Source of the DNA: an uncultured Pseudomonadales bacterium
GTDB lineage: Bacteria; Pseudomonadota; Gammaproteobacteria; Pseudomonadales; Azotimanducaceae
NCBI GenBank assembly: GCA_958296195.1
Contig: OY282455.1
Coordinates: 3,720,001-3,784,000 of the forward strand
Direction of reading: 5' to 3'
Length of the DNA stretch: 64,000 nucleotides
The position numbers and the translations under genes were made by a program. Below, one piece after another: positions 1 through 64,000 of the stretch (position 1 is the first letter of the stretch; every line of letters starts with the position of its first letter). The notes below the pieces were generated by a model. The model made no database searches. It was not told where the DNA came from and saw nothing but the letters and a program-made list of their open reading frames with translations.

Positions 1-1
1 G

Positions 2-592
2 GACCGCTACAAGGCGCTGGTTGAACGGGTGCGGCAACGGGAGACAGCGTTGGGAATGGGGCCGCCGGCCCTGTCCTTGGCCGTCGCCAAGAACTACTAC
101 AAGCTGCTGGCCTACAAGGACGAGTATGAGGTGGCCCGCCTGTGCGTCAGCCCACAATTCGCCAAGCAGCTAAGCGAAACCTTCGCCGGCGACTACCAGC
201 TGAGATTCAACCTGGCGCCGCCGCTCATCGCCAAGCGCGACAAGCAAACCGGCCATCTTCTTAAGCAGGAGTTTGGCCCTTGGATACTGAAGGCGTTCCG
301 CATTCTCGCCGGGCTGAAGGGGCTGCGCGGCACCGCCTTCGACCTTTTCGGCCACACCAAGGAGAGGCGCATGGAGCGTCGCCTGATCGCGGACTACGAA
401 CAAATGCTTGAGGAGTTGCTGCCGGCCCTGTCGGCTGCCAACTACGACGCAGCGGTGGCGCTGGCCGAATTGCCCGAAGACGTGCGCGGCTTCGGCCATG
501 TCAAGGAAGCCGGCGTTCGGCGAATGCGGGAAAGGAGGAAGCGCTACCTAGCGCAGTTCCACGGCGCGGAGCGGACCCTGAAGGTCGCCTGA
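2..592 (+). CDS. Indolepyruvate ferredoxin oxidoreductase, C-terminal end (partial)
   Basis: This reading frame is already open at the left edge and ends with TGA, so only the last ~196 residues are visible. They resemble the C-terminus of the large fused 2-oxoacid (indolepyruvate):ferredoxin oxidoreductases of about 1,150 residues, which oxidatively decarboxylate aryl-pyruvates in aromatic amino acid breakdown. Recognisable blocks are NYYKLLAYKDEYEVARL, LRFNLAPPLIAKRDKQTGHL, FGPWILKAFRILA, RGTAFDLFGHTKERRMER and EDVRGFGHVKEAGV. The catalytic thiamine diphosphate and iron-sulfur domains lie outside the window. The last 400 bases are repeated almost exactly at 3124-3529, so one copy is a duplicate; this one is joined to more upstream coding sequence and is the likely functional one. 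The assignment rests on remembered family sequence, not on a search. Confidence 0.8.
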   Translation, partial: DRYKALVERVRQRETALGMGPPALSLAVAKNYYKLLAYKDEYEVARLCVSPQFAKQLSETFAGDYQLRFNLAPPLIAKRDKQTGHLLKQEFGPWILKAFRILAGLKGLRGTAFDLFGHTKERRMERRLIADYEQMLEELLPALSAANYDAAVALAELPEDVRGFGHVKEAGVRRMRERRKRYLAQFHGAERTLKVA

Positions 593-597
593 ATCTG
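192..597 (+). repeat. Direct repeat A1 (3' end of oxidoreductase)
   Basis: A segment of about 406 bp is repeated in the same orientation at 3124-3529 with a constant offset of 2932 and only a few substitutions. Both copies diverge immediately after the stop codon (GAATCTG, then GCTGC here and AGTAA there). Confidence 0.93.
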
Positions 598-705
598 GCT
601 GCAAAGCCGCCAGCGCGTTGACCAAGAGCGCCTTGCCGCCATAGCCCTTGCCTTGTTGCAGGGGAACAAGGAAGACAGGCGCAGCCAAGCTGGTGCAGCA
701 CAGGC

Positions 706-739
706 TTGACATCATTAGCCCTATGCCTTTATATGGCAT
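706..739 (+). promoter_or_regulatory. Predicted sigma70 promoter and operator of hicB-hicA
   Basis: A consensus -35 box TTGACA lies at 706-711. With an 18-base spacer it is followed by TATATG at 730-735 (or TTATAT with 17). The inverted repeat ATGCC-N7-GGCAT at 723-739 overlaps the -10 box, the usual place for an autorepressor site of a toxin-antitoxin operon. The pair starts 55 bases downstream. Confidence 0.55.
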
Positions 740-793
740 GGCCTCCCCACTAAGGATCAATCTCATGTGCATCTTTACTAGAACTGAGGTCGT

Positions 794-1078
794 TTGACTC
801 TGCGAGCGAGGATGGGAGATTCGGCTACGCAACCCGCTTACTCCGCAACGATATTGTGGGACGACGAGGCTGCCGTTTGGTATGTGGCAGAGACGGATTT
901 CCCCGGCTTGGTCGCAGAAGCGGAGACGCAGCAACGGCTGGTGCGGAAAATACGTCAGTTGATGCCCGAGCTGTACCACGCGAATCGGCACCTGATGCCA
1001 GACGAATCGTGGGAGAAAATCGCGATTCGGTTGACAGTTGGGCAGCTAGAGACTATCAAACTCGCAGTAGCGAGCTGA
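794..1078 (+). CDS. hicB: HicB-like (DUF1902) antitoxin
   Basis: A 94-residue protein carrying the compact HicB/DUF1902 fold pattern: YSATILWDDEAAVWYVAET followed by DFPGLVAEAET and a hydrophobic helix. DUF1902 proteins resemble HicB antitoxins, which bind and neutralise HicA and repress their own promoter. The TTG start at 794 has GAGG four bases upstream. An ATG at 812 is possible, but its purine-rich stretch is too close. It sits seven bases ahead of the hicA-like gene, the antitoxin-first order. There is no obvious separate DNA-binding domain, so repression of the upstream palindrome is an inference. Confidence 0.65.
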   Translation: MTLRARMGDSATQPAYSATILWDDEAAVWYVAETDFPGLVAEAETQQRLVRKIRQLMPELYHANRHLMPDESWEKIAIRLTVGQLETIKLAVAS

Positions 1079-1085
1079 GCGGCGT

Positions 1086-1280
1086 GTGGCGAGCTACACT
1101 CCGCAGGTGAAGCAGCGCCTGAGATCTGCGGGATGTCGACTCGTCAGACAAGGACGCGGGGACCATGAGATTTGGCACAGCCCGGTGTCCGGTCGCAGCT
1201 TCCCTGTTGACAGCGACATCAAGTCGCGGCACACCGCCAACGCGGTGCTTGCGCAAGCAGGTTTGGAGAAGGCGTTCTGA
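1086..1280 (+). CDS. hicA: HicA-like mRNA interferase toxin
   Basis: A 64-residue protein of the HicA (YcfA) double-stranded RNA-binding-like fold. The N-terminus SYTPQVKQRLRSAGCRLVR is followed by GRGDHEIWHSP with the expected catalytic histidine, then a C-terminal helix ending in LAQAGLEKAF. HicA toxins cleave mRNA independently of the ribosome until bound by HicB. The start is GTG at 1086, seven bases after the hicB stop, so the two are surely co-transcribed. The length matches the family. It lies in a repeat-rich seam between the oxidoreductase end and a duplicated fucU, a typical place for a mobile toxin-antitoxin pair. Confidence 0.75.
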   Translation: MASYTPQVKQRLRSAGCRLVRQGRGDHEIWHSPVSGRSFPVDSDIKSRHTANAVLAQAGLEKAF

Positions 1281-1347
1281 CCTGCCGCGAACACGCCGGT
1301 CTGATGCTCTAATACAAACCCTAACCTCTGGGTCTGGCCCTTGCTCC

Positions 1348-1776
1348 CTAATCGGGATCAATCACCCCTTTCGCCAGCAGGATGTTGCCGTACAGCCGCC
1401 GCTCCCCCGTCGCCACCACCGCAAAGGCCCCTTTCACCCGGTCGTAGAAGGCGAAGCGCTCCAAGGCGCCGCAGGCGGCGTTCGCATCGGCTGACGCCAC
1501 CAAGCGGCGAAACTCGGTGACGATTTCGGGGACCGCCGCGACGTCTCCGACCACCTGCATGCTGTGTACCGGGTGCTCCACATAGGCATCGAGCGGCAAC
1601 ACCGACAGCACCGCCTGCAAGACCTGGACGGCGGACACCCCATCCAGCCGCACCAACCGTTCGGCGGCGCTCTGCGCCGGATAGTTGGCGTCAACGATGG
1701 CGACTTCGTCCCCATGCCCCATGCTGCGCAGGATGTGCAGGTCCGGCCCCAGCAGCAGATCCAAATTCTTCAGCAT
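1348..1776 (-). CDS. fucU: L-fucose mutarotase (RbsD/FucU), duplicate copy
   Basis: A 142-residue RbsD/FucU family protein, which interconverts alpha and beta anomers of L-fucose. The family signatures MGHGDEVAIVDANYPA near the N-terminus and RRLYGNILLAKGVI at the C-terminus are present. It is nearly identical to the gene at 11232-11666 but lacks one leucine codon (DLHIL versus DLLHIL), and its last two residues differ because the duplication ends there. The duplicated block also includes the last five codons of the upstream SDR gene. Isolated from the fucose operon and followed by an IS remnant, it is probably a by-product of rearrangement. The frame is intact, but it has no obvious promoter of its own. 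Confidence 0.85.
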   Translation of the reverse strand: MLKNLDLLLGPDLHILRSMGHGDEVAIVDANYPAQSAAERLVRLDGVSAVQVLQAVLSVLPLDAYVEHPVHSMQVVGDVAAVPEIVTEFRRLVASADANAACGALERFAFYDRVKGAFAVVATGERRLYGNILLAKGVIDPD

Positions 1777-1803
1777 GTTGCGCTAATTCGACCAGCCGCC
1801 ATC
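1357..1803 (-). repeat. Direct repeat B1 (fucU plus SDR 3' end)
   Basis: About 447 bp corresponding, in the same orientation, to 11244-11693, with a three-base deletion and scattered substitutions. Its left edge is at the end of fucU. Its right edge is a few codons inside the SDR stop region, where transposase-like sequence begins. Confidence 0.92.
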
Positions 1804-3123
1804 TGGGCCTTCTCCAGATTCATGGCGAACGTGGTGCGCCTGGAGCGCCGCGCCGGCATGATCTCCGACCTCGTGCCCCAACTGCGCCAGAAGCTGATGC
1901 GCGCGCTGCCCGACTACGGCGCCTTCATGGGCGCCGACGGCAAGGCCATCCGAAGCCACTCCACCGGCCACGCGCTCAGGAACAAGGGCCGAACGTCGGA
2001 CCCTGACGCCGACCGCGGCGTCCACGCCCACCGCGGCGTGGACCAGCGCACCGGCAAGCCCTGGGAGCGCATCGCCAGTTGGTTCGGCTACAAGCTGCAC
2101 CTGACCGGCGACACCCAACATGAACTGCCGGTCGCGTTCTCCGTGGAGAAGGCGTCCGTCTCCGAACGGAAGGTGCTGGCCCGGGACCTGGCCGCCCTGC
2201 TCCACGACGAGCCGACGCTCGCCGAGCGATGCCGCGAGTTCAGCGCCGACCGGGGCTGCGACCAGGCGGAACTCAAGCGCTGGCTGTGGGACGCCCACCG
2301 CATCCGCCCGCCCATCGACATCCGCATGCTGTGGCGCGAGGACTGGGACGCCCCGCCCAGGCGGACGGGCGAACCCATGCTGCGCCCGCTGGACCCGTCC
2401 CGCGTGGACAACGTGCTCCACACCGAGCAGGGCCGCGTCTTCCGCCGATGCCCCGCCACCGAAACGACCCGCCCCATGGCCCTCCACGGACTCGACGCCA
2501 AGCGCAACGCGCTGAAGCACCTATGCCCCGCCGCCGCATACGGCCTGAAGTGCGCAGGCCGTGCGCAGTGCTGCGCCAACGCTGGCACCAACCCCAGCAA
2601 GCTGGGCCCGACCCGGCGCATCCATCTGGCGAAAGCCAACCGCCGCATCTTTCCGCCCACTCCGCACGGCACCCGCGCCTGGAGGGAGGGCTACGCCCGG
2701 CGCAGCGCCATGGAGCGCATCAACGCCCGCCTGGACGACGGCTTCCGCTTCGAGAGCCACACCATCCGCGGCAAGCACCGCATGACGGCCCGCGTCGGAC
2801 TGGCGCTGGCCGTCATGATGGCGCTCGCGCTCGGCAGCGTCCGGGCGGGCGCGCCGCAACGCATGCGCTCGCTCGTCAGAACGCCCCCCAAGGCCGCCTA
2901 GCCTCCGCCGACTCCGCCCCCACGAAGCCCGCTTCGGGCCGCCGCTCGGCCGCACGACGGCAAAACGGGCGGAACCGCCGCCCATGCAGCCCAAAGAGAC
3001 GCGCAAGACACCGGAAACAGGCCTCCATCGCCCCGCCTGATCACTGCTCAGCCCTCACCGGCCGCCAAAACAGCCCCGCCAACACCGCCAACACACGCGA
3101 AAAGCCTACAGCGCAAGTCTCTC
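1804..3123 (+). mobile_element. IS element remnant with DDE transposase (left end missing)
   Basis: The block lies exactly between repeat B1 and repeat A2. It carries a transposase frame and ends with AGCCTACAGCGCAAGTCTCT (3103-3122). A nearly identical terminus, AGCCTACCGCGCAAGTGTCT, ends the second remnant at 16591-16610, so this is probably the right end of the IS. No matching left terminal inverted repeat is visible at 1804, so the element is truncated there. Confidence 0.75.
1822..2901 (+). pseudogene. DDE transposase, N-terminally truncated
   Basis: An open frame runs into this gene from the neighbouring repeat, but transposase-like sequence begins only around MANVVRLERRAGM. Catalytic-type blocks are visible: ADGKAIRSHSTG (first Asp), FSADRGCDQAEL (second Asp) and SAMERINARLDDGF (Glu). 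The spacing is typical of IS4/IS5/IS1182-like DDE enzymes; the exact family cannot be set by eye. A cysteine-bearing segment (RCPATETT, CPAAAYGLKCAGRAQCC) lies between the second and third motifs. The N-terminal DNA-binding region is missing, so it is probably inactive. A second, more eroded copy of the last third lies at 16150-16500. The position between two duplicated gene ends makes it a likely agent or scar of the rearrangement. Confidence 0.75.
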
Positions 3124-3524
3124 ACTACCAGCTAAGATTCAACTTGGCGCCGCCGCTCATCGCCAAGCGCGACAAGCAAACCGGCCACCTTCTTAAGCAG
3201 GAGTTTGGCCCTTGGATACTGAAGGCGTTCCGCATTCTCGCCGGGCTGAAGGGGCTGCGCGGCACCGCCTTCGATCCTTTCGGCCACACCAAGGAGAGGC
3301 GCATGCAGCGCCGCCTGATCACGGACTACGAACAAATGCTTGAGGAGTTGCTGCCGGCCCTGTCGGCGGCCAACTACGACGCAGCGGTGGCGCTGGCCGA
3401 ATTGCCCGAAGACGTGCGCGGCTTCGGCCATGTCAAGGAAGCCGGCGTTCGGCGAATGCGGGAAAGGATGAAGCGCTACCTAGCGCAGTTCCACGGCGCG
3501 GAGCGGACCCTGAAGGTCGCCTGA
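3124..3524 (+). pseudogene. Duplicated C-terminal fragment of indolepyruvate ferredoxin oxidoreductase
   Basis: This is copy A2 of the oxidoreductase tail (3124-3529 matches 192-597). It encodes the last ~132 residues from YQLRFNLAPPLIAKRD onward, with a few substitutions relative to copy A1 (for example FDPFGH for FDLFGH and MQRRLITD for MERRLIAD). It has no start codon of its own and no upstream catalytic domains; the IS right end abuts its first base. It cannot make a functional enzyme. Confidence 0.9.
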
Positions 3525-3529
3525 ATCTG

Positions 3530-3835
3530 AGTAAAGGACCGCCAATGGTACCTGCGCTGACCACCCGCCGAAATCCTCCCGCGATCGCGTGTTCGGCTAT
3601 TGGGCGGGGTGTTACACTTGCCATCGGCGCACCTGCAGGGTGGTTTTCGTTCAACCGGCATTTTGCCGGAAAAACCTTGCACGATGCACCTTTCAGCACA
3701 CTTCAACGAGTTCTTAAGCGAGGATCAGGGAGAAAGCCGACCACAAACGAGAAATTTCTGCGCAATCGGAGTATAGTCAGTCGCCCGGCTCAAAAACAGA
3801 CTTTGTGGAATTGACAACAAACAAGGGAGGTATCC
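3530..3835. other. Gene-free seam ahead of the D-amino-acid module
   Basis: About 300 bp with no convincing gene. It starts where the oxidoreductase duplicate ends and passes from G+C-rich to lower G+C sequence. A perfect hairpin CCGGCA-TTT-TGCCGG lies at 3655-3669 without a following T-run on either strand, so it is not a classical terminator. A -10-like TATAGT lies near 3772. The last bases carry a strong ribosome binding site, GGGAGG, for the next gene. Confidence 0.5.
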
Positions 3836-4222
3836 GTGAACATTGAGAGATTTGGGAGCATCAAAACGGGAAGCGGCGGACAAAGCCTTCCCTTTTGCCA
3901 AGCCACCGAGGCCGGGGGATTCGTATTCGTTTCCGGGCAGGTGGCTATGGACGCGACCGGCGAGATAATAGAGGGGGGAATAGTAGCCCAAACCCATCAG
4001 ACAATGGCCAACATCAGGGGTATCCTAGAAATGGCCAGCTGTACTTTCGCAGATGTGGTCAAGGTCACGGCATGGCTTGACGACCCCAGGGATTTCCAGG
4101 GATTTAACCGCGCATATGCTGAATATTTCCGCGGCCACCTTCCGGCCCGCGCCTGTGTTCAGTCAGCTCTCATGGTGGATGCCAAAGTTGAAATCGAAGT
4201 CATCGCCTACAAACCCCATTAA
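3836..4222 (+). CDS. ridA: RidA family enamine/imine deaminase
   Basis: A 128-residue Rid (YjgF/YER057c/UK114) protein. Family blocks are visible: GGFVFVSGQVAMDATGEI, a central QTHQTMANIRGILEMA helix, DVVKVTAWLDDPRDFQGFN, and the C-terminal PARACVQSALMVDAKVEIE, in which RACV and the final glutamate fit the conserved Arg/Glu pocket. RidA enzymes hydrolyse reactive 2-aminoacrylate and other enamines to keto acids and ammonia. The start is GTG with GGGAGG seven bases upstream. The next gene is a D-serine dehydratase/D-threonine aldolase-like enzyme, a reaction type that releases aminoacrylate, so an operon role in detoxifying that intermediate is plausible. Lower G+C than the flanking backbone. 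Confidence 0.88.
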   Translation: MNIERFGSIKTGSGGQSLPFCQATEAGGFVFVSGQVAMDATGEIIEGGIVAQTHQTMANIRGILEMASCTFADVVKVTAWLDDPRDFQGFNRAYAEYFRGHLPARACVQSALMVDAKVEIEVIAYKPH

Positions 4223-4279
4223 ATTAGCGATAAGCCATAAATCCACGGCTTGCACATCGGCAAGGGCAAGGCTCCAGCG

Positions 4280-5575
4280 ATGCTGCATCTAGCCCAAGAA
4301 ATGTCGCGCCCTATAACGGGCGCTATCAAAGGTGTTCCGCCTCTTGCTGCAAACGATGGCACCTCAATTACTGCTGCCGACGTCTCCCGGCAAAGCTGGC
4401 GCTTGCTTGACGAGGACTTGCCTTTTCCAACCGCAGTGATTCGAACTTCAGCGTTGCGAAACAACCTCGCATGGATGCAACGCTACGCCGCTGAACATGG
4501 TGTGCTACTGGCACCCCACGGGAAAACCACAATGGCACCCCAACTTTTTGACCTGCAGTTGCAGCACGGCGCTTGGGGTATAACCGTCGCCACTGCCCAT
4601 CAGCTCCAAGTCTGCCGAAGTGTTGGCGTACAGCGGATTTTCATGGCCAATCAACTGATCGGCCAGCGTGACATTGAATATGTTTGGGGCGAACTAATCG
4701 GGGACCCTGAATTCGAGTTCTATTGCCTAGTGGACTCAATTGAAGGTGTAAAGAGGCTACTGCAATTCTCCGGTCTCGACCCCGAAAATCCGATGAACTT
4801 GCTCGTCGAAGTTGGGTTGCCGAACAGTCGCAGCGGATGCCGCGATTTAGGCCAAGCAATCGAAGTCATCGATACGATATCCAAATCCAAAATGCTGAGC
4901 CTGCGAGGTATAGAATGTTACGAAGGCCTAGTAGTTTCAGAATCTCAGGGCAATGATTTGCATAACATAAACGCGCTGTTTGGGTTAATGAAGGAAGTCT
5001 ATGACTACTGTTGCATGCATAGACACTTCAGTTCGAACCGCTTTACTATCTTAAGTGCCGGGGGATCTGCCTACTTTGACTTGGCGGCGAATGCACTTTC
5101 CAGAATGGCCAATGGCGACACTCGGGTGCTTATTCGCAGTGGTTGCTACGTCACCCATGACGCGCTGTTTTATCAACGGATGACGCGACGCTTCAATGAG
5201 CGCAACACCTTGGAGTGTGGCTTGAAACCAGCTTTGGAAGTCTGGGGGCAGGTTCAGTCGAAACCGGAACCCGGTCTGGCAATTGTCAACGTTGGGAAAC
5301 GGGATGTCTCCCATGACATTGAACTCCCGGCGGTTCAGTCCCACCATCGACCGGGCACATCCAAAGCGCCCGCCGCTGTGGACGCTTCGTGGCGGATCAG
5401 GGCACTTAACGATCAGCACGCACATTTGGTCGTGCCTGCGGGCGCGGATTTGACGGTGGGTGACTTGATTGCCTTTGGAATTTCCCACCCATGCACCACT
5501 TTCGACAAATGGCGGCTAATCTGGCTGGTTAACGACGACTACAGCGTCCAAAGCGCCTTCTGGACATACTTTTAG
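4280..5575 (+). CDS. D-serine dehydratase / D-threonine aldolase-like PLP enzyme
   Basis: A fold-type III PLP enzyme of about 431 residues (alanine racemase-like barrel plus DSD1-type C-terminal domain). The Schiff-base lysine sits in LLAPHGKTTMAPQLF, and the C-terminal metal-binding signature is in SHPCTTFDKW. Characterised relatives are zinc-dependent D-serine dehydratases (D-serine to pyruvate and ammonia) or D-threonine aldolases. An alternative TTG start 30 bases upstream exists; the ATG at 4280 is preferred because the ATG is stronger and purine-rich AAGG lies upstream. It follows ridA by 57 bases and precedes the D-aminoacylase by 10, so the three form one operon. Which D-amino acid is used cannot be read from sequence. 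Confidence 0.82.
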   Translation: MLHLAQEMSRPITGAIKGVPPLAANDGTSITAADVSRQSWRLLDEDLPFPTAVIRTSALRNNLAWMQRYAAEHGVLLAPHGKTTMAPQLFDLQLQHGAWGITVATAHQLQVCRSVGVQRIFMANQLIGQRDIEYVWGELIGDPEFEFYCLVDSIEGVKRLLQFSGLDPENPMNLLVEVGLPNSRSGCRDLGQAIEVIDTISKSKMLSLRGIECYEGLVVSESQGNDLHNINALFGLMKEVYDYCCMHRHFSSNRFTILSAGGSAYFDLAANALSRMANGDTRVLIRSGCYVTHDALFYQRMTRRFNERNTLECGLKPALEVWGQVQSKPEPGLAIVNVGKRDVSHDIELPAVQSHHRPGTSKAPAAVDASWRIRALNDQHAHLVVPAGADLTVGDLIAFGISHPCTTFDKWRLIWLVNDDYSVQSAFWTYF

Positions 5576-5585
5576 CGTATTCAGC

Positions 5586-7046
5586 ATGAAACGCGGAACG
5601 ACGCCTCCAATATATGATTTAGTGCTTCGCGGCGGCATTTTGCTCGACGGAACTGGCCAGAAGCGGCGCATAACCGATGTTTCAATCAAGGGCGATCGAA
5701 TCGCGGCTATCGGCAGGATCAGCAAAGGCAAGGCGTATCGCGAGATCGATGTTCGGCGTAAATGCGTCGCACCTGGCTTCATCGATTCACATACTCACGA
5801 CGATCGGACTTGCATCAGCAATCCTTCAATGTCGGCAAAAGTCAGCCAAGGCGTTACGACCGTGGTAGTCGGAAATTGCGGGATGAGTCTGGCGCCCTTG
5901 AATCACCCGAGGTGGGTTCCAGAGCCCTTTAACTTGCTGGGCGGCCCGTCGGATTTCGTGTTCCCGGACTTCAATGCCTACTTCAATGCCGTCGCTTCGG
6001 CAAAGCCCAAAACCAACGTGGTGGCGTTTGTGGGCCACAACACCTTGCGACTGGCAGCCATGAAGCACTTGGAAAGGGCGGCAACGTCAAAAGAGATGGC
6101 CGCAATGGCCGACTTGCTGCACCACGCCATGCGGTCCGGCACCGTTGGGCTTAGTAGCGGCCTATACTATGCGCCAGGACGGGCGGCCGACAACACTGAA
6201 ATCCGGCCTCTAATTGAAGTGGTTAGGAGGTATGGGGGCGTTTACGCCTCCCATGTGCGCGATGAATACGATGGAGTTCTTGAATCAATGAAAGAGGCGC
6301 TCGACGCTACTCAAGCTGGTGGAGTTCCTCTTGTAATTTCCCATCACAAGTGCGCCGGCCCCAACAACTGGGGTAGAAGCGTGGAAACACTATCTTTCCT
6401 CGATTCAGCACTAAGGCATCATGAAATCAATTTGGATTGCTACCCCTATACAGCGGGGTCTAGCGTACTAGATCCGGAATTGGTTGAAGATGGAGTGAGA
6501 GTTCTCATTACCTGGTCGCAAAATGATCCTAGCGCATCGGGCAGATACCTAGATAGCATTGCGAAGGAGTTAGGTTGTTCACAACGAGAGGCCGCACGGA
6601 AGCTAAGGCCTGGTGGAGCGTGCTATTTTCAAATGGCCGAAAAGGATGTGAAGAGCATAATTCGGCACCCAGCAACCATGATTGGCTCAGACGGACTGCC
6701 GGATGATCCCCACCCGCACCCTCGCCTTTGGGGAACTTTCCCACGAGTCATCCGCCGATACGTCCTAGAGCAACAGCTATTTTCCCTTGAAGAGGCAATT
6801 CGAAAGATGACAAGCCTACCGGCCTATAGATTTAAACTGAGAAAAAGAGGCACTCTTCAGACGGGCAACTATGCTGACATTGTTGTATTTGATCCTCGAT
6901 CCATTGCCGATCGCGCAAGCTACGAATATCCGAAACGGGCATCTTCCGGGATAGAATATGTATTCGTAAATGGGCAAATCAGTTGGCTAAAGGGGGAAGT
7001 TCCTAGCGCTGGTGGTGGCCGAGCTCTCCGGCTTGAAAGTTCCTAG
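5586..7046 (+). CDS. N-acyl-D-amino-acid deacylase (amidohydrolase superfamily)
   Basis: A 486-residue D-aminoacylase. The N-terminal beta-sandwich segment YDLVLRGGILLDGTG is followed by the metal-binding strand GFIDSHTHDDRT. Further blocks are TTVVVGNCGMSL (the cysteine typical of D-aminoacylases), GLSSGLYYAPG, YASHVRDEYDG, ISHHKCAG, MIGSDGLPDDPHPHPRLWGT and a C-terminal NYADIVVFDP sandwich half. The enzyme releases free D-amino acids from N-acyl-D-amino acids. With the upstream PLP enzyme and RidA it forms a logical route: deacylate, dehydrate or cleave, then clear the enamine. Its stop codon shares the palindrome CTAG with the stop of the convergent gene. Confidence 0.9.
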   Translation: MKRGTTPPIYDLVLRGGILLDGTGQKRRITDVSIKGDRIAAIGRISKGKAYREIDVRRKCVAPGFIDSHTHDDRTCISNPSMSAKVSQGVTTVVVGNCGMSLAPLNHPRWVPEPFNLLGGPSDFVFPDFNAYFNAVASAKPKTNVVAFVGHNTLRLAAMKHLERAATSKEMAAMADLLHHAMRSGTVGLSSGLYYAPGRAADNTEIRPLIEVVRRYGGVYASHVRDEYDGVLESMKEALDATQAGGVPLVISHHKCAGPNNWGRSVETLSFLDSALRHHEINLDCYPYTAGSSVLDPELVEDGVRVLITWSQNDPSASGRYLDSIAKELGCSQREAARKLRPGGACYFQMAEKDVKSIIRHPATMIGSDGLPDDPHPHPRLWGTFPRVIRRYVLEQQLFSLEEAIRKMTSLPAYRFKLRKRGTLQTGNYADIVVFDPRSIADRASYEYPKRASSGIEYVFVNGQISWLKGEVPSAGGGRALRLESS

Positions 7047-8152
7047 ATGATCTCCATATGGTCCCGGTTGGGCAAAAGTGGAAACGGTGCTGTTGGTAAT
7101 GTCTGATACCAGAAAGCAGTAGAGGCCACGTCATCTTGCAAAGGGAGATAGCGGCGATCTTTGTCGGTCCTCCAACCCAAAGCTTGTATGGTAACAGAGA
7201 TTGTCTCCCTAAATCGAATTGGGTCAGGGATGTGCCATCTATACATGCCAAATCGCTGCTGAGATCGGTATACTCCATCAGGCGACAACACTTCCGGCAA
7301 TCCTGCAAATGCAGTGGAATAAGGCGTATAGCCGTTGGGAAAGCGCGCCAGCGCGGTTCCTATGTCAAAATTATGAGAGCCGCCGAAGTAATCTTCAGTG
7401 CCAGTGCTGCAGATGCTAGGAAAGTCGGTGTCATCATCGATGTAAAACTTGACTTCGCCCTCCCCCCACCAACCATTGTTGTTGCTACCCCAAGCCATGT
7501 ATGTGCCCACATACTGGCCTCGCCCACGCACACCGTCCAACACGGTGTGCGGTTGACCATACTGCGTCGGATTGCTACGCTGAAATTGGGCATGAAAATG
7601 AGCGCAGTCCCGCGGCAACTCAGACAAGCTGTAATCGATCTGATAGTAAATAACGGCCGTGTCGTCATCCCGGTTCTCCAAGGTAATCCTTGCACTTTCG
7701 CGAAACGGCATTTCCCAATAGCAATTAAATGCCCGGCCTGGATTGACGCAGACCGGAATGGAGGACACATGGGAATAACTTTCCCAACCACAACAGAAGA
7801 AATCGCCTAGCGGAACTTCCACGGAAGGCGTGTCCTGTCCGTCCCAATACATTCTCAAGATCAGGTGCCTCAACCGCACGTTCTCCAAAGTGGTAATCCA
7901 GATGCGCAGGATAGTGCCGGGGCCACTGATTTCAGCCAGCGTAAAGCTTTTTCCGGCAATAATTGGAATGGACGGAGAAACTTTCCACCCCTGCCCCAAA
8001 GCTCTTGCGCTTCGAGCTCCCGTGCCCTTGGTGGCTTTCCCGGCACCACCCGGATCACCAGTAAAATTCTCGGGTGAGATTGAACGACTTTCCGCATCCA
8101 GAAGCCGTGACGCCGCGCCCAAAAAGGAACTTGGTCCGGTAAAATGATTCAC
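7043..8152 (-). CDS. GH172 (DUF2961) family glycoside hydrolase
   Basis: A 369-residue DUF2961/GH172 protein. Recognisable blocks are GPGTILRIWITT, LRMYWDGQDTPSVEVPLGDFF, WEMPFRESARITLENR, GRGQYVGTYMAW, WGEGEVKFYIDDD and the signature ICSTGTEDYFGGSHNF with its conserved Glu/Asp. GH172 members described include difructose dianhydride synthases and D-arabinofuranosidases, so a furanoside or related substrate is possible but not proven. No signal peptide is visible, which suggests a cytoplasmic enzyme acting on an imported saccharide. The start is GTG at 8152, behind GAGGGGG. It lies 23 bases after the symporter gene and ends against the D-aminoacylase gene. Confidence 0.83.
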   Translation of the reverse strand: MNHFTGPSSFLGAASRLLDAESRSISPENFTGDPGGAGKATKGTGARSARALGQGWKVSPSIPIIAGKSFTLAEISGPGTILRIWITTLENVRLRHLILRMYWDGQDTPSVEVPLGDFFCCGWESYSHVSSIPVCVNPGRAFNCYWEMPFRESARITLENRDDDTAVIYYQIDYSLSELPRDCAHFHAQFQRSNPTQYGQPHTVLDGVRGRGQYVGTYMAWGSNNNGWWGEGEVKFYIDDDTDFPSICSTGTEDYFGGSHNFDIGTALARFPNGYTPYSTAFAGLPEVLSPDGVYRSQQRFGMYRWHIPDPIRFRETISVTIQALGWRTDKDRRYLPLQDDVASTAFWYQTLPTAPFPLLPNRDHMEII

Positions 8153-8175
8153 ATCTATTCCCCCTCGTTCATTGC

Positions 8176-9948
8176 TTAATCCCCGACTAACCGCCCTATG
8201 ACGGTGGGCACCCGTTGATGCACGATATAACCGGATACCAGAGCTAAAACCATGCAGAAAAGCATGGCACCCCACTGCTCAAACAGCCAATAGCCCACTC
8301 CAAACAGCAGCGCCAATAGGAAAGCGATACTGGCCGCGCAGGCAATCAGACACTCCTCAATATTGGCGGAAAGCGCCTTCAATCGAGTTGTTTGCCGCAC
8401 CCGTTCCCACCCCGGACCTGGAATGCGCAACCGGGAATAGAATTCCATCGCCTTGGCCGTAGGCCCTCGTCTTGAAGTCAGAAGGGTCACGGCCAAGCAA
8501 ACCATTGTCGAGACGACAACATTGAGCAACATACGGACTCCAAACCAATCCTCATCCGGCTGGTCAGGCACTGCGAACAATAGGATGTTTCCGAAGAGAG
8601 CGGCGGTGATCAGGGCTGATATTTCCGACCAGACGTTAATCCTCCACCAATACCAACGGGCAATTAGAGGAAACGCCGCCCCAGGCAATATAACTGCCAA
8701 GTACTGGTAAATTTCCAAAATTCCGCTTAATGACATGGCAATAATTGTGGACAGCAGGATTAGAGTGAACATGGAAAGACGGGCCGCTCTTACATAATGG
8801 CGGTTGCTGCGGCCCAACGCGATATATGGCTGATAAACGTCATTCACCAAATAGGACGCTCCCCAATTCATGTGCGTATCCAAAGTGCTCATAAAGGCCG
8901 CGAGCAAAGAAGCTATCATAACTCCCTTCAAACCTATAGGCAGAAAGGCGTTTATCATGTTAGGATACGCTTGCTCTGAGTCGCTTAAGTCGGGGAAGTA
9001 AACCAAGGACGCCAAGCCAACTAAAATCCAAGGCCAACTACGCAACACATAATGACAAAAAGCGTACCAATAAACGGCCAACGCTGCGTCTTTTTCCGAA
9101 CGAGTCGCCAAGACACGTTGAACAAAGTACCCGGCTCCCGGCGCCAAATACCACCAACCTACTGTCACTAGAGTAAGAAATGTCAAAGTGTCCAAATTCC
9201 AGCCAAACTCGGGCAGCAAGTGCCAAACGTCCGATTCGACACCGGGAACATGCTGTATGGCTTCGACCACACCTCCCCTAGCGGATAGGTCGATATAGAC
9301 AATGGCCGCCAGCGAGACAGCTCCTATAATAGCCAATCCAAATTGAATTAAGTCCGTATATACTACGCCGTAAAGTCCAGATAGGGTACTGTAAATGAAG
9401 ACAATTAGGCTAAGGATTAGGAGAACCACATCAGTGGAGGCCACCGCGCCGACTAGGGGCAAGTTGAACAGCGGCTCGGGAGTTAGCTGAAGAATTACCC
9501 CTATTATCTTCGACATGGCTAGAATCACTGATGCCATGACGATGCAGTTAATAAAAACCCCGTCGAACAATGACTTGGAGATGCGAAGCGCATCATTCGC
9601 TCCACCGCCGTCATAACGCTGAGAAATCAACTCGATTTCAGACACGGCCCGCGACCGACGCCATAAGCCGGAGAAAAAGAATACGGAGATCAGCACACCG
9701 ATTAAGCCCGACCACCAAAACCAATTGGCGTGAACTCCCTGTTCCCTGACAGCGCCAGCCACAAACAGAGGAGTGTCCGAGGAGAAGGTGGTGGCCACCA
9801 TAGACGTGCCAGCGACCCACCAAGGCAAGGAACGGCCCGCAACAAAAAAGTCTGCAGTGCTGTTCGATGCTCTTTTGGCAAAGAACGCGCCTATGCCGAT
9901 GGCCGAGGCCGCGTACAGACAGATTATTAGCCAGTCAACAAGGCTCAC
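8176..9948 (-). CDS. Sodium/solute symporter (SSS family)
   Basis: A 590-residue polytopic membrane protein with 13-14 predicted hydrophobic segments. The SSS signature features are the N-terminal DFFVAGRSLPWWVAGTSMVA, the helix TLSGLYGVVYTDLIQFGLAI, and AAFMSTLDTHMNWGASYLVN, the family's conserved Na+-site neighbourhood. SSS carriers import sugars, amino acids or carboxylates with sodium. The GTG start at 9948 has GGAGAAAG upstream. It sits between the Gfo/Idh oxidoreductase (17 bases upstream) and the GH172 gene (23 bases downstream) in one operon, so the substrate is probably an oligosaccharide or modified sugar processed by those two enzymes. An unusually long soluble segment (about residues 460-520) separates the last helices. 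Confidence 0.9.
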   Translation of the reverse strand: MSLVDWLIICLYAASAIGIGAFFAKRASNSTADFFVAGRSLPWWVAGTSMVATTFSSDTPLFVAGAVREQGVHANWFWWSGLIGVLISVFFFSGLWRRSRAVSEIELISQRYDGGGANDALRISKSLFDGVFINCIVMASVILAMSKIIGVILQLTPEPLFNLPLVGAVASTDVVLLILSLIVFIYSTLSGLYGVVYTDLIQFGLAIIGAVSLAAIVYIDLSARGGVVEAIQHVPGVESDVWHLLPEFGWNLDTLTFLTLVTVGWWYLAPGAGYFVQRVLATRSEKDAALAVYWYAFCHYVLRSWPWILVGLASLVYFPDLSDSEQAYPNMINAFLPIGLKGVMIASLLAAFMSTLDTHMNWGASYLVNDVYQPYIALGRSNRHYVRAARLSMFTLILLSTIIAMSLSGILEIYQYLAVILPGAAFPLIARWYWWRINVWSEISALITAALFGNILLFAVPDQPDEDWFGVRMLLNVVVSTMVCLAVTLLTSRRGPTAKAMEFYSRLRIPGPGWERVRQTTRLKALSANIEECLIACAASIAFLLALLFGVGYWLFEQWGAMLFCMVLALVSGYIVHQRVPTVIGRLVGD

Positions 9949-9964
9949 TCAATCTTTCTCCGCG

Positions 9965-11119
9965 CTATTGAAGATTGGAGGAAACTATTCCATAACTGTC
10001 AAAACGTTGCCAGCATTCAGCAAGGTCAACAATCCGCCCGAAATGTCGAGATTCATCCAGCTTGATGGCTGTCAGCCCAGCTTGCAGAGCGTCAAGAATG
10101 GACACCGGCAAGGGCGTTCCCTGATGGAAGTGCGCTGCCAAACCAGCCGCCATTTCCTTTTCTGCACCATAGTGTCCCGACGGATCGTTGCGATCAAAGG
10201 TGTAGTCCTTATGTAGAATTTTGCAGGAGGTGGCAGCGTCGTGAACCCGGTAATAACCCCGCACGAAGTCACCCTCCGCCATGCCCTTGGTGCCGACCAC
10301 AGTAAAGTGGCGATATTCGTCTGGAACATTAAGGTTGGCGTGGAAACACAGGTTCACGCCATTCTCGTACTCTATCAATGCAGTTTGATAGTCAACGAGG
10401 TCCGTATCTTCGTTGAAAGCCTTGTCGGAAAACCCCCAACGCGCTTTGCGCTTGTGGTACACCGCTAAAGTTTCAAGTTTCCTGTTGGCGGAAGTAAAGG
10501 TTTTTCGCCCTCCAAAACTCACCACTCTTTGGGGCCTCGAACCCGCGATGTTTTGGTATAGATCAATGTCATGGCAGCATTTTTCCAGTAGGAACCCGCC
10601 GGACATAGCCTGACGGCGGCGCCAATCGCGCATGAAGAAGGCCCCGTGCTCCGGTGCGATATGCTCCGACGCTTCCATGCTAACAACGTCTCCCAGATGG
10701 CCGGCATCCACGCTGCACTTTAAGTCCCTGTACAAAGGAGCATAACGCAGCACCAGCCCAACCGAAACTTGGTCGGAGCCGTATTCCCTTAGCATGGACA
10801 TCAACTCGAAAGTCTGGGCCTCATCCACCACCACGGGCTTTTCGGTAAAAACTCGAACTCCAGTGCGCAGTCCAGCTTGTATATGCTCAAAATGTAGATG
10901 ATTTGGAGACCCGATCATCAGCAAGTCCAAGCCTTCCGCCCGAAGCATGCCGGCAAGCTCTGGGTAACCCTTCAACTTGTGACCGCGCTTGGACAGCCAA
11001 TCGAGTTTGGTTGGCGTCGGGTCCGCATAGGCAACTAGCTGAAATTCGGGAATCAGAGCACTGAACGTGGCGGCCAAATAACTCAAACGATCCCCCAAGC
11101 CACAAAGCCCCACTTTCAT
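9965..11119 (-). CDS. Gfo/Idh/MocA family oxidoreductase
   Basis: A 384-residue NAD(P)-dependent sugar-type dehydrogenase. The N-terminus MKVGLCGLGDRLSYLAATF has a slightly unusual Rossmann glycine motif (GLGDR). The signature EKPVV (here VFTEKPVVVDEAQTF) supplies the catalytic lysine, and GGFLLEKCCHDIDLYQNIAG carries the conserved His-Asp pair. Family members oxidise or reduce cyclic sugars, inositols or deoxyamino sugars. The ATG at 11119 is the first start with a sensible family N-terminus, although no strong ribosome binding site precedes it. It heads the operon with the SSS symporter and GH172. It ends the lower-G+C module; the fucose operon's fucU begins its 3' end about 110 bases away. 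Confidence 0.88.
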   Translation of the reverse strand: MKVGLCGLGDRLSYLAATFSALIPEFQLVAYADPTPTKLDWLSKRGHKLKGYPELAGMLRAEGLDLLMIGSPNHLHFEHIQAGLRTGVRVFTEKPVVVDEAQTFELMSMLREYGSDQVSVGLVLRYAPLYRDLKCSVDAGHLGDVVSMEASEHIAPEHGAFFMRDWRRRQAMSGGFLLEKCCHDIDLYQNIAGSRPQRVVSFGGRKTFTSANRKLETLAVYHKRKARWGFSDKAFNEDTDLVDYQTALIEYENGVNLCFHANLNVPDEYRHFTVVGTKGMAEGDFVRGYYRVHDAATSCKILHKDYTFDRNDPSGHYGAEKEMAAGLAAHFHQGTPLPVSILDALQAGLTAIKLDESRHFGRIVDLAECWQRFDSYGIVSSNLQ

Positions 11120-11243
11120 TCTAGCGCAGCCAACATGGTTAGCAGCGTGATGATCAGCTTGATTCTCATTGCGGTTCCCTCGTTTGGCGAATACTGTTCG
11201 GGTTTGCGGCAAATCATGGCATTCGCATCCATCAACAGCCGGA

Positions 11244-12470
<1,227 letters not shown>

Positions 12471-12585
12471 CTAGCTGCCGCCCCGTCCATGCTCGTTCTG
12501 CTTCGGGGGATGTCCCGCACCAATGAAGGGCCATCCACTGCGACGCAGGCCTCCTCATTCGCCACACCCTCCCACGACCAAAAAA

Positions 12586-13785
12586 CTACGCCACCCGGGC
12601 GGTGGGCAGGCAGCCGGGGCCTATGGGTTCAAACGTCTTATAGGTCAGGATGAACTCCTGGTGCCCCAAGGCTTCGGAGACGCTGGGGGCACCGGCGGCC
12701 ACTGCCCTAGCCCGCTCGAATATGTCCTTGCCCACCTGCTCCACGCTGGCGTCGCCCTCAATGATGGCGCCGGCGTTGACGTCCATGTCATCCGCCATGC
12801 GCCGATAGGTGTCCGGATTGGCGCAGATCTTGATGACCGGCGAAATGGCCGAACCCACCACGGAGCCGCGCCCGGTGGTGAACAGTATCAGATGCGCCCC
12901 GCAGGCGATCAGTTCAACGATTTCCGCGTTGTCCGAAATGTTGGGGAAGCCGAAGCGCGGTTCTCCGTCCGGCACGATGTCGAGCAGGTACAGACCGCCT
13001 CGCGGCGGCAGGTCGCCCGGCTTGATGAGGCCGCTGATGGGCGAATCCCCAGACTTGGAGTAGGCGCCCATGGACTTCTCCTCCTGAGTGGTCAGGCCGC
13101 CCTCCGCGTTGCCTGGGGCGAAGCTGCCGAAGCCCATGGTCTCGTAATAATTGGCCGCCTTGTCCATCACCGCCTCAATCTGCCGCGCCAACTCCGGCGT
13201 CACCGCCCGCTCCATCATGATGTGCTCGCAGCCGATCAACTCCCCGGTCTCCTCAAAGATGCAGGTGGCGCCTTCAGCAACCAAGCGGTTGAAGCTGTTG
13301 CCCACCGCCGGGTTGGCGGAAATGCCGCTGGTGCCGTCGGAGCCGCCGCAGATGGTGCCCACCACCAGTTCGTCCAGGGCCATGTCCACCCGCCCCTGCT
13401 CGGCCATCCTGCCGCCGATGCGGGCGGTGGCCGCCAGCCCCGCCGCCAAGGTCTTCCGAGTGCCGCCGCACTCCTGTATCACCAACGTCTCCACCGGGCG
13501 CCCGCTCTCCCTGACGGTGGCTTCGAGTTCCTCCCGGTTGAAGCCCTCGCAACCCAAGGACAGCAGCAACACGCCGCCGACGTTGGGATGGGTGCAGAGC
13601 CGCTGCATAATGCGCAAGGCGTAGGCGTTCGGGTAGCAGCCGGGAAAGCCGACTAGCTGCACTCCAGCCTGACCCGATTGATCGACGATCAGCCGCGCCA
13701 CATGGTGGGCGCACTCCACCAAGTAGACCACCAATAGCTGGTTGCGGATGCCCTTGCGGCCGTCGGAGCGGAGATAGCCTTGCAT
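12586..13785 (-). CDS. UxaA-family dehydratase, large (C-terminal) subunit, probable L-fuconate dehydratase
   Basis: An altronate/galactarate dehydratase-type large subunit of about 400 residues. It starts MQGYLRSDGRKGIRN, the classic GYxRxDGRxGxRN opening, and carries GFPGCYPNAYALR, IQECGGTRKTLAAGLA, VGTICGGSDGTSGISANPAV and LILFTTGRGSVVGSAISPV. These include the conserved cysteines of iron-dependent UxaA enzymes. It is encoded directly after a separate SAF-domain subunit, so the enzyme is a two-piece UxaA. Position between the lactonase and the keto-deoxy sugar dehydrogenase points to L-fuconate or a similar 6-deoxy-aldonate as substrate. A TTG six bases upstream overlaps the previous stop and is an alternative start; the ATG has GGTGG at good spacing. 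Confidence 0.85.
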   Translation of the reverse strand: MQGYLRSDGRKGIRNQLLVVYLVECAHHVARLIVDQSGQAGVQLVGFPGCYPNAYALRIMQRLCTHPNVGGVLLLSLGCEGFNREELEATVRESGRPVETLVIQECGGTRKTLAAGLAATARIGGRMAEQGRVDMALDELVVGTICGGSDGTSGISANPAVGNSFNRLVAEGATCIFEETGELIGCEHIMMERAVTPELARQIEAVMDKAANYYETMGFGSFAPGNAEGGLTTQEEKSMGAYSKSGDSPISGLIKPGDLPPRGGLYLLDIVPDGEPRFGFPNISDNAEIVELIACGAHLILFTTGRGSVVGSAISPVIKICANPDTYRRMADDMDVNAGAIIEGDASVEQVGKDIFERARAVAAGAPSVSEALGHQEFILTYKTFEPIGPGCLPTARVA

Positions 13786-13787
13786 TT

Positions 13788-14084
13788 TCAACCCACCGCC
13801 TTGCGGGTGTGGCTGGGGATGTAGTCGCTTTTCATGTTGTGCAGGTGGACGTGTTCTCCAACGACAATGTCAGCGAGCGCCGAGCCGATTGAGGCACCGT
13901 ACTTGAGGATCTTTTCCCCTTTCGCCAGCGGGCGGCGGGCGATTTTGTGGCCAAGGGGAATCATCTGCGTCAGGACCACAGGTTGATGATCGATGCAAAG
14001 CGTCTCGCCGGGCGTCAAATCCCGACAACTGACCAGAATGTTGTCTTTCTGATGCAGCAGCACATGGGCCTTGCGATTGATCAT
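13788..14084 (-). CDS. UxaA-family dehydratase, small SAF-domain subunit
   Basis: A 98-residue SAF-domain protein equivalent to the N-terminal domain of altronate dehydratase: HVLLHQKDNILVSCRDLTPG, then MIPLGHKIARRPLAKGEKIL and KYGASIGSALADIVVGEHVH, with the typical His-Asn run LHNMKSDY. It pairs with the large subunit encoded immediately downstream. Its ATG overlaps the lactonase stop by four bases (ATGA), and its own stop is followed by the large-subunit start within three bases, so translation of the dehydratase is coupled. The length matches stand-alone SAF subunits in other UxaA-type operons. Confidence 0.87.
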   Translation of the reverse strand: MINRKAHVLLHQKDNILVSCRDLTPGETLCIDHQPVVLTQMIPLGHKIARRPLAKGEKILKYGASIGSALADIVVGEHVHLHNMKSDYIPSHTRKAVG

Positions 14085-14932
14085 CCCGCCCGCCCGCTTC
14101 CGTCCAAGCCGTAGAAGGACGCCGCCGTGCCGCCGAAGACGCGCTCCCGGTCGGCCGGCGACAGCTGGACGATGAAGCCTTCGCACATCGTGCGCCAGCC
14201 TTGGTAGCAGCCCGCTAGGTTCAGAACCGGCCAATCGCTGCCCCACATCAGCTTCCGTGCGCCGAAGCACTCCAGCAGAAAGTCCGCATAGGGCTGGATT
14301 CGTGCCGGCTGCGGATTTTCGCCGGCCTCGGTCAGCAGACCAGACAGCTTGCAGCAACAGTTGCCCAAGGCGGCCAGTTCCCGCATCTGCGCCCGCCACC
14401 GGCCGTTGCCGCCGTTGGCGATGTCCGGCTTGGCGGCGTGGTCGATCACCACCGCCAGACCGGGATGGCGGCGCAACAGGACCAGCAGGTTGTCCAAATG
14501 AACCGGCTTGACCAGCGCGTCGAAGGTCAGGCCAAGTTGCTGCAAGGCGGCAAAGGCCGGCTGCAGGCGGGGGCTGAGCATCCAAGCGGTCTCGGCAATG
14601 TCCTGGATCATGGGCCGGATGCCGACGAAATAGGGGTTCTCGGCCAGTTCGGCCAACACCGTTGCCGCGGAGGCGTCCTCCATGTCCACCCAGCCCACCA
14701 CCGCGGCGATGAAGTCCTCCTGTTCGGCCAACGACAGTAGGTAGCGGGTCTCATCCAAGCTATCGGCCGCCTGCACCAGCACGGTTTTTTGAACGCCGGC
14801 GCTTTGCAGTAGGGGCCTTAGGTGCTGCGGCAGAAAATCCCGGTACAGGGGCGCGAGGTTCGGGGTCAGCCAGCGGTAGTCCCCCCTGTCGAGCTTCCAG
14901 AAGTGCTGATGGGCGTCGATGGCCTGGCTCAT
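14081..14932 (-). CDS. Amidohydrolase-2 family lactonase, probable L-fuconolactonase
   Basis: A 283-residue amidohydrolase of the fuconolactonase type. The N-terminal AIDAHQHFWKLDRGDYRWL is nearly diagnostic, followed by VGIRPMIQDI, VIDHAAKPDIANG and KLMWGSDWPVLNLAG. Members hydrolyse L-fucono-1,4/1,5-lactone or related sugar lactones. Its ATG overlaps the stop of the aldo/keto reductase gene by four bases (ATGA), and its stop overlaps the start of the SAF subunit in the same way, placing it firmly as step two of a coupled pathway. Long apparent upstream coding sequence in this frame is the aldo/keto reductase gene on the same strand in another frame. Confidence 0.88.
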   Translation of the reverse strand: MSQAIDAHQHFWKLDRGDYRWLTPNLAPLYRDFLPQHLRPLLQSAGVQKTVLVQAADSLDETRYLLSLAEQEDFIAAVVGWVDMEDASAATVLAELAENPYFVGIRPMIQDIAETAWMLSPRLQPAFAALQQLGLTFDALVKPVHLDNLLVLLRRHPGLAVVIDHAAKPDIANGGNGRWRAQMRELAALGNCCCKLSGLLTEAGENPQPARIQPYADFLLECFGARKLMWGSDWPVLNLAGCYQGWRTMCEGFIVQLSPADRERVFGGTAASFYGLDGSGRAG

Positions 14933-15978
14933 GCGGCAGCCTCCCGTTGGCTTGGCAGCGGGGCCTGGGGATGCACCAGCCCCGCATCCCGCAGCGCTTT
15001 CCAGAAAGCGCCCGGAATGGGGTGGCGATAAAACGCCAAGGCTTGGTCCACGTCCCCGCTGCTGGCGAGACCGGGAATCACCGAAGCGACGGCGGGGTGG
15101 GCCAAAGGGAATTGCAAGGCGGCGGCGGCCAAGTGTACGTCGAACTCCCGGCAAAACCCTTGAATTCGCCTAACCCGCTCAAGGACGGGTTTTGGCGCCG
15201 GCGCATAGTTATAGTACGGCGGCCGGCCGCCATCAACGCCAGTGGCCAAAATGCCGGAGTTGTAGGGCCCGCCGACGATGACCGCAACGTTCTCCGCTGC
15301 GCATCTTGGCAGAAAGCAGTCCAACGCGCCCTGCTCCAGCAGGGTGTAGCGACCGGCCAGCAAGAAGCAGTCGAAGTCACCGTGAGCCATCGCTTGGTCG
15401 CAGACCTCCCACTCGTTGACGCCGACGCCGACGGCCCGCACCGACCCGTCGCGGCGCAGTGCCTCCAAGGCCCGATAGCCACCGTCCATCGCTTCGGCGA
15501 AGACCGCCGGATGGTTGGGGCCGTGGGTGGCCTCGCCGATGTCGTGGAGCAGCAGCAGATCGATGCGCTCCAGGCCAAGGCGCTCCAAGCTGGCCTCAAA
15601 GGAGCGCATGACCCCGTCATAGGAGTAGTCATAGACCGGCTCGAAGGGCATAGGGGAGCGGAAACCGTGGCGCAGGGCACCGCCGTCGATGCGTTCCGTC
15701 GGCGCCAGCAGGCGGCCCACCTTGGTTGACAGAACGAAACTGTTCCGGTCGAAGCTGCGCAAATGGTCGCCAAGCCGCACTTCGCTTAGGCCAAACCCAT
15801 AGTAGGGGGCGGTGTCGAAGAAGCGAACGCCCTGCCCCCAAGCGGCGTCCAGAGCCTCCACAGCAGCTTCGGCGGACACTTCTCGGTAGAGGTTGCCAAG
15901 CCCAGCGCAGCCGAAGCCGAGTTCGGTGACCTGAATGCCGACGGTGCCCAAGGGGCGTTTGATCAACGCAGTCGCCAT
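14929..15978 (-). CDS. Aldo/keto reductase, probable L-fucose (D-threo-aldose) 1-dehydrogenase
   Basis: A 349-residue aldo/keto reductase. The signatures are ELGFGCAGLGNLYREVS, FFDTAPYYGFGLSEVRLGDH (catalytic Asp and Tyr), VLSTKVGR (Lys) and RIDLLLLHDIGEATHG (His). It resembles D-threo-aldose 1-dehydrogenase/L-fucose dehydrogenases that oxidise L-fucose to the lactone with NAD(P)+, and also pyridoxal 4-dehydrogenase. The operon context decides for L-fucose or a close relative (L-galactose, D-arabinose). It is the first gene of the operon and is preceded, 13 bases upstream of the start, by a perfect inverted repeat that is a likely operator. Confidence 0.86.
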   Translation of the reverse strand: MATALIKRPLGTVGIQVTELGFGCAGLGNLYREVSAEAAVEALDAAWGQGVRFFDTAPYYGFGLSEVRLGDHLRSFDRNSFVLSTKVGRLLAPTERIDGGALRHGFRSPMPFEPVYDYSYDGVMRSFEASLERLGLERIDLLLLHDIGEATHGPNHPAVFAEAMDGGYRALEALRRDGSVRAVGVGVNEWEVCDQAMAHGDFDCFLLAGRYTLLEQGALDCFLPRCAAENVAVIVGGPYNSGILATGVDGGRPPYYNYAPAPKPVLERVRRIQGFCREFDVHLAAAALQFPLAHPAVASVIPGLASSGDVDQALAFYRHPIPGAFWKALRDAGLVHPQAPLPSQREAAA

Positions 15979-15990
15979 CGCTCAAAATCC

Positions 15991-16021
15991 TTCAAATGGA
16001 AAATGAAGATGCACATTTGAA
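15991..16021 (-). promoter_or_regulatory. Palindromic operator candidate upstream of the L-fucose operon
   Basis: A perfect 8-bp inverted repeat, TTCAAATG-N15-CATTTGAA, begins 13 bases upstream of the first start codon. The half-sites are 23 bases apart start to start, close to two helical turns, as expected for a dimeric repressor. No regulator gene lies next to it; the downstream side is an IS remnant, which may have replaced one. Confidence 0.6.
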
Positions 16022-16149
16022 ACATTAGTGGATGCCCAGTTCACCTGTCAACGACTTTCGCCGGAACGGAACGGATATCTGCAGGAAGCAGCATGGTGCG
16101 CTGGGCGCTGGTCGTGCGGCAAAAACGGGGCTGTCGCAAAAGGCCACTG

Positions 16150-16611
16150 CCCCGCCGCCGGAACGACCCGTCCCATGGCCCTCCACGGACTCGATGCCCA
16201 GCGTAACGCGCTGAAGTGCCTGTGCCCCGCCGCCGCATGCGACCTGAAGTGCGCAGGCCGGGCGCAGTGCTGCGCCGACGCCGGCGCCAACCCCAGCAAG
16301 CTCGGCCCGACGCGGCGCGTCCTGCTGAACCAAGCCAACCGCCGCATCTGCCCGCCCACTTCGCACGGCGCCGGCGCCTGGAGGGAGGGCCACGCCCGGC
16401 GCAGCGCCATGGAGCGCATCAACGCCCGGCTCAACGACGGCTTCCACTTCGAGAGCCACGCCATCCGCGGCAAGGCCCGAATGACAGCCCCAAAGGCCCA
16501 CGAATCAGGCTCCCGCAGCCTCACGCAACCACAAATCCAAGCCAATCCACCACGAAAACACCCCCGCACCACCTCAACACCCAGCAAAAAAGCCTACCGC
16601 GCAAGTGTCTC
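16150..16611 (+). mobile_element. Second IS remnant (transposase C-terminal third plus right end)
   Basis: Positions 16157-16485 match 2455-2790 of the first IS, encoding the cysteine-bearing block and the SAMERINARLNDGF motif. The sequence then diverges, but the terminal AGCCTACCGCGCAAGTGTCT (16591-16610) matches the right end of the first remnant. The N-terminal two thirds of the transposase are absent and the C-terminus is frameshifted, so it is a dead copy. It lies between the fucose operon and the thermonuclease-like gene. Confidence 0.8.
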
Positions 16612-16718
16612 GGCGAGGCCTTAAGCCGGCGGCAAGTTGGCGGCGGGTTACAATCCGGCCCACTTGCTTACCCGCCCTGCGGCCAAGAAACTCGGAACAG
16701 GCACTTGGGGCCAGGCTG

Positions 16719-17936
16719 ATGGAAGAACAGGAACCGCAAGAGAACGCCACTGCGCAGGAGGACAAGGGCGCCGGCCAACTTAGCCCGCTGTCCATCCAGG
16801 CCGCCGCCTTGGTGCGCTCCATCGAGTCCCTTTCCTTCATTTTTTGGCTGTCGTTCGGCGGCACCTTCCTTTCCGTCTTCTTCGCCGCCTTGAGCCAACT
16901 GGACGCCAACGCGGCCAGGGACCATGTCCTGCTAGGGGAATACCAGGTGCCGAAGTCGATTCTGCCCTTGGTGTCCGTGGCCTTCGCCGGCTTCGTCTTC
17001 TGGCTGATGGCCAACCGCCTGAACATGCTCAACCAGGTGCTGCAGGCCAGCCGCCTGCCCAGGGCCATGGTGCATGAACTCTTCCGCCTCAACCCGCCGG
17101 TGCTGCACATCTTTGACGCGGATAACGTCAAGCGCTGGTCGCCGACCACCGGTGTTGGCGTGTTCGTCATCAACTGGGCGATCTTCTTCGGCAACAGCAT
17201 CGCGCTTACCTGGTCATCGGCCCTGCAGCAAGGGGCCTCCATTGCGGATTTCGACGCGCCCTTGCTGCTCCTGCACCTGCTCTGCATCATTCTGGTGCTG
17301 ATTTACGGCAGCCGCTCCATCGTGCCCCCGCTGCGGGAAATCCTGCACCGCCTGCACGGCCTGCACTTCAAGGTGGGCTGGCCGCGGCATGTCATCGCCG
17401 GTTCGCTAGTGGTCTTCGTCTTCTTCATCAACCATTGGGACCAAGTGCGCTCGCCGATGGAGCAAGCCGACAATCTGCTGGGGCCGGACATGGGCAACGC
17501 CATTGACGGGGAGACACTGTTTCTGCGCGGCGTGGAGGTCAAGCTGTTCGGCATGGACGCAGTGGAGTCCGATCAAGTCTGCCAGGACGGCGACGGCTTG
17601 GACTACCCCTGCGGTCGGCGGGCCACTCTCGCCCTGCAAGCCCTTTTGCGGAAGAGCCAAGTGGTCTGCTTTCCTTTGTTCGCGGTCAACGCCCAGCGGG
17701 TGGTCGCCGCCTGTGAACTGGTGGACGCCGGGCAGGACATGCCCACCGACCCTCGGGACTTCATTGGCGGCGGCGGCCCGAACAACCTGTCCCGCATCAT
17801 GATCGCCAAAGGCCACGCCCTCGGCGTCGGCATGGGCGCTGCATCCTTCCAGGAGGAGCAGAGCCGCGCCCAGCAGCGGCGCCTCGGCATCTGGCAAGGC
17901 CCCTTTCAACCACCCAGCGCCTGGCGGCGGCGCTGA
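16719..17936 (+). CDS. Membrane protein with C-terminal thermonuclease-like (SNase) domain
   Basis: A 405-residue protein with four or five hydrophobic segments in the first ~235 residues (for example SFIFWLSFGGTFLSVFFAAL, LPLVSVAFAGFVFWLMA, LLLLHLLCIILVLIYG and VIAGSLVVFVFFI). The C-terminal ~150 residues resemble the staphylococcal nuclease/SNase fold: AIDGETLFLRGVEVKLFGMD, AVESDQVCQDGDGLDYPCGR, ALGVGMGAASFQEEQSRAQ. The usual VRLxGIDAPE reads VKLFGMDAVE; the first active-site arginine is replaced by lysine while the glutamate is kept, and the extra cysteines recall a subgroup of proteobacterial SNase-like proteins. Start at 16719; the frame upstream is IS remnant. Possible role: membrane-tethered nuclease or nucleic-acid-binding protein. 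Catalysis is uncertain. Confidence 0.7.
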   Translation: MEEQEPQENATAQEDKGAGQLSPLSIQAAALVRSIESLSFIFWLSFGGTFLSVFFAALSQLDANAARDHVLLGEYQVPKSILPLVSVAFAGFVFWLMANRLNMLNQVLQASRLPRAMVHELFRLNPPVLHIFDADNVKRWSPTTGVGVFVINWAIFFGNSIALTWSSALQQGASIADFDAPLLLLHLLCIILVLIYGSRSIVPPLREILHRLHGLHFKVGWPRHVIAGSLVVFVFFINHWDQVRSPMEQADNLLGPDMGNAIDGETLFLRGVEVKLFGMDAVESDQVCQDGDGLDYPCGRRATLALQALLRKSQVVCFPLFAVNAQRVVAACELVDAGQDMPTDPRDFIGGGGPNNLSRIMIAKGHALGVGMGAASFQEEQSRAQQRRLGIWQGPFQPPSAWRRR

Positions 17937-17957
17937 ACCGGACAGGACACCAGGCAC

Positions 17958-18098
17958 ATGGCGAAGAAACGTTCCCAAGGCACAACCAAGGCCGGCAAGC
18001 AGGCCCGGCGGGAGCGCGGAATCAAGGCCATTCGCTGGGGCGTTCTCGGCGCCGGCGTCCTCATCGTCGGCGTCGTTTTGGTTTGGGGGCTGCTCTAA
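17958..18098 (+). CDS. Small single-pass membrane protein
   Basis: A 46-codon frame, ATG to TAA. It has a very basic N-terminus (MAKKRSQGTTKAGKQARRER) followed by a clean hydrophobic segment (WGVLGAGVLIVGVVLVWGLL) that ends the protein. The layout predicts a tail-anchored or single-pass inner-membrane peptide. It begins 21 bases after the thermonuclease-like gene and is probably co-transcribed with it. I do not recognise a family; the coding call rests on composition and position. Confidence 0.5.
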   Translation: MAKKRSQGTTKAGKQARRERGIKAIRWGVLGAGVLIVGVVLVWGLL

Positions 18099-18214
18099 CC
18101 AAGTTCCCGCTCCGCACCGTCCGGCGCCGGCGGATGCGGGAGGGCTGACCGCAACCCACAACCGTCGGCGGGCAGATCCGCCTAGCTGCGCCCCATAGCG
18201 CCAAAGAGCCCCAA

Positions 18215-18487
18215 ATGAGGTGGGCGGACAAGGGCAGCACTCCGTTGCCGCAAAAAGGCGAGTTTCGAACGCCCGTGCTGGAGGACAGACTGTTTTTGGG
18301 CGTGGCGTACGCCTCGATTCAAAATGACGGCATCCAGGACAACGTCTATACGGACACCAAGGGGTGGGAGGACGACAAGGAGCTGCAGCGCATTCGCGTC
18401 GAGGGGCGTCCGCACGAGACCTTGACCGTCAAGTGCAACTACGAGAAGAACGATTCCGCCGGCGCCGCGAAACAGTTGCGAGTATGA
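18215..18487 (+). pseudogene. TonB-dependent receptor fragment
   Basis: A 90-residue open stretch reads like a slice of an outer-membrane receptor barrel: VLEDRLFLGVAYASIQNDGI, QDNVYTDTKGWEDDKEL and ETLTVKCNYEKNDSAG match the pattern of alternating strands and periplasmic turns seen just after the plug in TonB-dependent receptors. There is no signal peptide, TonB box, plug or C-terminal aromatic strand. It is a relic of a lost receptor gene. The following ~250 bases are A+T-rich and hold no gene that I can see. Confidence 0.5.
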
Positions 18488-18734
18488 TCCGGAACCTAGG
18501 GCCTCATCGCCTTCAAGGCGCATGTCGGCGGCACCGCCGCCTCTGGACGCGGACGGAGCATGAACGATCGCTTAGACGCAGGGACGAACATGCTGGATTT
18601 ACCGGAATTTCGCGTCCTGCTCCTAAAGTGCCAAAAAATACCACTTTGTTGAAGGATTAAAATACTTATAAATCAATGAGTTGATGTGTGTTTGATCCCA
18701 AAATATGGAACGGCTCGCTCTCCGCCATCAGAAA

Positions 18735-18767
18735 CGCCGAAATCCGCTTATGGCGCGGGTTTCGGCG
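18735..18767 (-). terminator. Hairpin downstream of ligC
   Basis: A 13-bp stem (CGCCGAAATCCGC with GCGGGTTTCGGCG, one G-U pair in RNA) with a 7-base loop begins 16 bases beyond the ligC stop. On the minus strand it is followed only by TTTCTG, so it is a weak intrinsic terminator or an mRNA 3'-end stabiliser. Confidence 0.45.
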
Positions 18768-18782
18768 AATAGCCAGCTGGGA

Positions 18783-19724
18783 TTAGCCGAGTTGCCGCTG
18801 CATCAAGTCCAAGGTGCGCATGGCGGGAAGGCCTTGGGCCAAGCTGGAGTTGGGCTCCCGGCCGGCGCGGATGGCGGCAAGAAACTCGCGGTCGGCCAGC
18901 TCTATGCCGTCGCTGCTGGCCGCCGCACCGCTGACGTCGATTTGCTCGCCAGCGCCGGTGAACAGGTCGTCGTAGTTGGCCACGAAGGTGCCGTGGTCGC
19001 AGATGTAGCGGAAGAAGGTGCCGAAGGGGCCTTGGTTGTTGAAGGAAAGCGACAGGGTGCAGATGGCGCCGTGCGGGGACTTCATGCCCAAGGCCATGTC
19101 CATGGCGATGCCCAGTTTGGGGTGGATGGGGCCTTGCAGGGCGGTCACCGCCGCCGCCGGGGCGCCGGTTTGGTATTGGAACAAGTCCACCGTGTGGCAG
19201 GCGTGGTGCCATAACAGATGGTCGGTCCAACTGCGCGGCTCGCCCTTGGCGTTGGTGTTGCTGCGGCGGAAGAAGAAGGTCTGCACGTCCATCTGCTGAA
19301 TGCACAGTTCGCCGGCGGTGATCTTGTCGTGCAGCCATTGGTGGGAGGGGTTGAAGCGGCGCACATGGTTAACCATGGCCACCACTCCGGTTTCCCGCTG
19401 CACCCGCACCAGTTCCTCCGCATCCGCCAAGCTGTCCGCCATGGGTATTTCCACCAGAACATGCTTGCCGGCCCGCATGACTTGTTTAGCTTGAGCGGCG
19501 TGGATGGGGGTGGGGGTGGCCAAAATGGCCGCCTCCACGCCCGGCTGGGCCAAAGCCTCCGCCAAGTCCAGGGTTACATGGGGAATGCCGCGGGCCGCCG
19601 CCACCTTCTCGGTGGCCTCCAGTACGCCGCCGCAGATGGAGACCACATCAACTCCGTCGATGCGCGCCAAGGCGTCCAGATGCTTGCCGGCGAAGGCGCC
19701 TTCGCCGGCAATGCAGATTTTCAC
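18783..19724 (-). CDS. ligC: 4-Carboxy-2-hydroxymuconate-6-semialdehyde dehydrogenase
   Basis: A 313-residue Gfo/Idh/MocA-fold enzyme that matches LigC closely: [20 protein letters not shown] (Rossmann start), [36 protein letters not shown], the diagnostic [40 protein letters not shown] and [17 protein letters not shown]. It oxidises the cyclic hemiacetal of the protocatechuate ring-cleavage product to 2-pyrone-4,6-dicarboxylate with NAD(P)+. It starts at GTG 19724, which overlaps the ligK stop (GTGA), and is the last gene of the lig operon. The length (313) is that of known LigC proteins (about 315). Confidence 0.95.
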
Positions 19725-20398
19725 TCGACGTACTCCAATCCAGCGGCGGCGAGCTTGCCGCGCATGTCGTAAATGTCCAACCCCAGTTCGCCGGCGGCCA
19801 AGCGCTTGCGTTTGTGCTGTTCAGCGGCTTGCCGCTGCCGGCTTTTCTCCAAGGCGGCAGCGGCGGCCTTCCGGGGGACGATGCATACGCCGTCGTCATC
19901 CGCCACCACCACGTCGCCGGGCGCTAAGGCGCAGCCGGCGCAGACGACGGGAACGTTCACCGAGCCTGCAGTCGCCTTCACCGTGCCCTTGGCGGAGACC
20001 GCCTTCGACCAAACCGGGAACCGCATGGCGGTGAGGTCCGCCACGTCCCGGACACCAGCGTCGATCACCAACCCCTGAACACCACGGGCCTTGGCGGAGG
20101 TGGCCAGCAGGTCGCCGAACATGCCGTCGCTGTTGTCCGAGGATAGGGCCACCACCAAAACGTCCCCGGCTTGGCACAGCTCGATGGCGACGTGCAGCAT
20201 CCAGTTGTCGCCTGGATGGGCCAACACCGTGACGGCGCTGCCGGCGATGCGGGCGCCGGGGTAGATGGGCCGCATGTAGGGCTTCAGCAGGCCGAAGCGG
20301 CCCTGTGCCTCATGCACGGTGGCCACGCCCTGTTGCGCCAAGCCGGCGACCACGGACGCCTCCGCCCGCTCAATGTTCCTGACGGCGATGGTTTTCAT
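19721..20398 (-). CDS. ligK: 4-Carboxy-4-hydroxy-2-oxoadipate aldolase / oxaloacetate decarboxylase (RraA family)
   Basis: A 225-residue class II (metal-dependent) aldolase of the RraA-like fold: [57 protein letters not shown] followed by GVRDVADL (the conserved Arg-Asp), and [18 protein letters not shown]. LigK/GalC cleaves 4-carboxy-4-hydroxy-2-oxoadipate to pyruvate and oxaloacetate, the last step of the 4,5-cleavage route. The ATG at 20398 overlaps the stop of a 38-codon frame, and the gene's own stop overlaps ligC. The DNA around its start (CCATGAAAACCATC) is repeated at 20513-20500, at the end of ligU. Confidence 0.94.
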
Positions 20399-20511
20399 GG
20401 CAAGACCTCTCCTGCTTGCCCCTCGGATTCCCAAGCCACCCCGTGCTTCCCCCAGCCCGTGAAGGCGTGCGGGTGCGGCCGTTCGAGGTTTTTTGGCTTG
20501 ATGGTTTTCAT
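20395..20511 (-). CDS. 38-codon frame bridging ligU and ligK
   Basis: An ATG at 20511 overlaps the ligU stop (ATGA), and the frame ends in a TGA that overlaps the ligK start (ATGA). The peptide begins [20 protein letters not shown] and ends EGQAGEVLP. Its first four residues equal those of LigK (MKTI), because a short stretch around the ligK start is duplicated. I do not recognise the peptide. It may simply carry ribosomes across the 109-base gap by stop-start coupling, or be a real small protein. Confidence 0.4.
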
Positions 20512-21572
20512 GGAAAGGCTTCTCCTTCAAACAGCAGACGGGCGGTGCGCACCACCCCGGCCGCCTGCACTTGGTTTGCTTCGTTCAATTCAAGCCGTAC
20601 GCCGAAGACGCCGGAGGGATGCTCCACCGCCACCGTCTTGGGGCTGCCCGCCGGCACCGAGCCGATATCGGCCGCCACGGCCCCCGGCAGCAAGCAGGCG
20701 GTGGCCACGCTGACTGCGCCAAGCACACCGATGGCCTTGTGGCAGACGTGGGGGATGAAGGTGCGGGTCATCACCAACCCGTCCTGCTGCGGCGGAGAGA
20801 CCAAGCACATCTTGGGCACGGACTTAGCGGTCACGTCGCCTAAGTTCATCCTAGGGCCGAGCGCTAGGCGCAGGGCCTCCAGCCTAGTCTTCAGCGCGGC
20901 GTCGGCGTCCAGTTCCTCCGGACTTTCCAATCCCGTCAAGCCGAAGTCCGCCGCCCGCAGCACCACAACCGGCATGCCGTTATCGACGCAGGTGACTTCG
21001 ACCCCTTCCACCACATCCAAGGCGTTGCCGGTGGGCAACAAGGCGCCGCAGGCGGAGCCGGCGATGTTTTGATAACTGCAGACCACCGGCGCCGCCGTGC
21101 CCGGCACACCGTCAATGGCGGTGTCCCCCTCGACTTGGAGCGACCCATCCGGGGTTTGCATCAGCAAGTGGCAAAGCCCACCGGAGTTCAGCATGCGCAC
21201 CCGCACCACCGTCTCCTTCCCAGTGATGGGCGCCATGCCCTTGTGGATGGCGTAAACTCCCACCCCGGCGAGGATGTTGCCGCAATTCTGCACGCTGCTG
21301 ACGGTTTGCTTGCGCGGGTCCACCTGCAGGAACAGGTAGTCAACATCCGCCTCCCCATCCGCCGTTTGCCCGACCACGGCCACCTTGCTGGTCAGCGGAT
21401 GGCCGCCGCCGATGCCATCAACCTGCAGGGCGTCCGGCCCGCCGAGAATGCGCACCAACAACCGGTTGCGAGCCGCTTCGCCCGCCGGCAAATCATCCTG
21501 CAGAAAAAATGCGGCGCGGGACGTGCCGCCGCGAATCAGGCAGCAAGGAACGCGAGGAGGGGGCATCAGCAT
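20508..21572 (-). CDS. ligU: 4-Oxalomesaconate tautomerase
   Basis: A 354-residue PrpF-like (diaminopimelate epimerase fold) isomerase. Visible motifs are [20 protein letters not shown] at the N-terminus, [32 protein letters not shown] (the catalytic cysteine region of the PrpF family) and the second-half [20 protein letters not shown]. LigU/GalD shifts the keto/enol form of 4-oxalomesaconate so that LigJ can hydrate it. The ATG at 21572 has AGGAAA upstream. It lies 214 bases after ligJ and is coupled to the small frame and ligK. Length and operon position agree with GalD/LigU. Confidence 0.92.
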
Positions 21573-21786
21573 GCTTTCCTAGCCGTAGGACGATGACGCA
21601 GGCAACTCGGCCCTCCGTACGCGAATCGCCCCAACCTTATCCACCCCCTTAGGGGAGCCCTCGGCCGTTCTTGCTCCATGCTACCCAGATTCGAGACTAG
21701 GCCTGTCGAATTTGGGCAGGCCCGCAACGCCCAGAGTTGCTTGGGCAAGCGGTTCGGAACCCAGCACGGCATTTACCCGCTCAACT

Positions 21787-22815
21787 CTAGCCGTCACTCC
21801 GGGTCGCCTTCAGCCCAGCGTACACCCGCTTGGCGTTGCCGGAAAAGATCATTTCCTTCTCCCTCTCCGTGGCGTTGGGGGAAGCGTCGATGTAGCGCTT
21901 GGTGTCATCGTAGTAGTGGCCGGAGAGCGGGTCCACGCCGCGCACGGCACCTAACAGTTCGGAGGCGAAAAGGATGTTCTCGGCGGGAATGACGTCCAAG
22001 AGCAGGTCGATGCCGGGCTGATGGTAAACGCAGGTGTCAAAGTAAACGCTGTGCAGCACCAGTTCCTCCAAAGGCGGCTTGCCCTTCATGGCCTGCACCA
22101 GCCCGCGGAACCGGCCCCAATGATAGGGCACGGCGCCGCCGCCGTGGGGGATGATGAACTTGATGGTTGGAAAGTCCGCCAACAGATCCGACGTCAGCAT
22201 CTGCATGAAGGCCGTGGTGTCCGCCGCCAAGTAATGGGAGCCAGTGGTGTGGAAGGCTGGGTTGCAGGCGGCGCTGACGTGGATCATGGCCGGCACGTCC
22301 AATTCGCACATCTTCTCGTAGAAGGGATACCAATAGCGGTCCCCCAGGGGAGGGCCTGTCCAGAAGCCGCCGCTCGGGTCCGGATTCAGGTTGCAGCCGA
22401 CGAAGCCGAACTGACTTACGCACCGATCCAACTCCGCGATGCTGTTGTCCAGAGAGGCGCCGGGGGACTGGGGCAACTGCGCCACGCCGACGAAGTTGCT
22501 CGGGTAGAGCCGGGTGATGCGGTGGATGAGCTCGTTGCAGTGCTCGGTCCAGTATTTGGAGGTGTGGGCGTTGCCGATGTGGTGCCCCATCCAGCTAGCC
22601 CGGGGGGAGAAGACGGTGAGGTCCGTGCCCCGCTGCGCCTGCATCCTTAGCTGGTTGCCCTCCAGGCTGTCGCGGATTTGCTGGTCGGAGATGTCGATCA
22701 GGCCCTTGGCGCCGGGCTTCATTGGGTCCTTCGCCAAGGCCGCCTTCTGCGCGTCCCGATATGCGCCTAGCGCATCGGGCGCGGTGGTGTAGTGGCCGTG
22801 GCAGTCGATGATCAT
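21787..22815 (-). CDS. ligJ: 4-Oxalomesaconate hydratase (amidohydrolase superfamily)
   Basis: A 342-residue amidohydrolase-fold protein with the LigJ signature IIDCHGHYTTAPDAL (HxH metal site), FSPRASWMGHHIGNAHTSKY, GFVGCNLNPDPSGGFWTGPP, FIIPHGGGAVPYHWGRFRG and ENILFASELLGAVRGVDP. LigJ hydrates 4-oxalomesaconate to 4-carboxy-4-hydroxy-2-oxoadipate. The usual catalytic Asp of hydrolytic amidohydrolases appears replaced by Glu (FASELLG), as expected for this hydratase. The ATG at 22815 follows AGGAG at seven bases; five upstream codons in frame are not needed. It lies 167 bases after ligB and 214 before ligU. Confidence 0.94.
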   Translation of the reverse strand: MIIDCHGHYTTAPDALGAYRDAQKAALAKDPMKPGAKGLIDISDQQIRDSLEGNQLRMQAQRGTDLTVFSPRASWMGHHIGNAHTSKYWTEHCNELIHRITRLYPSNFVGVAQLPQSPGASLDNSIAELDRCVSQFGFVGCNLNPDPSGGFWTGPPLGDRYWYPFYEKMCELDVPAMIHVSAACNPAFHTTGSHYLAADTTAFMQMLTSDLLADFPTIKFIIPHGGGAVPYHWGRFRGLVQAMKGKPPLEELVLHSVYFDTCVYHQPGIDLLLDVIPAENILFASELLGAVRGVDPLSGHYYDDTKRYIDASPNATEREKEMIFSGNAKRVYAGLKATRSDG

Positions 22816-22982
22816 GGCGCTCCTGCGCAAGAAATTCGCTGCCGACTAAGATAGCATTTTGGTCTGCCTGCACACTTCATTTTGCTTCGCCGGGGATGAA
22901 TTTAGCTGGCCTTCCCGCTCATCCAAAGTCTCGGCGGTTTGCCGAGTCACTATCCCCAGTGACGGACGGCGGGTTTGGCGGC

Positions 22983-23822
22983 CTAGCGATTTTCCAGTAT
23001 CAGATGCCCCACCGCGGTGTTGGACGCCGGCACATGGTAGTGGCGATGCAGTTCCGTCACCTGGTCGTTCAAGGCGCCGCGCATGATCAGCCACATCACC
23101 AGTTCGACGCCCTCGGAGCCGGCCTGCCGCATGTAATCCAACAGGGAGAGCTGGCACAGGTGCTCCGGGTCCTCCACCAAGGCGTCCAGAAAACGGGCGT
23201 CGAACTCCTGATTGATGAAGCCGGCCCGAGGCCCTTGCAACTGATGGCTCATGCCGCCGGTGCCCCACACCTGAACGTCCAGATCCGCTTCAAAGGAGTC
23301 GATGGCCCGGCGTATGGCTTTACCCAGTTCGAAGCAGCGTCTTGCCGAAGGAGGCGGATAGACGATCACGTTGACGGCGAAGGGAACCACCAGCACCGGC
23401 CAGGCATCGGGCCGGTCGAACATGAGAGTGAGCGGCACAGTGAGACCGTGGTCCACCGCCACGTTGCTGACCGCGGTGAGGTCGAAGTCCTCTTGAATCA
23501 CGGCTTGGCGGATGTACCAAGCCAAGTCCGGGGCGCCCACCACCTTGGGCACCGGGCGCGGCCCCCAGCCCTCGTCGGCAATTTCATACTCATCCCCGCA
23601 GCCGATGGCGAAAGTGGGGATGAGGTTGAGGTCAAAGGCAGTGGCGTGGTCGTTGTACACCAGGAAGATCACGTCCGGCTTCCGCTGCGCAATCCAGCGG
23701 CGGGAGAACTCGAAACCAGCGAACAGCGGCTGCCAATAGCCGTCGCCGGCTTTGCCCAAGTCCGATGCCGCGCCGATGGCCGGCACATGGGACATAGTGA
23801 CCCCAGCGGTGACCCTAGCCAC
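22983..23822 (-). CDS. ligB: Protocatechuate 4,5-dioxygenase beta (catalytic) subunit
   Basis: A 279-residue class III extradiol dioxygenase. Iron ligands are visible in TMSHVPAIG (His) and LVYNDHATAFD (His), and the carboxylate in GVELVMWLIMRG (Glu); the acid-base His is in WGTGGMSHQLQGPR. It opens protocatechuate between C4 and C5 to 4-carboxy-2-hydroxymuconate-6-semialdehyde, together with LigA. The start is GTG at 23822, which overlaps the ligA stop by eight bases; the frame is open for 37 more codons upstream, but that stretch is ligA read in another frame. Family length is 280-300, so the chosen start fits well. Confidence 0.95.
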   Translation of the reverse strand: MARVTAGVTMSHVPAIGAASDLGKAGDGYWQPLFAGFEFSRRWIAQRKPDVIFLVYNDHATAFDLNLIPTFAIGCGDEYEIADEGWGPRPVPKVVGAPDLAWYIRQAVIQEDFDLTAVSNVAVDHGLTVPLTLMFDRPDAWPVLVVPFAVNVIVYPPPSARRCFELGKAIRRAIDSFEADLDVQVWGTGGMSHQLQGPRAGFINQEFDARFLDALVEDPEHLCQLSLLDYMRQAGSEGVELVMWLIMRGALNDQVTELHRHYHVPASNTAVGHLILENR

Positions 23823-24276
23823 GGCGGTCGCGCCGTTCGGCGGGCGCATCCGCGCCCTGGCCCAACCGGTGCCGAGGCGACCTGGGCCGGTCGGCGGACG
23901 CCAAGCGCACATCGTCCTCCGGGCGCCGGCCACCGGAGATCATCATGGCCCGATACGCCTCCTGAGTCATTCCCGTCATGGACGCGGCGCCCTTCTCGAA
24001 GCTGATGCCGTCAGTAAAGAACAGCTTGCCGAAGTAATAGACGTTGACCCCGAGCTCCAGCAGCCGATTGTAGTCCCGGTCCAGAAACGCCCGCTTCTGC
24101 TCCTCCGCCATGGGCCATTCATCGAGATAGGCCCGCTCGTCGGCCAAGAAGCGCTGGCGGTTCTCAGACTTCATCAAGGACATGCAGAATTGATTGGCGT
24201 GGAAGCCAAGCCGCGCCATGTCCGCATCGAAGACGGTGGTGCCGGGAATGTCGCCATATGGCTTGTCAAGAGCCAT
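23815..24276 (-). CDS. ligA: Protocatechuate 4,5-dioxygenase alpha subunit
   Basis: A 153-residue LigA protein: DIPGTTVFDADMARLGFHAN, QFCMSLMKSENRQRFLADE, RAYLDEWPMAEEQKRAFLDR, NVYYFGKLFFTDGISFEKGA and MTGMTQEAYRAMMISGGRRP. LigA covers the LigB active site and is needed for activity. The ATG at 24276 follows AGGAGG. The protein has a basic C-terminal tail of about 30 residues beyond the usual GGRSP region, longer than the ~139-residue archetype, because it reads into the start of ligB. It is first in the lig operon. Part of its sequence (24065-24139) is repeated at 26596-26670 beside the displaced regulator. Confidence 0.94.
   Translation of the reverse strand: MALDKPYGDIPGTTVFDADMARLGFHANQFCMSLMKSENRQRFLADERAYLDEWPMAEEQKRAFLDRDYNRLLELGVNVYYFGKLFFTDGISFEKGAASMTGMTQEAYRAMMISGGRRPEDDVRLASADRPRSPRHRLGQGADAPAERRDRRG
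24065..24139 (-). repeat. Repeat C1 (internal ligA segment)
   Basis: A 75-bp piece of ligA reappears at 26596-26670 in the same orientation with a single mismatch. It sits at the outer edge of the inserted sulfatase segment. Confidence 0.93.
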
Positions 24277-24349
24277 GCGCGGCCCTCCTAATGGGTACCA
24301 CCAGTATCCAGAATAGGTCGCCGCCGGCAAGGGCCGTCAAGCATTTCGC

Positions 24350-24659
24350 ATGGAGGCAGTCGAATTTTTCCTAGCGGATGAAGCCCTTTCAGCCAAGTTT
24401 CGCGGTTATGTTGCGCACCTCGTCCGCCAAGGCTCGCGCCGCGGGGGACAGGACGTCCTGGGCCCGGGTCGTCAGGCCGATGGGCCGCTCCGTGCCGGGC
24501 AGGTCGATGTTTAAGGCGGCCAGCATGCCGGCCTGCACCTCCCGCTGGACTTGATGGCGGGACAGCATGGTGACGCTGTCGCTATCCATCACGAGTCCGC
24601 GCTGAATCACGAACGAACTGGTTTCGACGATGTGATCGGGCTCCTGCAACCCACACTTC
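24350..24659 (-). repeat. Repeat D1 (3' end of the LysR gene and following spacer)
   Basis: About 310 bp match 26671-26980 in the same orientation. Identity is nearly complete over the last 250 bases and falls toward 24659, which is the left edge of the sulfatase insert. Confidence 0.93.
24389..24659 (-). pseudogene. LysR regulator C-terminal fragment
   Basis: An orphan stretch encodes the last ~88 residues of the LysR protein at 26710-27921 (EPDHIVETSSFVIQRGLVMD through VLSPAARALADEVRN), with several substitutions near its truncated end. It lacks the HTH and most of the effector domain, so it is non-functional. Its place immediately upstream of ligA shows that the regulator gene originally lay directly ahead of the lig operon and was separated from it by the sulfatase insertion. 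Confidence 0.92.
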
Positions 24660-24695
24660 GTCCTAGCCAATTTGTGGATGCTCAACGAGCGAGAG

Positions 24696-26399
24696 TTAAG
24701 GCAGTATCATCGGTGCATTGCTGAGGATCACGTTGTTTTCTTCAGCGTATTCTTTCCACGCCGCCACCATTTCTACCAGTTTCTCTGGCTCTTGGCGTGC
24801 GAGATCATGGGTTTCGCCGGGGTCCACGCGAACATTGTAGAGTTGCCATTGATTCGATCCGAAGGGTGAATCGTGCCAGGTCACTTTCCAGTCGCCTTTG
24901 CGAACAGCCCGGCGGTTGAAGAGCTCCCAGCCGAACACCTCGGACTCACTATGAACTCTAGCCTGTTCGCCCGCTAACTGAGCGACAAAAGTCTTCCCGG
25001 TTTGCGGATGGATTTCTCGACCTTCGTAGGTTTCTTCCGGATAAACAGTACCCGCAATCTCCAACAGTGTAGGCGCCACATCGCGCACCGTAAGTACCTC
25101 ATGAATAATCTCGCCCCGATGCACAACCCCAGGGCCACTGACGATAAGAGGTACATGTAGCCCACCTTCCGTCATGTGACGCTTAAAGAGATAAAATGGT
25201 GCAGTACCGGCGGTTGCCCAGCCAGGTCCGTAAAACATCATCGAACCTTTACGGCCCAGATTTTCAAGACTGTTGTCTGCCTTGTTATAACGCTGTATCA
25301 GCGGTTCACTTTCCCACCCATTAAAACCAGCCGCACCGTTATCCGAGAGAAACATAATCAACGTGCTATCGAACTGGCCAACGCTTCGCAAATAGTCGAG
25401 CAATCGGCCGACGTTATCATCCATATTGTCGATGGCCCCCGCGTATATCTCCATCCGCCGGGCGTGAGTCCGTTGTTCCTCAGGTGTGAGCTGATCCCAG
25501 GGCTTAGCTGTGGGTGCCGGGTTCCCGATCGCCTGCGTTTCGGTTATCAGCCCAAGGTCTTGCATCCGCGCTAGTCGTCGTTGGCGAATGACATCGTAAC
25601 CTTCATCATATTGGCCCTGGTACAAATCGATGTGGGACTCAGGTGCTTGAACTGGAATATGCGGGGCTGAGAAAGCGAGATAAGCAAAGAACGGTGCGTT
25701 ACCCCAACCTCCCCCATCGATATACTCGATGAGCTTGTCTGTGTAAAAGTTATTTGAAAAGAAATCCTTGGCAACCGGTGTGCCTGTACGATCAAGACCA
25801 TCCTCAAAATACGCACCTTTAGCTCCAGGGCCCGCTCCATCAAGGTTGAAGTGACCTCCAGGCGGTCCGCCACCGGCCTGAATGAAATATCGATCGAAAC
25901 CTTGTGCGGCTGGTAAAGTATCGGGTGTCTTGCCTAAGTGCCACTTTCCGGTCGTATAGGTATCGTATCCAGAATCCCTTAACAAACTGGCCAACGAAAC
26001 AGTGCGTTTATTGAGGTAACCTTCGTAACCAGCTTGTCCTTTCTGATTCGGCCCTAAGGCCAAATACATGGCGCCAATACCCGCGAGGTGGTTATCCATT
26101 CCAGAAAACAGCATCGCACGTGTCGGCGAGCAGTTAGCGTGAGCGTAGAAGTTGGTGTAACGAACCCCAACCGCAGCTAGGCTATCGATGTTAGGTGTAC
26201 TTATTTCGCTGCCATATGCTCCCAACTCCGAGTAACCCACATCGTCTGCAACGATGAGCAAAATGTTAGGACGTGCTTCGATCGTTCCTGCGGCTCCTCC
26301 ATGGTTTGGATTTGATAGCAATTCCGGCGAGCAGGCCAAAAGTAATAGCAGCAAACTGCTCGTAGCAGACCGGGCGATGTTACTTAAGCTGATCTCCAT
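24696..26399 (-). CDS. Formylglycine-dependent sulfatase (lipoprotein)
   Basis: A 567-residue alkaline-phosphatase-fold sulfatase. It opens with a lipoprotein signal (SSLLLLLLACSPE, lipobox LLAC), then RPNILLIVADDVGYSELGAY (metal-binding Asp pair), the formylglycine motif ANCSPTRAMLFSG (C-S-P-T-R), GKWHLGKTPDTLP, LSDNGAAGFNG and a C-terminal DWKVTWHDSPFG. FGly sulfatases hydrolyse sulfate esters of sugars or phenols; similarity to arylsulfatase-like enzymes is general only. The ATG at 26399 overlaps the stop of a short secretory leader frame (TGATG). Base composition is clearly lower in G+C than the flanking lig and pob genes, and the gene is bounded by scrambled duplications of ligA and lysR, so it is an insertion. 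Confidence 0.9.
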   Translation of the reverse strand: MEISLSNIARSATSSLLLLLLACSPELLSNPNHGGAAGTIEARPNILLIVADDVGYSELGAYGSEISTPNIDSLAAVGVRYTNFYAHANCSPTRAMLFSGMDNHLAGIGAMYLALGPNQKGQAGYEGYLNKRTVSLASLLRDSGYDTYTTGKWHLGKTPDTLPAAQGFDRYFIQAGGGPPGGHFNLDGAGPGAKGAYFEDGLDRTGTPVAKDFFSNNFYTDKLIEYIDGGGWGNAPFFAYLAFSAPHIPVQAPESHIDLYQGQYDEGYDVIRQRRLARMQDLGLITETQAIGNPAPTAKPWDQLTPEEQRTHARRMEIYAGAIDNMDDNVGRLLDYLRSVGQFDSTLIMFLSDNGAAGFNGWESEPLIQRYNKADNSLENLGRKGSMMFYGPGWATAGTAPFYLFKRHMTEGGLHVPLIVSGPGVVHRGEIIHEVLTVRDVAPTLLEIAGTVYPEETYEGREIHPQTGKTFVAQLAGEQARVHSESEVFGWELFNRRAVRKGDWKVTWHDSPFGSNQWQLYNVRVDPGETHDLARQEPEKLVEMVAAWKEYAEENNVILSNAPMILP

Positions 26400-26539
26400 C
26401 AAGATGCGCTCGCCGAGACGTTTGCGCCTGATCCCTGTGCAAAACTCGGTGCAGGGGCAATAGCTATGCTCGATATTAAAGCCGTTAGCCCCATAAATAA
26501 CCAAGATTTGGTGGGCTCTGATTTTCTCTGTTTTACCAT
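26399..26539 (-). CDS. 46-residue secretory leader-like peptide coupled to the sulfatase
   Basis: ATG at 26539 with AAGGGG upstream, TGA overlapping the sulfatase ATG (TGATG). The peptide has a charged start (MVKQRKSEPTKS), a hydrophobic core (WLFMGLTALISSIAIAP) and an AxA-like end (APSFAQGSGANVSASAS), i.e. an entire signal peptide with almost no mature protein. It may be the truncated first codons of another exported protein that travelled with the sulfatase, or a coupling leader. Confidence 0.5.
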   Translation of the reverse strand: MVKQRKSEPTKSWLFMGLTALISSIAIAPAPSFAQGSGANVSASAS

Positions 26540-26595
26540 TGCTTTCCCCTTCGTGTTTGATGCTGCTGAACTCGTTTCAACCCTAGAACAGCTTT

Positions 26596-26670
26596 CGATT
26601 GTAGTCCCGCTCCAGAAACGCCCGCTTCTGCTCCTCCGCCATGGGCCATTCATCGAGATAGGCCCGCTCG
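26596..26670 (-). repeat. Repeat C2 (ligA segment next to LysR tail)
   Basis: Copy of 24065-24139. Here it is joined directly to the LysR 3' spacer at 26671; the 210 bases that separate the two pieces at the lig locus (24140-24349, the ligA start) are missing. Confidence 0.93.
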
Positions 26671-26709
26671 ATGGAGGCAGTCGAATTTTTCCTAGCGGAT
26701 GAAGCCCTT

Positions 26710-27921
26710 TCAGCCAAGTTTCGCGGTTATGTTGCGCACCTCGTCCGCCAAGGCTCGCGCCGCGGGGGACAGGACGTCCTGGGCCCGGGTCGTCAGGCCG
26801 ATGGGCCGCTCCGTGCCGGGCAGGTCGATGTTTAAGGCGGCCAGCATGCCGGCCTGCAACTCCCGCTGGACTTGATGGCGGGACAGCATGGTGACGCTGT
26901 CGCTATCCATCACGAGTCCGCGCTGAATCACGAACGATCTGGTTTCGACGATGTGCTCCGGCTCCTTCAGCCCGCGCTTCGCCAACAGTTGGCGTATCCG
27001 CAGCCGAGTGGGCGTACCCTGATGCGGCAGCACCCAAGGATATTCCAGCAGATCCTCCCACCGTACAGGCTCGCACCCCATCAGCGGATGGCCGAACCGG
27101 ACGATCACCGACAGGCCGTCGCGCAGCAGCTCTTCCTCGCAGACATCGGCGTCGGCGTCCCTGCCGCGTAATGCGCCCAGCAGAAAATCCACGTCACCAC
27201 AGCGCAGCCCGGTGATTAGGCCGTCGTAGGGCAACTCCGCGGTGGCGATGTCCAGCTGCGGATGCGCCGACAGCACGTTGATGATCGCCTGGGGCAAAAT
27301 CCGGGTGCGCACGAAGGGCAGCGAACCCACCACCACGCGGCCGCGGATGACGCCCGTGACGCTGGCCATCTCCTCCACCCCTTGGCGCAGATAGTTGCGG
27401 GCCAACTTCAGGTGCCTAACAGCGTTGCGGGAGAACGAAGTGGGCTCCAGCGCCGCCGAAGTTCGCTCGAAGAGGGTGACGCCCAAGCTGTCCTGCAGTT
27501 TGCGCAGGGATGCGGACACGGCGGATGAGGTGACGCCAAGCTGTTGGCCAGCGGCGGCAGCGCTGCGCGTTTCCGCTGCAGCGATCAGGGCGTCCAGCCA
27601 CTTGTCGGACACATCCATGCGGAAAAAGCGCTCGGCGCTGTGGAAGGCGCGTAGCGTCGCCGGCGGCACGAAGGCTTCCGCCTTGCGGAATTCCTCCAGC
27701 GCGGCTTGCGCCTTGGGCAGCAATGTTTCCCCATACACCGACAACTTGACGCCTCTAGAGAACCTTGAAAAGAGCTCCAGGCCCAAGGCGTTCTCCATGT
27801 CCTGAATGGTTTTGGTGACGCTGGTTTGCGACCTGTTGAGCGCCGCCGCCGCCTTGGTGATGCTGCCCTTGTCAGTCACCTCCAAAAAGGTTCGAGCTTG
27901 ACGTACCCTGATAGCCTCCAT
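26710..27921 (-). CDS. LysR family regulator with two HTH segments
   Basis: A 403-residue LysR-type protein, about 100 residues longer than the family norm. A first winged HTH is in residues 1-65 (TFLEVTDKGSITKAAAALNR, SQTSVTKTIQDMENALGLEL, FSRFSRGVKLSVYGE). A second HTH-like segment follows at about 105-165 (DALIAAAETRSAAAAGQQLG, VTSSAVSASLRKLQDSLGVT, LFERTSAALEPTS). The effector-binding domain starts near GRVVVGSLPFVRTRILPQAI. It is likely the regulator of the protocatechuate/4-hydroxybenzoate genes: it lies between pobA and the original position of ligA, all on one strand. The ATG at 27921 is preceded by AGGGG very close to it. An orphan C-terminal copy remains next to ligA. Confidence 0.9.
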   Translation of the reverse strand: MEAIRVRQARTFLEVTDKGSITKAAAALNRSQTSVTKTIQDMENALGLELFSRFSRGVKLSVYGETLLPKAQAALEEFRKAEAFVPPATLRAFHSAERFFRMDVSDKWLDALIAAAETRSAAAAGQQLGVTSSAVSASLRKLQDSLGVTLFERTSAALEPTSFSRNAVRHLKLARNYLRQGVEEMASVTGVIRGRVVVGSLPFVRTRILPQAIINVLSAHPQLDIATAELPYDGLITGLRCGDVDFLLGALRGRDADADVCEEELLRDGLSVIVRFGHPLMGCEPVRWEDLLEYPWVLPHQGTPTRLRIRQLLAKRGLKEPEHIVETRSFVIQRGLVMDSDSVTMLSRHQVQRELQAGMLAALNIDLPGTERPIGLTTRAQDVLSPAARALADEVRNITAKLG

Positions 27922-27974
27922 CCCCTGATTATGGGCTTGGGCCGGTACGGAATTCAATGGCGACCCTGGGGCGC

Positions 27975-29150
27975 CTAGCCCTCGAACGGCAGGCCCGCGT
28001 ACTGCTCGCAAACGGCTTTCATGTAAGCCTCCGATGCAGACAGGTAGCTGAGTTCCTGCTCCTGTGCCCGCAGGTCGAATGCCTTCTGGTCGGGGAAGCG
28101 GTGCAGCAGGCCAGTCAACCACCAGGAGAAGCGGGCGGCGCCCCAGACGCGGCGCAGGGCCATGTCGGAATAGGAGGACAGATAGGCGTCATTGCCCTGC
28201 TTGAAGTGGGCGGTCAGGGCGCGGGAGAGGTAGAACACATCCGAGATGGCCAGGTTAAGGCCCTTGGCCCCGGTGGGAGGGACGATATGGGCGGCGTCCC
28301 CGGCCAAGAACAGGCGGCCGTGGGCCATGGGTTCGCAAACGAAGCTGCGCAAGGGGGCGATGGATTTCTCTATGGAGGGGCCAGTGACGACGGCCTCCGC
28401 CACTTCCCTCGGGTAGCGGGCCTTCAGTTCCGCCCAGAAGCGGTGGTCCGGCCAGTCGTCCAAGTTGGTTTCCAGTTGGCACTGAATGTAGTAGCGGCTG
28501 AGCATGGGGTTGCGCATGGAGCACAGGGCGAAGCCGCGCTCGCTGTTGGCGTAGATGAGCTCCGGCAGCGGCGGCGTTTCCGAGAGGATGCCCAGCCAGC
28601 CGAAGGGATAGACTTTCTCGTATTCGCGGCGCTTGGCGGCGGGGATGGCCTGGCGGCTCACCCCGTGGAAACCGTCGCACCCGGCGATGAACGCACAATC
28701 GATCCGATGCGTCTTGCCGTCCTTGGCGTAGGTAACGAAAGGGGAAGCGCCGTCGATGTCGTGCAGGGCCACATTTTGGGCTTCGTCGATGACTTGGCCG
28801 CCCAAGGCGTCCCGCGCCGCGTAGAGGTCCTCCGTGATGTTGGTTTGCCCGTAGGCCATCATGGGCCGGCCCGCGTGGCGGCGGGTGTTCAGGGTCAGCC
28901 GATGGCGGTTGCTCCAAACGATGTCCGTGCCGTCATGTATATGGCCTTCCCGGTCCATGCGCTCGCCGATGTCGGAATTGCGCAGCACTTGGACGGAGCC
29001 CCACTCCAGCACCCCGGCACGAATGCGGGCCAGAACGTGGGCGCGGGCCTGGCGCTCCAGCACAACGCTTGCAATGCCCTGCAGATGCAGCCGTTGGGAA
29101 AGCAGCAGCCCGGCCGGGCCGCCGCCGACGATGACTACGGGCGTCTTCAT
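27975..29150 (-). CDS. pobA: 4-Hydroxybenzoate 3-monooxygenase
   Basis: A 391-residue class A flavoprotein hydroxylase, the standard PobA length. FAD motif VVIVGGGPAGLLLSQRL; ARIRAGVLEWGSVQVLR, the PobA-specific loop; AFIAGCDGFHGVSR (the DG motif); SRYYIQCQ with the substrate-region tyrosines; and RLFLAGDAAHIVPPTGAKGL. It hydroxylates 4-hydroxybenzoate to protocatechuate with NAD(P)H and oxygen, feeding LigAB. It lies 53 bases upstream of the LysR gene on the same strand, and divergently from the Tat-exported M24 protein, with a 331-base intergenic region that must hold both promoters. Confidence 0.96.
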   Translation of the reverse strand: MKTPVVIVGGGPAGLLLSQRLHLQGIASVVLERQARAHVLARIRAGVLEWGSVQVLRNSDIGERMDREGHIHDGTDIVWSNRHRLTLNTRRHAGRPMMAYGQTNITEDLYAARDALGGQVIDEAQNVALHDIDGASPFVTYAKDGKTHRIDCAFIAGCDGFHGVSRQAIPAAKRREYEKVYPFGWLGILSETPPLPELIYANSERGFALCSMRNPMLSRYYIQCQLETNLDDWPDHRFWAELKARYPREVAEAVVTGPSIEKSIAPLRSFVCEPMAHGRLFLAGDAAHIVPPTGAKGLNLAISDVFYLSRALTAHFKQGNDAYLSSYSDMALRRVWGAARFSWWLTGLLHRFPDQKAFDLRAQEQELSYLSASEAYMKAVCEQYAGLPFEG

Positions 29151-29481
29151 GCAACTTCCTCCGCTCTACCCTCAGTTCTTGCGCTGCGCAACGCATCTAG
29201 GCGCATCTTAACTACATGCTCGCCAAGGCACTCACCAAGTGCGCATCGACAAACCCGCCAATGCAAACCAGGCTGACCACGCCTTTGTTTTTTGCCCCCG
29301 GCCTGCCCATCCTTCCTCAACCACAGCACCCGCCATCTCCATGCGAGGGGTTCTTCCTCGCGCACCCCGGCTTACGGCTCCGCCTGCCGCTGCGGCCACA
29401 GACTAGGGGCGATTCGCGGTTTAGTGGCGTCGGCAAGCAAAATTCATGGCGGAACCAATTATTCACAGGCGAGCAGGGCAT
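29151..29481. other. Divergent intergenic region between pobA and the M24 gene
   Basis: 331 bases without a convincing gene on either strand. It must hold the promoters of both neighbours. I see no perfect palindrome long enough to name as an operator; the last part is A+T-richer and ends in GAGCAGGGC before the M24 start. Confidence 0.5.
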
Positions 29482-30789
29482 ATGATGCGAACTGTGGAAC
29501 GCCGTCATTTCATCAAGACCTTGGCCACTGGCACAGCCGCCGCCGGCGCCGTCTCTGCGATGGGCGTCCAGGCCGCCACACCCGCTCAAGCTCCGGCATC
29601 GGCCGTCAAACTGGACGAGGGCATCGCCGGGGATTTGCTCTTCAGCCAAGCCGAATACGACCGGCGCTACCGCAACATCCGCGCCGGCATGGAGCGGCAA
29701 GGCATCGACTGCCTGGTGGTCGGCGGCAATCGGGATTGGTGCGAAGGCGAACTCGGCAACCTGCGCTACGTCGGCGTGGATATCGACTGGGAGCCCACCT
29801 ACGTCATCTTCCCCAAGCAGGGAACGCCCATCGTGCCCGCCAAGCACGGCGGCATGACGCCGCCTTTCGTCAGTCGCGGCACGGTGGAGTTCGAGTACAT
29901 CAAATCCAGCGTGCGGCCCGGCACCCGCAACGCCAACGACCACGGTCCGGCCATCGCCCGGCAGTTGCGGAAGATGGGGCTGGGCAAGGGCAAAATCGGC
30001 TTGGTCTCGCCCCGGGTGCTGCCGGCTGAAGTGCTGCTGGCCATGCAGCGGGAACTGCCGAATGCCAGCTTCGTCGATGCGGAGCGGCTGTTCCTGGAGT
30101 TGCGGTACCTCAAAAGCGACGAGGAGGTGAAATTCCTGCGCCGCTCCGCCTACTGCGCGGACCAAGGCATCCAGGCCATGATCGCCGCCGCCCAAGTGGG
30201 CAACACGGATTGGGACCTGTTCTTCGCCATGGACCAAGCCTGCACGGAGGCCGGGGCTCCCCCGGGCGGCCAGCAATTGCTGGCCACCGGGCCTTGGCGG
30301 GGCCGCCGCTCCCAGGTCTTCTTAGACCCGCGCACCGCTCGCACCTTGCAGCTAGGCGATGTCATCATTCCCGAGGTCACCTCCAACTACAAGGGCTATT
30401 TCACTCAGCTAACGGTGCCCGTGGTGCTGGGCGAGCCGGGCGAGCAGTTCCTGGCGGACCTCGCGCTGTGCGACGACGTCTATGCCCACCTGCTGACCAA
30501 GTACCGGCCCGGCGCCACTGTGAAGGGCTTGGACGAGCAGTGCGCGGAACACACCAAGCAGGCCTCCGACGGCGCGATCACTACCCTGTTCGGCTTCCAA
30601 GCCGGGGAGCACGAAACCTCCTTCTGGCACGACAACATCACCCTAGCGCCGAACATGTTGGCCTACAACCAGCCGTTCTTCATCGCCCCCGGCGGCCCGC
30701 CTTGGCATGTATACGGCGACGCCATGATCTGCACCGAGGGCGAACCCCTGAAGCTGCATCAAACGCCCATGCGGGCGTTCTACGTTTAA
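29482..30789 (+). CDS. Tat-exported M24 (creatinase/aminopeptidase P-fold) protein
   Basis: A 435-residue protein with a twin-arginine signal (ERRHFIKTLATGTAAAGAVS) and the two-domain creatinase/pita-bread architecture: RNIRAGMERQGIDCLVVGG at the start, FLELRYLKSDEEVKFLRRSA in the linker, and a C-terminal pita-bread domain. In metallo-aminopeptidases two aspartates lie in the strand pair D-x10-D; here the matching stretch reads GDVIIPEVTSNYKGYFTQLT, with no aspartate in either place. This resembles metal-free creatinase-type hydrolases rather than peptidases. It may act in the periplasm on a small C-N compound. It is divergent from pobA, and the link to aromatic catabolism is not evident. Confidence 0.8.
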   Translation: MMRTVERRHFIKTLATGTAAAGAVSAMGVQAATPAQAPASAVKLDEGIAGDLLFSQAEYDRRYRNIRAGMERQGIDCLVVGGNRDWCEGELGNLRYVGVDIDWEPTYVIFPKQGTPIVPAKHGGMTPPFVSRGTVEFEYIKSSVRPGTRNANDHGPAIARQLRKMGLGKGKIGLVSPRVLPAEVLLAMQRELPNASFVDAERLFLELRYLKSDEEVKFLRRSAYCADQGIQAMIAAAQVGNTDWDLFFAMDQACTEAGAPPGGQQLLATGPWRGRRSQVFLDPRTARTLQLGDVIIPEVTSNYKGYFTQLTVPVVLGEPGEQFLADLALCDDVYAHLLTKYRPGATVKGLDEQCAEHTKQASDGAITTLFGFQAGEHETSFWHDNITLAPNMLAYNQPFFIAPGGPPWHVYGDAMICTEGEPLKLHQTPMRAFYV

Positions 30790-30872
30790 CCCCGCATTTC
30801 GCCAAGGGCCGTGCTGACGCGGGCGAATTGGCAACCCTAACCCCTGTTCGCAACTGGAGGCGCAACTCGGTA

Positions 30873-30934
30873 GCGTCCCTTGGCCGCCTCCGCCTTGGGG
30901 GTTTTGCGGGGATCGGAGTTGTCCGGCTCGGCGG
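30873..30934 (-). repeat. Copy of a sulfatase 3'-end segment
   Basis: 62 bases match 34537-34598, the C-terminal tail of the sulfatase gene, with a handful of substitutions. In the minus-strand frame it reads AEPDNSDPRKTPKAEAAKG. It has no gene attached; it is an orphan fragment between the M24 and yoeB genes. Confidence 0.85.
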
Positions 30935-30981
30935 CATGGGCTGCTTGCTCGGTCGCCGTGCCTAGAAGGGGCGAAGGATGC

Positions 30982-31278
30982 TCAGTAATGATATCGGCAT
31001 TGAAGAATGAGGCAGACATCGCCATCTACTTTGTACACGAGGCGGTGCTCCTGGGTGATCCGGCGCGACCAAATGCCGGCGAATTCGTGCTTGAGCGGTT
31101 CGGGGTGGCCGATGCCCTGGAATGGATCCTGCCGGCAGGCTTCGATCAGCCGCGCAATCCTCCCGGCAGTCTTGCGGTCCGTGCGGACCCAATGCTGGTA
31201 GTCCTCCCAGCCTTGGCGGGAGAATGCCAAATCCGGCTTGACGCCTTTCGCTTTAGGGTGCTTCGTGGATTTCGCCAT
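30982..31278 (-). CDS. yoeB: YoeB-type toxin (Txe/YoeB family)
   Basis: A 98-residue RelE-superfamily mRNA interferase. Motifs are LAFSRQGWEDYQHWVRTDRK, IARLIEACRQDPFQGIGHPE, PLKHEFAGIWSRRITQEHRL and VYKVDGDVCLILQCRYHY, the near-invariant Y-H-Y end of YoeB. YoeB cleaves mRNA at the ribosomal A site. The ATG at 31278 lies inside the end of the antitoxin gene (26-base overlap), the usual arrangement. The N-terminus has about 12 extra residues before LAFS compared with E. coli YoeB (84 residues). Confidence 0.92.
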   Translation of the reverse strand: MAKSTKHPKAKGVKPDLAFSRQGWEDYQHWVRTDRKTAGRIARLIEACRQDPFQGIGHPEPLKHEFAGIWSRRITQEHRLVYKVDGDVCLILQCRYHY

Positions 31279-31531
31279 CGACCAACTTGGCTTTGACCAC
31301 CTTGCCGGCGGTGGTTTCGGCAATGGCCTCCCGCAGCCGTTCGGCGTTGCGGGGGGAGCGAATGAGATGGAGCGTTTCCACCAAGGCATCGTATTCCGAT
31401 TTTGCGATCATGACGACGGGCTCGCTTCTGCTTCGCGTTATGGTGATGGCCACCCGATCGGAGATGGCCGCGTCCATCAGCGCCTTCAAGCCACGGCGCG
31501 CCTCGGAGTAGTTGAACATCGGTCCAGTCAT
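31253..31531 (-). CDS. yefM: YefM-type antitoxin (Phd/YefM family)
   Basis: A 92-residue antitoxin: MFNYSEARRGLKALMDAAI at the start (the Phd/YefM DNA-binding fold), then VAITITRSRSEPVVMIAKSE, YDALVETLHLIRSPRNAERL and a less structured, toxin-binding tail. It represses its own operon and neutralises YoeB. The start at 31531 is chosen because Phd/YefM proteins begin about four residues before the NYSEAR motif; eight further codons are open upstream. The promoter and a palindromic operator lie 28-73 bases upstream of the start. Confidence 0.92.
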   Translation of the reverse strand: MTGPMFNYSEARRGLKALMDAAISDRVAITITRSRSEPVVMIAKSEYDALVETLHLIRSPRNAERLREAIAETTAGKVVKAKLVDGEIHEAP

Positions 31532-31558
31532 GGTTACCACCATCTGCAGGCTCAATTG

Positions 31559-31604
31559 AAGTACGGATTATTGTACTTATGCTTTTGCAAGACGCAACTG
31601 TCAA
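31559..31604 (-). promoter_or_regulatory. Promoter and operator of yefM-yoeB
   Basis: On the minus strand the -35 box TTGACA (31604-31599) and -10 box CATAAG (31581-31576) are separated by exactly 17 bases. A perfect inverted repeat AAGTAC-N8-GTACTT (31559-31578) overlaps the -10 box. The GTAC cores recall the TGTACA-containing sites bound by YefM in E. coli. Confidence 0.7.
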
Positions 31605-31683
31605 TTAGGTTCCAAGGATAGGTGGCATGGTGCGGCACCCATGCAATCTTGTGGCCTAGTTATGAATTGCCTTGCAGCGCCAC

Positions 31684-31712
31684 TTCAAACGCTGGATTTC
31701 GGCGTGTACAAT
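31684..31712 (+). promoter_or_regulatory. Predicted sigma70 promoter of the pchF operon
   Basis: TTCAAA at 31684-31689 and TACAAT at 31707-31712, with a 17-base spacer, followed by an A+T-rich stretch. The pchF start lies 38 bases beyond the -10 box, with AGGGG just ahead of it. Confidence 0.5.
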
Positions 31713-31749
31713 TTTTTCTTGAGTTGGGGTTAACGGCAGGGGTAGCGCG

Positions 31750-33432
31750 ATGCGCACACCACCGGGCGTTGAGGAATCGGAATTTCGCGCCGCACTCGGC
31801 AAGTTCGCCCGCATCGTTGGGGAGCGCTGGGTGTTCGCCGACACCCAAGACGTCAATCTGTACCGGGACGCCTACTCCCCGCTTTGGGGCGAGGAGGAGG
31901 ACTTGACCGCCTCCGCCGCCGTGGCACCAGATTCCGCCGAGCAGGTGCAGGCCATTATGCGGGTCTGCAACGAGCACCGCATCCCCATATTCGCCTTCAG
32001 CACCGGCAAGAACCTCGGCTACGGCGGATCGGCACCCATCTATAAGGACAGCGTGGTGCTGGACCTCAAGCGCATGAACCGCATCATCGAGGTCAACGAC
32101 AAAAAGCACTACGCCATCGTCGAACCGGGCGTCACCCTATTCGACCTTTACCGCCACATTCAGGAGAAAGGCCATCGGCTGTCGATGGAGATGATGGACC
32201 CGGCTTGGGGCAGCGTCATCGGCAATGCCTTGGACCACGGCTGCGCCCACACCACCACCTACGGGCGAGACCGCTTCCACGATCAGTGCGGCATGGAGGT
32301 GGTGCTGCCCACCGGGGACCTGCTGCGCACCGGCACGGGCGCCCTGTCAGGGTCGAACATGTTTGCGGAGTTCCATTACGGCTTCGGCCCCTACATCGAC
32401 GGCATCTTCTCCCAATCGAACTTCGGCGTGGTCACTAAAATGGGCGTCCAGCTGCGCCCAGAGCATGAAGCCTATCGCGCCGGCATGGTCTATGTGCCCA
32501 AGTTCGAGGACTTGCAGCGGCTCATTGAGGTGGAGGCCCATGTAACCCATTCCGGCATCGCCAACGGCATGACCCATTTCGGCAGCCCGGTGCAGGGGCC
32601 GCCCATGGGGGCCCCGCCGCAGGCCATGCAGCAGTTCTTCTCGAACCCGGAACTCATGAAGATTCTCGCCGTGCCTGGCCGGCCGGATGCGGCCAAGCTG
32701 GAGCGCTACGCGGCGGACAACAATCTGGGCTTTTGGAGTGCGGACATCAAGTTCCACGGCCCGCAGAAAATCATTGCGGCGCAATGGGAATACTGCCAGG
32801 AGAAGTTCCTGGAAATTCCCGGCGCCTGGTGCGAAGACCACGGTCCGGTGGTGACCTTCCCGCTAAGCCGGGAGCAGGAGGCGCAGCTCAACACCTTCGG
32901 CCACGCCGAGAAAGTGCATTTGGGCATCCCCAGCCTGAACCGCTTCGACATGCAGGCGATGATGAACGACATGATGTCCACGCCGGAGGCGCCCAGTGCC
33001 GGGCATCTGTACTTCGCGCCCGTGATTCCGAAGGACGCGGCCAGCGTACTCAAGGCCCAGGATGTGTTCCACAAAGCGTTCACGGCCGGCGGCCGGCGTG
33101 TGCCGCCAGGCTTTTTCGGGCGCATGCCCCTCGGCTGGTACCATCGCTGCTTCATCTACCTGATGGGCTTCAACGTCACCCGCAACAAGGAGGTGAACCA
33201 AGCCGAAGTGGCCCTCTACCGAGAAATGATCCAGTTGGCCGCCGAGCATGGCTGGGGCGAATACCGCACCCACGCCCTGTTTCAGGACGATGTGATGCGG
33301 GCCTATAGCTTCAACGATCACGCCCTGCTGCGGGTGCATGAAGCCATCAAGGATACGCTGGATCCGAACGGCGTGCTGGCGGCCGGCAAGTCCGGCATCT
33401 GGCCTAAGCACCTGCGCGATGCACGGGGCTGA
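31750..33432 (+). CDS. pchF: 4-Cresol dehydrogenase (hydroxylating)-type flavoprotein subunit
   Basis: A 560-residue FAD protein of the vanillyl-alcohol oxidase/p-cresol methylhydroxylase family. The PCMH-type FAD domain shows IFAFSTGKNLGYGGSAPIY and YAIVEPGVTLFDLYRHIQEK, then WGSVIGNALDHGCAHTTTYG, DRFHDQCGMEVVLPTGDLLR and FSQSNFGVVTKMGVQLRPE. The C-terminal cap has PPGFFGRMPLGWYHRCFIYL. Enzymes of this type hydroxylate the para side chain of phenols (p-cresol, 4-ethylphenol, eugenol) using water and pass electrons to a cytochrome c. The next gene encodes exactly such a cytochrome. The product of p-cresol, 4-hydroxybenzaldehyde, would need one oxidation to enter PobA and the Lig pathway. Confidence 0.92.
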   Translation: MRTPPGVEESEFRAALGKFARIVGERWVFADTQDVNLYRDAYSPLWGEEEDLTASAAVAPDSAEQVQAIMRVCNEHRIPIFAFSTGKNLGYGGSAPIYKDSVVLDLKRMNRIIEVNDKKHYAIVEPGVTLFDLYRHIQEKGHRLSMEMMDPAWGSVIGNALDHGCAHTTTYGRDRFHDQCGMEVVLPTGDLLRTGTGALSGSNMFAEFHYGFGPYIDGIFSQSNFGVVTKMGVQLRPEHEAYRAGMVYVPKFEDLQRLIEVEAHVTHSGIANGMTHFGSPVQGPPMGAPPQAMQQFFSNPELMKILAVPGRPDAAKLERYAADNNLGFWSADIKFHGPQKIIAAQWEYCQEKFLEIPGAWCEDHGPVVTFPLSREQEAQLNTFGHAEKVHLGIPSLNRFDMQAMMNDMMSTPEAPSAGHLYFAPVIPKDAASVLKAQDVFHKAFTAGGRRVPPGFFGRMPLGWYHRCFIYLMGFNVTRNKEVNQAEVALYREMIQLAAEHGWGEYRTHALFQDDVMRAYSFNDHALLRVHEAIKDTLDPNGVLAAGKSGIWPKHLRDARG

Positions 33433-33442
33433 GGGCAGGGCC

Positions 33443-33901
33443 ATGCTGCAACGCTTGGTCCGCTTGGCTATGGGAACAGCCGAGAGGCGACGAAATTTTT
33501 CCTCGAACCGCTTGGCGGCGGTTTGCGCTAGCTGGTCCCTGCTCGCCTTCGCGCCAGCGGCTCTATCCGAGGAGCGGCAATGGCGCATCATCGAAACCTA
33601 CGGCTACGAAGCGGCTGAATCGGCCGAAGGCGCGGCCCGGGGCAAGCAGGTCTATGAGCAATGGTGCATCATCTGCCACGACGCCGGCCCCGGCATGGCC
33701 GGCACTTCGGCGTTGCAGCGGCGCTATCAAGGAAAGATTCCGGTGCTGCTCACCGAGCGGGAGGACCTTACCGCCGAATACATCTCCGCGCTGGTGCGCC
33801 AAGGCGTGAAGTCCATGCCGTTCTTCCGCAAGACGGAGATCGGCAATGAGGACTTGGCCGCCCTGAATCTGTACCTAGTCAAGCCAGCGGCGGGGGACTG
33901 A
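33443..33901 (+). CDS. pchC: 4-Cresol dehydrogenase-type cytochrome c subunit
   Basis: A 152-residue protein with an N-terminal export signal (AAVCASWSLLAFAPAALSEE) and one c-type heme site, EQWCIICHDAGPGMAG (CxxCH), followed by an axial-methionine region, VRQGVKSMPFFRKTEI. It follows pchF by ten bases and has GAGGGCAGGG ahead of its ATG. In PCMH-type enzymes such a cytochrome docks on the flavoprotein and takes its electrons. Size and motif order agree with PchC-like subunits. Placement of heme and signal implies that the complex works in the periplasm. Confidence 0.9.
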   Translation: MLQRLVRLAMGTAERRRNFSSNRLAAVCASWSLLAFAPAALSEERQWRIIETYGYEAAESAEGAARGKQVYEQWCIICHDAGPGMAGTSALQRRYQGKIPVLLTEREDLTAEYISALVRQGVKSMPFFRKTEIGNEDLAALNLYLVKPAAGD

Positions 33902-33904
33902 ACC

Positions 33905-34405
33905 GTGGCAACGCGCCGAGAATTCGCCAAGGCCGCTTCGGCGTTGGCCGCCTTGGCCGGCACCATGCCCGCCATTGGTGCGCCCAAGGCACTGGACCAG
34001 CACGATGACTTCCTAGACCTCGCGGTGTGGCGCACCGGCCTTGAGCAACCAGCCTTCGCCGCTTGGACGGCGCCCCGCGCCCTTAGAATGGTGGAGATCG
34101 GTGATGATTTGACGCGCCTGTGGAGTGCCGAAATCGAACCCTTGGTGCGGCGCGGCAAAGCCCACATCGCCGGGCTGACGCCGGGCTACAGCGCCTTCGT
34201 CCTAGGCGAACTGGCCCGAGACCACGGGCACGGCTTGGTGTGGTGCCTGCCTGCCGAGCGTCTGGCAGGGCATCGGCTAGCGAGCGCCCCAGCTATGGCG
34301 GCTAACATTGGGCCGCGGCTTTCCGCCGTGGAGATCAATACGGCCAGCCCCCTGTGCTGGACGCTATCCCCAGCGGGAATCGGCTTCCACTCTTTCCACC
34401 CCTAG
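33905..34405 (+). CDS. Tat-exported protein of the pch operon, function unknown
   Basis: A 166-residue protein, GTG start three bases after pchC. It starts with a twin-arginine signal (MATRREFAKAASALAALAGT). The mature part shows DDFLDLAVWRTGLEQPAFAA, RALRMVEIGDDLTRLWSAEI and GLTPGYSAFVLGELARDHGH. I do not recognise the family. Tight linkage to the flavocytochrome and export by the folded-protein route suggest a cofactor- or maturation-related partner, but this is inference. Confidence 0.75.
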   Translation: MATRREFAKAASALAALAGTMPAIGAPKALDQHDDFLDLAVWRTGLEQPAFAAWTAPRALRMVEIGDDLTRLWSAEIEPLVRRGKAHIAGLTPGYSAFVLGELARDHGHGLVWCLPAERLAGHRLASAPAMAANIGPRLSAVEINTASPLCWTLSPAGIGFHSFHP

Positions 34406-34512
34406 GCGGCAGCGCCCAGCTACGGCACCATTCATGAGCGGCGACGATCTGGGGGGCGAAACAGCGAAGACGACGGGACGGGCAAGCAAGCCGATTTGCT
34501 GCAATGGGCGGA

Positions 34513-36054
34513 TCAGGCCTGTTTGCGGCCCGCGGAGCGTTCCTTCGCCGCCTCCGCCTTGGGGGTTTTGCGGGGTTCGGAGTTATCCGGCTCGGCGGTG
34601 GGGGCCATGGGGCCTGTCCAGTCCTTCGGCGGCGGGCCGACGTCGATGGGCGGTCCCAAGGGCACGGCGTCCATCAAGGCGGTCAGTTGCGCCAGCTTTT
34701 CCGGACGGCTGGCGGCCAAATCCTCGGTCTCACGGGGGTCTTCCATCAGGTTGTAGAGCTCCTGCTTGACCACTTCGCCGATCTGCTCGGCCGGCGCCGC
34801 CATCAAGTTGAAGTTCTGCGCCCGCACCAGTTTCCAGCCGTCTTGAATCAGGGCGGTGCGCAGGGTGCGCAGGGCGAGGCCCAAAACGATGGGATTGCGC
34901 CGTTTAATGGCTGCGTTGCTTTCGATGCTCGGCCAGACGTTTTGCCCCACCTTGCGTCGGTCCGCGTTGGGCGGCAAACCAGCTAGGGCACGGAATGTGG
35001 GATGCAGGTCATGCACGCTGATGAACTGCTCGCGCAGCTCTCCGGGCGGCAGGCGGCCGGGCCACCAGGCAATGCCCGGAACCCGAATGCCGCCTTCGTA
35101 GGCAGTTGCCTTGCCGCCCTTGAGCGGCGCGTTGTTGGCGCCGAACTTCGCAGCGCCGCCGTTGTCGCTCATGAACAACACCAAGGTGTTGTCGGCATCG
35201 GGCCGCTGCTTGATGGCTTGAATCACTGAGCTCAAGTTTGCATCCAAAATCGCCACCATGGCCGCATAGCGGCGACGGTGGTCGTCCTCAATATGGGAAT
35301 AGGCCGCCAAGGCGCCGTCCGGCGCTTGCAGGGGCGTGTGTGGCAAGCTGTAGGAAAGGTCCAGAAAGAACGGCTTGCCGGCCGGGTGATTCTCGAGCAA
35401 GCGGATGGCCTCTGCGGTCAGCAGGTCGGCGACGTAGCCGGCCTCATCCACCGAACTGCCGTTGCGCTGCCAATCCAGCCGAGAATGCAGGCTGTGGGTG
35501 TAATGATTGATCTCGCCGCCGAGAAAGCCGTAGAAATGAGCGAAGCCCCGGGCGTTCGGCGACTGTTCCGCAAAGAACTCGCCCAAATGCCATTTGCCCA
35601 CCTTCCAAGTGGCGTAGCCGGCCTCCCGCAGATCGTCCGCAAGAGTGGCGATGCCCAAGGGCAGGCCGGCGCTGGACCAAGGTGGCGTGGGCTCGATGAG
35701 GCCTAGGGTGAGCATGCGCTCCCCGGAGAGAATGGCCCCTCGCGTCTGGGTGCAGGCGGGATAGGCGTACAGCCGATTCAAGCGCACACCCCCCTTGGCC
35801 AGCCGGTCGATGGTTGGGGTGCGAATCTCGCTGCCGTGGTAGCCCAGATCGTTCCAGCCCAGATCGTCCGCCAGGACCAGGACCAAGTTCGGCGGATGCA
35901 CTTGTGGGGCGGATGGCCAAGTCGTCCCTGGAACGCTCGTCAGCAGCAGGGCGCAGACAAGGGCCAAGCCCTGCAAGGCGCTCAGGCGAACGCTCAACGC
36001 GTTGGTGGGGGCGGAGAGACTGGCACTTACATTTGGATAGTGACCCATTTCCAC
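34513..36054 (-). CDS. Sulfatase with atypical CTQTR active-site motif
   Basis: A sulfatase-fold protein of roughly 490-513 residues (start uncertain). After a hydrophobic leader (LQGLALVCALLLTSVPGTTW) come NLVLVLADDLGWNDLGYHGS, YPACTQTRGAILSGERMLT, GKWHLGEFFAEQSPNARGFA, SYSLPHTPLQAPDGALAAYS and VLFMSDNGGAAKFGANNAP. Overall it resembles N-acetylgalactosamine-4-sulfatase/arylsulfatase B-like enzymes. The proline of the C-x-P-x-R signature is glutamine here. The first codons of the open frame overlap the end of the aldehyde dehydrogenase gene, so the true start is probably a TTG near 35997. The basic, proline-rich C-terminal tail is copied at 30873-30934. Confidence 0.85.
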   Translation of the reverse strand: MEMGHYPNVSASLSAPTNALSVRLSALQGLALVCALLLTSVPGTTWPSAPQVHPPNLVLVLADDLGWNDLGYHGSEIRTPTIDRLAKGGVRLNRLYAYPACTQTRGAILSGERMLTLGLIEPTPPWSSAGLPLGIATLADDLREAGYATWKVGKWHLGEFFAEQSPNARGFAHFYGFLGGEINHYTHSLHSRLDWQRNGSSVDEAGYVADLLTAEAIRLLENHPAGKPFFLDLSYSLPHTPLQAPDGALAAYSHIEDDHRRRYAAMVAILDANLSSVIQAIKQRPDADNTLVLFMSDNGGAAKFGANNAPLKGGKATAYEGGIRVPGIAWWPGRLPPGELREQFISVHDLHPTFRALAGLPPNADRRKVGQNVWPSIESNAAIKRRNPIVLGLALRTLRTALIQDGWKLVRAQNFNLMAAPAEQIGEVVKQELYNLMEDPRETEDLAASRPEKLAQLTALMDAVPLGPPIDVGPPPKDWTGPMAPTAEPDNSEPRKTPKAEAAKERSAGRKQA

Positions 36055-37475
36055 TCGGTCATCGCCTCTATATCTTCTTCAGTGCCCTCCCGGCCAAAAC
36101 CGCTCTCTTTTGTACCGCCGAATGGCACATGCGGCTCGTCGTGGAGCGATGACCCGTTCACATGCACCATCCCAGACTCGACCTCCATCACGAAGCGCAT
36201 CGCATCCGAGATGTTTTGCGTGAAGATCGCTGCGCTCAGGCCAAAGGCTGAATCATTCGCCGCCGCAATTGCCTCGTCAAGGCCCGTTATCGGATAGACG
36301 GACACCACTGGCCCGAACGTCTCCTCGGCGTACACCGTCATCTCAGGCGTAACGTCGGTTAGGACGGTGGGCTCGCAACGATTGCCAACCCATTTGCCGC
36401 CGGTGACGACGGTCGCGCCCTTCCCGCGCGCATCTTCGATGTGCCGGCGCACACGCTCGCGTTGGCGCTCGCTGATGATCGGACCAATCATCGTGTTTGG
36501 ATCGCGCAAGTCGCCCATGCCCAAACTGCTTGCCGCTTTCGCAAAACCTTTGACAAACGATGCAAACACCTCTTCTTGGACGTAGATGCGACTCGCGCCC
36601 ATGCATACCTGGCCTTGGTACATGAAGATACTCTGCACCGCCCCGGCCACTGCTTTCTGCAGACAAGAATCCGCCAGCACGACCAACGGACTTTTGCCGC
36701 CCAGTTCCAAGGTCATCCGCTTACCGTGCTTTCCGCAGAGCTCGCGTATATGTTGACCGACGCGGCAGGATCCCGTGAATGTCACCATCCTCACCTGGGG
36801 GTGCGTCGTGAGTGTGTCACCAATCTCATAACCGCTTCCAGAGACGACGTTGAACACGCCCTCGGGTAATCCGGCCTCGGCATACAACTGCGCCAGTCGA
36901 TTCGACAGAATCGGTGCTTCCTCGGATGGCAGCATCACAACGGTGTTGCCCAAGGCGATGGGATTACAGCTGAGCCGAACCCCCTTTATCAGGGGCACAT
37001 TGAATGGCGTGATGGCGGCGATCACTCCAATCGGTGATCGAATGCTCATGCTGAACTTGCCCGGTACATCCGAGGGGATGGTCTTTCCAGTAACGTGCCG
37101 CGTCATGCCAGCCGCAGCGCGTAGAAAGGCTAGGCCCTTCTCCACTTCGAATGCTGCTTTCCTGATGGGCGAGCCGATCTCATCCACGAGAATGTCAACA
37201 AACTCGTTGCGGTCACGTTCCAGGAGCTCCGCTGCCTTACAGAGTATTCGCTCCCGCTCTTTGGGCACCGATGCACGAAATGACGCGAACGCCTCATGCG
37301 CGGTTTCGACCGCCCTGTTTACATCCTCGACTGAACCGGCGGCAGCTTCGCTCAATACTTTGTCGTCCAATGGATTGCGTGTTGGAAAATACTTGCCACC
37401 TTGCGGCGGCGTGTTCTTTCCATCGATCCAATGATCGACGGATTCGTAGCTTCGTGCTGCCAACGACGTACTCAT
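36027..37475 (-). CDS. Aromatic-type aldehyde dehydrogenase
   Basis: A 482-residue NAD(P)+-dependent aldehyde dehydrogenase. Motifs are GVIAAITPFNVPLIKGVRLS, VTFTGSCRVGQHIREL, MTLELGGKSPLVVLA (catalytic Glu) and MYQGQVCMGASRIYVQ (catalytic Cys), ending with FGGTKESGFGREG. The overall pattern is that of benzaldehyde/vanillin dehydrogenase-like enzymes. A 4-hydroxybenzaldehyde-oxidising role would link pchFC to pobA, but its own operon (SDR, GSTs, MFS, TonB) suggests an independent pathway. ATG at 37475 with AGAGGT upstream; 23 bases after the SDR gene. Last gene of the long lower-G+C operon; the sulfatase frame begins over its last codons. Confidence 0.87.
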   Translation of the reverse strand: MSTSLAARSYESVDHWIDGKNTPPQGGKYFPTRNPLDDKVLSEAAAGSVEDVNRAVETAHEAFASFRASVPKERERILCKAAELLERDRNEFVDILVDEIGSPIRKAAFEVEKGLAFLRAAAGMTRHVTGKTIPSDVPGKFSMSIRSPIGVIAAITPFNVPLIKGVRLSCNPIALGNTVVMLPSEEAPILSNRLAQLYAEAGLPEGVFNVVSGSGYEIGDTLTTHPQVRMVTFTGSCRVGQHIRELCGKHGKRMTLELGGKSPLVVLADSCLQKAVAGAVQSIFMYQGQVCMGASRIYVQEEVFASFVKGFAKAASSLGMGDLRDPNTMIGPIISERQRERVRRHIEDARGKGATVVTGGKWVGNRCEPTVLTDVTPEMTVYAEETFGPVVSVYPITGLDEAIAAANDSAFGLSAAIFTQNISDAMRFVMEVESGMVHVNGSSLHDEPHVPFGGTKESGFGREGTEEDIEAMTEWKWVTIQM

Positions 37476-37498
37476 GGTTCGTACCTCTGCGGTAACCG

Positions 37499-38254
37499 CT
37501 ATTGATTCAAGGCGCCACCATCCACATTGATGCTTTGCCCGGTGATGAAGTCGCTGTCCTCGCTGGCCAAGAATAACATCGTGCCCAGCACGTCCTCAGG
37601 TAGCATCTCCCGCTGGATCGCCCGCACTGCTAACGTCGGTGCGCGCAAGGCACTAAGCTGCGCGTGTTCTTTGACGCCTTCGCTTTCGGTCAATCCAATT
37701 ACGATCGTATTGACGTGGATGTTATCGGCGGCAAGCTCGCGGCTAATGGCTCTTGTCTGCGCAATCACGGCACCCTTTGAGGACACATAGTGAAGAAACA
37801 TCGGCGCACCGCGAAGCACCGTGCCTGAAGAGATGTTGATGATCTTGCCGCGGCCGTTCTTCCTCATGCTGGGGACAACGGCTTTCGCCGCCTGGAATGG
37901 CCCGCGTACGTTCACACGCATCACTAAGTCCCACTCATCGTTCGAAATTTGCGAAAAAGGCTTTAGTTTCAGCGCCGCGAACACCGCCGCGTTGTTGACG
38001 AGAATCTCGATCGGACCGAATGTCGATTCCGTCTCCTCGACCATTGCCGACAGGGATTCATCTGAGGTTACATCGGTCTTCAACCCGATCGCCTTCCCGC
38101 CGGCCGATATGATTGCGGTGACCGCCTCATCAGGGTCTTGAACATCTGTTACGACGACCTGCGCACCATGTATTGCCAGCGACTCCGCGTATGCACGGCC
38201 AATCCCCTGGGCCGCCCCGGTTACAACCGCCACTTTTCCGCTCATTCGTCCCAT
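37499..38254 (-). CDS. Short-chain dehydrogenase/reductase
   Basis: A 251-residue classical [23 protein letters not shown] (cofactor), ILVNNAAVFAALKL, IINISSGTVLRGAPMFLHYV (catalytic Ser and Tyr) followed by SSKGAVIAQTRAIS (Lys), and SDFITGQSINVDGGALNQ at the C-terminus. The closest pattern I recall is that of 1-phenylethanol dehydrogenase-like enzymes, so it may oxidise a benzylic or secondary alcohol. The start has GAGGT six bases upstream. It is between a GST (10 bases upstream) and the aldehyde dehydrogenase. Substrate unknown. Confidence 0.85.
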   Translation of the reverse strand: MGRMSGKVAVVTGAAQGIGRAYAESLAIHGAQVVVTDVQDPDEAVTAIISAGGKAIGLKTDVTSDESLSAMVEETESTFGPIEILVNNAAVFAALKLKPFSQISNDEWDLVMRVNVRGPFQAAKAVVPSMRKNGRGKIINISSGTVLRGAPMFLHYVSSKGAVIAQTRAISRELAADNIHVNTIVIGLTESEGVKEHAQLSALRAPTLAVRAIQREMLPEDVLGTMLFLASEDSDFITGQSINVDGGALNQ

Positions 38255-38263
38255 CTGAACACC

Positions 38264-39082
38264 TCAATTCATTCCAATGATTTGCTTGACGTCTGGCCAA
38301 CTCTGCGCACCGAACGTCCTCAGATCGTTCGTCAACTCTTCGGGGCACCAGTGCAGAAATGTCGGCGCGAAGGAACCCATCGCCTTAACGCGATTGAACC
38401 AAGCCTCGACATGCGGCAAACGGCCAGCCGTCCACATGCCTGACATACTCAGCATGTCCAGTCGATTGACGTAGGGTGTCAGGGCAATATCCGCCAAAGA
38501 GAACGTATCACCGGCAAGCCAGTCGTGCTGCTTGAGCGCTTCTTCCATCTTGAAGAGATAGCCGTCGTACAGACTAATCCCACCTTCGATTCCTGGCGCG
38601 TCGAAACCGCGACGTACAATCTCCTTTTTTCGCTCCTTCCACGTTGACGTGACGGACTGGTCCGGCGTGCTGCCTAGAAATTCGCGAAGCTTTTCCTCAC
38701 CCAATCGCATAACAATGTGGCGGTGACAGCAGACGAAGGTGAGCTCCCCACAGGCCGGATGAAGTTGTTCGTCCACCGCCTTTTCCCAAATCCGCATACG
38801 TGCGCGGGACAGCGGGTCGCCGGATACGAGCGAGGGTCCATTGAAGGCATCGTTGACGTACTCACAAATGACTGTGGATTCATTGATGATGTGGTCATCA
38901 TGCACAAGAGCCGGCACGACTGCCTTCGGATTAATCTTGAGATATTCCGGATCGAACTGCTCGCCTTTGAGAATATCTACATAGTGCATCTTGTCCGGTA
39001 CTACGCCCTTTTCGGCGAGTGCGAATCGCACTTTCGCCGCGCAGACAGACGAGCCATGGTGGTAGAGCTCTAACATTGCCAT
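38264..39082 (-). CDS. Glutathione S-transferase family protein (etherase-like)
   Basis: A protein of about 272 residues. The thioredoxin-like N-terminal domain reads LELYHHGSSVCAAKVRFALA, then INPKAVVPALVHDDHIINES and TVICEYVNDAF, with the Glu-Ser pair that binds the glutathione gamma-glutamyl group. A helical C-terminal domain contains HDWLAGDTFSLADIALTPYV. The ESTVICEY stretch and DP-RARMRIWEKAVDEQ resemble LigF-type beta-aryl etherases, but many GSTs share this pattern. ATG 39082 chosen by family N-terminus; a TTG 33 bases upstream is an alternative. Downstream neighbours are an SDR and an aromatic-type aldehyde dehydrogenase. Confidence 0.82.
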   Translation of the reverse strand: MAMLELYHHGSSVCAAKVRFALAEKGVVPDKMHYVDILKGEQFDPEYLKINPKAVVPALVHDDHIINESTVICEYVNDAFNGPSLVSGDPLSRARMRIWEKAVDEQLHPACGELTFVCCHRHIVMRLGEEKLREFLGSTPDQSVTSTWKERKKEIVRRGFDAPGIEGGISLYDGYLFKMEEALKQHDWLAGDTFSLADIALTPYVNRLDMLSMSGMWTAGRLPHVEAWFNRVKAMGSFAPTFLHWCPEELTNDLRTFGAQSWPDVKQIIGMN

Positions 39083-39118
39083 GCATCCGTAATCATGGAA
39101 CACCCGCCGAGCCAATGC

Positions 39119-40357
39119 TCACGCCAAGGTCCTAGAGTGAGTTGCGCCGCCGGCAGGGTATTTCCCCAGCGCAAGAAACAGCGCAATCGAAATCAAGCAT
39201 AGAGCTACCGAGATCGTTAGTATCGTGGTGTACCCTTGGAACGCTTGTGCAACTGCGCCAAAGAGGGGCGGCGCAACTCCGGCACCAACCGTGAAAAAAG
39301 CGATAATTGCGCCGAAGATCGCTGGGTAGTTGGCTGGGCCAAAGTACCTGCCAGTCAGGTATGCGAGTAGATCCAGCTCGGCACCCGCTGCGAGGCCGAT
39401 GAGAATGGCGATGAACACGCCCCAGCGAAACGTCATATCAACTCCCAGGAGGATCGATAGCCCGATCGTTAGAAGCACAAAGACGCAGGCAGCAACGCCT
39501 GGTGCCCAGAAGCGATCGACCAGAGCGCCGACGAGCAAGCGACCGACGATAATCGTCAGCCCCATGACAGCAGCAATCGTCGCAATTGAACCGCGCTCGA
39601 AGCCCTTTTCACTCATGATACGCTCAAAATTGGAAAGCAAGCCCGCAACGACAATCGCCGTCACGAAGAGTACGACGCCGAGTATCCAGAAACGAGCAGT
39701 GCGCATTGCTTGGCCGCGCGTCATGCCCCAAGCCGAGGGTTCTGGAACTGCTCTCTTCCCACCACCTTCGGCCACAATTCTGGCCCTCTCTCTGAACATC
39801 GAGATCACGATCGGCAGAGAAACCAGCAGCGCCCCAACTCCAATCCCGCGGTACGCAGCCCGCCATCCGTAATTGGATATAAGGAACTCGACAACTGGCG
39901 GGAGCAGAAATGCTCCAAGCCCGGTTCCCGCCATCGTGATTCCAATCGCCTTACCTCGGTGTTTCAAAAACCAACTGTTGAGCACACTCGTCCAAACAAT
40001 TGGCAATGACCCGGCACCAAGTATTGCCAGTAACGCAAAACTTAAATACCACAACAGTAGCGAACCGTTATTGAATGAAATGATCACATAGGTAGCCGAG
40101 TGGCCGACAAGGCCAACGACACCTACAATGCGAAGGCCGGCTCTGGCGGCAATGGAGCCGATCAATGGCCCCGTCACAAGAGCCAAGCACATCACGACGG
40201 TATAGCTCAAGAAAAACTGCGACGCGGTCCAACCGAATTCGGTGGTAACGGGGCCGACAAAAAACCCCTGCGAATAGTTCGTGAGGGTAAAAATGCCGCA
40301 CATCGTTCCAATTGTGGCCGCTAGTAGCGCCTTCCAGCCGTCTCTGAACTCGTTCAC
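39119..40357 (-). CDS. MFS transporter
   Basis: A major facilitator of about 412 residues and 12 helices, of the monocarboxylate/oxalate-formate antiporter-like group: GWKALLAATIGTMCGIFTLT, NYSQGFFVGPVTTEFGWTAS, ALVTGPLIGSIAARAGLRIV (loop 2-3 motif), WFLKHRGKAIGITMAGTGLG and VGRLLVGALVDRFWAPG. Such carriers move organic acids. The GTG at 40357, behind AGGGGA and 11 bases after the GST stop, is preferred; an ATG 42 bases upstream would overlap that gene. A G+C-rich relative of its N-terminus survives as a fragment at 59060-59182. Confidence 0.85.
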   Translation of the reverse strand: MNEFRDGWKALLAATIGTMCGIFTLTNYSQGFFVGPVTTEFGWTASQFFLSYTVVMCLALVTGPLIGSIAARAGLRIVGVVGLVGHSATYVIISFNNGSLLLWYLSFALLAILGAGSLPIVWTSVLNSWFLKHRGKAIGITMAGTGLGAFLLPPVVEFLISNYGWRAAYRGIGVGALLVSLPIVISMFRERARIVAEGGGKRAVPEPSAWGMTRGQAMRTARFWILGVVLFVTAIVVAGLLSNFERIMSEKGFERGSIATIAAVMGLTIIVGRLLVGALVDRFWAPGVAACVFVLLTIGLSILLGVDMTFRWGVFIAILIGLAAGAELDLLAYLTGRYFGPANYPAIFGAIIAFFTVGAGVAPPLFGAVAQAFQGYTTILTISVALCLISIALFLALGKYPAGGATHSRTLA

Positions 40358-40368
40358 GCGGTCATCCC

Positions 40369-41142
40369 CTAAGCCTGACTGAGCTCTCTTGGCCACCATT
40401 TCGCTATTCCACTCTGGTAGCTATTTCGCACACCTAATCGTTTGGTCCAACTCGCAACGTTTCTAAGAGCTTCAAATTCGTATCCCGCCAGTCTCTCTAA
40501 CGTAAACTGCAACGGAACCCAGGCGATGTCCGCCAATGAAAACCTGTTTCCCGCAAGCCAGTCGCGCTTTTCCAGGATAGCATCCATTTCAGAGAAACAA
40601 GCATTCAGCACTGTTTTGGCCTTACTGATTTCTTCGTCAGAAAAGCCCTCATTTGTGCTTTTGCGATGAAATTCCAGGAGATCTGGGTTCCTTTGCAGCG
40701 ACCTATACTTCTCGTCCTCTGTGTCCGAGTGCGCCATTCGCTTGCCGACACGCTTGAAGTAGATATATGGCTTTACGGCCTGCAAATGGATCGCCGTTGC
40801 GCGGCGCAGCCAGTGATACATTTCGTCCCAGTCCGTCTCGTCCGCCGGTTTAAGCGGCGGGTCGGGGAATTCGTCGTCGAGGTAATCGATGATGTCGTCC
40901 GATTCGATGATGACTTTGCCGTCATGCACTAGCGTCGGCACCAACCCGTTTGGGTTGATACCGAAATACTCCGGTGTGATGTGTTCCTTACGGAGAATAT
41001 TCAGATGATGACTCGTCCACGAAAGCTGCTTTTCTTCAAGCGTCATCCGAACACGCATCGAACAATTGGATACATGGGCGTGATAGAGATGCAATCCCTT
41101 GAACTCGAGTACTGACTCGTTTGTAGGAGTGACAATGCCCAT
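40369..41142 (-). CDS. Glutathione S-transferase family protein
   Basis: A 257-residue GST. The N-terminal thioredoxin-like domain has LHLYHAHVSNCSMRVRMTLE and INPNGLVPTLVHDGKVIIES then DDIIDYLDDEFPDPPL. The C-terminal helical domain has RDWLAGNRFSLADIAWVPLQ. The residues around SNCSMR suggest a cysteine- or serine-type active site, as in omega/beta-like or lignin-related GSTs. It lies 38 bases after a TonB receptor gene and just before the MFS carrier. Two different GSTs in one operon suggest a two-step thiol-dependent reaction, such as ether or halide displacement followed by glutathione removal; this is inference. Confidence 0.83.
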   Translation of the reverse strand: MGIVTPTNESVLEFKGLHLYHAHVSNCSMRVRMTLEEKQLSWTSHHLNILRKEHITPEYFGINPNGLVPTLVHDGKVIIESDDIIDYLDDEFPDPPLKPADETDWDEMYHWLRRATAIHLQAVKPYIYFKRVGKRMAHSDTEDEKYRSLQRNPDLLEFHRKSTNEGFSDEEISKAKTVLNACFSEMDAILEKRDWLAGNRFSLADIAWVPLQFTLERLAGYEFEALRNVASWTKRLGVRNSYQSGIAKWWPRELSQA

Positions 41143-41180
41143 TATCGACTTGTATGCTCTACGGTTGCTCGTTAAGTGCG

Positions 41181-43496
41181 TTACTCGAACCTAGCCGAAA
41201 TCTTCAATACTATTTCCCGTGGCGGGTTCATCGAGGCCAGCACATTGGGGCCGGATGGAATGCACCATGCGCAATAACCTTCCTCAGAAAGATTACGTCC
41301 AATCAGAGTTACCGTAACTCGATCGTTCGGCGAAATGAGCCGCAAGGCCGCGTTGCTAATAGAGTACGAATCGGTCAAAACGTTATCCTGATAGGAGATG
41401 TCGGTGTAGTGCTCGTCGGAATAAGTGTAGTCGAAGCGACCGCCAAAGTCCCAGCCGCCGAACGCATCCTCCACCAGGAAATCGGCGAATATGGTGCCCT
41501 TAAGGTCCGGCGCGAATATCAGCGGCAGTCCGGCAAGATCGCAAGTGCCGGTGACTGGATCCGGCGTCACAGGCGTGTCGTCGAAACATTCGGCCCCGGG
41601 AAACGAGCCGTAGCTTGCATCCGTGAAGGCGGCATTCGCACCCAATGTCCAGACGTCATTGACGGCCCAAGTCACATCCATCTCCACGCCTTTACTGGTT
41701 GAGTCTGCGGCGTTCGAAACAGAGAACGCGGGTACCGTGCCGGGTATCTGGGTTGCCAGCTGCAGGCCCTCGACATCCATGCTGAACGCCGCTATATTCA
41801 GCGCCAGCGCACCATTCAGCCACGTGGTTTTTGCGCCAAGCTCAATGGAGTCAACATTTTCCTCATCGTATTCGTAATCCGCAAGCGGATTTTCAATCCG
41901 GTCGCTGAAGCCGCCGGTCTTGTGGCCTTGCAAAAATGCGGCGTAGAGCATCGCGTTTTCATTCACATGCCATTGCAGCGTTGCCGAGCCTGTAAATTTG
42001 CTCTCTGAACGACTGTCGGTTACGGCAAGCGGCGGACCCCCAGGGCCGCCGGGAATGTTGAGCCGATTGTCGGTTCCGTACTCCGCGAAGTAGCGTTCGA
42101 ATTCAAAATCCTTATCCTCACTTGCGTACCGGCCACCCAATATCAGAGTCAGATCGTCCGTGAAGTACCATCGGACCTGCCCAAATGCGGCAATGGTCTT
42201 TGTCTCGATCGTCCAGGGTTCGTAGCGGTCCAGAAACCCTCCGGTCGGATCAAGGAATATTGTTACCAGGTTGATACTTGAGTTTTGAAAGCGGCTGACT
42301 TCACTGTTCTCGAAGTAAGCACCGACAATGTAATCGAATGCGTCTGCTTTGATCGACGTGTAGCGCAACTCCTGGGAGAGGTTCTCGTATTCCTCATTTC
42401 TCCGGGCGCGGAATCCGCCGGCAAGCCCCATGTCGAGCCCCACGAAGTCGTGCTTATAATCGTAGTCCTGATATGCGCTGACCGAAGTGAGAGTCCCGCC
42501 AGAGAAATCATGCTCGACCGTCAGGGTGACGTTCGAGGATTCCTGGTCACGGCTGGGGCAGAAGGAACCCGTATTAAATGCGGTATCGGCTGTGCCGTCT
42601 CCGTCGGTATCGCGATTAGCGATGATGTCCGTGCAATCGACGTCGATGATCCAATCCAGCTCCGGCGTGAAGTCCGGCGATGGGATCTGGTAAACGAATA
42701 GCGGCGGTCCACCGACATCGGCAATCTCCGCAGCATCGGGTCCTTTCGACTCGAACTCGTTGTACTCGATCTTGAGACCCACGCTTGTCCGGTCACCCGG
42801 CGCCCATGCAAGCTTCAGCCTTGCGCCGGTATCGGTTCTGTTTGGCCCGCCTGGACCTTCCAGTCGATTCTCATAAAAACCGTCAGTGTCCTTGACCCGA
42901 AAGGCAATCCTTGCAGCCAAGCTCTCACTCAGAGGTCCTGAGAGAAAGGCCTGAAGGTCCCTATTCCCACCTGTCGTACTGTAATCGCTTACCGAAACGG
43001 TGATCCCGCTCTCAAAGTTGTCGGTAGGATCAGCCGTGTTCATGATAAGTGCGCCGGCAACCGTGTTCTTTCCAAACAACGTACCCTGCGGCCCGCGTAG
43101 CACTTCCACGTTCTCGAGGTCCATGAATCCGTGCAAGTTGATTGCTGCTCGACCGATGTAAACACCATCGACAAACCGGCCAACGGACTGCTCGATTGAA
43201 TGTGTTGCACCGGACCCGAGGCCGCGCATGTAAAGGTTCGGCAGAATGGACGCGCTGTTAATCTCGAAGTTCGGGACGAATAGCGATAGATCTTCCATGT
43301 CGGAGATACCTAGGGTCTCGACCTGTTCGGCCGATACTACGCTAATCGAGACGGGCACATCCTGAAGCGATTCGGAACGTTTTTGAGCCGTGACGATAAC
43401 TTCTTCAATCTGACCGTATGCGACCGAATGATTCATCATTAAAGCACATAAAACCATCAACGGCGCATGCTTCGCTAAACAATGATTTGGGTTCAT
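41181..43496 (-). CDS. TonB-dependent outer-membrane receptor
   Basis: A 771-residue receptor: a signal peptide (LMVLCALMMNHSVAYGQ), TonB box and plug start (IEEVIVTAQKRSESLQDVPV), plug motifs NLYMRGLGSGATHSIEQSVG and VEVLRGPQGTLFGKNTVAGA, and a beta-barrel ending in the aromatic strand VLKISARFE. It is of the type that in proteobacteria imports large or poorly diffusing organic molecules. A CxxC pair (GYCAWCIPSG) near the end and a DTDGDGT calcium-like loop are unusual details. It follows the alkylsulfatase-like gene by 97 bases and precedes the GST gene, so it probably imports the substrate of this operon. Confidence 0.93.
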   Translation of the reverse strand: MNPNHCLAKHAPLMVLCALMMNHSVAYGQIEEVIVTAQKRSESLQDVPVSISVVSAEQVETLGISDMEDLSLFVPNFEINSASILPNLYMRGLGSGATHSIEQSVGRFVDGVYIGRAAINLHGFMDLENVEVLRGPQGTLFGKNTVAGALIMNTADPTDNFESGITVSVSDYSTTGGNRDLQAFLSGPLSESLAARIAFRVKDTDGFYENRLEGPGGPNRTDTGARLKLAWAPGDRTSVGLKIEYNEFESKGPDAAEIADVGGPPLFVYQIPSPDFTPELDWIIDVDCTDIIANRDTDGDGTADTAFNTGSFCPSRDQESSNVTLTVEHDFSGGTLTSVSAYQDYDYKHDFVGLDMGLAGGFRARRNEEYENLSQELRYTSIKADAFDYIVGAYFENSEVSRFQNSSINLVTIFLDPTGGFLDRYEPWTIETKTIAAFGQVRWYFTDDLTLILGGRYASEDKDFEFERYFAEYGTDNRLNIPGGPGGPPLAVTDSRSESKFTGSATLQWHVNENAMLYAAFLQGHKTGGFSDRIENPLADYEYDEENVDSIELGAKTTWLNGALALNIAAFSMDVEGLQLATQIPGTVPAFSVSNAADSTSKGVEMDVTWAVNDVWTLGANAAFTDASYGSFPGAECFDDTPVTPDPVTGTCDLAGLPLIFAPDLKGTIFADFLVEDAFGGWDFGGRFDYTYSDEHYTDISYQDNVLTDSYSISNAALRLISPNDRVTVTLIGRNLSEEGYCAWCIPSGPNVLASMNPPREIVLKISARFE

Positions 43497-43592
43497 GGAG
43501 TTCTCCTCCCCTTGCTGTAGTGGCTAATTCAATCTTGAAGCTGAAGTCGAAGCTGGATCGGGCGTACGTGGAGTTGGAGCATCGATACCACC

Positions 43593-44993
43593 CTAACGAA
43601 GGGTGGCCGAAGAACCGCCTGCCAATTTGCGAAGCTCAATTGCACTACTGAGATAATAGTTTCTCGCAGTGGCAGTGAGAATTTGGTCGGCAAGCGCGGT
43701 CAACGCTTCGGCCTTGCTTATCATTGCAGCCTTGTTGTCAGGCTCAAGCGTCAACACGTAATCGCAAAGCTGAGCTGCCCATTGGTGATCGTCTTCCTTA
43801 ATCGCTGTATCGACCCACCTAAGTAGAGCATCACTGCCACCGGCAACCCTGGCCATCCGTTCAGCCTCCGCCCTATCACTGAGCGGAAACAAATTGGTGG
43901 CATTGCCATCAAACCAACCCAAGTAGCCGCCGAAAATGGCACGGACAGCCCACTCAGGATTGCCGTAGTAGGGCTGCAGATAATCCAAGTCTTGGTATTT
44001 GTCCGGAAGAACGACGTACTCAACCAGTTGGTTCGGTGTCATTCCCTTGTTAATGCCCTCAACTGTCTTGTCGAATAAGAAGCGAATCGCCTCACTGTAA
44101 TTAGTTAGCGTTTCACCTACCGCTGCTTCACCGATGATTGGACGGGTATGGCCACCCACCACCGCTGCTGGGCGTTCCTGCAGGATACTATCGATTGCAT
44201 TCGCCCATTGCCGGACGTCCCGGTACGGAGTACCGCGTAGCGCGTACAGGTTCGGCCAGGACTTATAGAAGTTATCGCCCGAAAAGGCAACGCGCTCTTT
44301 CGGAAACCAGACGTAAAGATGGTCATACGTTTCGCCAGTCGAAGCGACCAACTCGAGCTCTATGCCCGCAATCGAGAGTTTTTCCCGCTTGCCCTCAACC
44401 AAGTGTGTAGGAGTAATCTGATGATCCCCGGCAAAAACACCGCCTTTTCGCTTAGGCCAATAGGCTTGCGCGATACCGTTATTAATGCGCTGCTCTGCCG
44501 ACAACGCGAACCCTGCCTGCCTAACGCCACGGCGCCTTTGAATCACTATTCCTGCTTGCTCCAGCGTGCGCTGTTCATGCTGAAACCCTTTTCGAGCCCA
44601 GATCTGGACGTCTGGTGTATCGACAAAAGCTGATGCGCCAAGGATATGGTCGGGGTGGCCATGGGTTAATATGATGGCCTTCACCGGCTTATCTACCAAG
44701 CGGCGAAAATCCTCTCGTATCTCCTTGCTGGTCGCTACGTCTATTCCGGTATCAATAATCACAATACCTTGCGAACCGACGATCATGCTTACGGGTGAAA
44801 CACCGTAGCCTACGGCGGTATGTACGTTATCCGATACCCTGATGATATCCCTATCGAACTCCGCAGTACGGCTTTTGAGCTGACGGGTTGCATCAGACTC
44901 GGCTGCGAAGGCGCTGCCGACAATAACCATAGCCCCAATGAGTGCTGGCCATAACCGCGAACAGATTCCAATGCCAAACTTCATGTCAGACAC
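43593..44993 (-). CDS. Alkylsulfatase-like MBL-fold hydrolase (exported)
   Basis: A 466-residue metallo-beta-lactamase-fold enzyme with a signal peptide (WPALIGAMVIVGSAFAAE). Metal-binding motif AIILTHGHPDHILGASAF, then further ligand regions in HLYVWFPKERVAFSGDNFY and AVVGGHTRPIIGE. The helical part (LFDKTVEGINKGMTPNQLVE, LPDKYQDLDYLQPYYGNPEW, AVRAIFGGYLGWFDGNATNL) is the alkylsulfatase dimerisation domain known from SdsA1-type enzymes. The C-terminal SCP2-like domain of full-size alkylsulfatases (about 650 residues) is absent. A paralogue lies at 54944-56344. It starts five bases after a TonB receptor gene. Likely a periplasmic sulfate- or other ester hydrolase. Confidence 0.85.
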   Translation of the reverse strand: MSDMKFGIGICSRLWPALIGAMVIVGSAFAAESDATRQLKSRTAEFDRDIIRVSDNVHTAVGYGVSPVSMIVGSQGIVIIDTGIDVATSKEIREDFRRLVDKPVKAIILTHGHPDHILGASAFVDTPDVQIWARKGFQHEQRTLEQAGIVIQRRRGVRQAGFALSAEQRINNGIAQAYWPKRKGGVFAGDHQITPTHLVEGKREKLSIAGIELELVASTGETYDHLYVWFPKERVAFSGDNFYKSWPNLYALRGTPYRDVRQWANAIDSILQERPAAVVGGHTRPIIGEAAVGETLTNYSEAIRFLFDKTVEGINKGMTPNQLVEYVVLPDKYQDLDYLQPYYGNPEWAVRAIFGGYLGWFDGNATNLFPLSDRAEAERMARVAGGSDALLRWVDTAIKEDDHQWAAQLCDYVLTLEPDNKAAMISKAEALTALADQILTATARNYYLSSAIELRKLAGGSSATLR

Positions 44994-44998
44994 CGCTC

Positions 44999-47422
44999 CT
45001 AAAATTCAACGCTGAATGAAACACCATATGTGCGAGTGGAAGCGTTGGTGACCCTACACAATGCGTTCATGTGGATATGTGCTCGGGCGTTGGTCGCATT
45101 CCCCAATATGGCATTGCCGTCGTTAATCAACACTGCCCCGCAAAAATGTTCGTCGGTCAGGTTGCTGCCGTATATCGATAGATTGTACTGCTGTTCCCCT
45201 CCGAATCGGTAGCTTACATTCGCATTCAGCAACGTGTATGCATCAGTGCTTAGCTGATCCACAACCCGACTGTTTCCGCTAGTGGCCGTGACTTTGACCT
45301 GATCTCCGGTATGGGAAACATTGGCTGTAAGGGTAAGCAAGCTGCCATTATTTAGATAAAACTCCTGCGACGCAAGCAGATTAAAGGACACATCCGGGGA
45401 ATTGCCCAATTCGGCGCCCTCAACAAAAGCGCTATCGCCGGCCTTAGTAACTTCGGTATCAAGCAGAGAAATCCCTGCTTGTAGGAATAAGCCTTGGCCA
45501 CCGCCATACGCAATGTTTGCGTCAAACCCCTTGACCTCGGACTCCGGGGCGTTATCGAGAATCGGAATTCCCCTAGCGGTCACAAACTGCTGTAGATCTT
45601 CGTAGGTATATAAAAACGCCGCGGCATCGAGTTGAATGCGGTTATCCCAGAACGCTCCCTTATAGCCGATCTCCCAAACATCCAAGCGCTCCGGATCAAG
45701 CCGGGTTTCTTCCAAGGACGAGACCACATTGGCTATTGGAACAAGCGCATAGACGGGCCTGATGTCCAAAGCCGACCCCTTGAAGCCTCTGGAGTTGCTC
45801 ACATAAAGCATTGAGCTGTCTGTTACCTTCCAGTCCAGTTTGACGGTATAACCGACGTCTTTGTTAGCCAGCTTCTGGGCGATTTGTCGTGCAATTTCAT
45901 AGCCGTTCGCATCAAATGCGGGGGTGCCGGGATTCTGCGCAGCAACCAGCGCGGCAACCTCTTCCTTGAAATACAAATTCGTTGTGGGAGCGCCAGCAAC
46001 ACTGGGAGAGGAGGGCAGATAGCTACCTTCTATTTCTTCGTCGGACCAACGCACACCGGCGGTTAGCGTTATTGCGTCGGTGAGGTCATACTCGCCTTGG
46101 AAGTAAATACCCAGGTTGTCCCTAGTATGATCCAATTGGATATTCGGGATTTGCACACCATTTCGAAACGCGCCCCGCGCACCTCGAAGCCCGGTATAGG
46201 AATCGGCGTCTTCCTCAAGGTAGTACACCCCAGCAATCCAACGAAGGCTCTGGTCTTCGGCGGAGATTAGGCGCAACTCCTGTTGAAACGTATCTCGGTC
46301 ATCTTGCTGGTAGGACTGCAATCCGAGCGTATCGCCACCGTCATTATCATTGGCGTTTCTGAATTTCAGATTGTCCCAAGAAGTAATGGAACTAAATGTG
46401 GCCCACGGCAGGTCGTAGTCAAATTTGAGATAGGCGCCCTTGGTATCCAGATCCTCGAACCCGATGTCCTGCGCGCTTAGCTCCCAATCACCAGTGGAGG
46501 GGTCCGATGCCGGTTCACCGGTGCCTCCACCATTACGACTAAGGCAATTGGTATTGTCCTCAAAGTCGATGACGCCCATTGGGACATCGGCACATAGCCC
46601 ACCGGAGCCATCGGGTGACCGGGTTCCCAATGCCCTTATGGAGGTGCTGTTGTTATCCGACTTCAACCCATGCACATTGAAAGTCAGGCTTGCCTGTTCT
46701 GTTGGCTCCCAAAGGAGGGTCATGCGTCCGGTCGTGATGTCATCGTCGCCGTACCTTTCTCCATTGCTAATGGACTTGAAAGCGCCGTCGTCCTTAATCC
46801 TTTGCAATGCAAAGCGTGCCGCCAGCGTATCCGTCACGTCGAAGCCGACCGCCAGCTCAGCCTCAACACGATTATTGTTACCCAATTTCACGCTGGCATT
46901 GCCTTGCGTACCGGCACCAATTTCTGGCTGCCTACTGATGTAGTTGACCGCCCCACCAGTGGTATTTAGCCCAAACAGCGTGTTCTGGGGGCCTTTGAGA
47001 ATCTCAACGCGCTCCATGTCAAACAGGGCTGCTTTGGCGTGAAAACCGCTGGTCAAGGTGATGCCATCGAAATATTGCCCAACCGCAGATGCCGCGGTTA
47101 GATGCACGTCACTGGTTCCGACGCCGCGTAGAAAATAGTTTCGATTCGAACCCGCCTGAGTTCCTAACGCAAATCCCGGCGTTATATTCACCAAATCGCT
47201 AGCGTTTGTAACGCCTAGTGTTTTCATCGCGTCGCCGGTAAACGCACTCATCGCGATGGGCACATCCTGAATGGATTGCTCCCGCTTCTGCGCAGTGACG
47301 ATGACTTCCTCCAAAAGGACGGGACCCTCCAGGCTCTCTTGGGCACCGGCCGGCGGCACCAAGAAAACGCCAAGACACAGCGCCATGCCCAACTGAAGCC
47401 GACGGTTTGCGCTCATCAACAT
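44999..47422 (-). CDS. TonB-dependent outer-membrane receptor
   Basis: An 807-residue receptor with signal peptide (GMALCLGVFLVPPAGAQE), TonB box region LEEVIVTAQKREQSIQDVPI, plug motifs FLRGVGTSDVHLTAASAVGQ and VEILKGPQNTLFGLNTTGGA, a long barrel and the terminal strand TRTYGVSFSVEF. Sequence pattern is that of the large Proteobacteria/Sphingomonad-type receptor group. It is the first gene of the lower-G+C operon, followed directly by the alkylsulfatase-like enzyme; receptor plus periplasmic hydrolase suggests import of a sulfated compound. A 47-base element upstream (47599-47645) is shared with the LysR/MBL intergenic region. Confidence 0.93.
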   Translation of the reverse strand: MLMSANRRLQLGMALCLGVFLVPPAGAQESLEGPVLLEEVIVTAQKREQSIQDVPIAMSAFTGDAMKTLGVTNASDLVNITPGFALGTQAGSNRNYFLRGVGTSDVHLTAASAVGQYFDGITLTSGFHAKAALFDMERVEILKGPQNTLFGLNTTGGAVNYISRQPEIGAGTQGNASVKLGNNNRVEAELAVGFDVTDTLAARFALQRIKDDGAFKSISNGERYGDDDITTGRMTLLWEPTEQASLTFNVHGLKSDNNSTSIRALGTRSPDGSGGLCADVPMGVIDFEDNTNCLSRNGGGTGEPASDPSTGDWELSAQDIGFEDLDTKGAYLKFDYDLPWATFSSITSWDNLKFRNANDNDGGDTLGLQSYQQDDRDTFQQELRLISAEDQSLRWIAGVYYLEEDADSYTGLRGARGAFRNGVQIPNIQLDHTRDNLGIYFQGEYDLTDAITLTAGVRWSDEEIEGSYLPSSPSVAGAPTTNLYFKEEVAALVAAQNPGTPAFDANGYEIARQIAQKLANKDVGYTVKLDWKVTDSSMLYVSNSRGFKGSALDIRPVYALVPIANVVSSLEETRLDPERLDVWEIGYKGAFWDNRIQLDAAAFLYTYEDLQQFVTARGIPILDNAPESEVKGFDANIAYGGGQGLFLQAGISLLDTEVTKAGDSAFVEGAELGNSPDVSFNLLASQEFYLNNGSLLTLTANVSHTGDQVKVTATSGNSRVVDQLSTDAYTLLNANVSYRFGGEQQYNLSIYGSNLTDEHFCGAVLINDGNAILGNATNARAHIHMNALCRVTNASTRTYGVSFSVEF

Positions 47423-47598
47423 GATTTCTCTCCCTAGCTGTGGTAGCGAACTCGATCTAGAAGGCGGACAGCCACACGAGCTTGCCCCTGATTAGCCCTT
47501 CACCGTTCTGGGGTCAGTTGGGGGCTTTCCTCCACACTGTCTGCGACTAGTTTAGCCCTTTGCACCTCTGCGGGACGTTAATTGACAGCGATACGGAT

Positions 47599-47645
47599 GA
47601 CAATTAGGGGTTTGGGCGTCTATTTGTTCTCGAAACGCGGTCAAT
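47599..47645. promoter_or_regulatory. Shared upstream element, copy 1 (possible LysR site)
   Basis: 47 bases that align without gaps to 48841-48887; the best-kept core is TCTATTTGTTC and GGTCAAT. It lies about 180 bases upstream of the TonB receptor start in the 295-base gap that separates it from the RNase Z-like gene. The rest of this gap shows no gene. Confidence 0.55.
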
Positions 47646-47717
47646 CGGCCTTGCGGAGGGCGACAGGTTTGCCTGTGGCGATGCATTCCGCGAGAGGAAC
47701 TTCGGGGTGGAAGCGCT

Positions 47718-48746
47718 CTACCCGGCGACCGATTCAGCCGGGTGCGATGGTCGGCGGACCTCGATTTCCTCCCCGATATCGATAACCATTAGATCTTCGC
47801 CGACCTCAAGCCGGCCGTTCCATGTTTCCCGAGTCTGCTCGATGAGTTCAGGAATCGCGGACGGATTATTGTCGAGGTGAGTAAAGACGCCCAGGCGCGT
47901 ACCCGACTCATTGAATACGCGCCCGACATCAGGAGCAAGCGTGTGTAAAGCTACGATATCGTCTGCCATGTCTTTCTGGTAGTTTGCCCGCACGAAGTTT
48001 TCGAGCGCAGGGGACACCACCTCGTGGAGAATGACGTCCGCCCCTTTGCTGTGGCGAATGAGATTTGTGGAAAATGCAGTGTCACCGGAAATCACCACGC
48101 TGTGACCACCGTAGCCGACTCGATAACCGAACGCCGGCTTTACGACGTGGTGATCCACACGAATGGCTGTTACTTTGACGTCATTGAAGTCAAATTCGGC
48201 ACCGTCGGTGACCGTGGTCACTGAATATTCGAGTTGAGCTCGCGACAACGTCGATACTTGGCGATCAACGCGAAAGATGACGTCCTGGTCATAGGCAAGC
48301 CGAATGTGTCGCATAAGGTCTTCAGTTTTCTGTGGACCGTAGATCTTCAACCCCGCCGGACGCAGCATCACCCAGCCGTTGAGGTAGAGATCCGGCATGC
48401 CAATCGTGTGATCTGAATGCAAGTGCGTAATGAATACGTGCTGAGTGCCTCGCAGGTATTGCGGCCCCAAGTTCCATAGCCGATGCGCACAGCCACGCCC
48501 ACAGTCAAAGAGCAATTTGACGTCGTTTGCCTCGACGAGAATGCTTGGGCCGAACTGACGGGGATTGGGTACGGGCACGCCTGTACCCAGCAGCGTAACG
48601 CGGATAGCGAAATCCGGCTCGGTTACGCCGGACACGTCAGCGTATGGAGAATTGCTGCCCGCAATGCCGACGGCAACCAAGGCCACCGCAAACCACCGTC
48701 GCCAGTATGCCAACAGTGTGACTCGTCTTATGGGCATCGTCGCCAC
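47718..48746 (-). CDS. RNase Z/AtsA-like MBL-fold hydrolase (exported)
   Basis: A 342-residue MBL-fold protein with an N-terminal signal segment (FAVALVAVGIAGSNSPYAD). Motifs are VTLLGTGVPVPNPRQFGPSI, LLFDCGRGCAHRLWNLG, QHVFITHLHSDHTIGMPDLY (HxHxDH) and GHSVVISGDTAFSTNLIRHS, with the later LGVFTHLDNNPS. The RNase Z-like fold with a signal peptide is that of the Pseudoalteromonas AtsA arylsulfatase group and of exported lactonase/phosphodiesterase-like enzymes. A sulfatase role fits the neighbourhood but is not proven. It is divergent from a LysR gene 150 bases away and upstream of the TonB/MBL/GST operon on the same strand. Confidence 0.8.
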   Translation of the reverse strand: MATMPIRRVTLLAYWRRWFAVALVAVGIAGSNSPYADVSGVTEPDFAIRVTLLGTGVPVPNPRQFGPSILVEANDVKLLFDCGRGCAHRLWNLGPQYLRGTQHVFITHLHSDHTIGMPDLYLNGWVMLRPAGLKIYGPQKTEDLMRHIRLAYDQDVIFRVDRQVSTLSRAQLEYSVTTVTDGAEFDFNDVKVTAIRVDHHVVKPAFGYRVGYGGHSVVISGDTAFSTNLIRHSKGADVILHEVVSPALENFVRANYQKDMADDIVALHTLAPDVGRVFNESGTRLGVFTHLDNNPSAIPELIEQTRETWNGRLEVGEDLMVIDIGEEIEVRRPSHPAESVAG

Positions 48747-48840
48747 ATCTTGAATTGCTATCCGCTCCCGTTGCCGTCATTCGGTGATGGGTGTAGTTTT
48801 CTCCTCCCTATATTGAACTATAATTGCGGTCGAAACGAGC

Positions 48841-48887
48841 GATAATGAGGCTTTTCGGTATCTATTTGTTCGCAAAACAAGGTCAAT
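48841..48887. promoter_or_regulatory. Shared upstream element, copy 2 (possible LysR site)
   Basis: Counterpart of 47599-47645, ending ten bases before the LysR start. It contains the inverted repeat TTGTT-CGCAA-AACAA, which fits the T-N11-A LysR box, and lies in the divergent region between the LysR and RNase Z-like genes, where LysR regulators normally bind. Confidence 0.6.
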
Positions 48888-48896
48888 GGTGGTGGC

Positions 48897-49880
48897 ATGA
48901 ATGAGCTAAACAGTCTGCGAGCGTTCGTCAAGGTGGTTGAAGTGGGCAGCTTTGCCGAGGCGGCGAGGCAGATGGGGACATCCAAGTCCGTGGTGACGAA
49001 GCGGGTCAATCAGCTCGAGGAGCACCTGGAGCTGGAGCTGTTGCAGCGATCGACCCGACGCCTCAGCATCACGGACACTGGCAGCGCACTCTATGAGCGT
49101 TGCGTTCGAATCCTGGCGGAGCTCGACGAAGCCAAATCGGAGGTGAGTTCTGTCGAGTGGGGCTTAAGCGGAACCTTTCGAGTCAGTTGTATCTCGTCGT
49201 TCACGGCCGCCTATCTCGCTCGCGACCTGTGTGAATTCCAGATGGAGCACCCGAATCTGCAAATCGAGCTGCAACAACAAGATCGGATTTGCGATCCGGT
49301 GCAGGAGGGATTGGACGTTTGTCTGCAGCCCACAGCACCGCCAAGCAAGGTTGTTGAGGCAGTTGACCTGCTTCCGCTGCGGCGGATGGTCGTGGCCACT
49401 CCTAGCTACCTTTCGCGTCACGGCGAACCAAGACATCCAGAAGCTCTTGCTGCGCACCGATTTGCACACAACAGTCATGTCCACCCAACCTACGCTATCG
49501 ATTTTCATGACGGTCGAGACACGATTCGAGCACCGTTCACGCCGATCATGTTGACTAACACGGTGTGGCAACTGCGGGCGGCCGTTCTGTGGGGTGATTG
49601 TATGGCCATGATGCCCGCATTCTTCATCGAGAAGGAGCTAGTAGCTGGCGAGTTGGTGCCAGTGCTGCCGAGCCTAAGGATAAAGAGCGTGAACCTGTCT
49701 GCTTACTTCCGTAAGGCCCCGTTCGTGCCGATGAAGATTCGGATCTTCTTGAACTTCCTCCGCCAACGCTACGGCGATTTCCCACCGTGGGAGCAACGAC
49801 TCATTGAAGCCAAACCCGAGCTGAGCGGCGTGCTCGGTCCACGCAAGACCAAAGAGGACATCGTCGGTGAAAGGCGTTAA
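48897..49880 (+). CDS. LysR family transcriptional regulator
   Basis: A 327-residue LysR protein. HTH in the first 60 residues (LRAFVKVVEVGSFAEAARQM, GTSKSVVTKRVNQLEEHLEL, LQRSTRRLSITDTG). The effector domain starts at GTFRVSCISSFTAAYLARDL and includes QRDGLDVCLQ-like pocket sequence (here EGLDVCLQPTAPPSKVVEAV). ATG at 48897. It is transcribed away from the RNase Z-like gene and the long catabolic operon and probably controls them through the shared elements. The last residues (GPRKTKEDIVGERR) end the lower-G+C block. Confidence 0.92.
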   Translation: MNELNSLRAFVKVVEVGSFAEAARQMGTSKSVVTKRVNQLEEHLELELLQRSTRRLSITDTGSALYERCVRILAELDEAKSEVSSVEWGLSGTFRVSCISSFTAAYLARDLCEFQMEHPNLQIELQQQDRICDPVQEGLDVCLQPTAPPSKVVEAVDLLPLRRMVVATPSYLSRHGEPRHPEALAAHRFAHNSHVHPTYAIDFHDGRDTIRAPFTPIMLTNTVWQLRAAVLWGDCMAMMPAFFIEKELVAGELVPVLPSLRIKSVNLSAYFRKAPFVPMKIRIFLNFLRQRYGDFPPWEQRLIEAKPELSGVLGPRKTKEDIVGERR

Positions 49881-49957
49881 CGGACGGCTCGCCGGCAACC
49901 TAGCCGGCCCCGCCAACGCCGCCACGAGCACTTTAGGGCGGCGCACTTTCCCCTCGG

Positions 49958-51535
49958 CTACTGCATCAATTCCTGCAATTGCCCTTGCAGCGCCGCGTAA
50001 TTCTCCTGGGCGGCGGCATCCATGGCCTCCATCAGATTTTGCCGCTCGCCGGGGTCTGAGGGCAGGTGGTACAGCTCGTCCCGGTTGCTGAACACGATCA
50101 GCTTGTATTCGTCGTTGCGAATGGCGGAGATCTGCCCGCCCAAGGACGGAGCAATGTTGATGTCCGTGTAATTCCATTGCCTTGCGGAGGCATCCCCGCC
50201 GGGATAAAAGCTGCCGGCAAAGGAATGGGAGTCGATGGCCCGTCCTTGCCGGGCCGTTTGCGTATCTCCCCCGGCCAGTTCGATCACCGTGTCGAAGAGG
50301 TCCACCACATGGGCCAAGGAGGAGTTGACGGCGTTCTCGCGAATGCCCGGCCCCACGGCGATGAAGGGAACATGCACACCGCCTTCGTAAACTGTGATCT
50401 TGTACCGGTTCGGCAGGCGCTCGCTGGCCGGCCTCGCCCAAATGTCATCGCCGTTGTCGCCCAGCCAGAAGATGTAGGTGTTGGCAAGCTGCTCCTGCGG
50501 GATTCCCGCCAGCAATTGTCCCACTAGGGTATCCATCGCCTCCACTTGCGCCTTGAAGTAGAGGGGAACGTTCTCCTCCCTCACGCCCTGCGGGTGCAAC
50601 GCCTTCAATTCCTCCGACTGAATCAGTTCGGCGGGCGGTTTGTGGAAGGGTTCGTGGGGGTTGACGAAGCTGAACCAGAGGAACCAAGGCTGCTCGGGCC
50701 CTTGCCGCTCAAGCCAGCCCAAGGCGGCCTGCACCGAAAACTGATCGACGTAGCCGAACTGCTGGCTGGGTTCCCCGTTTTCGACATGCTGCCAAGCGAA
50801 GAAGCTGGGCAAGGCGCCGGAGAGCGGCCCAGAGAAATGGTCGAAGCCCACATCATTGGGGTGGCCAAGCCAGCCGTTTTCCCGGTCCGCCATATGCCAC
50901 TTGCCGATGGCGGCGGTGGCGTAGGGCGTCGGCAAATCCTTAAGCAAGGCGGGGAGCATCCGCTCATCCGGCCTCGGCCCCTTGGGCGCCATTCCGGGCG
51001 GCGGGTCCCGCATATGGGAGCCGGCCTGTCGAATCTCGGGCGTCAGCAGGCCGAATGGGCCGTAGTCGAGCTCCTTGGGCGAGCCGTCCGGCGGTGCTGG
51101 CATGGGCACCCCCAAATGATCCTCCTGCCCCCAGAGCGGGCCGCCCACGCCGTGGCGAAAGCTGTAGCGCCCGGTGAGGGCGCTGACCCGGGCCGGCGAG
51201 CAGACGGGCTGCGACCAGAAACGGCTGAAACGCATGCCGCGCTCGGCCAGCCTGTCCAAATTCGCGGTGGCGGCGTTGCGTTCATGCGGCCCGAAGGCGC
51301 GGATGCTATCGACACCGAGATCGTCGGCTAGCAGGATCAGGATGTTGGGCGGCCCAGACGAACCTCCCAGCGCGGCGGCGCCGACCGGGGCTTGTGCCTC
51401 ATCGCTTTGCTGCCCGCAAGCGGCAAGCAAGGCCAAGACGGCTAAACCCAACAGCCCGTGCGCCCGCAACCTCAGGAAGCCGGCGGCGAGGCTGCGCGCA
51501 GCAGTCTGCTGAAAAACCAAGTAGTATTCGATCAA
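49958..51535 (-). CDS. Formylglycine-dependent sulfatase (lipoprotein)
   Basis: A 525-residue sulfatase. Lipoprotein signal with lipobox LAVLALLAACGQQ; metal site PNILILLADDLGVDSIRAFG; formylglycine motif SQPVCSPARVSALTGRYSFR (C-S-P-A-R); GKWHMADRENGWLGHPN; LWFSFVNPHEPFHKPP; and WLGDNGDDIWARP near the later metal ligands. The pattern is that of arylsulfatase A-like enzymes of polysaccharide or aryl sulfate degraders. The reading frame begins with TTG at 51535 and no ATG precedes the signal core, so the exact start is uncertain. It follows a TonB receptor by 29 bases and is probably co-transcribed with it. Confidence 0.9.
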   Translation of the reverse strand: MIEYYLVFQQTAARSLAAGFLRLRAHGLLGLAVLALLAACGQQSDEAQAPVGAAALGGSSGPPNILILLADDLGVDSIRAFGPHERNAATANLDRLAERGMRFSRFWSQPVCSPARVSALTGRYSFRHGVGGPLWGQEDHLGVPMPAPPDGSPKELDYGPFGLLTPEIRQAGSHMRDPPPGMAPKGPRPDERMLPALLKDLPTPYATAAIGKWHMADRENGWLGHPNDVGFDHFSGPLSGALPSFFAWQHVENGEPSQQFGYVDQFSVQAALGWLERQGPEQPWFLWFSFVNPHEPFHKPPAELIQSEELKALHPQGVREENVPLYFKAQVEAMDTLVGQLLAGIPQEQLANTYIFWLGDNGDDIWARPASERLPNRYKITVYEGGVHVPFIAVGPGIRENAVNSSLAHVVDLFDTVIELAGGDTQTARQGRAIDSHSFAGSFYPGGDASARQWNYTDINIAPSLGGQISAIRNDEYKLIVFSNRDELYHLPSDPGERQNLMEAMDAAAQENYAALQGQLQELMQ

Positions 51536-51564
51536 GAGACGCAGAATGGGGCCGTTCGAGGTAG

Positions 51565-54102
51565 TCAGCTTTCACCCAGATTGTAGCGAACGGACAGACC
51601 GTAGGTGGCCGGGCGGCTGGCGTTGGCATCGGCGGTGCCGAAAATGCCCACGCCTCCCGGCTGTCGCAGCCAGTAAAGCTCGTCCGTCACATTGCGGCCC
51701 CAAGCCGCCACCTCCCAGCGAAGGTCTTTGGAGTAGAGCGCCGCTCGCAGGTTCCAGACGGAGAAGCCGTCCTGCTCGCGGTGCTCCTGGAAGGTGCGCT
51801 GCGAAGGACGGGTGTTGTCCCAGTCGTCGTAGATGGCGCCATCCACGCTCAGCAGCAAGCCCAAATCGCGGCCCAAGTCGAAGTCGTAGCCTAGGCTGAC
51901 GCTCATGGTCCAGTCCGGCAGGCCGTCAAACTCGGTGCCGCTGAGGTCGATGGTGCGACCAGTCGGATCGCAATCGCCGGCAAGCCGTTCCGAGTGCAGG
52001 CATTCGGCGTTGGCGAACGAATCGTACTTGGTGTCGTTAAGCGCCAAGGACCACTTGGCGAAGAAGCCGTTTTCCGCCACGAAGGTCAAGTCGGTTTCCA
52101 AGCCTTGGATGGTCGATTCGGCGGCGTTGATGAAAATGTAGAAGCTGGCCCCGCTGACGGGATCGACAAACCCGGAGATGACTTGCTGATTCTTGTACTT
52201 GGTGCGGTAGGCCACCAAGTTCCAGCGCAGCCGGTCGTCCAGGAAGCTGAAGCGGCCGCCCAGCTCCACCGAGCGGGCCTGTTCCGGGTCGTAAGCGCCC
52301 TTGGTGGACACGATGAACGAGGACGAGCCGCGGCTGAAGCCGCCGGCCTTGAAGCCCTCGACGTAGCGCGCGAACAGACTGCCGGCATCGCTAAAGTTCC
52401 AGCGCAGGGCAATGTCCGGCGTGAAGTCCCGGTCAGTTCGCTTAAGGCTGGTGTCGCCGCCCCAAGCGGCCAGCCTTATCGGGGAATGGGTCGCCGCGCA
52501 GTCGTCGCCGTTCGGCGTCTCCCCAAAGCAGCGGTCGCCGGCGACCATCATGGGAATCAGCCCGGAGTAGTCCGCCGGCGCGGTGCCGTTGGGCACCACG
52601 GTCAGGCGGGCGCCCGTTGGGGTGCGGGGGCCGGTGTTGGTGATGCGGTTGCCGGAGGCATCCGCCAAGTAGGAGTCAATTTCCCACAGATAGGCGTCCT
52701 TCTTCACCTGCTGCCAGCGGGCACCGACATCCAAGGCCCATTGTTCCCCGAAGTTGTAGGTCGCGGAGGCGAAGGCCGACAGGTACTTCGCTTCTTCATT
52801 GAACTGAATGGCGTTGGTGCCGGACGGCCCCATGGGGTTTGGCAACGCCGAAATGATGTCCGAGCTGAAATCCAGCTCCTGATCCTGGTAGTACATCCCG
52901 GCCATCCATTGCAAGTCTCCGTCGCCGCCGCTCTGCACTCGCAATTCCTGGCTGAATTGGTCGTACTCCTCACGGTTAGGGAAGCCGAGGTTGGCGAAGG
53001 GGCTGCGGTCGAAGTCCTCCATGGCGAGGGACTCATATTGCGAGAACCCAGACAGCGCGGTGACGCGAATGTCGTCGGCTAGGTCGTAGGTCAGCTCCAA
53101 TAGGGAGTTCGTTCCATCGACATCCGCGCCCAGATCGGCGTGGTCAAAAATGGACAGTTGCGACAAATCCAAGTTGCCCGCCGGTGCCCGGGCCTGGGGC
53201 AAGCTGTGGGCTGAAACCGCGCCGCCCCGGCTTAGGTTCCGATCGTACTCGTAGGCGGCGAAGCCGGCGGCCCGAGCATTGGCGCAAAGGGCCAGAAAGC
53301 CGGCTTGGGCGGCTTGGGGATTGCACACCGGATCGTCGGTGTTGAATCCGCTGGTTATTTGCTTGAAGCCCTCGTGCTTCAGGAATGCCGACAGGTCCCC
53401 TGCGCCACCAGCCAAGGACACGCGGTAAGCGGTGTTTTCACTGGCGTTGCTGTCTTCCCCAGTGTACTGATCCGTCATCCAGCCGTCCGTCTCCTGGAAC
53501 TTGCCGCCGACCCGCGCCGCCCAGCTTTCCCCCAAGGGAACGGTCAGGGCGCCCTCCATCTTGCGGTGGGCCAGATTGCCCGCTTCGGCGAAGGCGTAGC
53601 CGTCCATCGCCCCCGGTTCGGGGCGGTTGCTCTTATAGCTGACGAGGCCGGCTATGGCGCTCTGGCCGAAATAGACCGGCTGCGGGCCAAACAGGACCTC
53701 CACCTGCTGGACATCGTAAATGCCGGCCACGGACTGCAATGGACGCCCGTAGTAGGTGCCGTCGTTGAACACGGCGGCGGATTGCTCGAACGCGGTGTTG
53801 CGGCCGTCTGAGGAAACGCCGCGAATGGTGACTGTGCTGGAGATGCCGGTGGCGCCCTGCTCGGCGATGACGCCGGGGATGAAGGTGGCGATTTCCTCCA
53901 AGTTGTTGAACCCTTGGGCTTGCAGCTGCTCCCCAGACATGACGGAAATGGAAATCGGCACTTCCTCCAGGGATTGCTCCCGCTTTTGGGCAGTGACGAT
54001 GATTTCCTCGACGATTCCGCCTCGTTCATCCTGAGCCAGCGCTTGCAGCGGCGGAGACAACCAACAGGCCAGCGTGGCGACGAAAACGAAAAGTTTGGAC
54101 AT
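51565..54102 (-). CDS. TonB-dependent outer-membrane receptor
   Basis: An 845-residue receptor. Signal peptide FVFVATLACWLSPPLQALAQ, TonB box and plug start VEEIIVTAQKREQSLEEVPI, plug motifs STVTIRGVSSDGRNTAFEQS and VEVLFGPQPVYFGQSAIAGL, a long barrel, and a terminal strand RPATYGLSVRYNLGES. ATG 54102 follows GGAGAGGGGAG; 19 codons open upstream are not needed. It precedes a lipoprotein sulfatase, so the pair looks like a capture unit for a sulfated molecule. A 49-base element 119 bases upstream (54221-54269) is shared with the next gene upstream on this strand. Confidence 0.93.
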   Translation of the reverse strand: MSKLFVFVATLACWLSPPLQALAQDERGGIVEEIIVTAQKREQSLEEVPISISVMSGEQLQAQGFNNLEEIATFIPGVIAEQGATGISSTVTIRGVSSDGRNTAFEQSAAVFNDGTYYGRPLQSVAGIYDVQQVEVLFGPQPVYFGQSAIAGLVSYKSNRPEPGAMDGYAFAEAGNLAHRKMEGALTVPLGESWAARVGGKFQETDGWMTDQYTGEDSNASENTAYRVSLAGGAGDLSAFLKHEGFKQITSGFNTDDPVCNPQAAQAGFLALCANARAAGFAAYEYDRNLSRGGAVSAHSLPQARAPAGNLDLSQLSIFDHADLGADVDGTNSLLELTYDLADDIRVTALSGFSQYESLAMEDFDRSPFANLGFPNREEYDQFSQELRVQSGGDGDLQWMAGMYYQDQELDFSSDIISALPNPMGPSGTNAIQFNEEAKYLSAFASATYNFGEQWALDVGARWQQVKKDAYLWEIDSYLADASGNRITNTGPRTPTGARLTVVPNGTAPADYSGLIPMMVAGDRCFGETPNGDDCAATHSPIRLAAWGGDTSLKRTDRDFTPDIALRWNFSDAGSLFARYVEGFKAGGFSRGSSSFIVSTKGAYDPEQARSVELGGRFSFLDDRLRWNLVAYRTKYKNQQVISGFVDPVSGASFYIFINAAESTIQGLETDLTFVAENGFFAKWSLALNDTKYDSFANAECLHSERLAGDCDPTGRTIDLSGTEFDGLPDWTMSVSLGYDFDLGRDLGLLLSVDGAIYDDWDNTRPSQRTFQEHREQDGFSVWNLRAALYSKDLRWEVAAWGRNVTDELYWLRQPGGVGIFGTADANASRPATYGLSVRYNLGES

Positions 54103-54220
54103 GACTCCCCTCTCCTTCGGAACCGAGTTTCTCAAGGGGGAAAATACTAGATAGGGCAACGATGTTCTGCAAACACAATCGGCCTATTTCGCGGCCATCA
54201 CGCAAGTCTTCATGGCTCAC

Positions 54221-54269
54221 CCACAAATTTTCATGATTTGCCGACAACCTCAGCGCAGCCGGCCCAAGA
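54221..54269 (-). promoter_or_regulatory. Shared upstream element E1
   Basis: About 49 bases that match 54886-54933 with one single-base gap and a few substitutions; best-kept parts are CCACAA, TTTTCAT and GCGCAG. It lies ahead of the TonB receptor start on the minus strand, immediately after the preceding gene's end. Confidence 0.6.
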
Positions 54270-54794
54270 TTATCTCGAATCCGCCGATGGCGTGCGTTGA
54301 CTGTTTCTGCGCAAGATGGCCGTGTTCTCCTCTAGCGACATGGGCCTTGTATCGGGCGCTTCGCATTCCTGCCGAAGCCCGTTGCAGTAAATCTCCCCCG
54401 ATATGGAGAGCATGGAGGGACCCAAGCCGTTGTGGGCGTAGAGCAGATTTTCCTTAAGGTCTATGACCAAGGAATCGAAGCCGAACGGGGTTTTCCAAGT
54501 CAGAAAATAGATGCCGTCCCGAACCTTCCGGTAGTGGGGCTGGACTGCCCGCCGCATGCCTTTGAACCTGCCGCCGAAGCCTTCCCAATGGAGATTGCCC
54601 TCGGTCAACTGAACGCGGAAATCCCAGCCGATGTCATACCGCCAATGGAAAACCTTGCCGGCCAGTTCTTCTGGGATGTGACTTTGCAGGAATTTGGGAT
54701 CGATGGGGGGCCTGTCCGGCGGCCCTTCCTGCGCCAAGCCAAACGGGGCCAACGCACAACCGATCAAGACGGCGAGCAGCAGCGATTTCCTCAT
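54270..54794 (-). CDS. Exported calycin-fold protein, MoaF / phenolic acid decarboxylase-like
   Basis: A 174-residue protein with a signal peptide (LLLAVLIGCALAPFGLAQE). The mature part shows GKVFHWRYDIGWDFRVQLTE, GNLHWEGFGGRFKGMRRAVQ, YRKVRDGIYFLTWKTPFGFD and LVIDLKENLLYAHNGL. The pattern of a Tyr-Asp-x-Gly-Trp strand, a Gly-Gly-Arg turn and a V/L-x-W-x-x-P strand recalls the small beta-barrels of phenolic acid decarboxylase and of MoaF. Its catalytic competence cannot be judged by eye, and known decarboxylases are cytoplasmic. It lies between the alkylsulfatase-like gene and the TonB receptor. ATG 54794 chosen by signal peptide. Confidence 0.6.
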   Translation of the reverse strand: MRKSLLLAVLIGCALAPFGLAQEGPPDRPPIDPKFLQSHIPEELAGKVFHWRYDIGWDFRVQLTEGNLHWEGFGGRFKGMRRAVQPHYRKVRDGIYFLTWKTPFGFDSLVIDLKENLLYAHNGLGPSMLSISGEIYCNGLRQECEAPDTRPMSLEENTAILRRNSQRTPSADSR

Positions 54795-54885
54795 GTTCAA
54801 ACCATCCTTTGCTTCATAAAAATGCTGAGAGCATGGTCTAGGCCCGCTGAAAATCAAAACCCTGATTCCCGGATTCGAAGCCAAA

Positions 54886-54933
54886 CCACAAGTTTTCATA
54901 ATTTCCGGCAGCCGCAGCGCAGTCGGCCCGAGA
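54886..54933 (-). promoter_or_regulatory. Shared upstream element E2
   Basis: Partner of 54221-54269. It lies about 92 bases upstream of the calycin-fold gene start and 11 bases beyond the stop of the preceding alkylsulfatase-like gene. Equivalent placement of both copies upstream of a start codon favours a shared promoter or operator over a random repeat. Confidence 0.6.
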
Positions 54934-54943
54934 CCGGGGCACC

Positions 54944-56344
54944 TCATTCCTGCTGCACGATTTGCGCCCGCAACTGCAGGGCGTAGGAGAGGGAGTAGTT
55001 GCGCATGGGCATGTTGAGCGTATCTTGGGCCAAGGCTTCCAAGGCGTCGGCAAGCATCCGCTTCGCTTCCATGCGTTGCGGCTGCAGCCGCAGCAGGTGC
55101 TGCGCCAGCTGGGCGGCGCCAAGAGGGTCCCCGGCCTGCGCGGCTTCCTGCGCCTTAGCCGCCAGGGCCTCCTCCCCTCCGAGCAGGCGCGCCATGCGCT
55201 GCGCTTGCTGCAAGCTGGTCTCGCGGTGCAGGTTCAGGGGGTTGCCGTCGAACCAGCCGACCAACTGGACGTATATCTGGCGAATCGTGCCCTCCCAACT
55301 GCCGTAGTAGGGCTGCAAGTAGTCCAGGGAGGCGAAGCGTTCCGGCAGTTGGGCGTATTCCACAAGGTCGTCCGGCGTCATCATCCGCTGCATGCCTTCC
55401 AGTGTGCGGTCGTAAATCCAGCGCATAGCGTCGCGGCGATTGGTCAGTTGCTCCACAGCGTTTTCAAGCAGCGGGTTGCCGTGGCCGGCCACCACGAAGC
55501 GCGGCTCTTCCTGGATCATCTTGTCGAGGCTGTCCGCCCAGTCGCGGAGGGAACGGCTGGCACCTCGCAACGGATAGACATTGGGCCAAGTGTGAAACAC
55601 ATTGTCGCCGGCGAACAGTACGCGGTCCTCGGGCAACCAGACGTACAGCTGATCGCTGGTTTCCCCCGACGCGGCAACCAACTTGAGGGAAACGCCGGCG
55701 ATGGTCAGTTCGACCTGCTGCTCCGCAAAGCGGTGGGTCGGCCTGACCATCCGTCTGGTGCCCTGAGCCATCATGGCCGCCCTTTGCTGAGGCGTCATGA
55801 CTTGGACGGGGCCATTGAAGCGGATTTGCTGCTCCGGCGGCAGATCGCCGCCTTGGGTTTCCGCCGGACGGCGCCAAGACGTCAGCCCCGCCTGCGAGTT
55901 GGCGCGCATTTCCGCGCCGAAGTTCTGCCGTGCCCAGATCGAAACGTCCCGTCCTTCGTCGAGAAAGGCTGCGGCACCTCCGAAGTGGTCTCCGTGGCCG
56001 TGAGTGAAGATGATGGCCACCACCGGCTTGTCCGAAATGCGCTCGAACTCCGTGCGCACCTTGGCGGAGAGCGCCGGCGCGTGGCCGGGATCAATGATGA
56101 TGAGGCCGCCCTCGCCGACGATCATCGAATTGGCGGAAAGCGTGTAGCCAACCGCCGTGTGGACCCGGCCGCCCACCTGAAACAGGCGCTGCTCCACCAA
56201 CTTGGACCAGCCGCGCAACTGCTCGGTGGCATCACCGACAGCCTTGTCGGCAGCAACCGCCGCCTGGGCATTGACTAGCAGGCCCCATAGGACGGCCATC
56301 CGCCAACTACGCAGCCGCCTCAGTTCCATCCGTAATCGAAGCAT
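54944..56344 (-). CDS. Alkylsulfatase-like MBL-fold hydrolase (exported), paralogue
   Basis: A 466-residue paralogue of 43593-44993 with the same order of blocks: signal (MAVLWGLLVNAQAAVAA), HTAVGYTLSANSMIVGEGGL, AIIFTHGHGDHFGGAAAFLD, LYVWLPEDRVLFAGDNVFHT, FVVAGHGNPLLENA, MQRMMTPDDLVEYAQLPERF and LDYLQPYYGSWEGTIRQIYV. It has the MBL catalytic fold and alkylsulfatase dimerisation domain but no SCP2-like end. Unlike the first copy it is G+C-rich, like the chromosome backbone. ATG 56344 is the first start ahead of the signal. It is upstream of the calycin, TonB receptor and sulfatase genes on the same strand. Confidence 0.87.
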   Translation of the reverse strand: MLRLRMELRRLRSWRMAVLWGLLVNAQAAVAADKAVGDATEQLRGWSKLVEQRLFQVGGRVHTAVGYTLSANSMIVGEGGLIIIDPGHAPALSAKVRTEFERISDKPVVAIIFTHGHGDHFGGAAAFLDEGRDVSIWARQNFGAEMRANSQAGLTSWRRPAETQGGDLPPEQQIRFNGPVQVMTPQQRAAMMAQGTRRMVRPTHRFAEQQVELTIAGVSLKLVAASGETSDQLYVWLPEDRVLFAGDNVFHTWPNVYPLRGASRSLRDWADSLDKMIQEEPRFVVAGHGNPLLENAVEQLTNRRDAMRWIYDRTLEGMQRMMTPDDLVEYAQLPERFASLDYLQPYYGSWEGTIRQIYVQLVGWFDGNPLNLHRETSLQQAQRMARLLGGEEALAAKAQEAAQAGDPLGAAQLAQHLLRLQPQRMEAKRMLADALEALAQDTLNMPMRNYSLSYALQLRAQIVQQE

Positions 56345-56462
56345 TTTCTTCTCCCCAATGCGGTGCGGCGTTACGGTCCAGGCCTCGTGCCGACGCATCG
56401 CCCAAGCCGGGCTGCTAGGATACGCAGCGCAGGATCCGCCGGGCAAGGCAGGCCAATGGAAT

Positions 56463-57098
56463 TCATGAATGTTGTCCCTTTACACAGTCTTTCATCTTGG
56501 TGCCTGCCGTTCTCGCAAAATCAATACTCCGTCTCCACAACGGGCCAGGCACTCCCAACAATTGGGTTGGTTGCCCAAATATCTTCACCAACTTGGGTTC
56601 GTCGCCGGCAATGTTATTGCAACCCGATATTTTTTGGAAAAACTCTATCGGCTCTTTGGTGTGAACAACAATTCCGGCAGGACGGATGGTTTTTATGAGG
56701 TATTTAATGATATCCGTGTTCTTATCCTCTGGCTTTAGCTGAGATGCTTTTTTTGTAGGCGCAGCGTAGATATTCGTTTCAAGGCAATGCACCGGACACG
56801 CCCCTTTCACGAAAGCTTCAATTCGCGGACGGGTGCCTGCCTTCTTGCGCGTGTGCGAGTAGTCGTCTTCAAAAACGTCTCGAAGAAAGCCTCTGTCATC
56901 GCACCAATAGCGGCGGAAAAAGTCCTGTTTTAACTGCGTGGCCGAGTTTAGTCCAACAATGAAAAGGCGGCACTCAAGAGGCGACCCAGTGCATGTGAAT
57001 GGCCTTGCTTCAGGACTCGGCATGAAAGGCTCAAGCCCTTCGCGGAACCTCTTGAGCGTCATGGCAGCGGAAATTCGCACTCTTCCGCGTTCAGTCAT
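56463..57098 (-). CDS. Hypothetical protein, possibly uracil-DNA glycosylase-like
   Basis: A 211-residue protein. CRLFIVGLNSATQLKQDFFR resembles motif I of the uracil-DNA glycosylase superfamily (G-x-N/D-P), and LETNIYAAPTKKASQLKPED its second conserved region, but the final H-P-S motif is not clear (the end reads GVPGPLWRRSIDFARTAGTK). The function is therefore open. The ATG at 57098 overlaps the cupin stop (ATGA), so it is translated with the P450-cupin pair. The middle and end of the gene are distinctly A+T-richer than its start and its neighbours, as if the 3' part were foreign. Confidence 0.5.
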   Translation of the reverse strand: MTERGRVRISAAMTLKRFREGLEPFMPSPEARPFTCTGSPLECRLFIVGLNSATQLKQDFFRRYWCDDRGFLRDVFEDDYSHTRKKAGTRPRIEAFVKGACPVHCLETNIYAAPTKKASQLKPEDKNTDIIKYLIKTIRPAGIVVHTKEPIEFFQKISGCNNIAGDEPKLVKIFGQPTQLLGVPGPLWRRSIDFARTAGTKMKDCVKGQHS

Positions 57099-57526
57099 CC
57101 CATCGCCCCTTTTTCCCAAGCCGCCTCGAGCGCTTTCCAAGTGGGCGGGCTGGTGACCCAAACCAGCCGGCAGCCTTCTTCCGAGCGGAACATCACCTGC
57201 TGCTTGGCCGGCAGATGGGCGATCTGCCCTTGGCGAACCTCTGTGGCCTGCCCGTCGATGGAGATGCTGAGCGAGCCTTCAACGATGAACAGGACCTCAT
57301 CGAACGCCAAGGGAATGGGCTCGGCGGTGCCCTGGCCCTTCGCCCAGGTGCCGACCCCGACGCCCACCGCCTCGCTGTCACCGACGACGATGGCGCTCAG
57401 GTTGCCGTCCGCATCGTCCTTGGAAGCGAAGAACGCTTTGAGGTCGGGGTTTTTGACCTTGGCCGCCATCATCTGGCCGATGGGGCCCACTTGGATGTCC
57501 TTGGGATTGAAAACAGTGATGCTCAC
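57095..57526 (-). CDS. Small cupin-domain protein
   Basis: A single-domain cupin of about 143 residues. The barrel shows PIPLAFDEVLFIVEGSLSIS, a cupin-2-like strand set with the conserved Gly turn, and QIAHLPAKQQVMFRSEEGCR with the second motif; the usual metal histidines are mostly replaced (the GHxH positions read FDEVLF). It resembles EutQ-like or polyketide-cyclase-type cupins that bind rather than oxidise. Start GTG 57526; an ATG further in the coding region (MMAAKV) is another choice. It lies 23 bases after the P450 gene and overlaps the next gene by four bases. Confidence 0.7.
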   Translation of the reverse strand: MSITVFNPKDIQVGPIGQMMAAKVKNPDLKAFFASKDDADGNLSAIVVGDSEAVGVGVGTWAKGQGTAEPIPLAFDEVLFIVEGSLSISIDGQATEVRQGQIAHLPAKQQVMFRSEEGCRLVWVTSPPTWKALEAAWEKGAMG

Positions 57527-57549
57527 GGCTTGCGCCCCATGCCCTCCAT

Positions 57550-58764
57550 CTAAGGTTGTAGCTGCACCGGCAGAGAAAGCAGGCCGTGCAGCATCAGGTT
57601 GGTTCCAAACTGGGCTTCGCGCCCCTCGACCAGGCGCATGTCGGGAAAGGCGCGAAACAGGGCGACGATGGCCAGCCGGGTCTCCAGCTTGGCTAAGTGG
57701 TTGCCCAAGCAGAAACGGATGCCCCGACCAAAGCCGAGGTGACGGATACGGCCAGGCCGGTCGATGATGAACTCGTCCGCCCGCTCGAAAACGGCTGCAT
57801 CTCGGTTGGCCGATGCGTTGCCCACGAACAGCATGTCGTTTTCCTTCAGAATCACGTCGTGCAGCCGGTAATCCTTGGCGACGCGGCGCACGATGACGTG
57901 GGAGACGCCGTTGAAGCGCACTGTCTCCTCCACCAGTTTCGGGGCCAAGCTCGGGTCTGCTTTGAATTTGCGCAATTCCGCCGGGTGGGTGAGCAGGGCG
58001 TGAATGCACTTTCCGATTAGCGACAGGGTGGTTTCGTGGCCGCCAATGTAGAGCTGAATGGCTTGGGTGAGCATCTCCTGCTCGCTCATCACCCCGTGTT
58101 GCACCGCTTCGCGCAGCAGGGATAAGACGGTTTCCTCGCCTTGGGGCTTAAGGTTGCCGCCTTGGATGATGCGCAGCAAGTAGTCCCGGATCGCCCGGGC
58201 GACGGTGCCGCCCTGCTCGCGCTGCTCCTCGGTCTGCATGGGTTGCAGGGCTTCGGATAGTTGCGGCGCCCAAGCGTGAAACAAGGGGAAGTCCTCCTGC
58301 GGCAGCCCCATGATCGCGGACAGCACGTCGATGGGGATGGTGTAGGCGTACTCCTTTTCGATGTCGATGACGGTCTTGCCGAAGGACTGCACCTGTTCCA
58401 AGGCGTTGTTGACGATTCCGGCGACCAGCGCTTCCCGCCGCTGGACGCTGGCCGGCTGGAAAAACTCCCGCACCACCCCACGCAGGCGGGCGTGGTCGGG
58501 ATCGTCCATGAACAAGGAGGACAGCGCCATGCGCACATCGGGATGCCAAGCCTCGGTGATGGGCATGTCCTCCACGGAAAAATGGTCGTTGTCGGCCAAG
58601 ATGGCAACGGCGTCCACGTAGCGGCTGACGAACCAAGTGCCGATGGGTTCGATCCTATGCACGGGGTCGTGTTCCCGCAGCCACGCGTAGGTGGGAAAAA
58701 TGTCCCGAAAGAATTCTGGGCTGAGCATGGGGGCGGGAATGCCAGCCACATCCGGCCTTGACAT
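57550..58764 (-). CDS. Cytochrome P450
   Basis: A 404-residue soluble bacterial P450. The I-helix oxygen-activation motif is LYIGGHETTLSLIG, the K-helix ExxR is in VEETVRFNGV, and the heme-thiolate loop is LGFGRGIRFCLGNHLAKLE. FMDDPDHARLRGVVREFFQP is the usual C-helix region. It probably monooxygenates a small hydrophobic molecule; no ferredoxin or reductase gene is adjacent. The ATG 58764 follows GGAAG at seven bases; an ATG 21 bases upstream is the alternative. It is the first gene of a coupled trio with a cupin and a hypothetical protein. Confidence 0.93.
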   Translation of the reverse strand: MSRPDVAGIPAPMLSPEFFRDIFPTYAWLREHDPVHRIEPIGTWFVSRYVDAVAILADNDHFSVEDMPITEAWHPDVRMALSSLFMDDPDHARLRGVVREFFQPASVQRREALVAGIVNNALEQVQSFGKTVIDIEKEYAYTIPIDVLSAIMGLPQEDFPLFHAWAPQLSEALQPMQTEEQREQGGTVARAIRDYLLRIIQGGNLKPQGEETVLSLLREAVQHGVMSEQEMLTQAIQLYIGGHETTLSLIGKCIHALLTHPAELRKFKADPSLAPKLVEETVRFNGVSHVIVRRVAKDYRLHDVILKENDMLFVGNASANRDAAVFERADEFIIDRPGRIRHLGFGRGIRFCLGNHLAKLETRLAIVALFRAFPDMRLVEGREAQFGTNLMLHGLLSLPVQLQP

Positions 58765-59059
58765 GAGGTCGCTTCCATCACGCATTGGCCGCCATCATGC
58801 ACAGGGCGAGATTCGGCGCAACGGGCGGCAACCCATTATTCATGCTTGCACCAGCAAAACTGATGAGCCAGCCTGCCGCCGCCGACGGCAACGCCGGCGG
58901 GCTGGCCGGCGTTCAAGTCTCACGCGGAAATTCCATGACTTCCGTTGACGCGCCGATGAATCAATGGGCGGTTCACTTCCCTCGTTTCGGACGATTGGTC
59001 AAACTTCGCCCGCCGCAACGGAGAGAAGTTGGCGCATGAATGAATTCCAAGCTGGGTGA

Positions 59060-59182
59060 AAGCCCTTGCTGGCCGCCACCGTCGGCACGATGTGCGGCTT
59101 GACCACCATCACCAACTACAGCCAAGGTTTCTTCGTTGGCCCGGTCACTGCGGAGTTTGGCTGGGAGCCGGCGGATGGCTGA
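59060..59182 (+). pseudogene. MFS transporter N-terminal fragment
   Basis: A 41-codon slice reads LLAATVGTMCGLTTITNYSQ, GFFVGPVTAEFGW and then stops. It corresponds almost residue for residue to the first helix and loop of the MFS carrier at 39119-40357, but with backbone-like G+C-rich codons. A stop precedes it in frame and nothing follows, so it is a relic of a resident relative of that gene. Confidence 0.8.
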
Positions 59183-59229
59183 AAAGGCGCCGTTCCAAGA
59201 TGCTGTCCTTTACGAAGAAAGTGTTGCAC

Positions 59230-62200
59230 CTACGGGTTGAATGTAGGTTGTTGGGCACTTTTAGGCGATTTTGCCGCATGGGAGCCAAGCCGCTTGCTGA
59301 GCGTCTCGAATTGCGTTCGCACTTCCTCGGCGCGTTCGCCGACGGGAGCGGCGAAGGGGGAGGCAAGCTGCCGGATGAAGCCGGCGGTACGAGTCTGCAT
59401 GGCTTTGAGGTCGCGTTCACCTAAAGCGGTGTTGCCCCCCTCGGCCCGGTCCAGCTTCTTCGCCATCTGCGCCTGCACCTGCATAGCGGTCTCCGTGAAC
59501 GCGGCGATTTCGCCAAGACGCATCGCGGCACCGGCGCGGATGACCAGCAGGTCGGTCGCCGCGGACACCATCAAGGCGCGGTTCAACATGTGCAGCGCAT
59601 CCATGTGGTCGCGTCGCTGGCGGCTGCCTTGAACGCGCCAGTCGGCCCGCAGTTGCACCGCTTGCGGATACCATAAGTCGGTCGGCTCGGCTTGGCCAAG
59701 CAGTGCGTCAAGCCGGGCGAGGCCCCGCCAGTTGCGCTGCTTGGCCAGTCGCCAGCCCCTTACCACGGCGGCAGCGGAGCCTTGCAGCGCCTGTGCAGCC
59801 GCCAGGATGTGGGCGGGCGCGGTGCCCTCTGCCAAGCGGCCCAGATGGTGCCGCGTTAGCGCGTAGCAGGCCTGAATGTTGGCCGGATCCTCCCGCAACG
59901 CTTGCGCAAAGGCTGCTTCGGAGTCCTCAAACAGGCCGGCGCGGCGCAGCCCCAAACCGGTGATGGTCATGGCCGCAGACGGGTTCGGCGCACTCCTTGC
60001 CAATGCGGCGGCACGGGAGGCAAAACCCTGAGCGATCAATCGCTCCGCCACATAGGGAAGGTTGAACGCCGCCGACCCTTGATGGATCCAACTTCCTTGA
60101 TTCAGCAGCGGGTCTTGGGGAGACAGCAATTCGAACACGGCCTTGGTGGTCAGACCGTCGCCGCCGGAGCGACTGAACAGGGCCATGCGGTTGTCATTGT
60201 CGCTGTTGGCCGGCGCATGGCCGACGAAACGCCGCAACCCTTGGGTGTCCGCCTGCAAGGCGACCACAAGGTCCTCGACGGCGTTGATGCCAACGCTCGC
60301 GTAGTGCAACGCCGCATCGGTCAATGGCCGCCCGTGCTCCGCCGCTTGGGACTCCAAGTTCAGACCGCCATCCGAGGCCAAGAACAGCAGGGCACCGGGT
60401 GCCGGTTGGTACAGGCGAACTTCGGCGAACCGACCGAGCAGGGTGGCGGTCAGCGAGCGTAGCAGGGCGGCATCAACGAACAGGGAGTTGATCCACTGCA
60501 CGAAGACCCCTTGCGGGCGCAGGCGCTCCTTCGCCAAACCGACGAACTCCTCGGTGTAGAGGTGAGAGGCACCGGCGGTCCAGGGATGAGACGGCTGGGA
60601 GGCGATGACGTCGTAGGTCTTGCGGGTCAGCATCAGGGCGTTGCGGGCGTCATTGGTGATGATTTTCAACCGTTCGTCGGTCAACGGGTTGTAGCGGCGG
60701 CGCTCTGCCACGGCTCGGTTGGCGGCGATCACTTCTGGTTCGATTTCGATGACGTCGATGGCCGCAACCGTTGGCGGTACGCCCTCAATGGCCACGCCGC
60801 CGCCGAAACCGACGATCAGGACGTCCCTCGCGTCGGGCCGGGCCACCACCGGCAACGCCGTCAGCCACTTTTGGCTGTGGCGCATGGGCACCGCCCCGGC
60901 GGGTTCGATGAAGGCTTCCGGCAAGCCGTTGGTGCGCAGATAGAAGTAGCCGCCCTCACGCTTCATGAGCACGGTGGCCGAACGCCCCGCGGCGTAGAAG
61001 ACGGGTTCGCCGCCACGCCCGGAATCCACCACTGAGACATTCAACAGGTTGAGGGGCGGGGAAGGCCGGTGCAGGATCACGGCCATCACCGCGGCTAAGG
61101 CACCGCCCAAGGCACCTAACCCGGTGCCGGAAATGGCAAACAGCGTCGCCGCGCCCAAGCCGAAATTGACGCCCACCGCCAGGCGGATCGCGCCTTCAAA
61201 GCCGAGCCAAGGAATGAGGAGAAAGCCGGCCAGGGTAGAGCCGACAATGGCCCCAACGGTGTTCCAGGCATAGACGCGGGCGGTCGCTGAAGAGGCATCT
61301 GCCGCGCCACTGGACAGCACCCGCACCGCAAGGGGGAAGGTGGCACCAATGAACAGGGTGGCGGGCAGGATGACGAGAGCGACAAGACTGGCGTTTGCGG
61401 CCAAGCCGGCTGCACCCGGAACATGCCTCTCAAGCCAGAAGTAAGCCGCAGCGGAGGCGACGCCTACGGCGAACTGACAGGCGGCGAACATCCAACCGGC
61501 CCTCTCCCGCCGTCGCGCCAGCCGCGTCGCCGCCAAGCTGCCGATGGCGATGCCGGAGAGGAAGCTGGCCAGCATGGTGGCAAAGGCATAGATGGTGCCG
61601 CCGAGCAGGTGGTTCAGCAGCCGCGTCCACAACACCTCATAGAGGAAGGCGTTGGCGCCGGAGAGTAGAATCAATGGCAGGATCCAAAAGGCCCGCCGAG
61701 CCAACGGCATCTCCGCCAATCGAGTGCGGGATTCGGACCGTCCGGGAATCGTTGCGGCCCGCCTTTTCCGTCGCCGCCGTTTGGCCGCAGGCCGCTTCCC
61801 GCCATCGCGTCCACGCGATGGCGTCCGGTCTTGTCGGGTCGCCCCCTTTGAAGGCGGCCCAGCAGGCTCCAAGGAACCGCTCGCCAACGGCGTTGCGCTT
61901 TCGTCAGCAATCGTCGGCGCATGTTTCACGGCCAACACGGCTGCCACCAAGAAGACCAAACCGTTGACCGCCACGCCCACCCAAACGGTGGCCCTCAAGC
62001 CGAGGGCCGGCAGCACCAGAAAGGCCGCCGTCAAAGCCCCCAAGACCGCACCGGCGGTGTTGATGCCGTACAGCCACGCGATGCGCGGCCCCACTTGGGC
62101 GTCTTGCCGCACGGCGTAGCGGGTGAGCAGCGGCAGGGTCGCGCCCATGAAGCCGGTGGGCAGCGCCAGAATCAGGAAACTGACGAAGAGGTAGTAAAGC

Positions 62201-62565
62201 GGCTGTGCCAAGCCGCCGCTCTCCGGCAACTCCAGCAGCCCGCCCAGAGCCTTGACGTGCAGCCAACTCGCCCCATCGAGTAGGGCTGGTACGCACAGGG
62301 CAGAGAGGGCGACGCCGCCCTCAAGCAGCCCGTAAACCAGAATGGGGCGACGGATGCGGCCCAGCAAACGACCAGCGACCGCGGCGCCGGTGCCGAGGCC
62401 GCCCATGTAAGCCGCCAGCACCGCGGCCACCGCCAACTCCGAGGTGCCGAAGACGATAGAGAATTGCCGCAGCCAAGCGGTCTGATAGAGCAGCGCCGCA
62501 AACCCAGACAGGAGAAAGCAGGCGCTGACGCCGGCCAGCAGCCCAAGATCGCGTCTCCGCGCCAC
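59230..62565 (-). CDS. Fused MFS-like / spermidine synthase-like membrane protein
   Basis: An 1,111-residue fusion. The first ~500 residues hold about 14 membrane segments in two halves (LLSGFAALLYQTAWLRQFSI, LPTGFMGATLPLLTRYAVRQ, then LLSGANAFLYEVLWTRLLNH), joined by a very basic loop (RRRRKRRAA). A spermidine synthase-type methyltransferase-fold domain follows (VLIVGFGGGVAIEGVPPTVA, IDVIEIEPEVIAANRAVAER, YDVIASQPSHPWTAGASHLY). The last ~300 residues are helical and repeat-like. Such fusions are widespread in bacteria; their substrates are unknown, and the D-x-x-x-D polyamine pocket is not evident (DV-IEIEPEV). It may be an inner-membrane enzyme making or moving a polyamine-like molecule. 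Confidence 0.85.
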   Translation of the reverse strand: MARRRDLGLLAGVSACFLLSGFAALLYQTAWLRQFSIVFGTSELAVAAVLAAYMGGLGTGAAVAGRLLGRIRRPILVYGLLEGGVALSALCVPALLDGASWLHVKALGGLLELPESGGLAQPLYYLFVSFLILALPTGFMGATLPLLTRYAVRQDAQVGPRIAWLYGINTAGAVLGALTAAFLVLPALGLRATVWVGVAVNGLVFLVAAVLAVKHAPTIADESATPLASGSLEPAGPPSKGATRQDRTPSRGRDGGKRPAAKRRRRKRRAATIPGRSESRTRLAEMPLARRAFWILPLILLSGANAFLYEVLWTRLLNHLLGGTIYAFATMLASFLSGIAIGSLAATRLARRRERAGWMFAACQFAVGVASAAAYFWLERHVPGAAGLAANASLVALVILPATLFIGATFPLAVRVLSSGAADASSATARVYAWNTVGAIVGSTLAGFLLIPWLGFEGAIRLAVGVNFGLGAATLFAISGTGLGALGGALAAVMAVILHRPSPPLNLLNVSVVDSGRGGEPVFYAAGRSATVLMKREGGYFYLRTNGLPEAFIEPAGAVPMRHSQKWLTALPVVARPDARDVLIVGFGGGVAIEGVPPTVAAIDVIEIEPEVIAANRAVAERRRYNPLTDERLKIITNDARNALMLTRKTYDVIASQPSHPWTAGASHLYTEEFVGLAKERLRPQGVFVQWINSLFVDAALLRSLTATLLGRFAEVRLYQPAPGALLFLASDGGLNLESQAAEHGRPLTDAALHYASVGINAVEDLVVALQADTQGLRRFVGHAPANSDNDNRMALFSRSGGDGLTTKAVFELLSPQDPLLNQGSWIHQGSAAFNLPYVAERLIAQGFASRAAALARSAPNPSAAMTITGLGLRRAGLFEDSEAAFAQALREDPANIQACYALTRHHLGRLAEGTAPAHILAAAQALQGSAAAVVRGWRLAKQRNWRGLARLDALLGQAEPTDLWYPQAVQLRADWRVQGSRQRRDHMDALHMLNRALMVSAATDLLVIRAGAAMRLGEIAAFTETAMQVQAQMAKKLDRAEGGNTALGERDLKAMQTRTAGFIRQLASPFAAPVGERAEEVRTQFETLSKRLGSHAAKSPKSAQQPTFNP

Positions 62566-62600
62566 CGGTTGCGAAAAGGTTTGTAGCTTACGACCGACGA

Positions 62601-62762
62601 TTAGGTGAAGACCTCCAGCAGGCCCAACGCCACCTCGAGTTCCGGCTTGCAGGCCATTCGTCCGTCCAGCTCATCGCCGAGGACTCGGACAACGCCTTCC
62701 GCCTGCTGCCGCTCGAAGCCGCTCTTCATCGATTTGCCCGCCACTCTTAGGGTGTCGATCAT
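62601..62762 (-). CDS. Small hypothetical protein (DUF1640-like N-terminus)
   Basis: A 53-residue frame, ATG to TAA: MIDTLRVAGKSMKSGFERQQ, then AEGVVRVLGDELDGRM and PELEVALGLLEVFT. The opening (F/I-D-T-x-x-x-A-K-x-L-x-x-x-G-F-x-x-x-Q-A) recalls the start of DUF1640 coiled-coil proteins, whose long coiled coil and C-terminal membrane anchor are missing here. It may be a truncated relic or a separate short protein. It ends 35 bases before the fused spermidine synthase-like gene on the same strand. Confidence 0.45.
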   Translation of the reverse strand: MIDTLRVAGKSMKSGFERQQAEGVVRVLGDELDGRMACKPELEVALGLLEVFT

Positions 62763-63079
62763 CAGCTAGTCCGCCATCCCTTCGTTCCATAATAGTGCAT
62801 GAATTGAAAAATGGCGGTAAACCCCCCAATCCCCTGACAAGGATGGATCCTGGCCATCGCTGATCGGTGCTTAATGTCTGAACGCCAACAGGATAGGCGT
62901 CGTTCCACCGGAGGGCCGCAACATCATCGAGTTGGCACAAAGCGGCAGTGCTCTGGGCGCGGCGTTTGTGGCACCTCCGCCACCATCGCAGCTAGATGGA
63001 TGCAGGGAACCGGAATTCATGCCTCAAGCAACGGATGTCATTTGTGTGAGATTGAGACGCTCTGTGGTTGGTGCGTAAA
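62763..63079. other. Gene-free stretch before the MsrQ-like gene
   Basis: About 317 bases with no gene I can support on either strand. It holds the divergent start regions of the small minus-strand frame and the plus-strand MsrQ-like gene. Open frames across it are short and have no recognisable motif. Confidence 0.5.
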
Positions 63080-63691
63080 ATGAGCGGCGCACATGCACTG
63101 GACAGGGCGTCGTTGAAGAAAGCAAAGGAACTGGTTGGTCGGTATGGGCTTTGGGCGCTTTTAGCGGCCCCGTCCGTGCCGATGATGATCGGCCTGTGGA
63201 CGGGCGGTACGCAGCCGGACGTGCTGCTGCATCCAACGGGTGAATTCGCCGCACGCTTCATGATAATCGCCTTGGCGCTTACCCCGCTTCGGCTGATGTT
63301 TCCCAAGGTGCGCTGGCTGGCATGGCTCTTCCAACGTCGCCGCGCCCTAGGCGTGGCCGCTTTCGGCTATGCGACCCTGCACACGGTTCTCTACTTGGTG
63401 GACATGGAGACCCTGCGCAGCGTTCTGGCGGAGTTCTGGGCTCTGGGCATTTGGACGGGCTGGGCGGCCTTCGCCATCTTCCTGCCTTTGGCGGCCACCA
63501 GCAACGAATTCTCCACCCGTCGTTTGGCGAAGTCATGGAAACTCCTCCATCGCACCGTTTACGGCGCCGCTGCCTTAACCTTGATCCACTGGATTTTCGT
63601 ACAAAATAACCTCGGCCCGGCCTTAGTGCATTTCATCCCGCTGGCGGCGTTGGAAGTGTATCGAGTAGCGAAACAGGCGCAGGCCTCCTAG
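63080..63691 (+). CDS. msrQ: MsrQ-like ferric-reductase-domain heme protein
   Basis: A 203-residue, six-helix membrane protein of the ferric reductase-like (YedZ/MsrQ) type. Helices carry HPTGEFAARFMIIALALTPL, RRALGVAAFGYATLHTVLYL and LAKSWKLLHRTVYGAAALTL, with the heme-ligating histidines in the second and third of these. MsrQ passes electrons to the periplasmic methionine sulfoxide reductase MsrP. No msrP gene is next to it in the window (the adjacent downstream gene is ligI), so it may serve another periplasmic acceptor. The ATG at 63080 is chosen over a TTG 12 bases upstream. It ends immediately ahead of ligI, with no spare base between stop and GTG. Confidence 0.82.
   Translation: MSGAHALDRASLKKAKELVGRYGLWALLAAPSVPMMIGLWTGGTQPDVLLHPTGEFAARFMIIALALTPLRLMFPKVRWLAWLFQRRRALGVAAFGYATLHTVLYLVDMETLRSVLAEFWALGIWTGWAAFAIFLPLAATSNEFSTRRLAKSWKLLHRTVYGAAALTLIHWIFVQNNLGPALVHFIPLAALEVYRVAKQAQAS

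Positions 63692-64000
<309 letters not shown>

Follow-up and report, generated by a model that had tools for sequence, protein, structure and literature searches.

A conserved gene cluster joining cysteine-type glutathione transferases, sulfatases and protocatechuate 4,5-cleavage genes: a candidate pathway for sulfated phenols

The window analysed here is a stretch of 64,000 nucleotides from an uncultured Pseudomonadales bacterium of the family Azotimanducaceae. Open reading frame (ORF) and Pfam annotation confirmed ten genes between 36027 and 49880 (Table 1), all at the place and in the order proposed by a first-pass annotation. Their description as a lower-G+C island also holds: G+C content is 52–57% over 36–50 kb, against 60–65% at 28–36 kb and 59–65% past 50 kb (2-kb steps), and GC3 ranges from 0.56 to 0.67 in the ten genes, against 0.75–0.87 in most flanking genes. 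Further dips in G+C content are seen in the window at 3–11 and 24–27 kb. Intergenic gaps measure −31 to +96 bp from the ALDH gene through the upstream TonB receptor; 295 bp separate this receptor from MBLz, and 150 bp separate MBLz from the LysR gene. A promoter scan of 47400–49100 returned no sigma-70-like site.

Table 1. Features of the window considered in this study. Fractions refer to the 80 loci with a GST1 orthologue; percentages in homologue entries are amino acid identities.
Feature	Coordinates	Strand	Evidence
LigC-like oxidoreductase	18783..19724	-	PF19858 + PF01408; no NCBIfam match over cut-off; homologue 59-68% in 5/80
LigK, 4-carboxy-4-hydroxy-2-oxoadipate aldolase	19721..20530	-	TIGR02798 361 bits, cut-off 304.5; homologue 8/80
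4-Oxalomesaconate tautomerase, LigU/GalD type	20508..21572	-	NF033377 487.7 bits, cut-off 440; homologue 8/80
LigJ-like amidohydrolase	21787..22830	-	PF04909; no NCBIfam match; homologue 59-71% in 5/80
LigB, dioxygenase beta subunit	22983..23933	-	PF02900; NF009903 485 bits, cut-off 317; homologue 10/80
LigA, protocatechuate 4,5-dioxygenase alpha subunit	23815..24330	-	TIGR02792 176.5 bits, cut-off 108.6; homologue 10/80
Sulf3, type I arylsulfatase, CSPTR site	24696..26504	-	PF00884; 52% G+C
Sulf1, PF00884 protein adjoining ALDH, CTQTR in place of usual CxPxR	34513..36054	-	
ALDH, aldehyde dehydrogenase	36027..37475	-	PF00171 524 bits
SDR, short-chain dehydrogenase	37499..38254	-	PF13561
GST2, Cys-type glutathione transferase (S23-V24-C25)	38264..39115	-	GST_N/GST_C
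MFS transporter	39119..40399	-	PF07690
GST1, Cys-type glutathione transferase (S25-N26-C27)	40369..41142	-	Pfam
TBDR2, TonB-dependent receptor, proposed uptake	41181..43496	-	PF00593 + PF07715; family in 16/80
MBLa, exported MBL hydrolase with alkylsulfatase dimerisation domain	43593..44993	-	PF14863 140 bits + PF00753
TBDR1, TonB-dependent receptor	44999..47422	-	PF00593 + PF07715; family in 6/80
MBLz, RNase-Z-like MBL hydrolase, candidate type III arylsulfatase	47718..48746	-	PF12706
LysR-type regulator, divergent	48897..49880	+	PF00126 + PF03466; family in 16/80
Sulf2 (CSPAR site), TBDR3, small protein, second MBL (MBLb)	49958..56446	-	

Of 104 confirmed stretches from a GST1 scan, 80 were kept as loci with a GST1 orthologue (46–90% identity); they belong to alpha- and gammaproteobacteria. 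With a tblastn threshold of 50% identity, GST2 lies near GST1 in 46 of these loci, SDR in 52 and ALDH in 47, and all three are found within ~10 kb of GST1 in 44; ORF calling yielded a GST1 frame in 72 loci and a GST2 frame in 42. The 34 loci without GST2 nearby include 16 with at least 19 kb of sequence covered, so that GST1 also occurs without GST2. The full cassette is carried by cultured strains, among them Shimia abyssi DSM 100673 and Planktotalea frisia SH6-1, and Paraglaciecola strains carry part of it. Uptake genes are present in 65 loci, as TRAP transporters in 44 and TonB receptors in 21, and the two kinds are mutually exclusive. The MFS gene is missing between GST1 and GST2 in a congener and occupies another position of the cluster in other loci; the best NCBIfam matches of its product, L-lactate and conjugated bile salt transporters, fall below their cut-offs. 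The genes, whose order the first-pass annotation proposed to look for in other genomes, recur in both classes as a cassette of varying order.

Thirty-one protein families are present in at least six of the 80 loci, and 29 of them were identified by Pfam or by a match to a window gene; the other two (c22 and c30) have no Pfam match. The 29 identified families include no O-demethylase and no LigF/BaeAB-type etherase, and no glutathione reductase is found among the families present in at least six loci. Wherever a GST2 ORF was called (42 loci), no Rieske motif was detected.

The conserved system is larger than the ten genes. They were first taken as a single unit, which is conserved in part: some relatives lack the first receptor and the two MBL genes, and the system reaches beyond the island to 18.8–26.5 kb, where the window has an arylsulfatase gene and an operon for protocatechuate 4,5-cleavage. 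In 16 of the 80 loci GST1 has homologues of these lig genes in its neighbourhood, a count that clustering reproduces with one locus differing; the flanks covered in the remaining 64 hold none. This association supports the aromatic substrate proposed in the first-pass annotation. Among 200 genomes of the family, LigA was detected in 18 at 1e-25 (15 over the cut-off), including all three with a GST1 orthologue (chance 6e-4); in one of the genomes with the cassette, G118, it lies on a different contig. The LigC- and LigJ-like proteins are assigned from Pfam only. No LigI could be assigned in the window: the candidate at 14081–15154 matches a fuconolactonase with 228 bits (cut-off 400) and has no homologue in the 80 loci.

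Sulfatase-type hydrolases are associated with GST2: they occur in 39 of the 46 loci with this gene and in 9 of the 34 without it. The joining of sulfate-ester hydrolysis to GST, SDR and ALDH functions, as first suggested for this island, is conserved in other genomes. Sulf3 combines the CxPxR site with a 493-bit match of residues 77–600 to arylsulfatase 1hdh, and its orthologues (70–73%) lie inside the GST clusters of four loci (L061, L063, L064 and L073). In the alphaproteobacterial clusters, SulfA matches the sulfatase-family entry 4upi with 629 bits, and MBL298 matches arylsulfatase 8gyg with 194 bits. MBLz is more distant, with PNGM-1 as its best solved relative (73 bits) and 49 bits to 8gyg. 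MBLa matches the sec-alkylsulfatases 2yhe and SdsA1 with 167 and 158 bits. An MBLa-type gene is present in 40 of the 80 loci; GST1, GST2, SDR and ALDH persist in some loci that lack it, and MBLa was therefore rejected as a defining feature of the system. MBLb is 46% identical to MBLa and has counterparts at 51–53% in L060, L064 and L073, so the block from Sulf2 to MBLb possibly belongs to the same system. Sulf1 has a near orthologue (96%) in only one of the 80 loci, L059, and lies outside the conserved core.

Among the solved relatives of SDR, an entry named 3-oxoacyl-ACP reductase scores highest (215 bits); others include (S)-1-phenylethanol dehydrogenase, with 170 bits, and pyridoxal 4-dehydrogenase, with 150. 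We propose that SDR converts a benzylic alcohol to the aldehyde, and that ALDH converts the aromatic aldehyde to the acid.

Both GSTs carry a cysteine at the glutathione site. It is present in all 73 aligned rows of GST1 and all 43 of GST2 (ORFs recovered from the loci, plus the window row), with the reservation that 54 of the 72 GST1 ORFs fit only the Cys-containing pattern by which they were recruited and 18 are independent of it. The cysteine occupies the column of LigF Asn13 and BaeA Asn14, which is Asn in active LigF homologues and Ala in BaeB. A GST fold with Cys at this site is a trait of GST-type reductive dehalogenases, and is not specific to dehalogenases. The S-x-C motif is found in all six aligned GST relatives from plasmids, so that the cysteine may have come from a common ancestor and may not indicate dehalogenation at all. 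One of these plasmid genes adjoins a fumarylacetoacetate hydrolase gene, and no halogen context was seen there.

In a tree with nine locus rows for each GST, GST1 and GST2 form clades of their own (support 99/99 and 100/99), and the LigF/BaeA/BaeB etherases form a separate one (96/96), in which BaeA, BaeB and LigF of Novosphingobium RL4 were assigned from sequence and gene overlap. Membership of an unrelated housekeeping class, raised in the first-pass annotation as the outcome that would tell against it, is thus not what the tree returns. PcpC, represented in the comparison and tree by a sequence that we take to be this enzyme's, is 23–29% identical to the two GSTs and is not sister to them; neither PcpC nor BbdI groups with GST1 or GST2 with support, the forks being open and the branches long. 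BbdI (taken here as DCS14_RS00105, on the basis of its repeats with gorA) matches GST2 with 147 bits (32.8% identity), against 105–113 bits for three LigF sequences and 109 bits for a BaeA homologue. Its match to GST1, at 110 bits, is no closer than those of several GSTs without assigned role. The models of GST1 and GST2 reach a mean pLDDT of 93 and 80, the latter weaker in the N-terminal part; the structure alignments included 35 of the 80 GST1 loci, L046 and the window for GST1, and 31 loci and the window for GST2. GST-dependent epoxide pathways (isoprene and styrene) were considered and rejected, as the annotated genes of the island include no monooxygenase.

We infer the catalytic steps, their order, the halogen and the substrate from gene content and sequence, and with a confidence slightly short of even we favour a pathway for a sulfated phenol that would run through desulfation, side-chain oxidation and reductive, GST-dependent removal of a ring substituent to protocatechuate 4,5-cleavage. 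The island would supply the upper half of this pathway and feed the protocatechuate operon of the window. A sulfated, ring-substituted phenol of the benzyl-alcohol type would enter through the TonB receptors, or through TRAP transporters in other carriers. Its aryl and benzylic sulfates would be removed by arylsulfatases (Sulf3, perhaps MBLz) and by the alkylsulfatase-like MBLa, and SDR and ALDH would oxidise the CH2OH group to COOH. GST1 and GST2 would then attack the ring with glutathione, and the active-site cysteine would resolve the glutathionyl–aryl conjugate, leaving hydrogen in place of the substituent; two enzymes might serve two ring positions, and debromination appears the most likely form of the reaction. 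The resulting protocatechuate would be opened by LigAB and pass to the LigC- and LigJ-like, LigU and LigK enzymes.

Red algae make bromophenols and their sulfates, and lanosol-4,7-disulfate is described among the major metabolites of a Vertebrata lanosa extract (PMC9322897). Our guess is that this compound and related red-algal bromobenzyl alcohol sulfates fit each step, although even within the favoured pathway a substrate of the lanosol type is possible rather than likely. The most far-reaching form of the proposal, likewise possible rather than likely, is a cobamide-free, aerobic pathway in which sulfated algal bromophenols (lanosol sulfates and their kin) would be mineralised: sulfatases would act on them, the benzylic carbon would be oxidised, two glutathione-dependent debrominases would each serve one ring position, and protocatechuate 4,5-cleavage would complete the route. 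Horizontal transfer would have spread it among Roseobacter-type bacteria, Halieaceae, Woeseia and Paraglaciecola, with swappable TRAP or TonB uptake, and it would supply a link so far missing from the marine cycles of bromine and organosulfates.

The strongest competitor keeps the sulfated-phenol pathway and dispenses with the halogen: the Cys-type GSTs might break a different bond, in an ether or a thioether, or act as isomerases on an intermediate ahead of protocatechuate. The solved relatives of the GSTs do include zeta-class isomerases, and the cysteine is also found in GST relatives without assigned role. However, the protocatechuate 4,5 route is not known to need a GST isomerase, and among functionally described enzymes it is a thiolytic dehalogenase that comes nearest to GST2; we regard this alternative as fairly unlikely.

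Catabolism of lignin-type beta-aryl ethers, with LigD/LigEF/LigG or BaeAB logic and a GST1–GST2 heterodimer, is considerably less probable. LigF is the top solved-structure match of both GSTs by sequence and by fold, SDR and ALDH are present, and the GST1 and GST2 genes are close or overlapping, as in BaeA/BaeB, in gammaproteobacterial-type loci (a one-base overlap in 5 of 13 checked, within 76 bp in 11 of 13). Yet the cysteine site and the position outside the etherase clade both disfavour this reading, the beta-etherase model NF042997 (cut-off 440) scores GST1 at 25 bits and a paralogue located at 216 kb at 40, with no hit listed for GST2, the identified shared families lack an O-demethylase, and the sulfatases are left unexplained. 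A general heterodimer is ruled out because the two genes lie apart in the alphaproteobacterial order. The first-pass annotation had leaned on beta-aryl-ether cleavage, which this evidence disfavours; its alternative suggestion of a halogenated marine phenolic fares better.

Detoxification is improbable to the same degree. GSTs, SDRs and ALDHs are common detoxification enzymes that could guard against algal or sponge phenolics, with sulfatases supplying sulfur and sulfate alone being used, but the widespread uptake systems and the lig genes point to carbon use. A chance gathering of unrelated genes in a low-G+C import would suit the patchy distribution of GST1 (1 of 232 genomes of the class, the window's own, and 3 of 200 genomes of the family at 61% identity or more), but is very improbable, since the set turns up again in both alpha- and gammaproteobacteria with its order changed, GST2, SDR and ALDH accompany GST1 in 44 of 80 loci, and seven gene types (LysR, MFS, TonB-dependent receptor, GST1, GST2, SDR and ALDH) stand together at 56–72% identity in G118, a member of another genus of the family.

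If the sulfated-phenol pathway with reductive GSTs is correct, it would provide candidate debrominases common to many marine bacteria and would suggest to what use some sulfatase-rich marine genomes put aromatic sulfates. The constituent protein families are already known. A literature search, with subscription journals mostly outside its scope, gave no description of this gene combination or of lanosol catabolism among the matches listed.

MBLa (466 aa) shares the MBL fold, the HxHxDH motif and the dimerisation domain with the type III sec-alkylsulfatases 2yhe and SdsA1, and differs in that the match ends before their C-terminal part (SdsA1 position 518 of 658, MBLa position 456 of 466), no third Pfam domain being present. 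In the lower pathway, LigA, LigK and the tautomerase exceed equivalog cut-offs and LigB a subfamily cut-off, whereas the proposed upper part is unlike the vanillate and syringate branches. With sphingomonad LigF/BaeAB, in which BaeA and BaeB are described as adjacent and overlapping (PMC6369299), the island has in common an adjacent GST pair, in gammaproteobacterial-type loci, and a nearby SDR; it differs by its sulfatases and TRAP or TonB uptake and by having no identified O-demethylase. Debromination in Roseobacter-type marine bacteria has been attributed to the cobamide reductive dehalogenases Ros_A3X954 and BhbA (PMC13101508), which are unrelated to the GST enzymes, so that a glutathione route would add a second marine debromination chemistry. 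The PF13486 profile had no match in this genome, in a search whose control also matched nowhere. DrcA of Dictyostelium, compared here by its description, is a GST relative in which an Asn-to-Cys change is reported to make a reductive dechlorinase, its Ure2p-like kin having Asn, and a conjugate-then-thiolysis mechanism has been proposed for GST-type reductive dehalogenases (PMC3205185); DrcA and PcpC of Sphingobium share with GST1 and GST2 a cysteine near the glutathione site. The bbd cluster for 2,6-dichlorobenzoate on pBAM2 of Aminobacter sp. MSH1 likewise has GSTs among genes for the catabolism of an aromatic compound, and a TRAP transporter as in many GST1 loci. Over the 18.7 kb examined it differs by a ring-hydroxylating dioxygenase and a glutathione reductase, and by the absence of sulfatase, SDR, ALDH and LigAB. 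Its BbdI, described as a glutathione-dependent thiolytic dehalogenase (PMC8460812), has the S-x-C motif of GST1 and GST2, and no other functionally described enzyme in the comparison is as close to GST2, which itself forms a separate and well-supported clade.

All ten genes described by the first-pass annotation were found in place and in order, from the aldehyde dehydrogenase (ALDH) to the divergent LysR gene, which is set off by a 150 bp spacer. The lower G+C content also holds: it is 52-57% across 36-50 kb, whereas 28-36 kb has 60-65% and the part past 50 kb 59-65%. Intergenic gaps from ALDH through the upstream TonB receptor are -31 to +96 bp, and the next is 295 bp. The genome is one contig of 4.31 Mb. 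In the congener G076 this block recurs at 96-97% DNA identity but lacks the MFS gene between the two GSTs; the island is therefore probably older than the divergence of these species. The PF00884 protein beside the island, with CTQTR in place of the usual CxPxR, may be inactive or unusual. A second low-G+C stretch, flanked by direct repeats, looks like a separate insertion.

Coordinates of island, neighbouring and comparative features (window numbering unless a locus is named)
Feature	Position	Description
Direct repeat, first copy	1353-1652	300 nt, 97%
Second low-G+C stretch	3836-11248	51-54% G+C; RidA, D-serine dehydratase-like, Amidohydro_3, DUF2961, SSF symporter, GFO/IDH
Direct repeat, second copy	11240-11539	300 nt, 97%
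lig operon	18.8-24.3 kb	
Sulf3, type I arylsulfatase	24696..26504 (-)	directly upstream of lig operon
Flavoprotein, then cytochrome c gene	31750-33901	FAD_binding_4/FAD-oxidase_C; kept in G076
PF00884 protein	34513-36054	
Ten-gene island	36027..49880	
MFS gene	39119-40399	
Genes beside LysR	49958-58785	another sulfatase, TonB receptor, MBL (46% to first MBL), cytochrome P450
Congener spacer	L044:13221-13498	~250 bp, unmatched, at the place of the MFS gene
OsmC-like protein, example	L095:16255-17436	~393 aa
GST2-like gene (35%) adjoining SDR gene	L052:9140-10704	window's own genome, near 216 kb

GST1, the first of the two GSTs, is rare and patchy: it occurs at 61% identity or above in three of 200 family genomes (G000, G076 and G118), and at 1e-60 the only match among 232 class genomes is the window's own. 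A scan of named records confirmed 104 loci, of which 80 were kept (GST1 identity 46-90%). Carriers include the gammaproteobacterial Woeseia, Halieaceae, NOR5-3, Paraglaciecola, Granulosicoccus and a Bugula-associated Chromatiales, and the alphaproteobacterial Shimia, Ruegeria, Phaeobacter, Planktotalea, HTCC2083 and a Spongia MAG, groups that are presumably marine. Some loci carry a Bacteroidota label; these few may come from contigs that were mis-binned. The annotation had proposed a search for the same gene order in other genomes; the genes do recur, with GST1, GST2, SDR and ALDH together in 44 of the 80 alpha- and gammaproteobacterial loci (GST2 in 46, SDR in 52, ALDH in 47), in orders that vary. 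Hydrolases are of the exported alkylsulfatase-like MBLa type (40 loci), PF00884 type (37) or RNase-Z-like MBLz type (12), and at least one accompanies 39 of 46 loci with GST2 against 9 of 34 without it. Uptake genes are TRAP (44 loci) or TonB receptors (21 at E 1e-10, 18 under stricter criteria), never both, with neither in 15. The typical alphaproteobacterial order is GntR, DctP, GST1, DctQ, DctM, ALDH, GST2, SDR and OsmC, sulfatase and MBLa adjoining; the gammaproteobacterial order is LysR, TBDR2, GST1, GST2, SDR and ALDH, MFS being variable in position. Constant enzymes combined with exchangeable uptake systems are the hallmark of a catabolic unit. Twenty-seven of the 80 loci, all numbered between L075 and L136, encode an OsmC-like protein. 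The GST2-like/SDR pair elsewhere in the genome perhaps marks a paralogous pathway.

Homologues of the window's lig proteins (41-74% identity) flank 16 of the 80 GST1 loci, and protein clustering likewise gives 16 lig-bearing loci, of which one has LigI and others have PIG-L/GalB-type hydratases by Pfam. The window's LigA, tautomerase and LigK exceed curated cut-offs, and its genome has no other LigA above the cut-off. Of 200 family genomes, 18 carry LigA at 1e-25 (15 above cut-off), among them all three with a GST1 orthologue, a coincidence of probability 6e-4 under independence; in G118 the two lie on different contigs. Sulf3 orthologues (70-73%) lie within the GST clusters of L061, L063, L064 and L073. 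Together, the lig homologues near GST1, the co-occurrence of LigA and the placement of Sulf3 orthologues argue, by comparison, that the island forms one system with the stretch at 18.8-26.5 kb, and that this system is conserved and larger than first annotated. The flavoprotein and cytochrome c genes between them have a layout that is presumably that of 4-alkylphenol or eugenol hydroxylases.

At the site of the etherase Asn, GST1 and GST2 of the window each carry Cys, as do all 43 GST2 rows and all 73 GST1 rows. Of the GST1 rows besides the window's own, 54 fit only a Cys-containing recruiting pattern and 18 are independent of it; the GST2 rows were recruited by neighbourhood and are free of this bias. 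Dictyostelium DrcA is a GST relative that became a reductive dechlorinase through an Asn-to-Cys change, its Cys attacking the glutathione conjugate, and PcpC has been proposed to work similarly (PMC3205185). GST2 scores 147 bits against BbdI, a thiolytic dehalogenase of Aminobacter MSH1, compared with 105-113 for LigF and 109 for a BaeA homologue. For GST1 the relation is weaker (BbdI 110, LigF 77-87, BaeA 85), and GSTs without an assigned role score higher. Because all six aligned plasmid relatives share this Cys, it is compatible with dehalogenation without proving it. The genome has a glutathione synthetase gene; an RdhA-type dehalogenase search of it gave no match, and neither did the control.

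Solved relatives of the SDR include (S)-1-phenylethanol dehydrogenase and pyridoxal 4-dehydrogenase, and no O-demethylase is among the 29 identified families common to at least six of the 80 loci (two further families are unidentified). A 3,4-dihydroxybenzyl alcohol that bears sulfate esters on ring and side chain, and one or two ring groups that can be removed, is suggested as substrate by the aryl- and alkyl-type sulfatases, the SDR and ALDH, the pair of distinct Cys-GSTs, the lack of an O-demethylase in those families and protocatechuate as the product. Lanosol-4,7-disulfate, which ranks among the major metabolites in the red alga Vertebrata lanosa, is a 2,3-dibromo-dihydroxybenzyl alcohol sulfated on a ring oxygen and the benzylic oxygen (PMC9322897), and would fit this type. 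On structural reasoning, either bromine would be ortho or para to a hydroxyl and could depart via a keto tautomer, the route put forward for DrcA and PcpC; the two unlike positions would account for two GSTs. Another bromobenzyl alcohol sulfate, or a non-halogenated compound, is still in contention.

A sulfated, probably halogenated phenolic is favoured at about an even chance; a halogenated marine phenolic was one of the two substrates that the annotation suggested. The full pathway, with reductive Cys-GSTs and protocatechuate 4,5-cleavage, falls slightly short of that; the same pathway on a non-halogen substrate is unlikely, though slightly less so, and the full pathway slightly more doubtful, once 4upi is not counted for aryl specificity and the weaker GST1-BbdI relation is considered. 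The lignin-type beta-aryl ether cleavage also proposed is disfavoured. LigF is the closest solved structure to both GSTs by sequence and fold, which suggests beta-etherases, but two tests speak against this. BaeA and LigF homologues of proven activity have an Asn beside the glutathione thiol, whose change to Ala in BaeA (Asn14) lowers kcat about 20-fold; BaeB has Ala there (PMC6369299). Both window GSTs have Cys instead. In a 37-row tree, moreover, GST1 (99/99), GST2 (100/99) and etherases (96/96) form separate groups. A search of the available literature listed no description of this cluster; its enzyme families are known, and their combination is apparently new.
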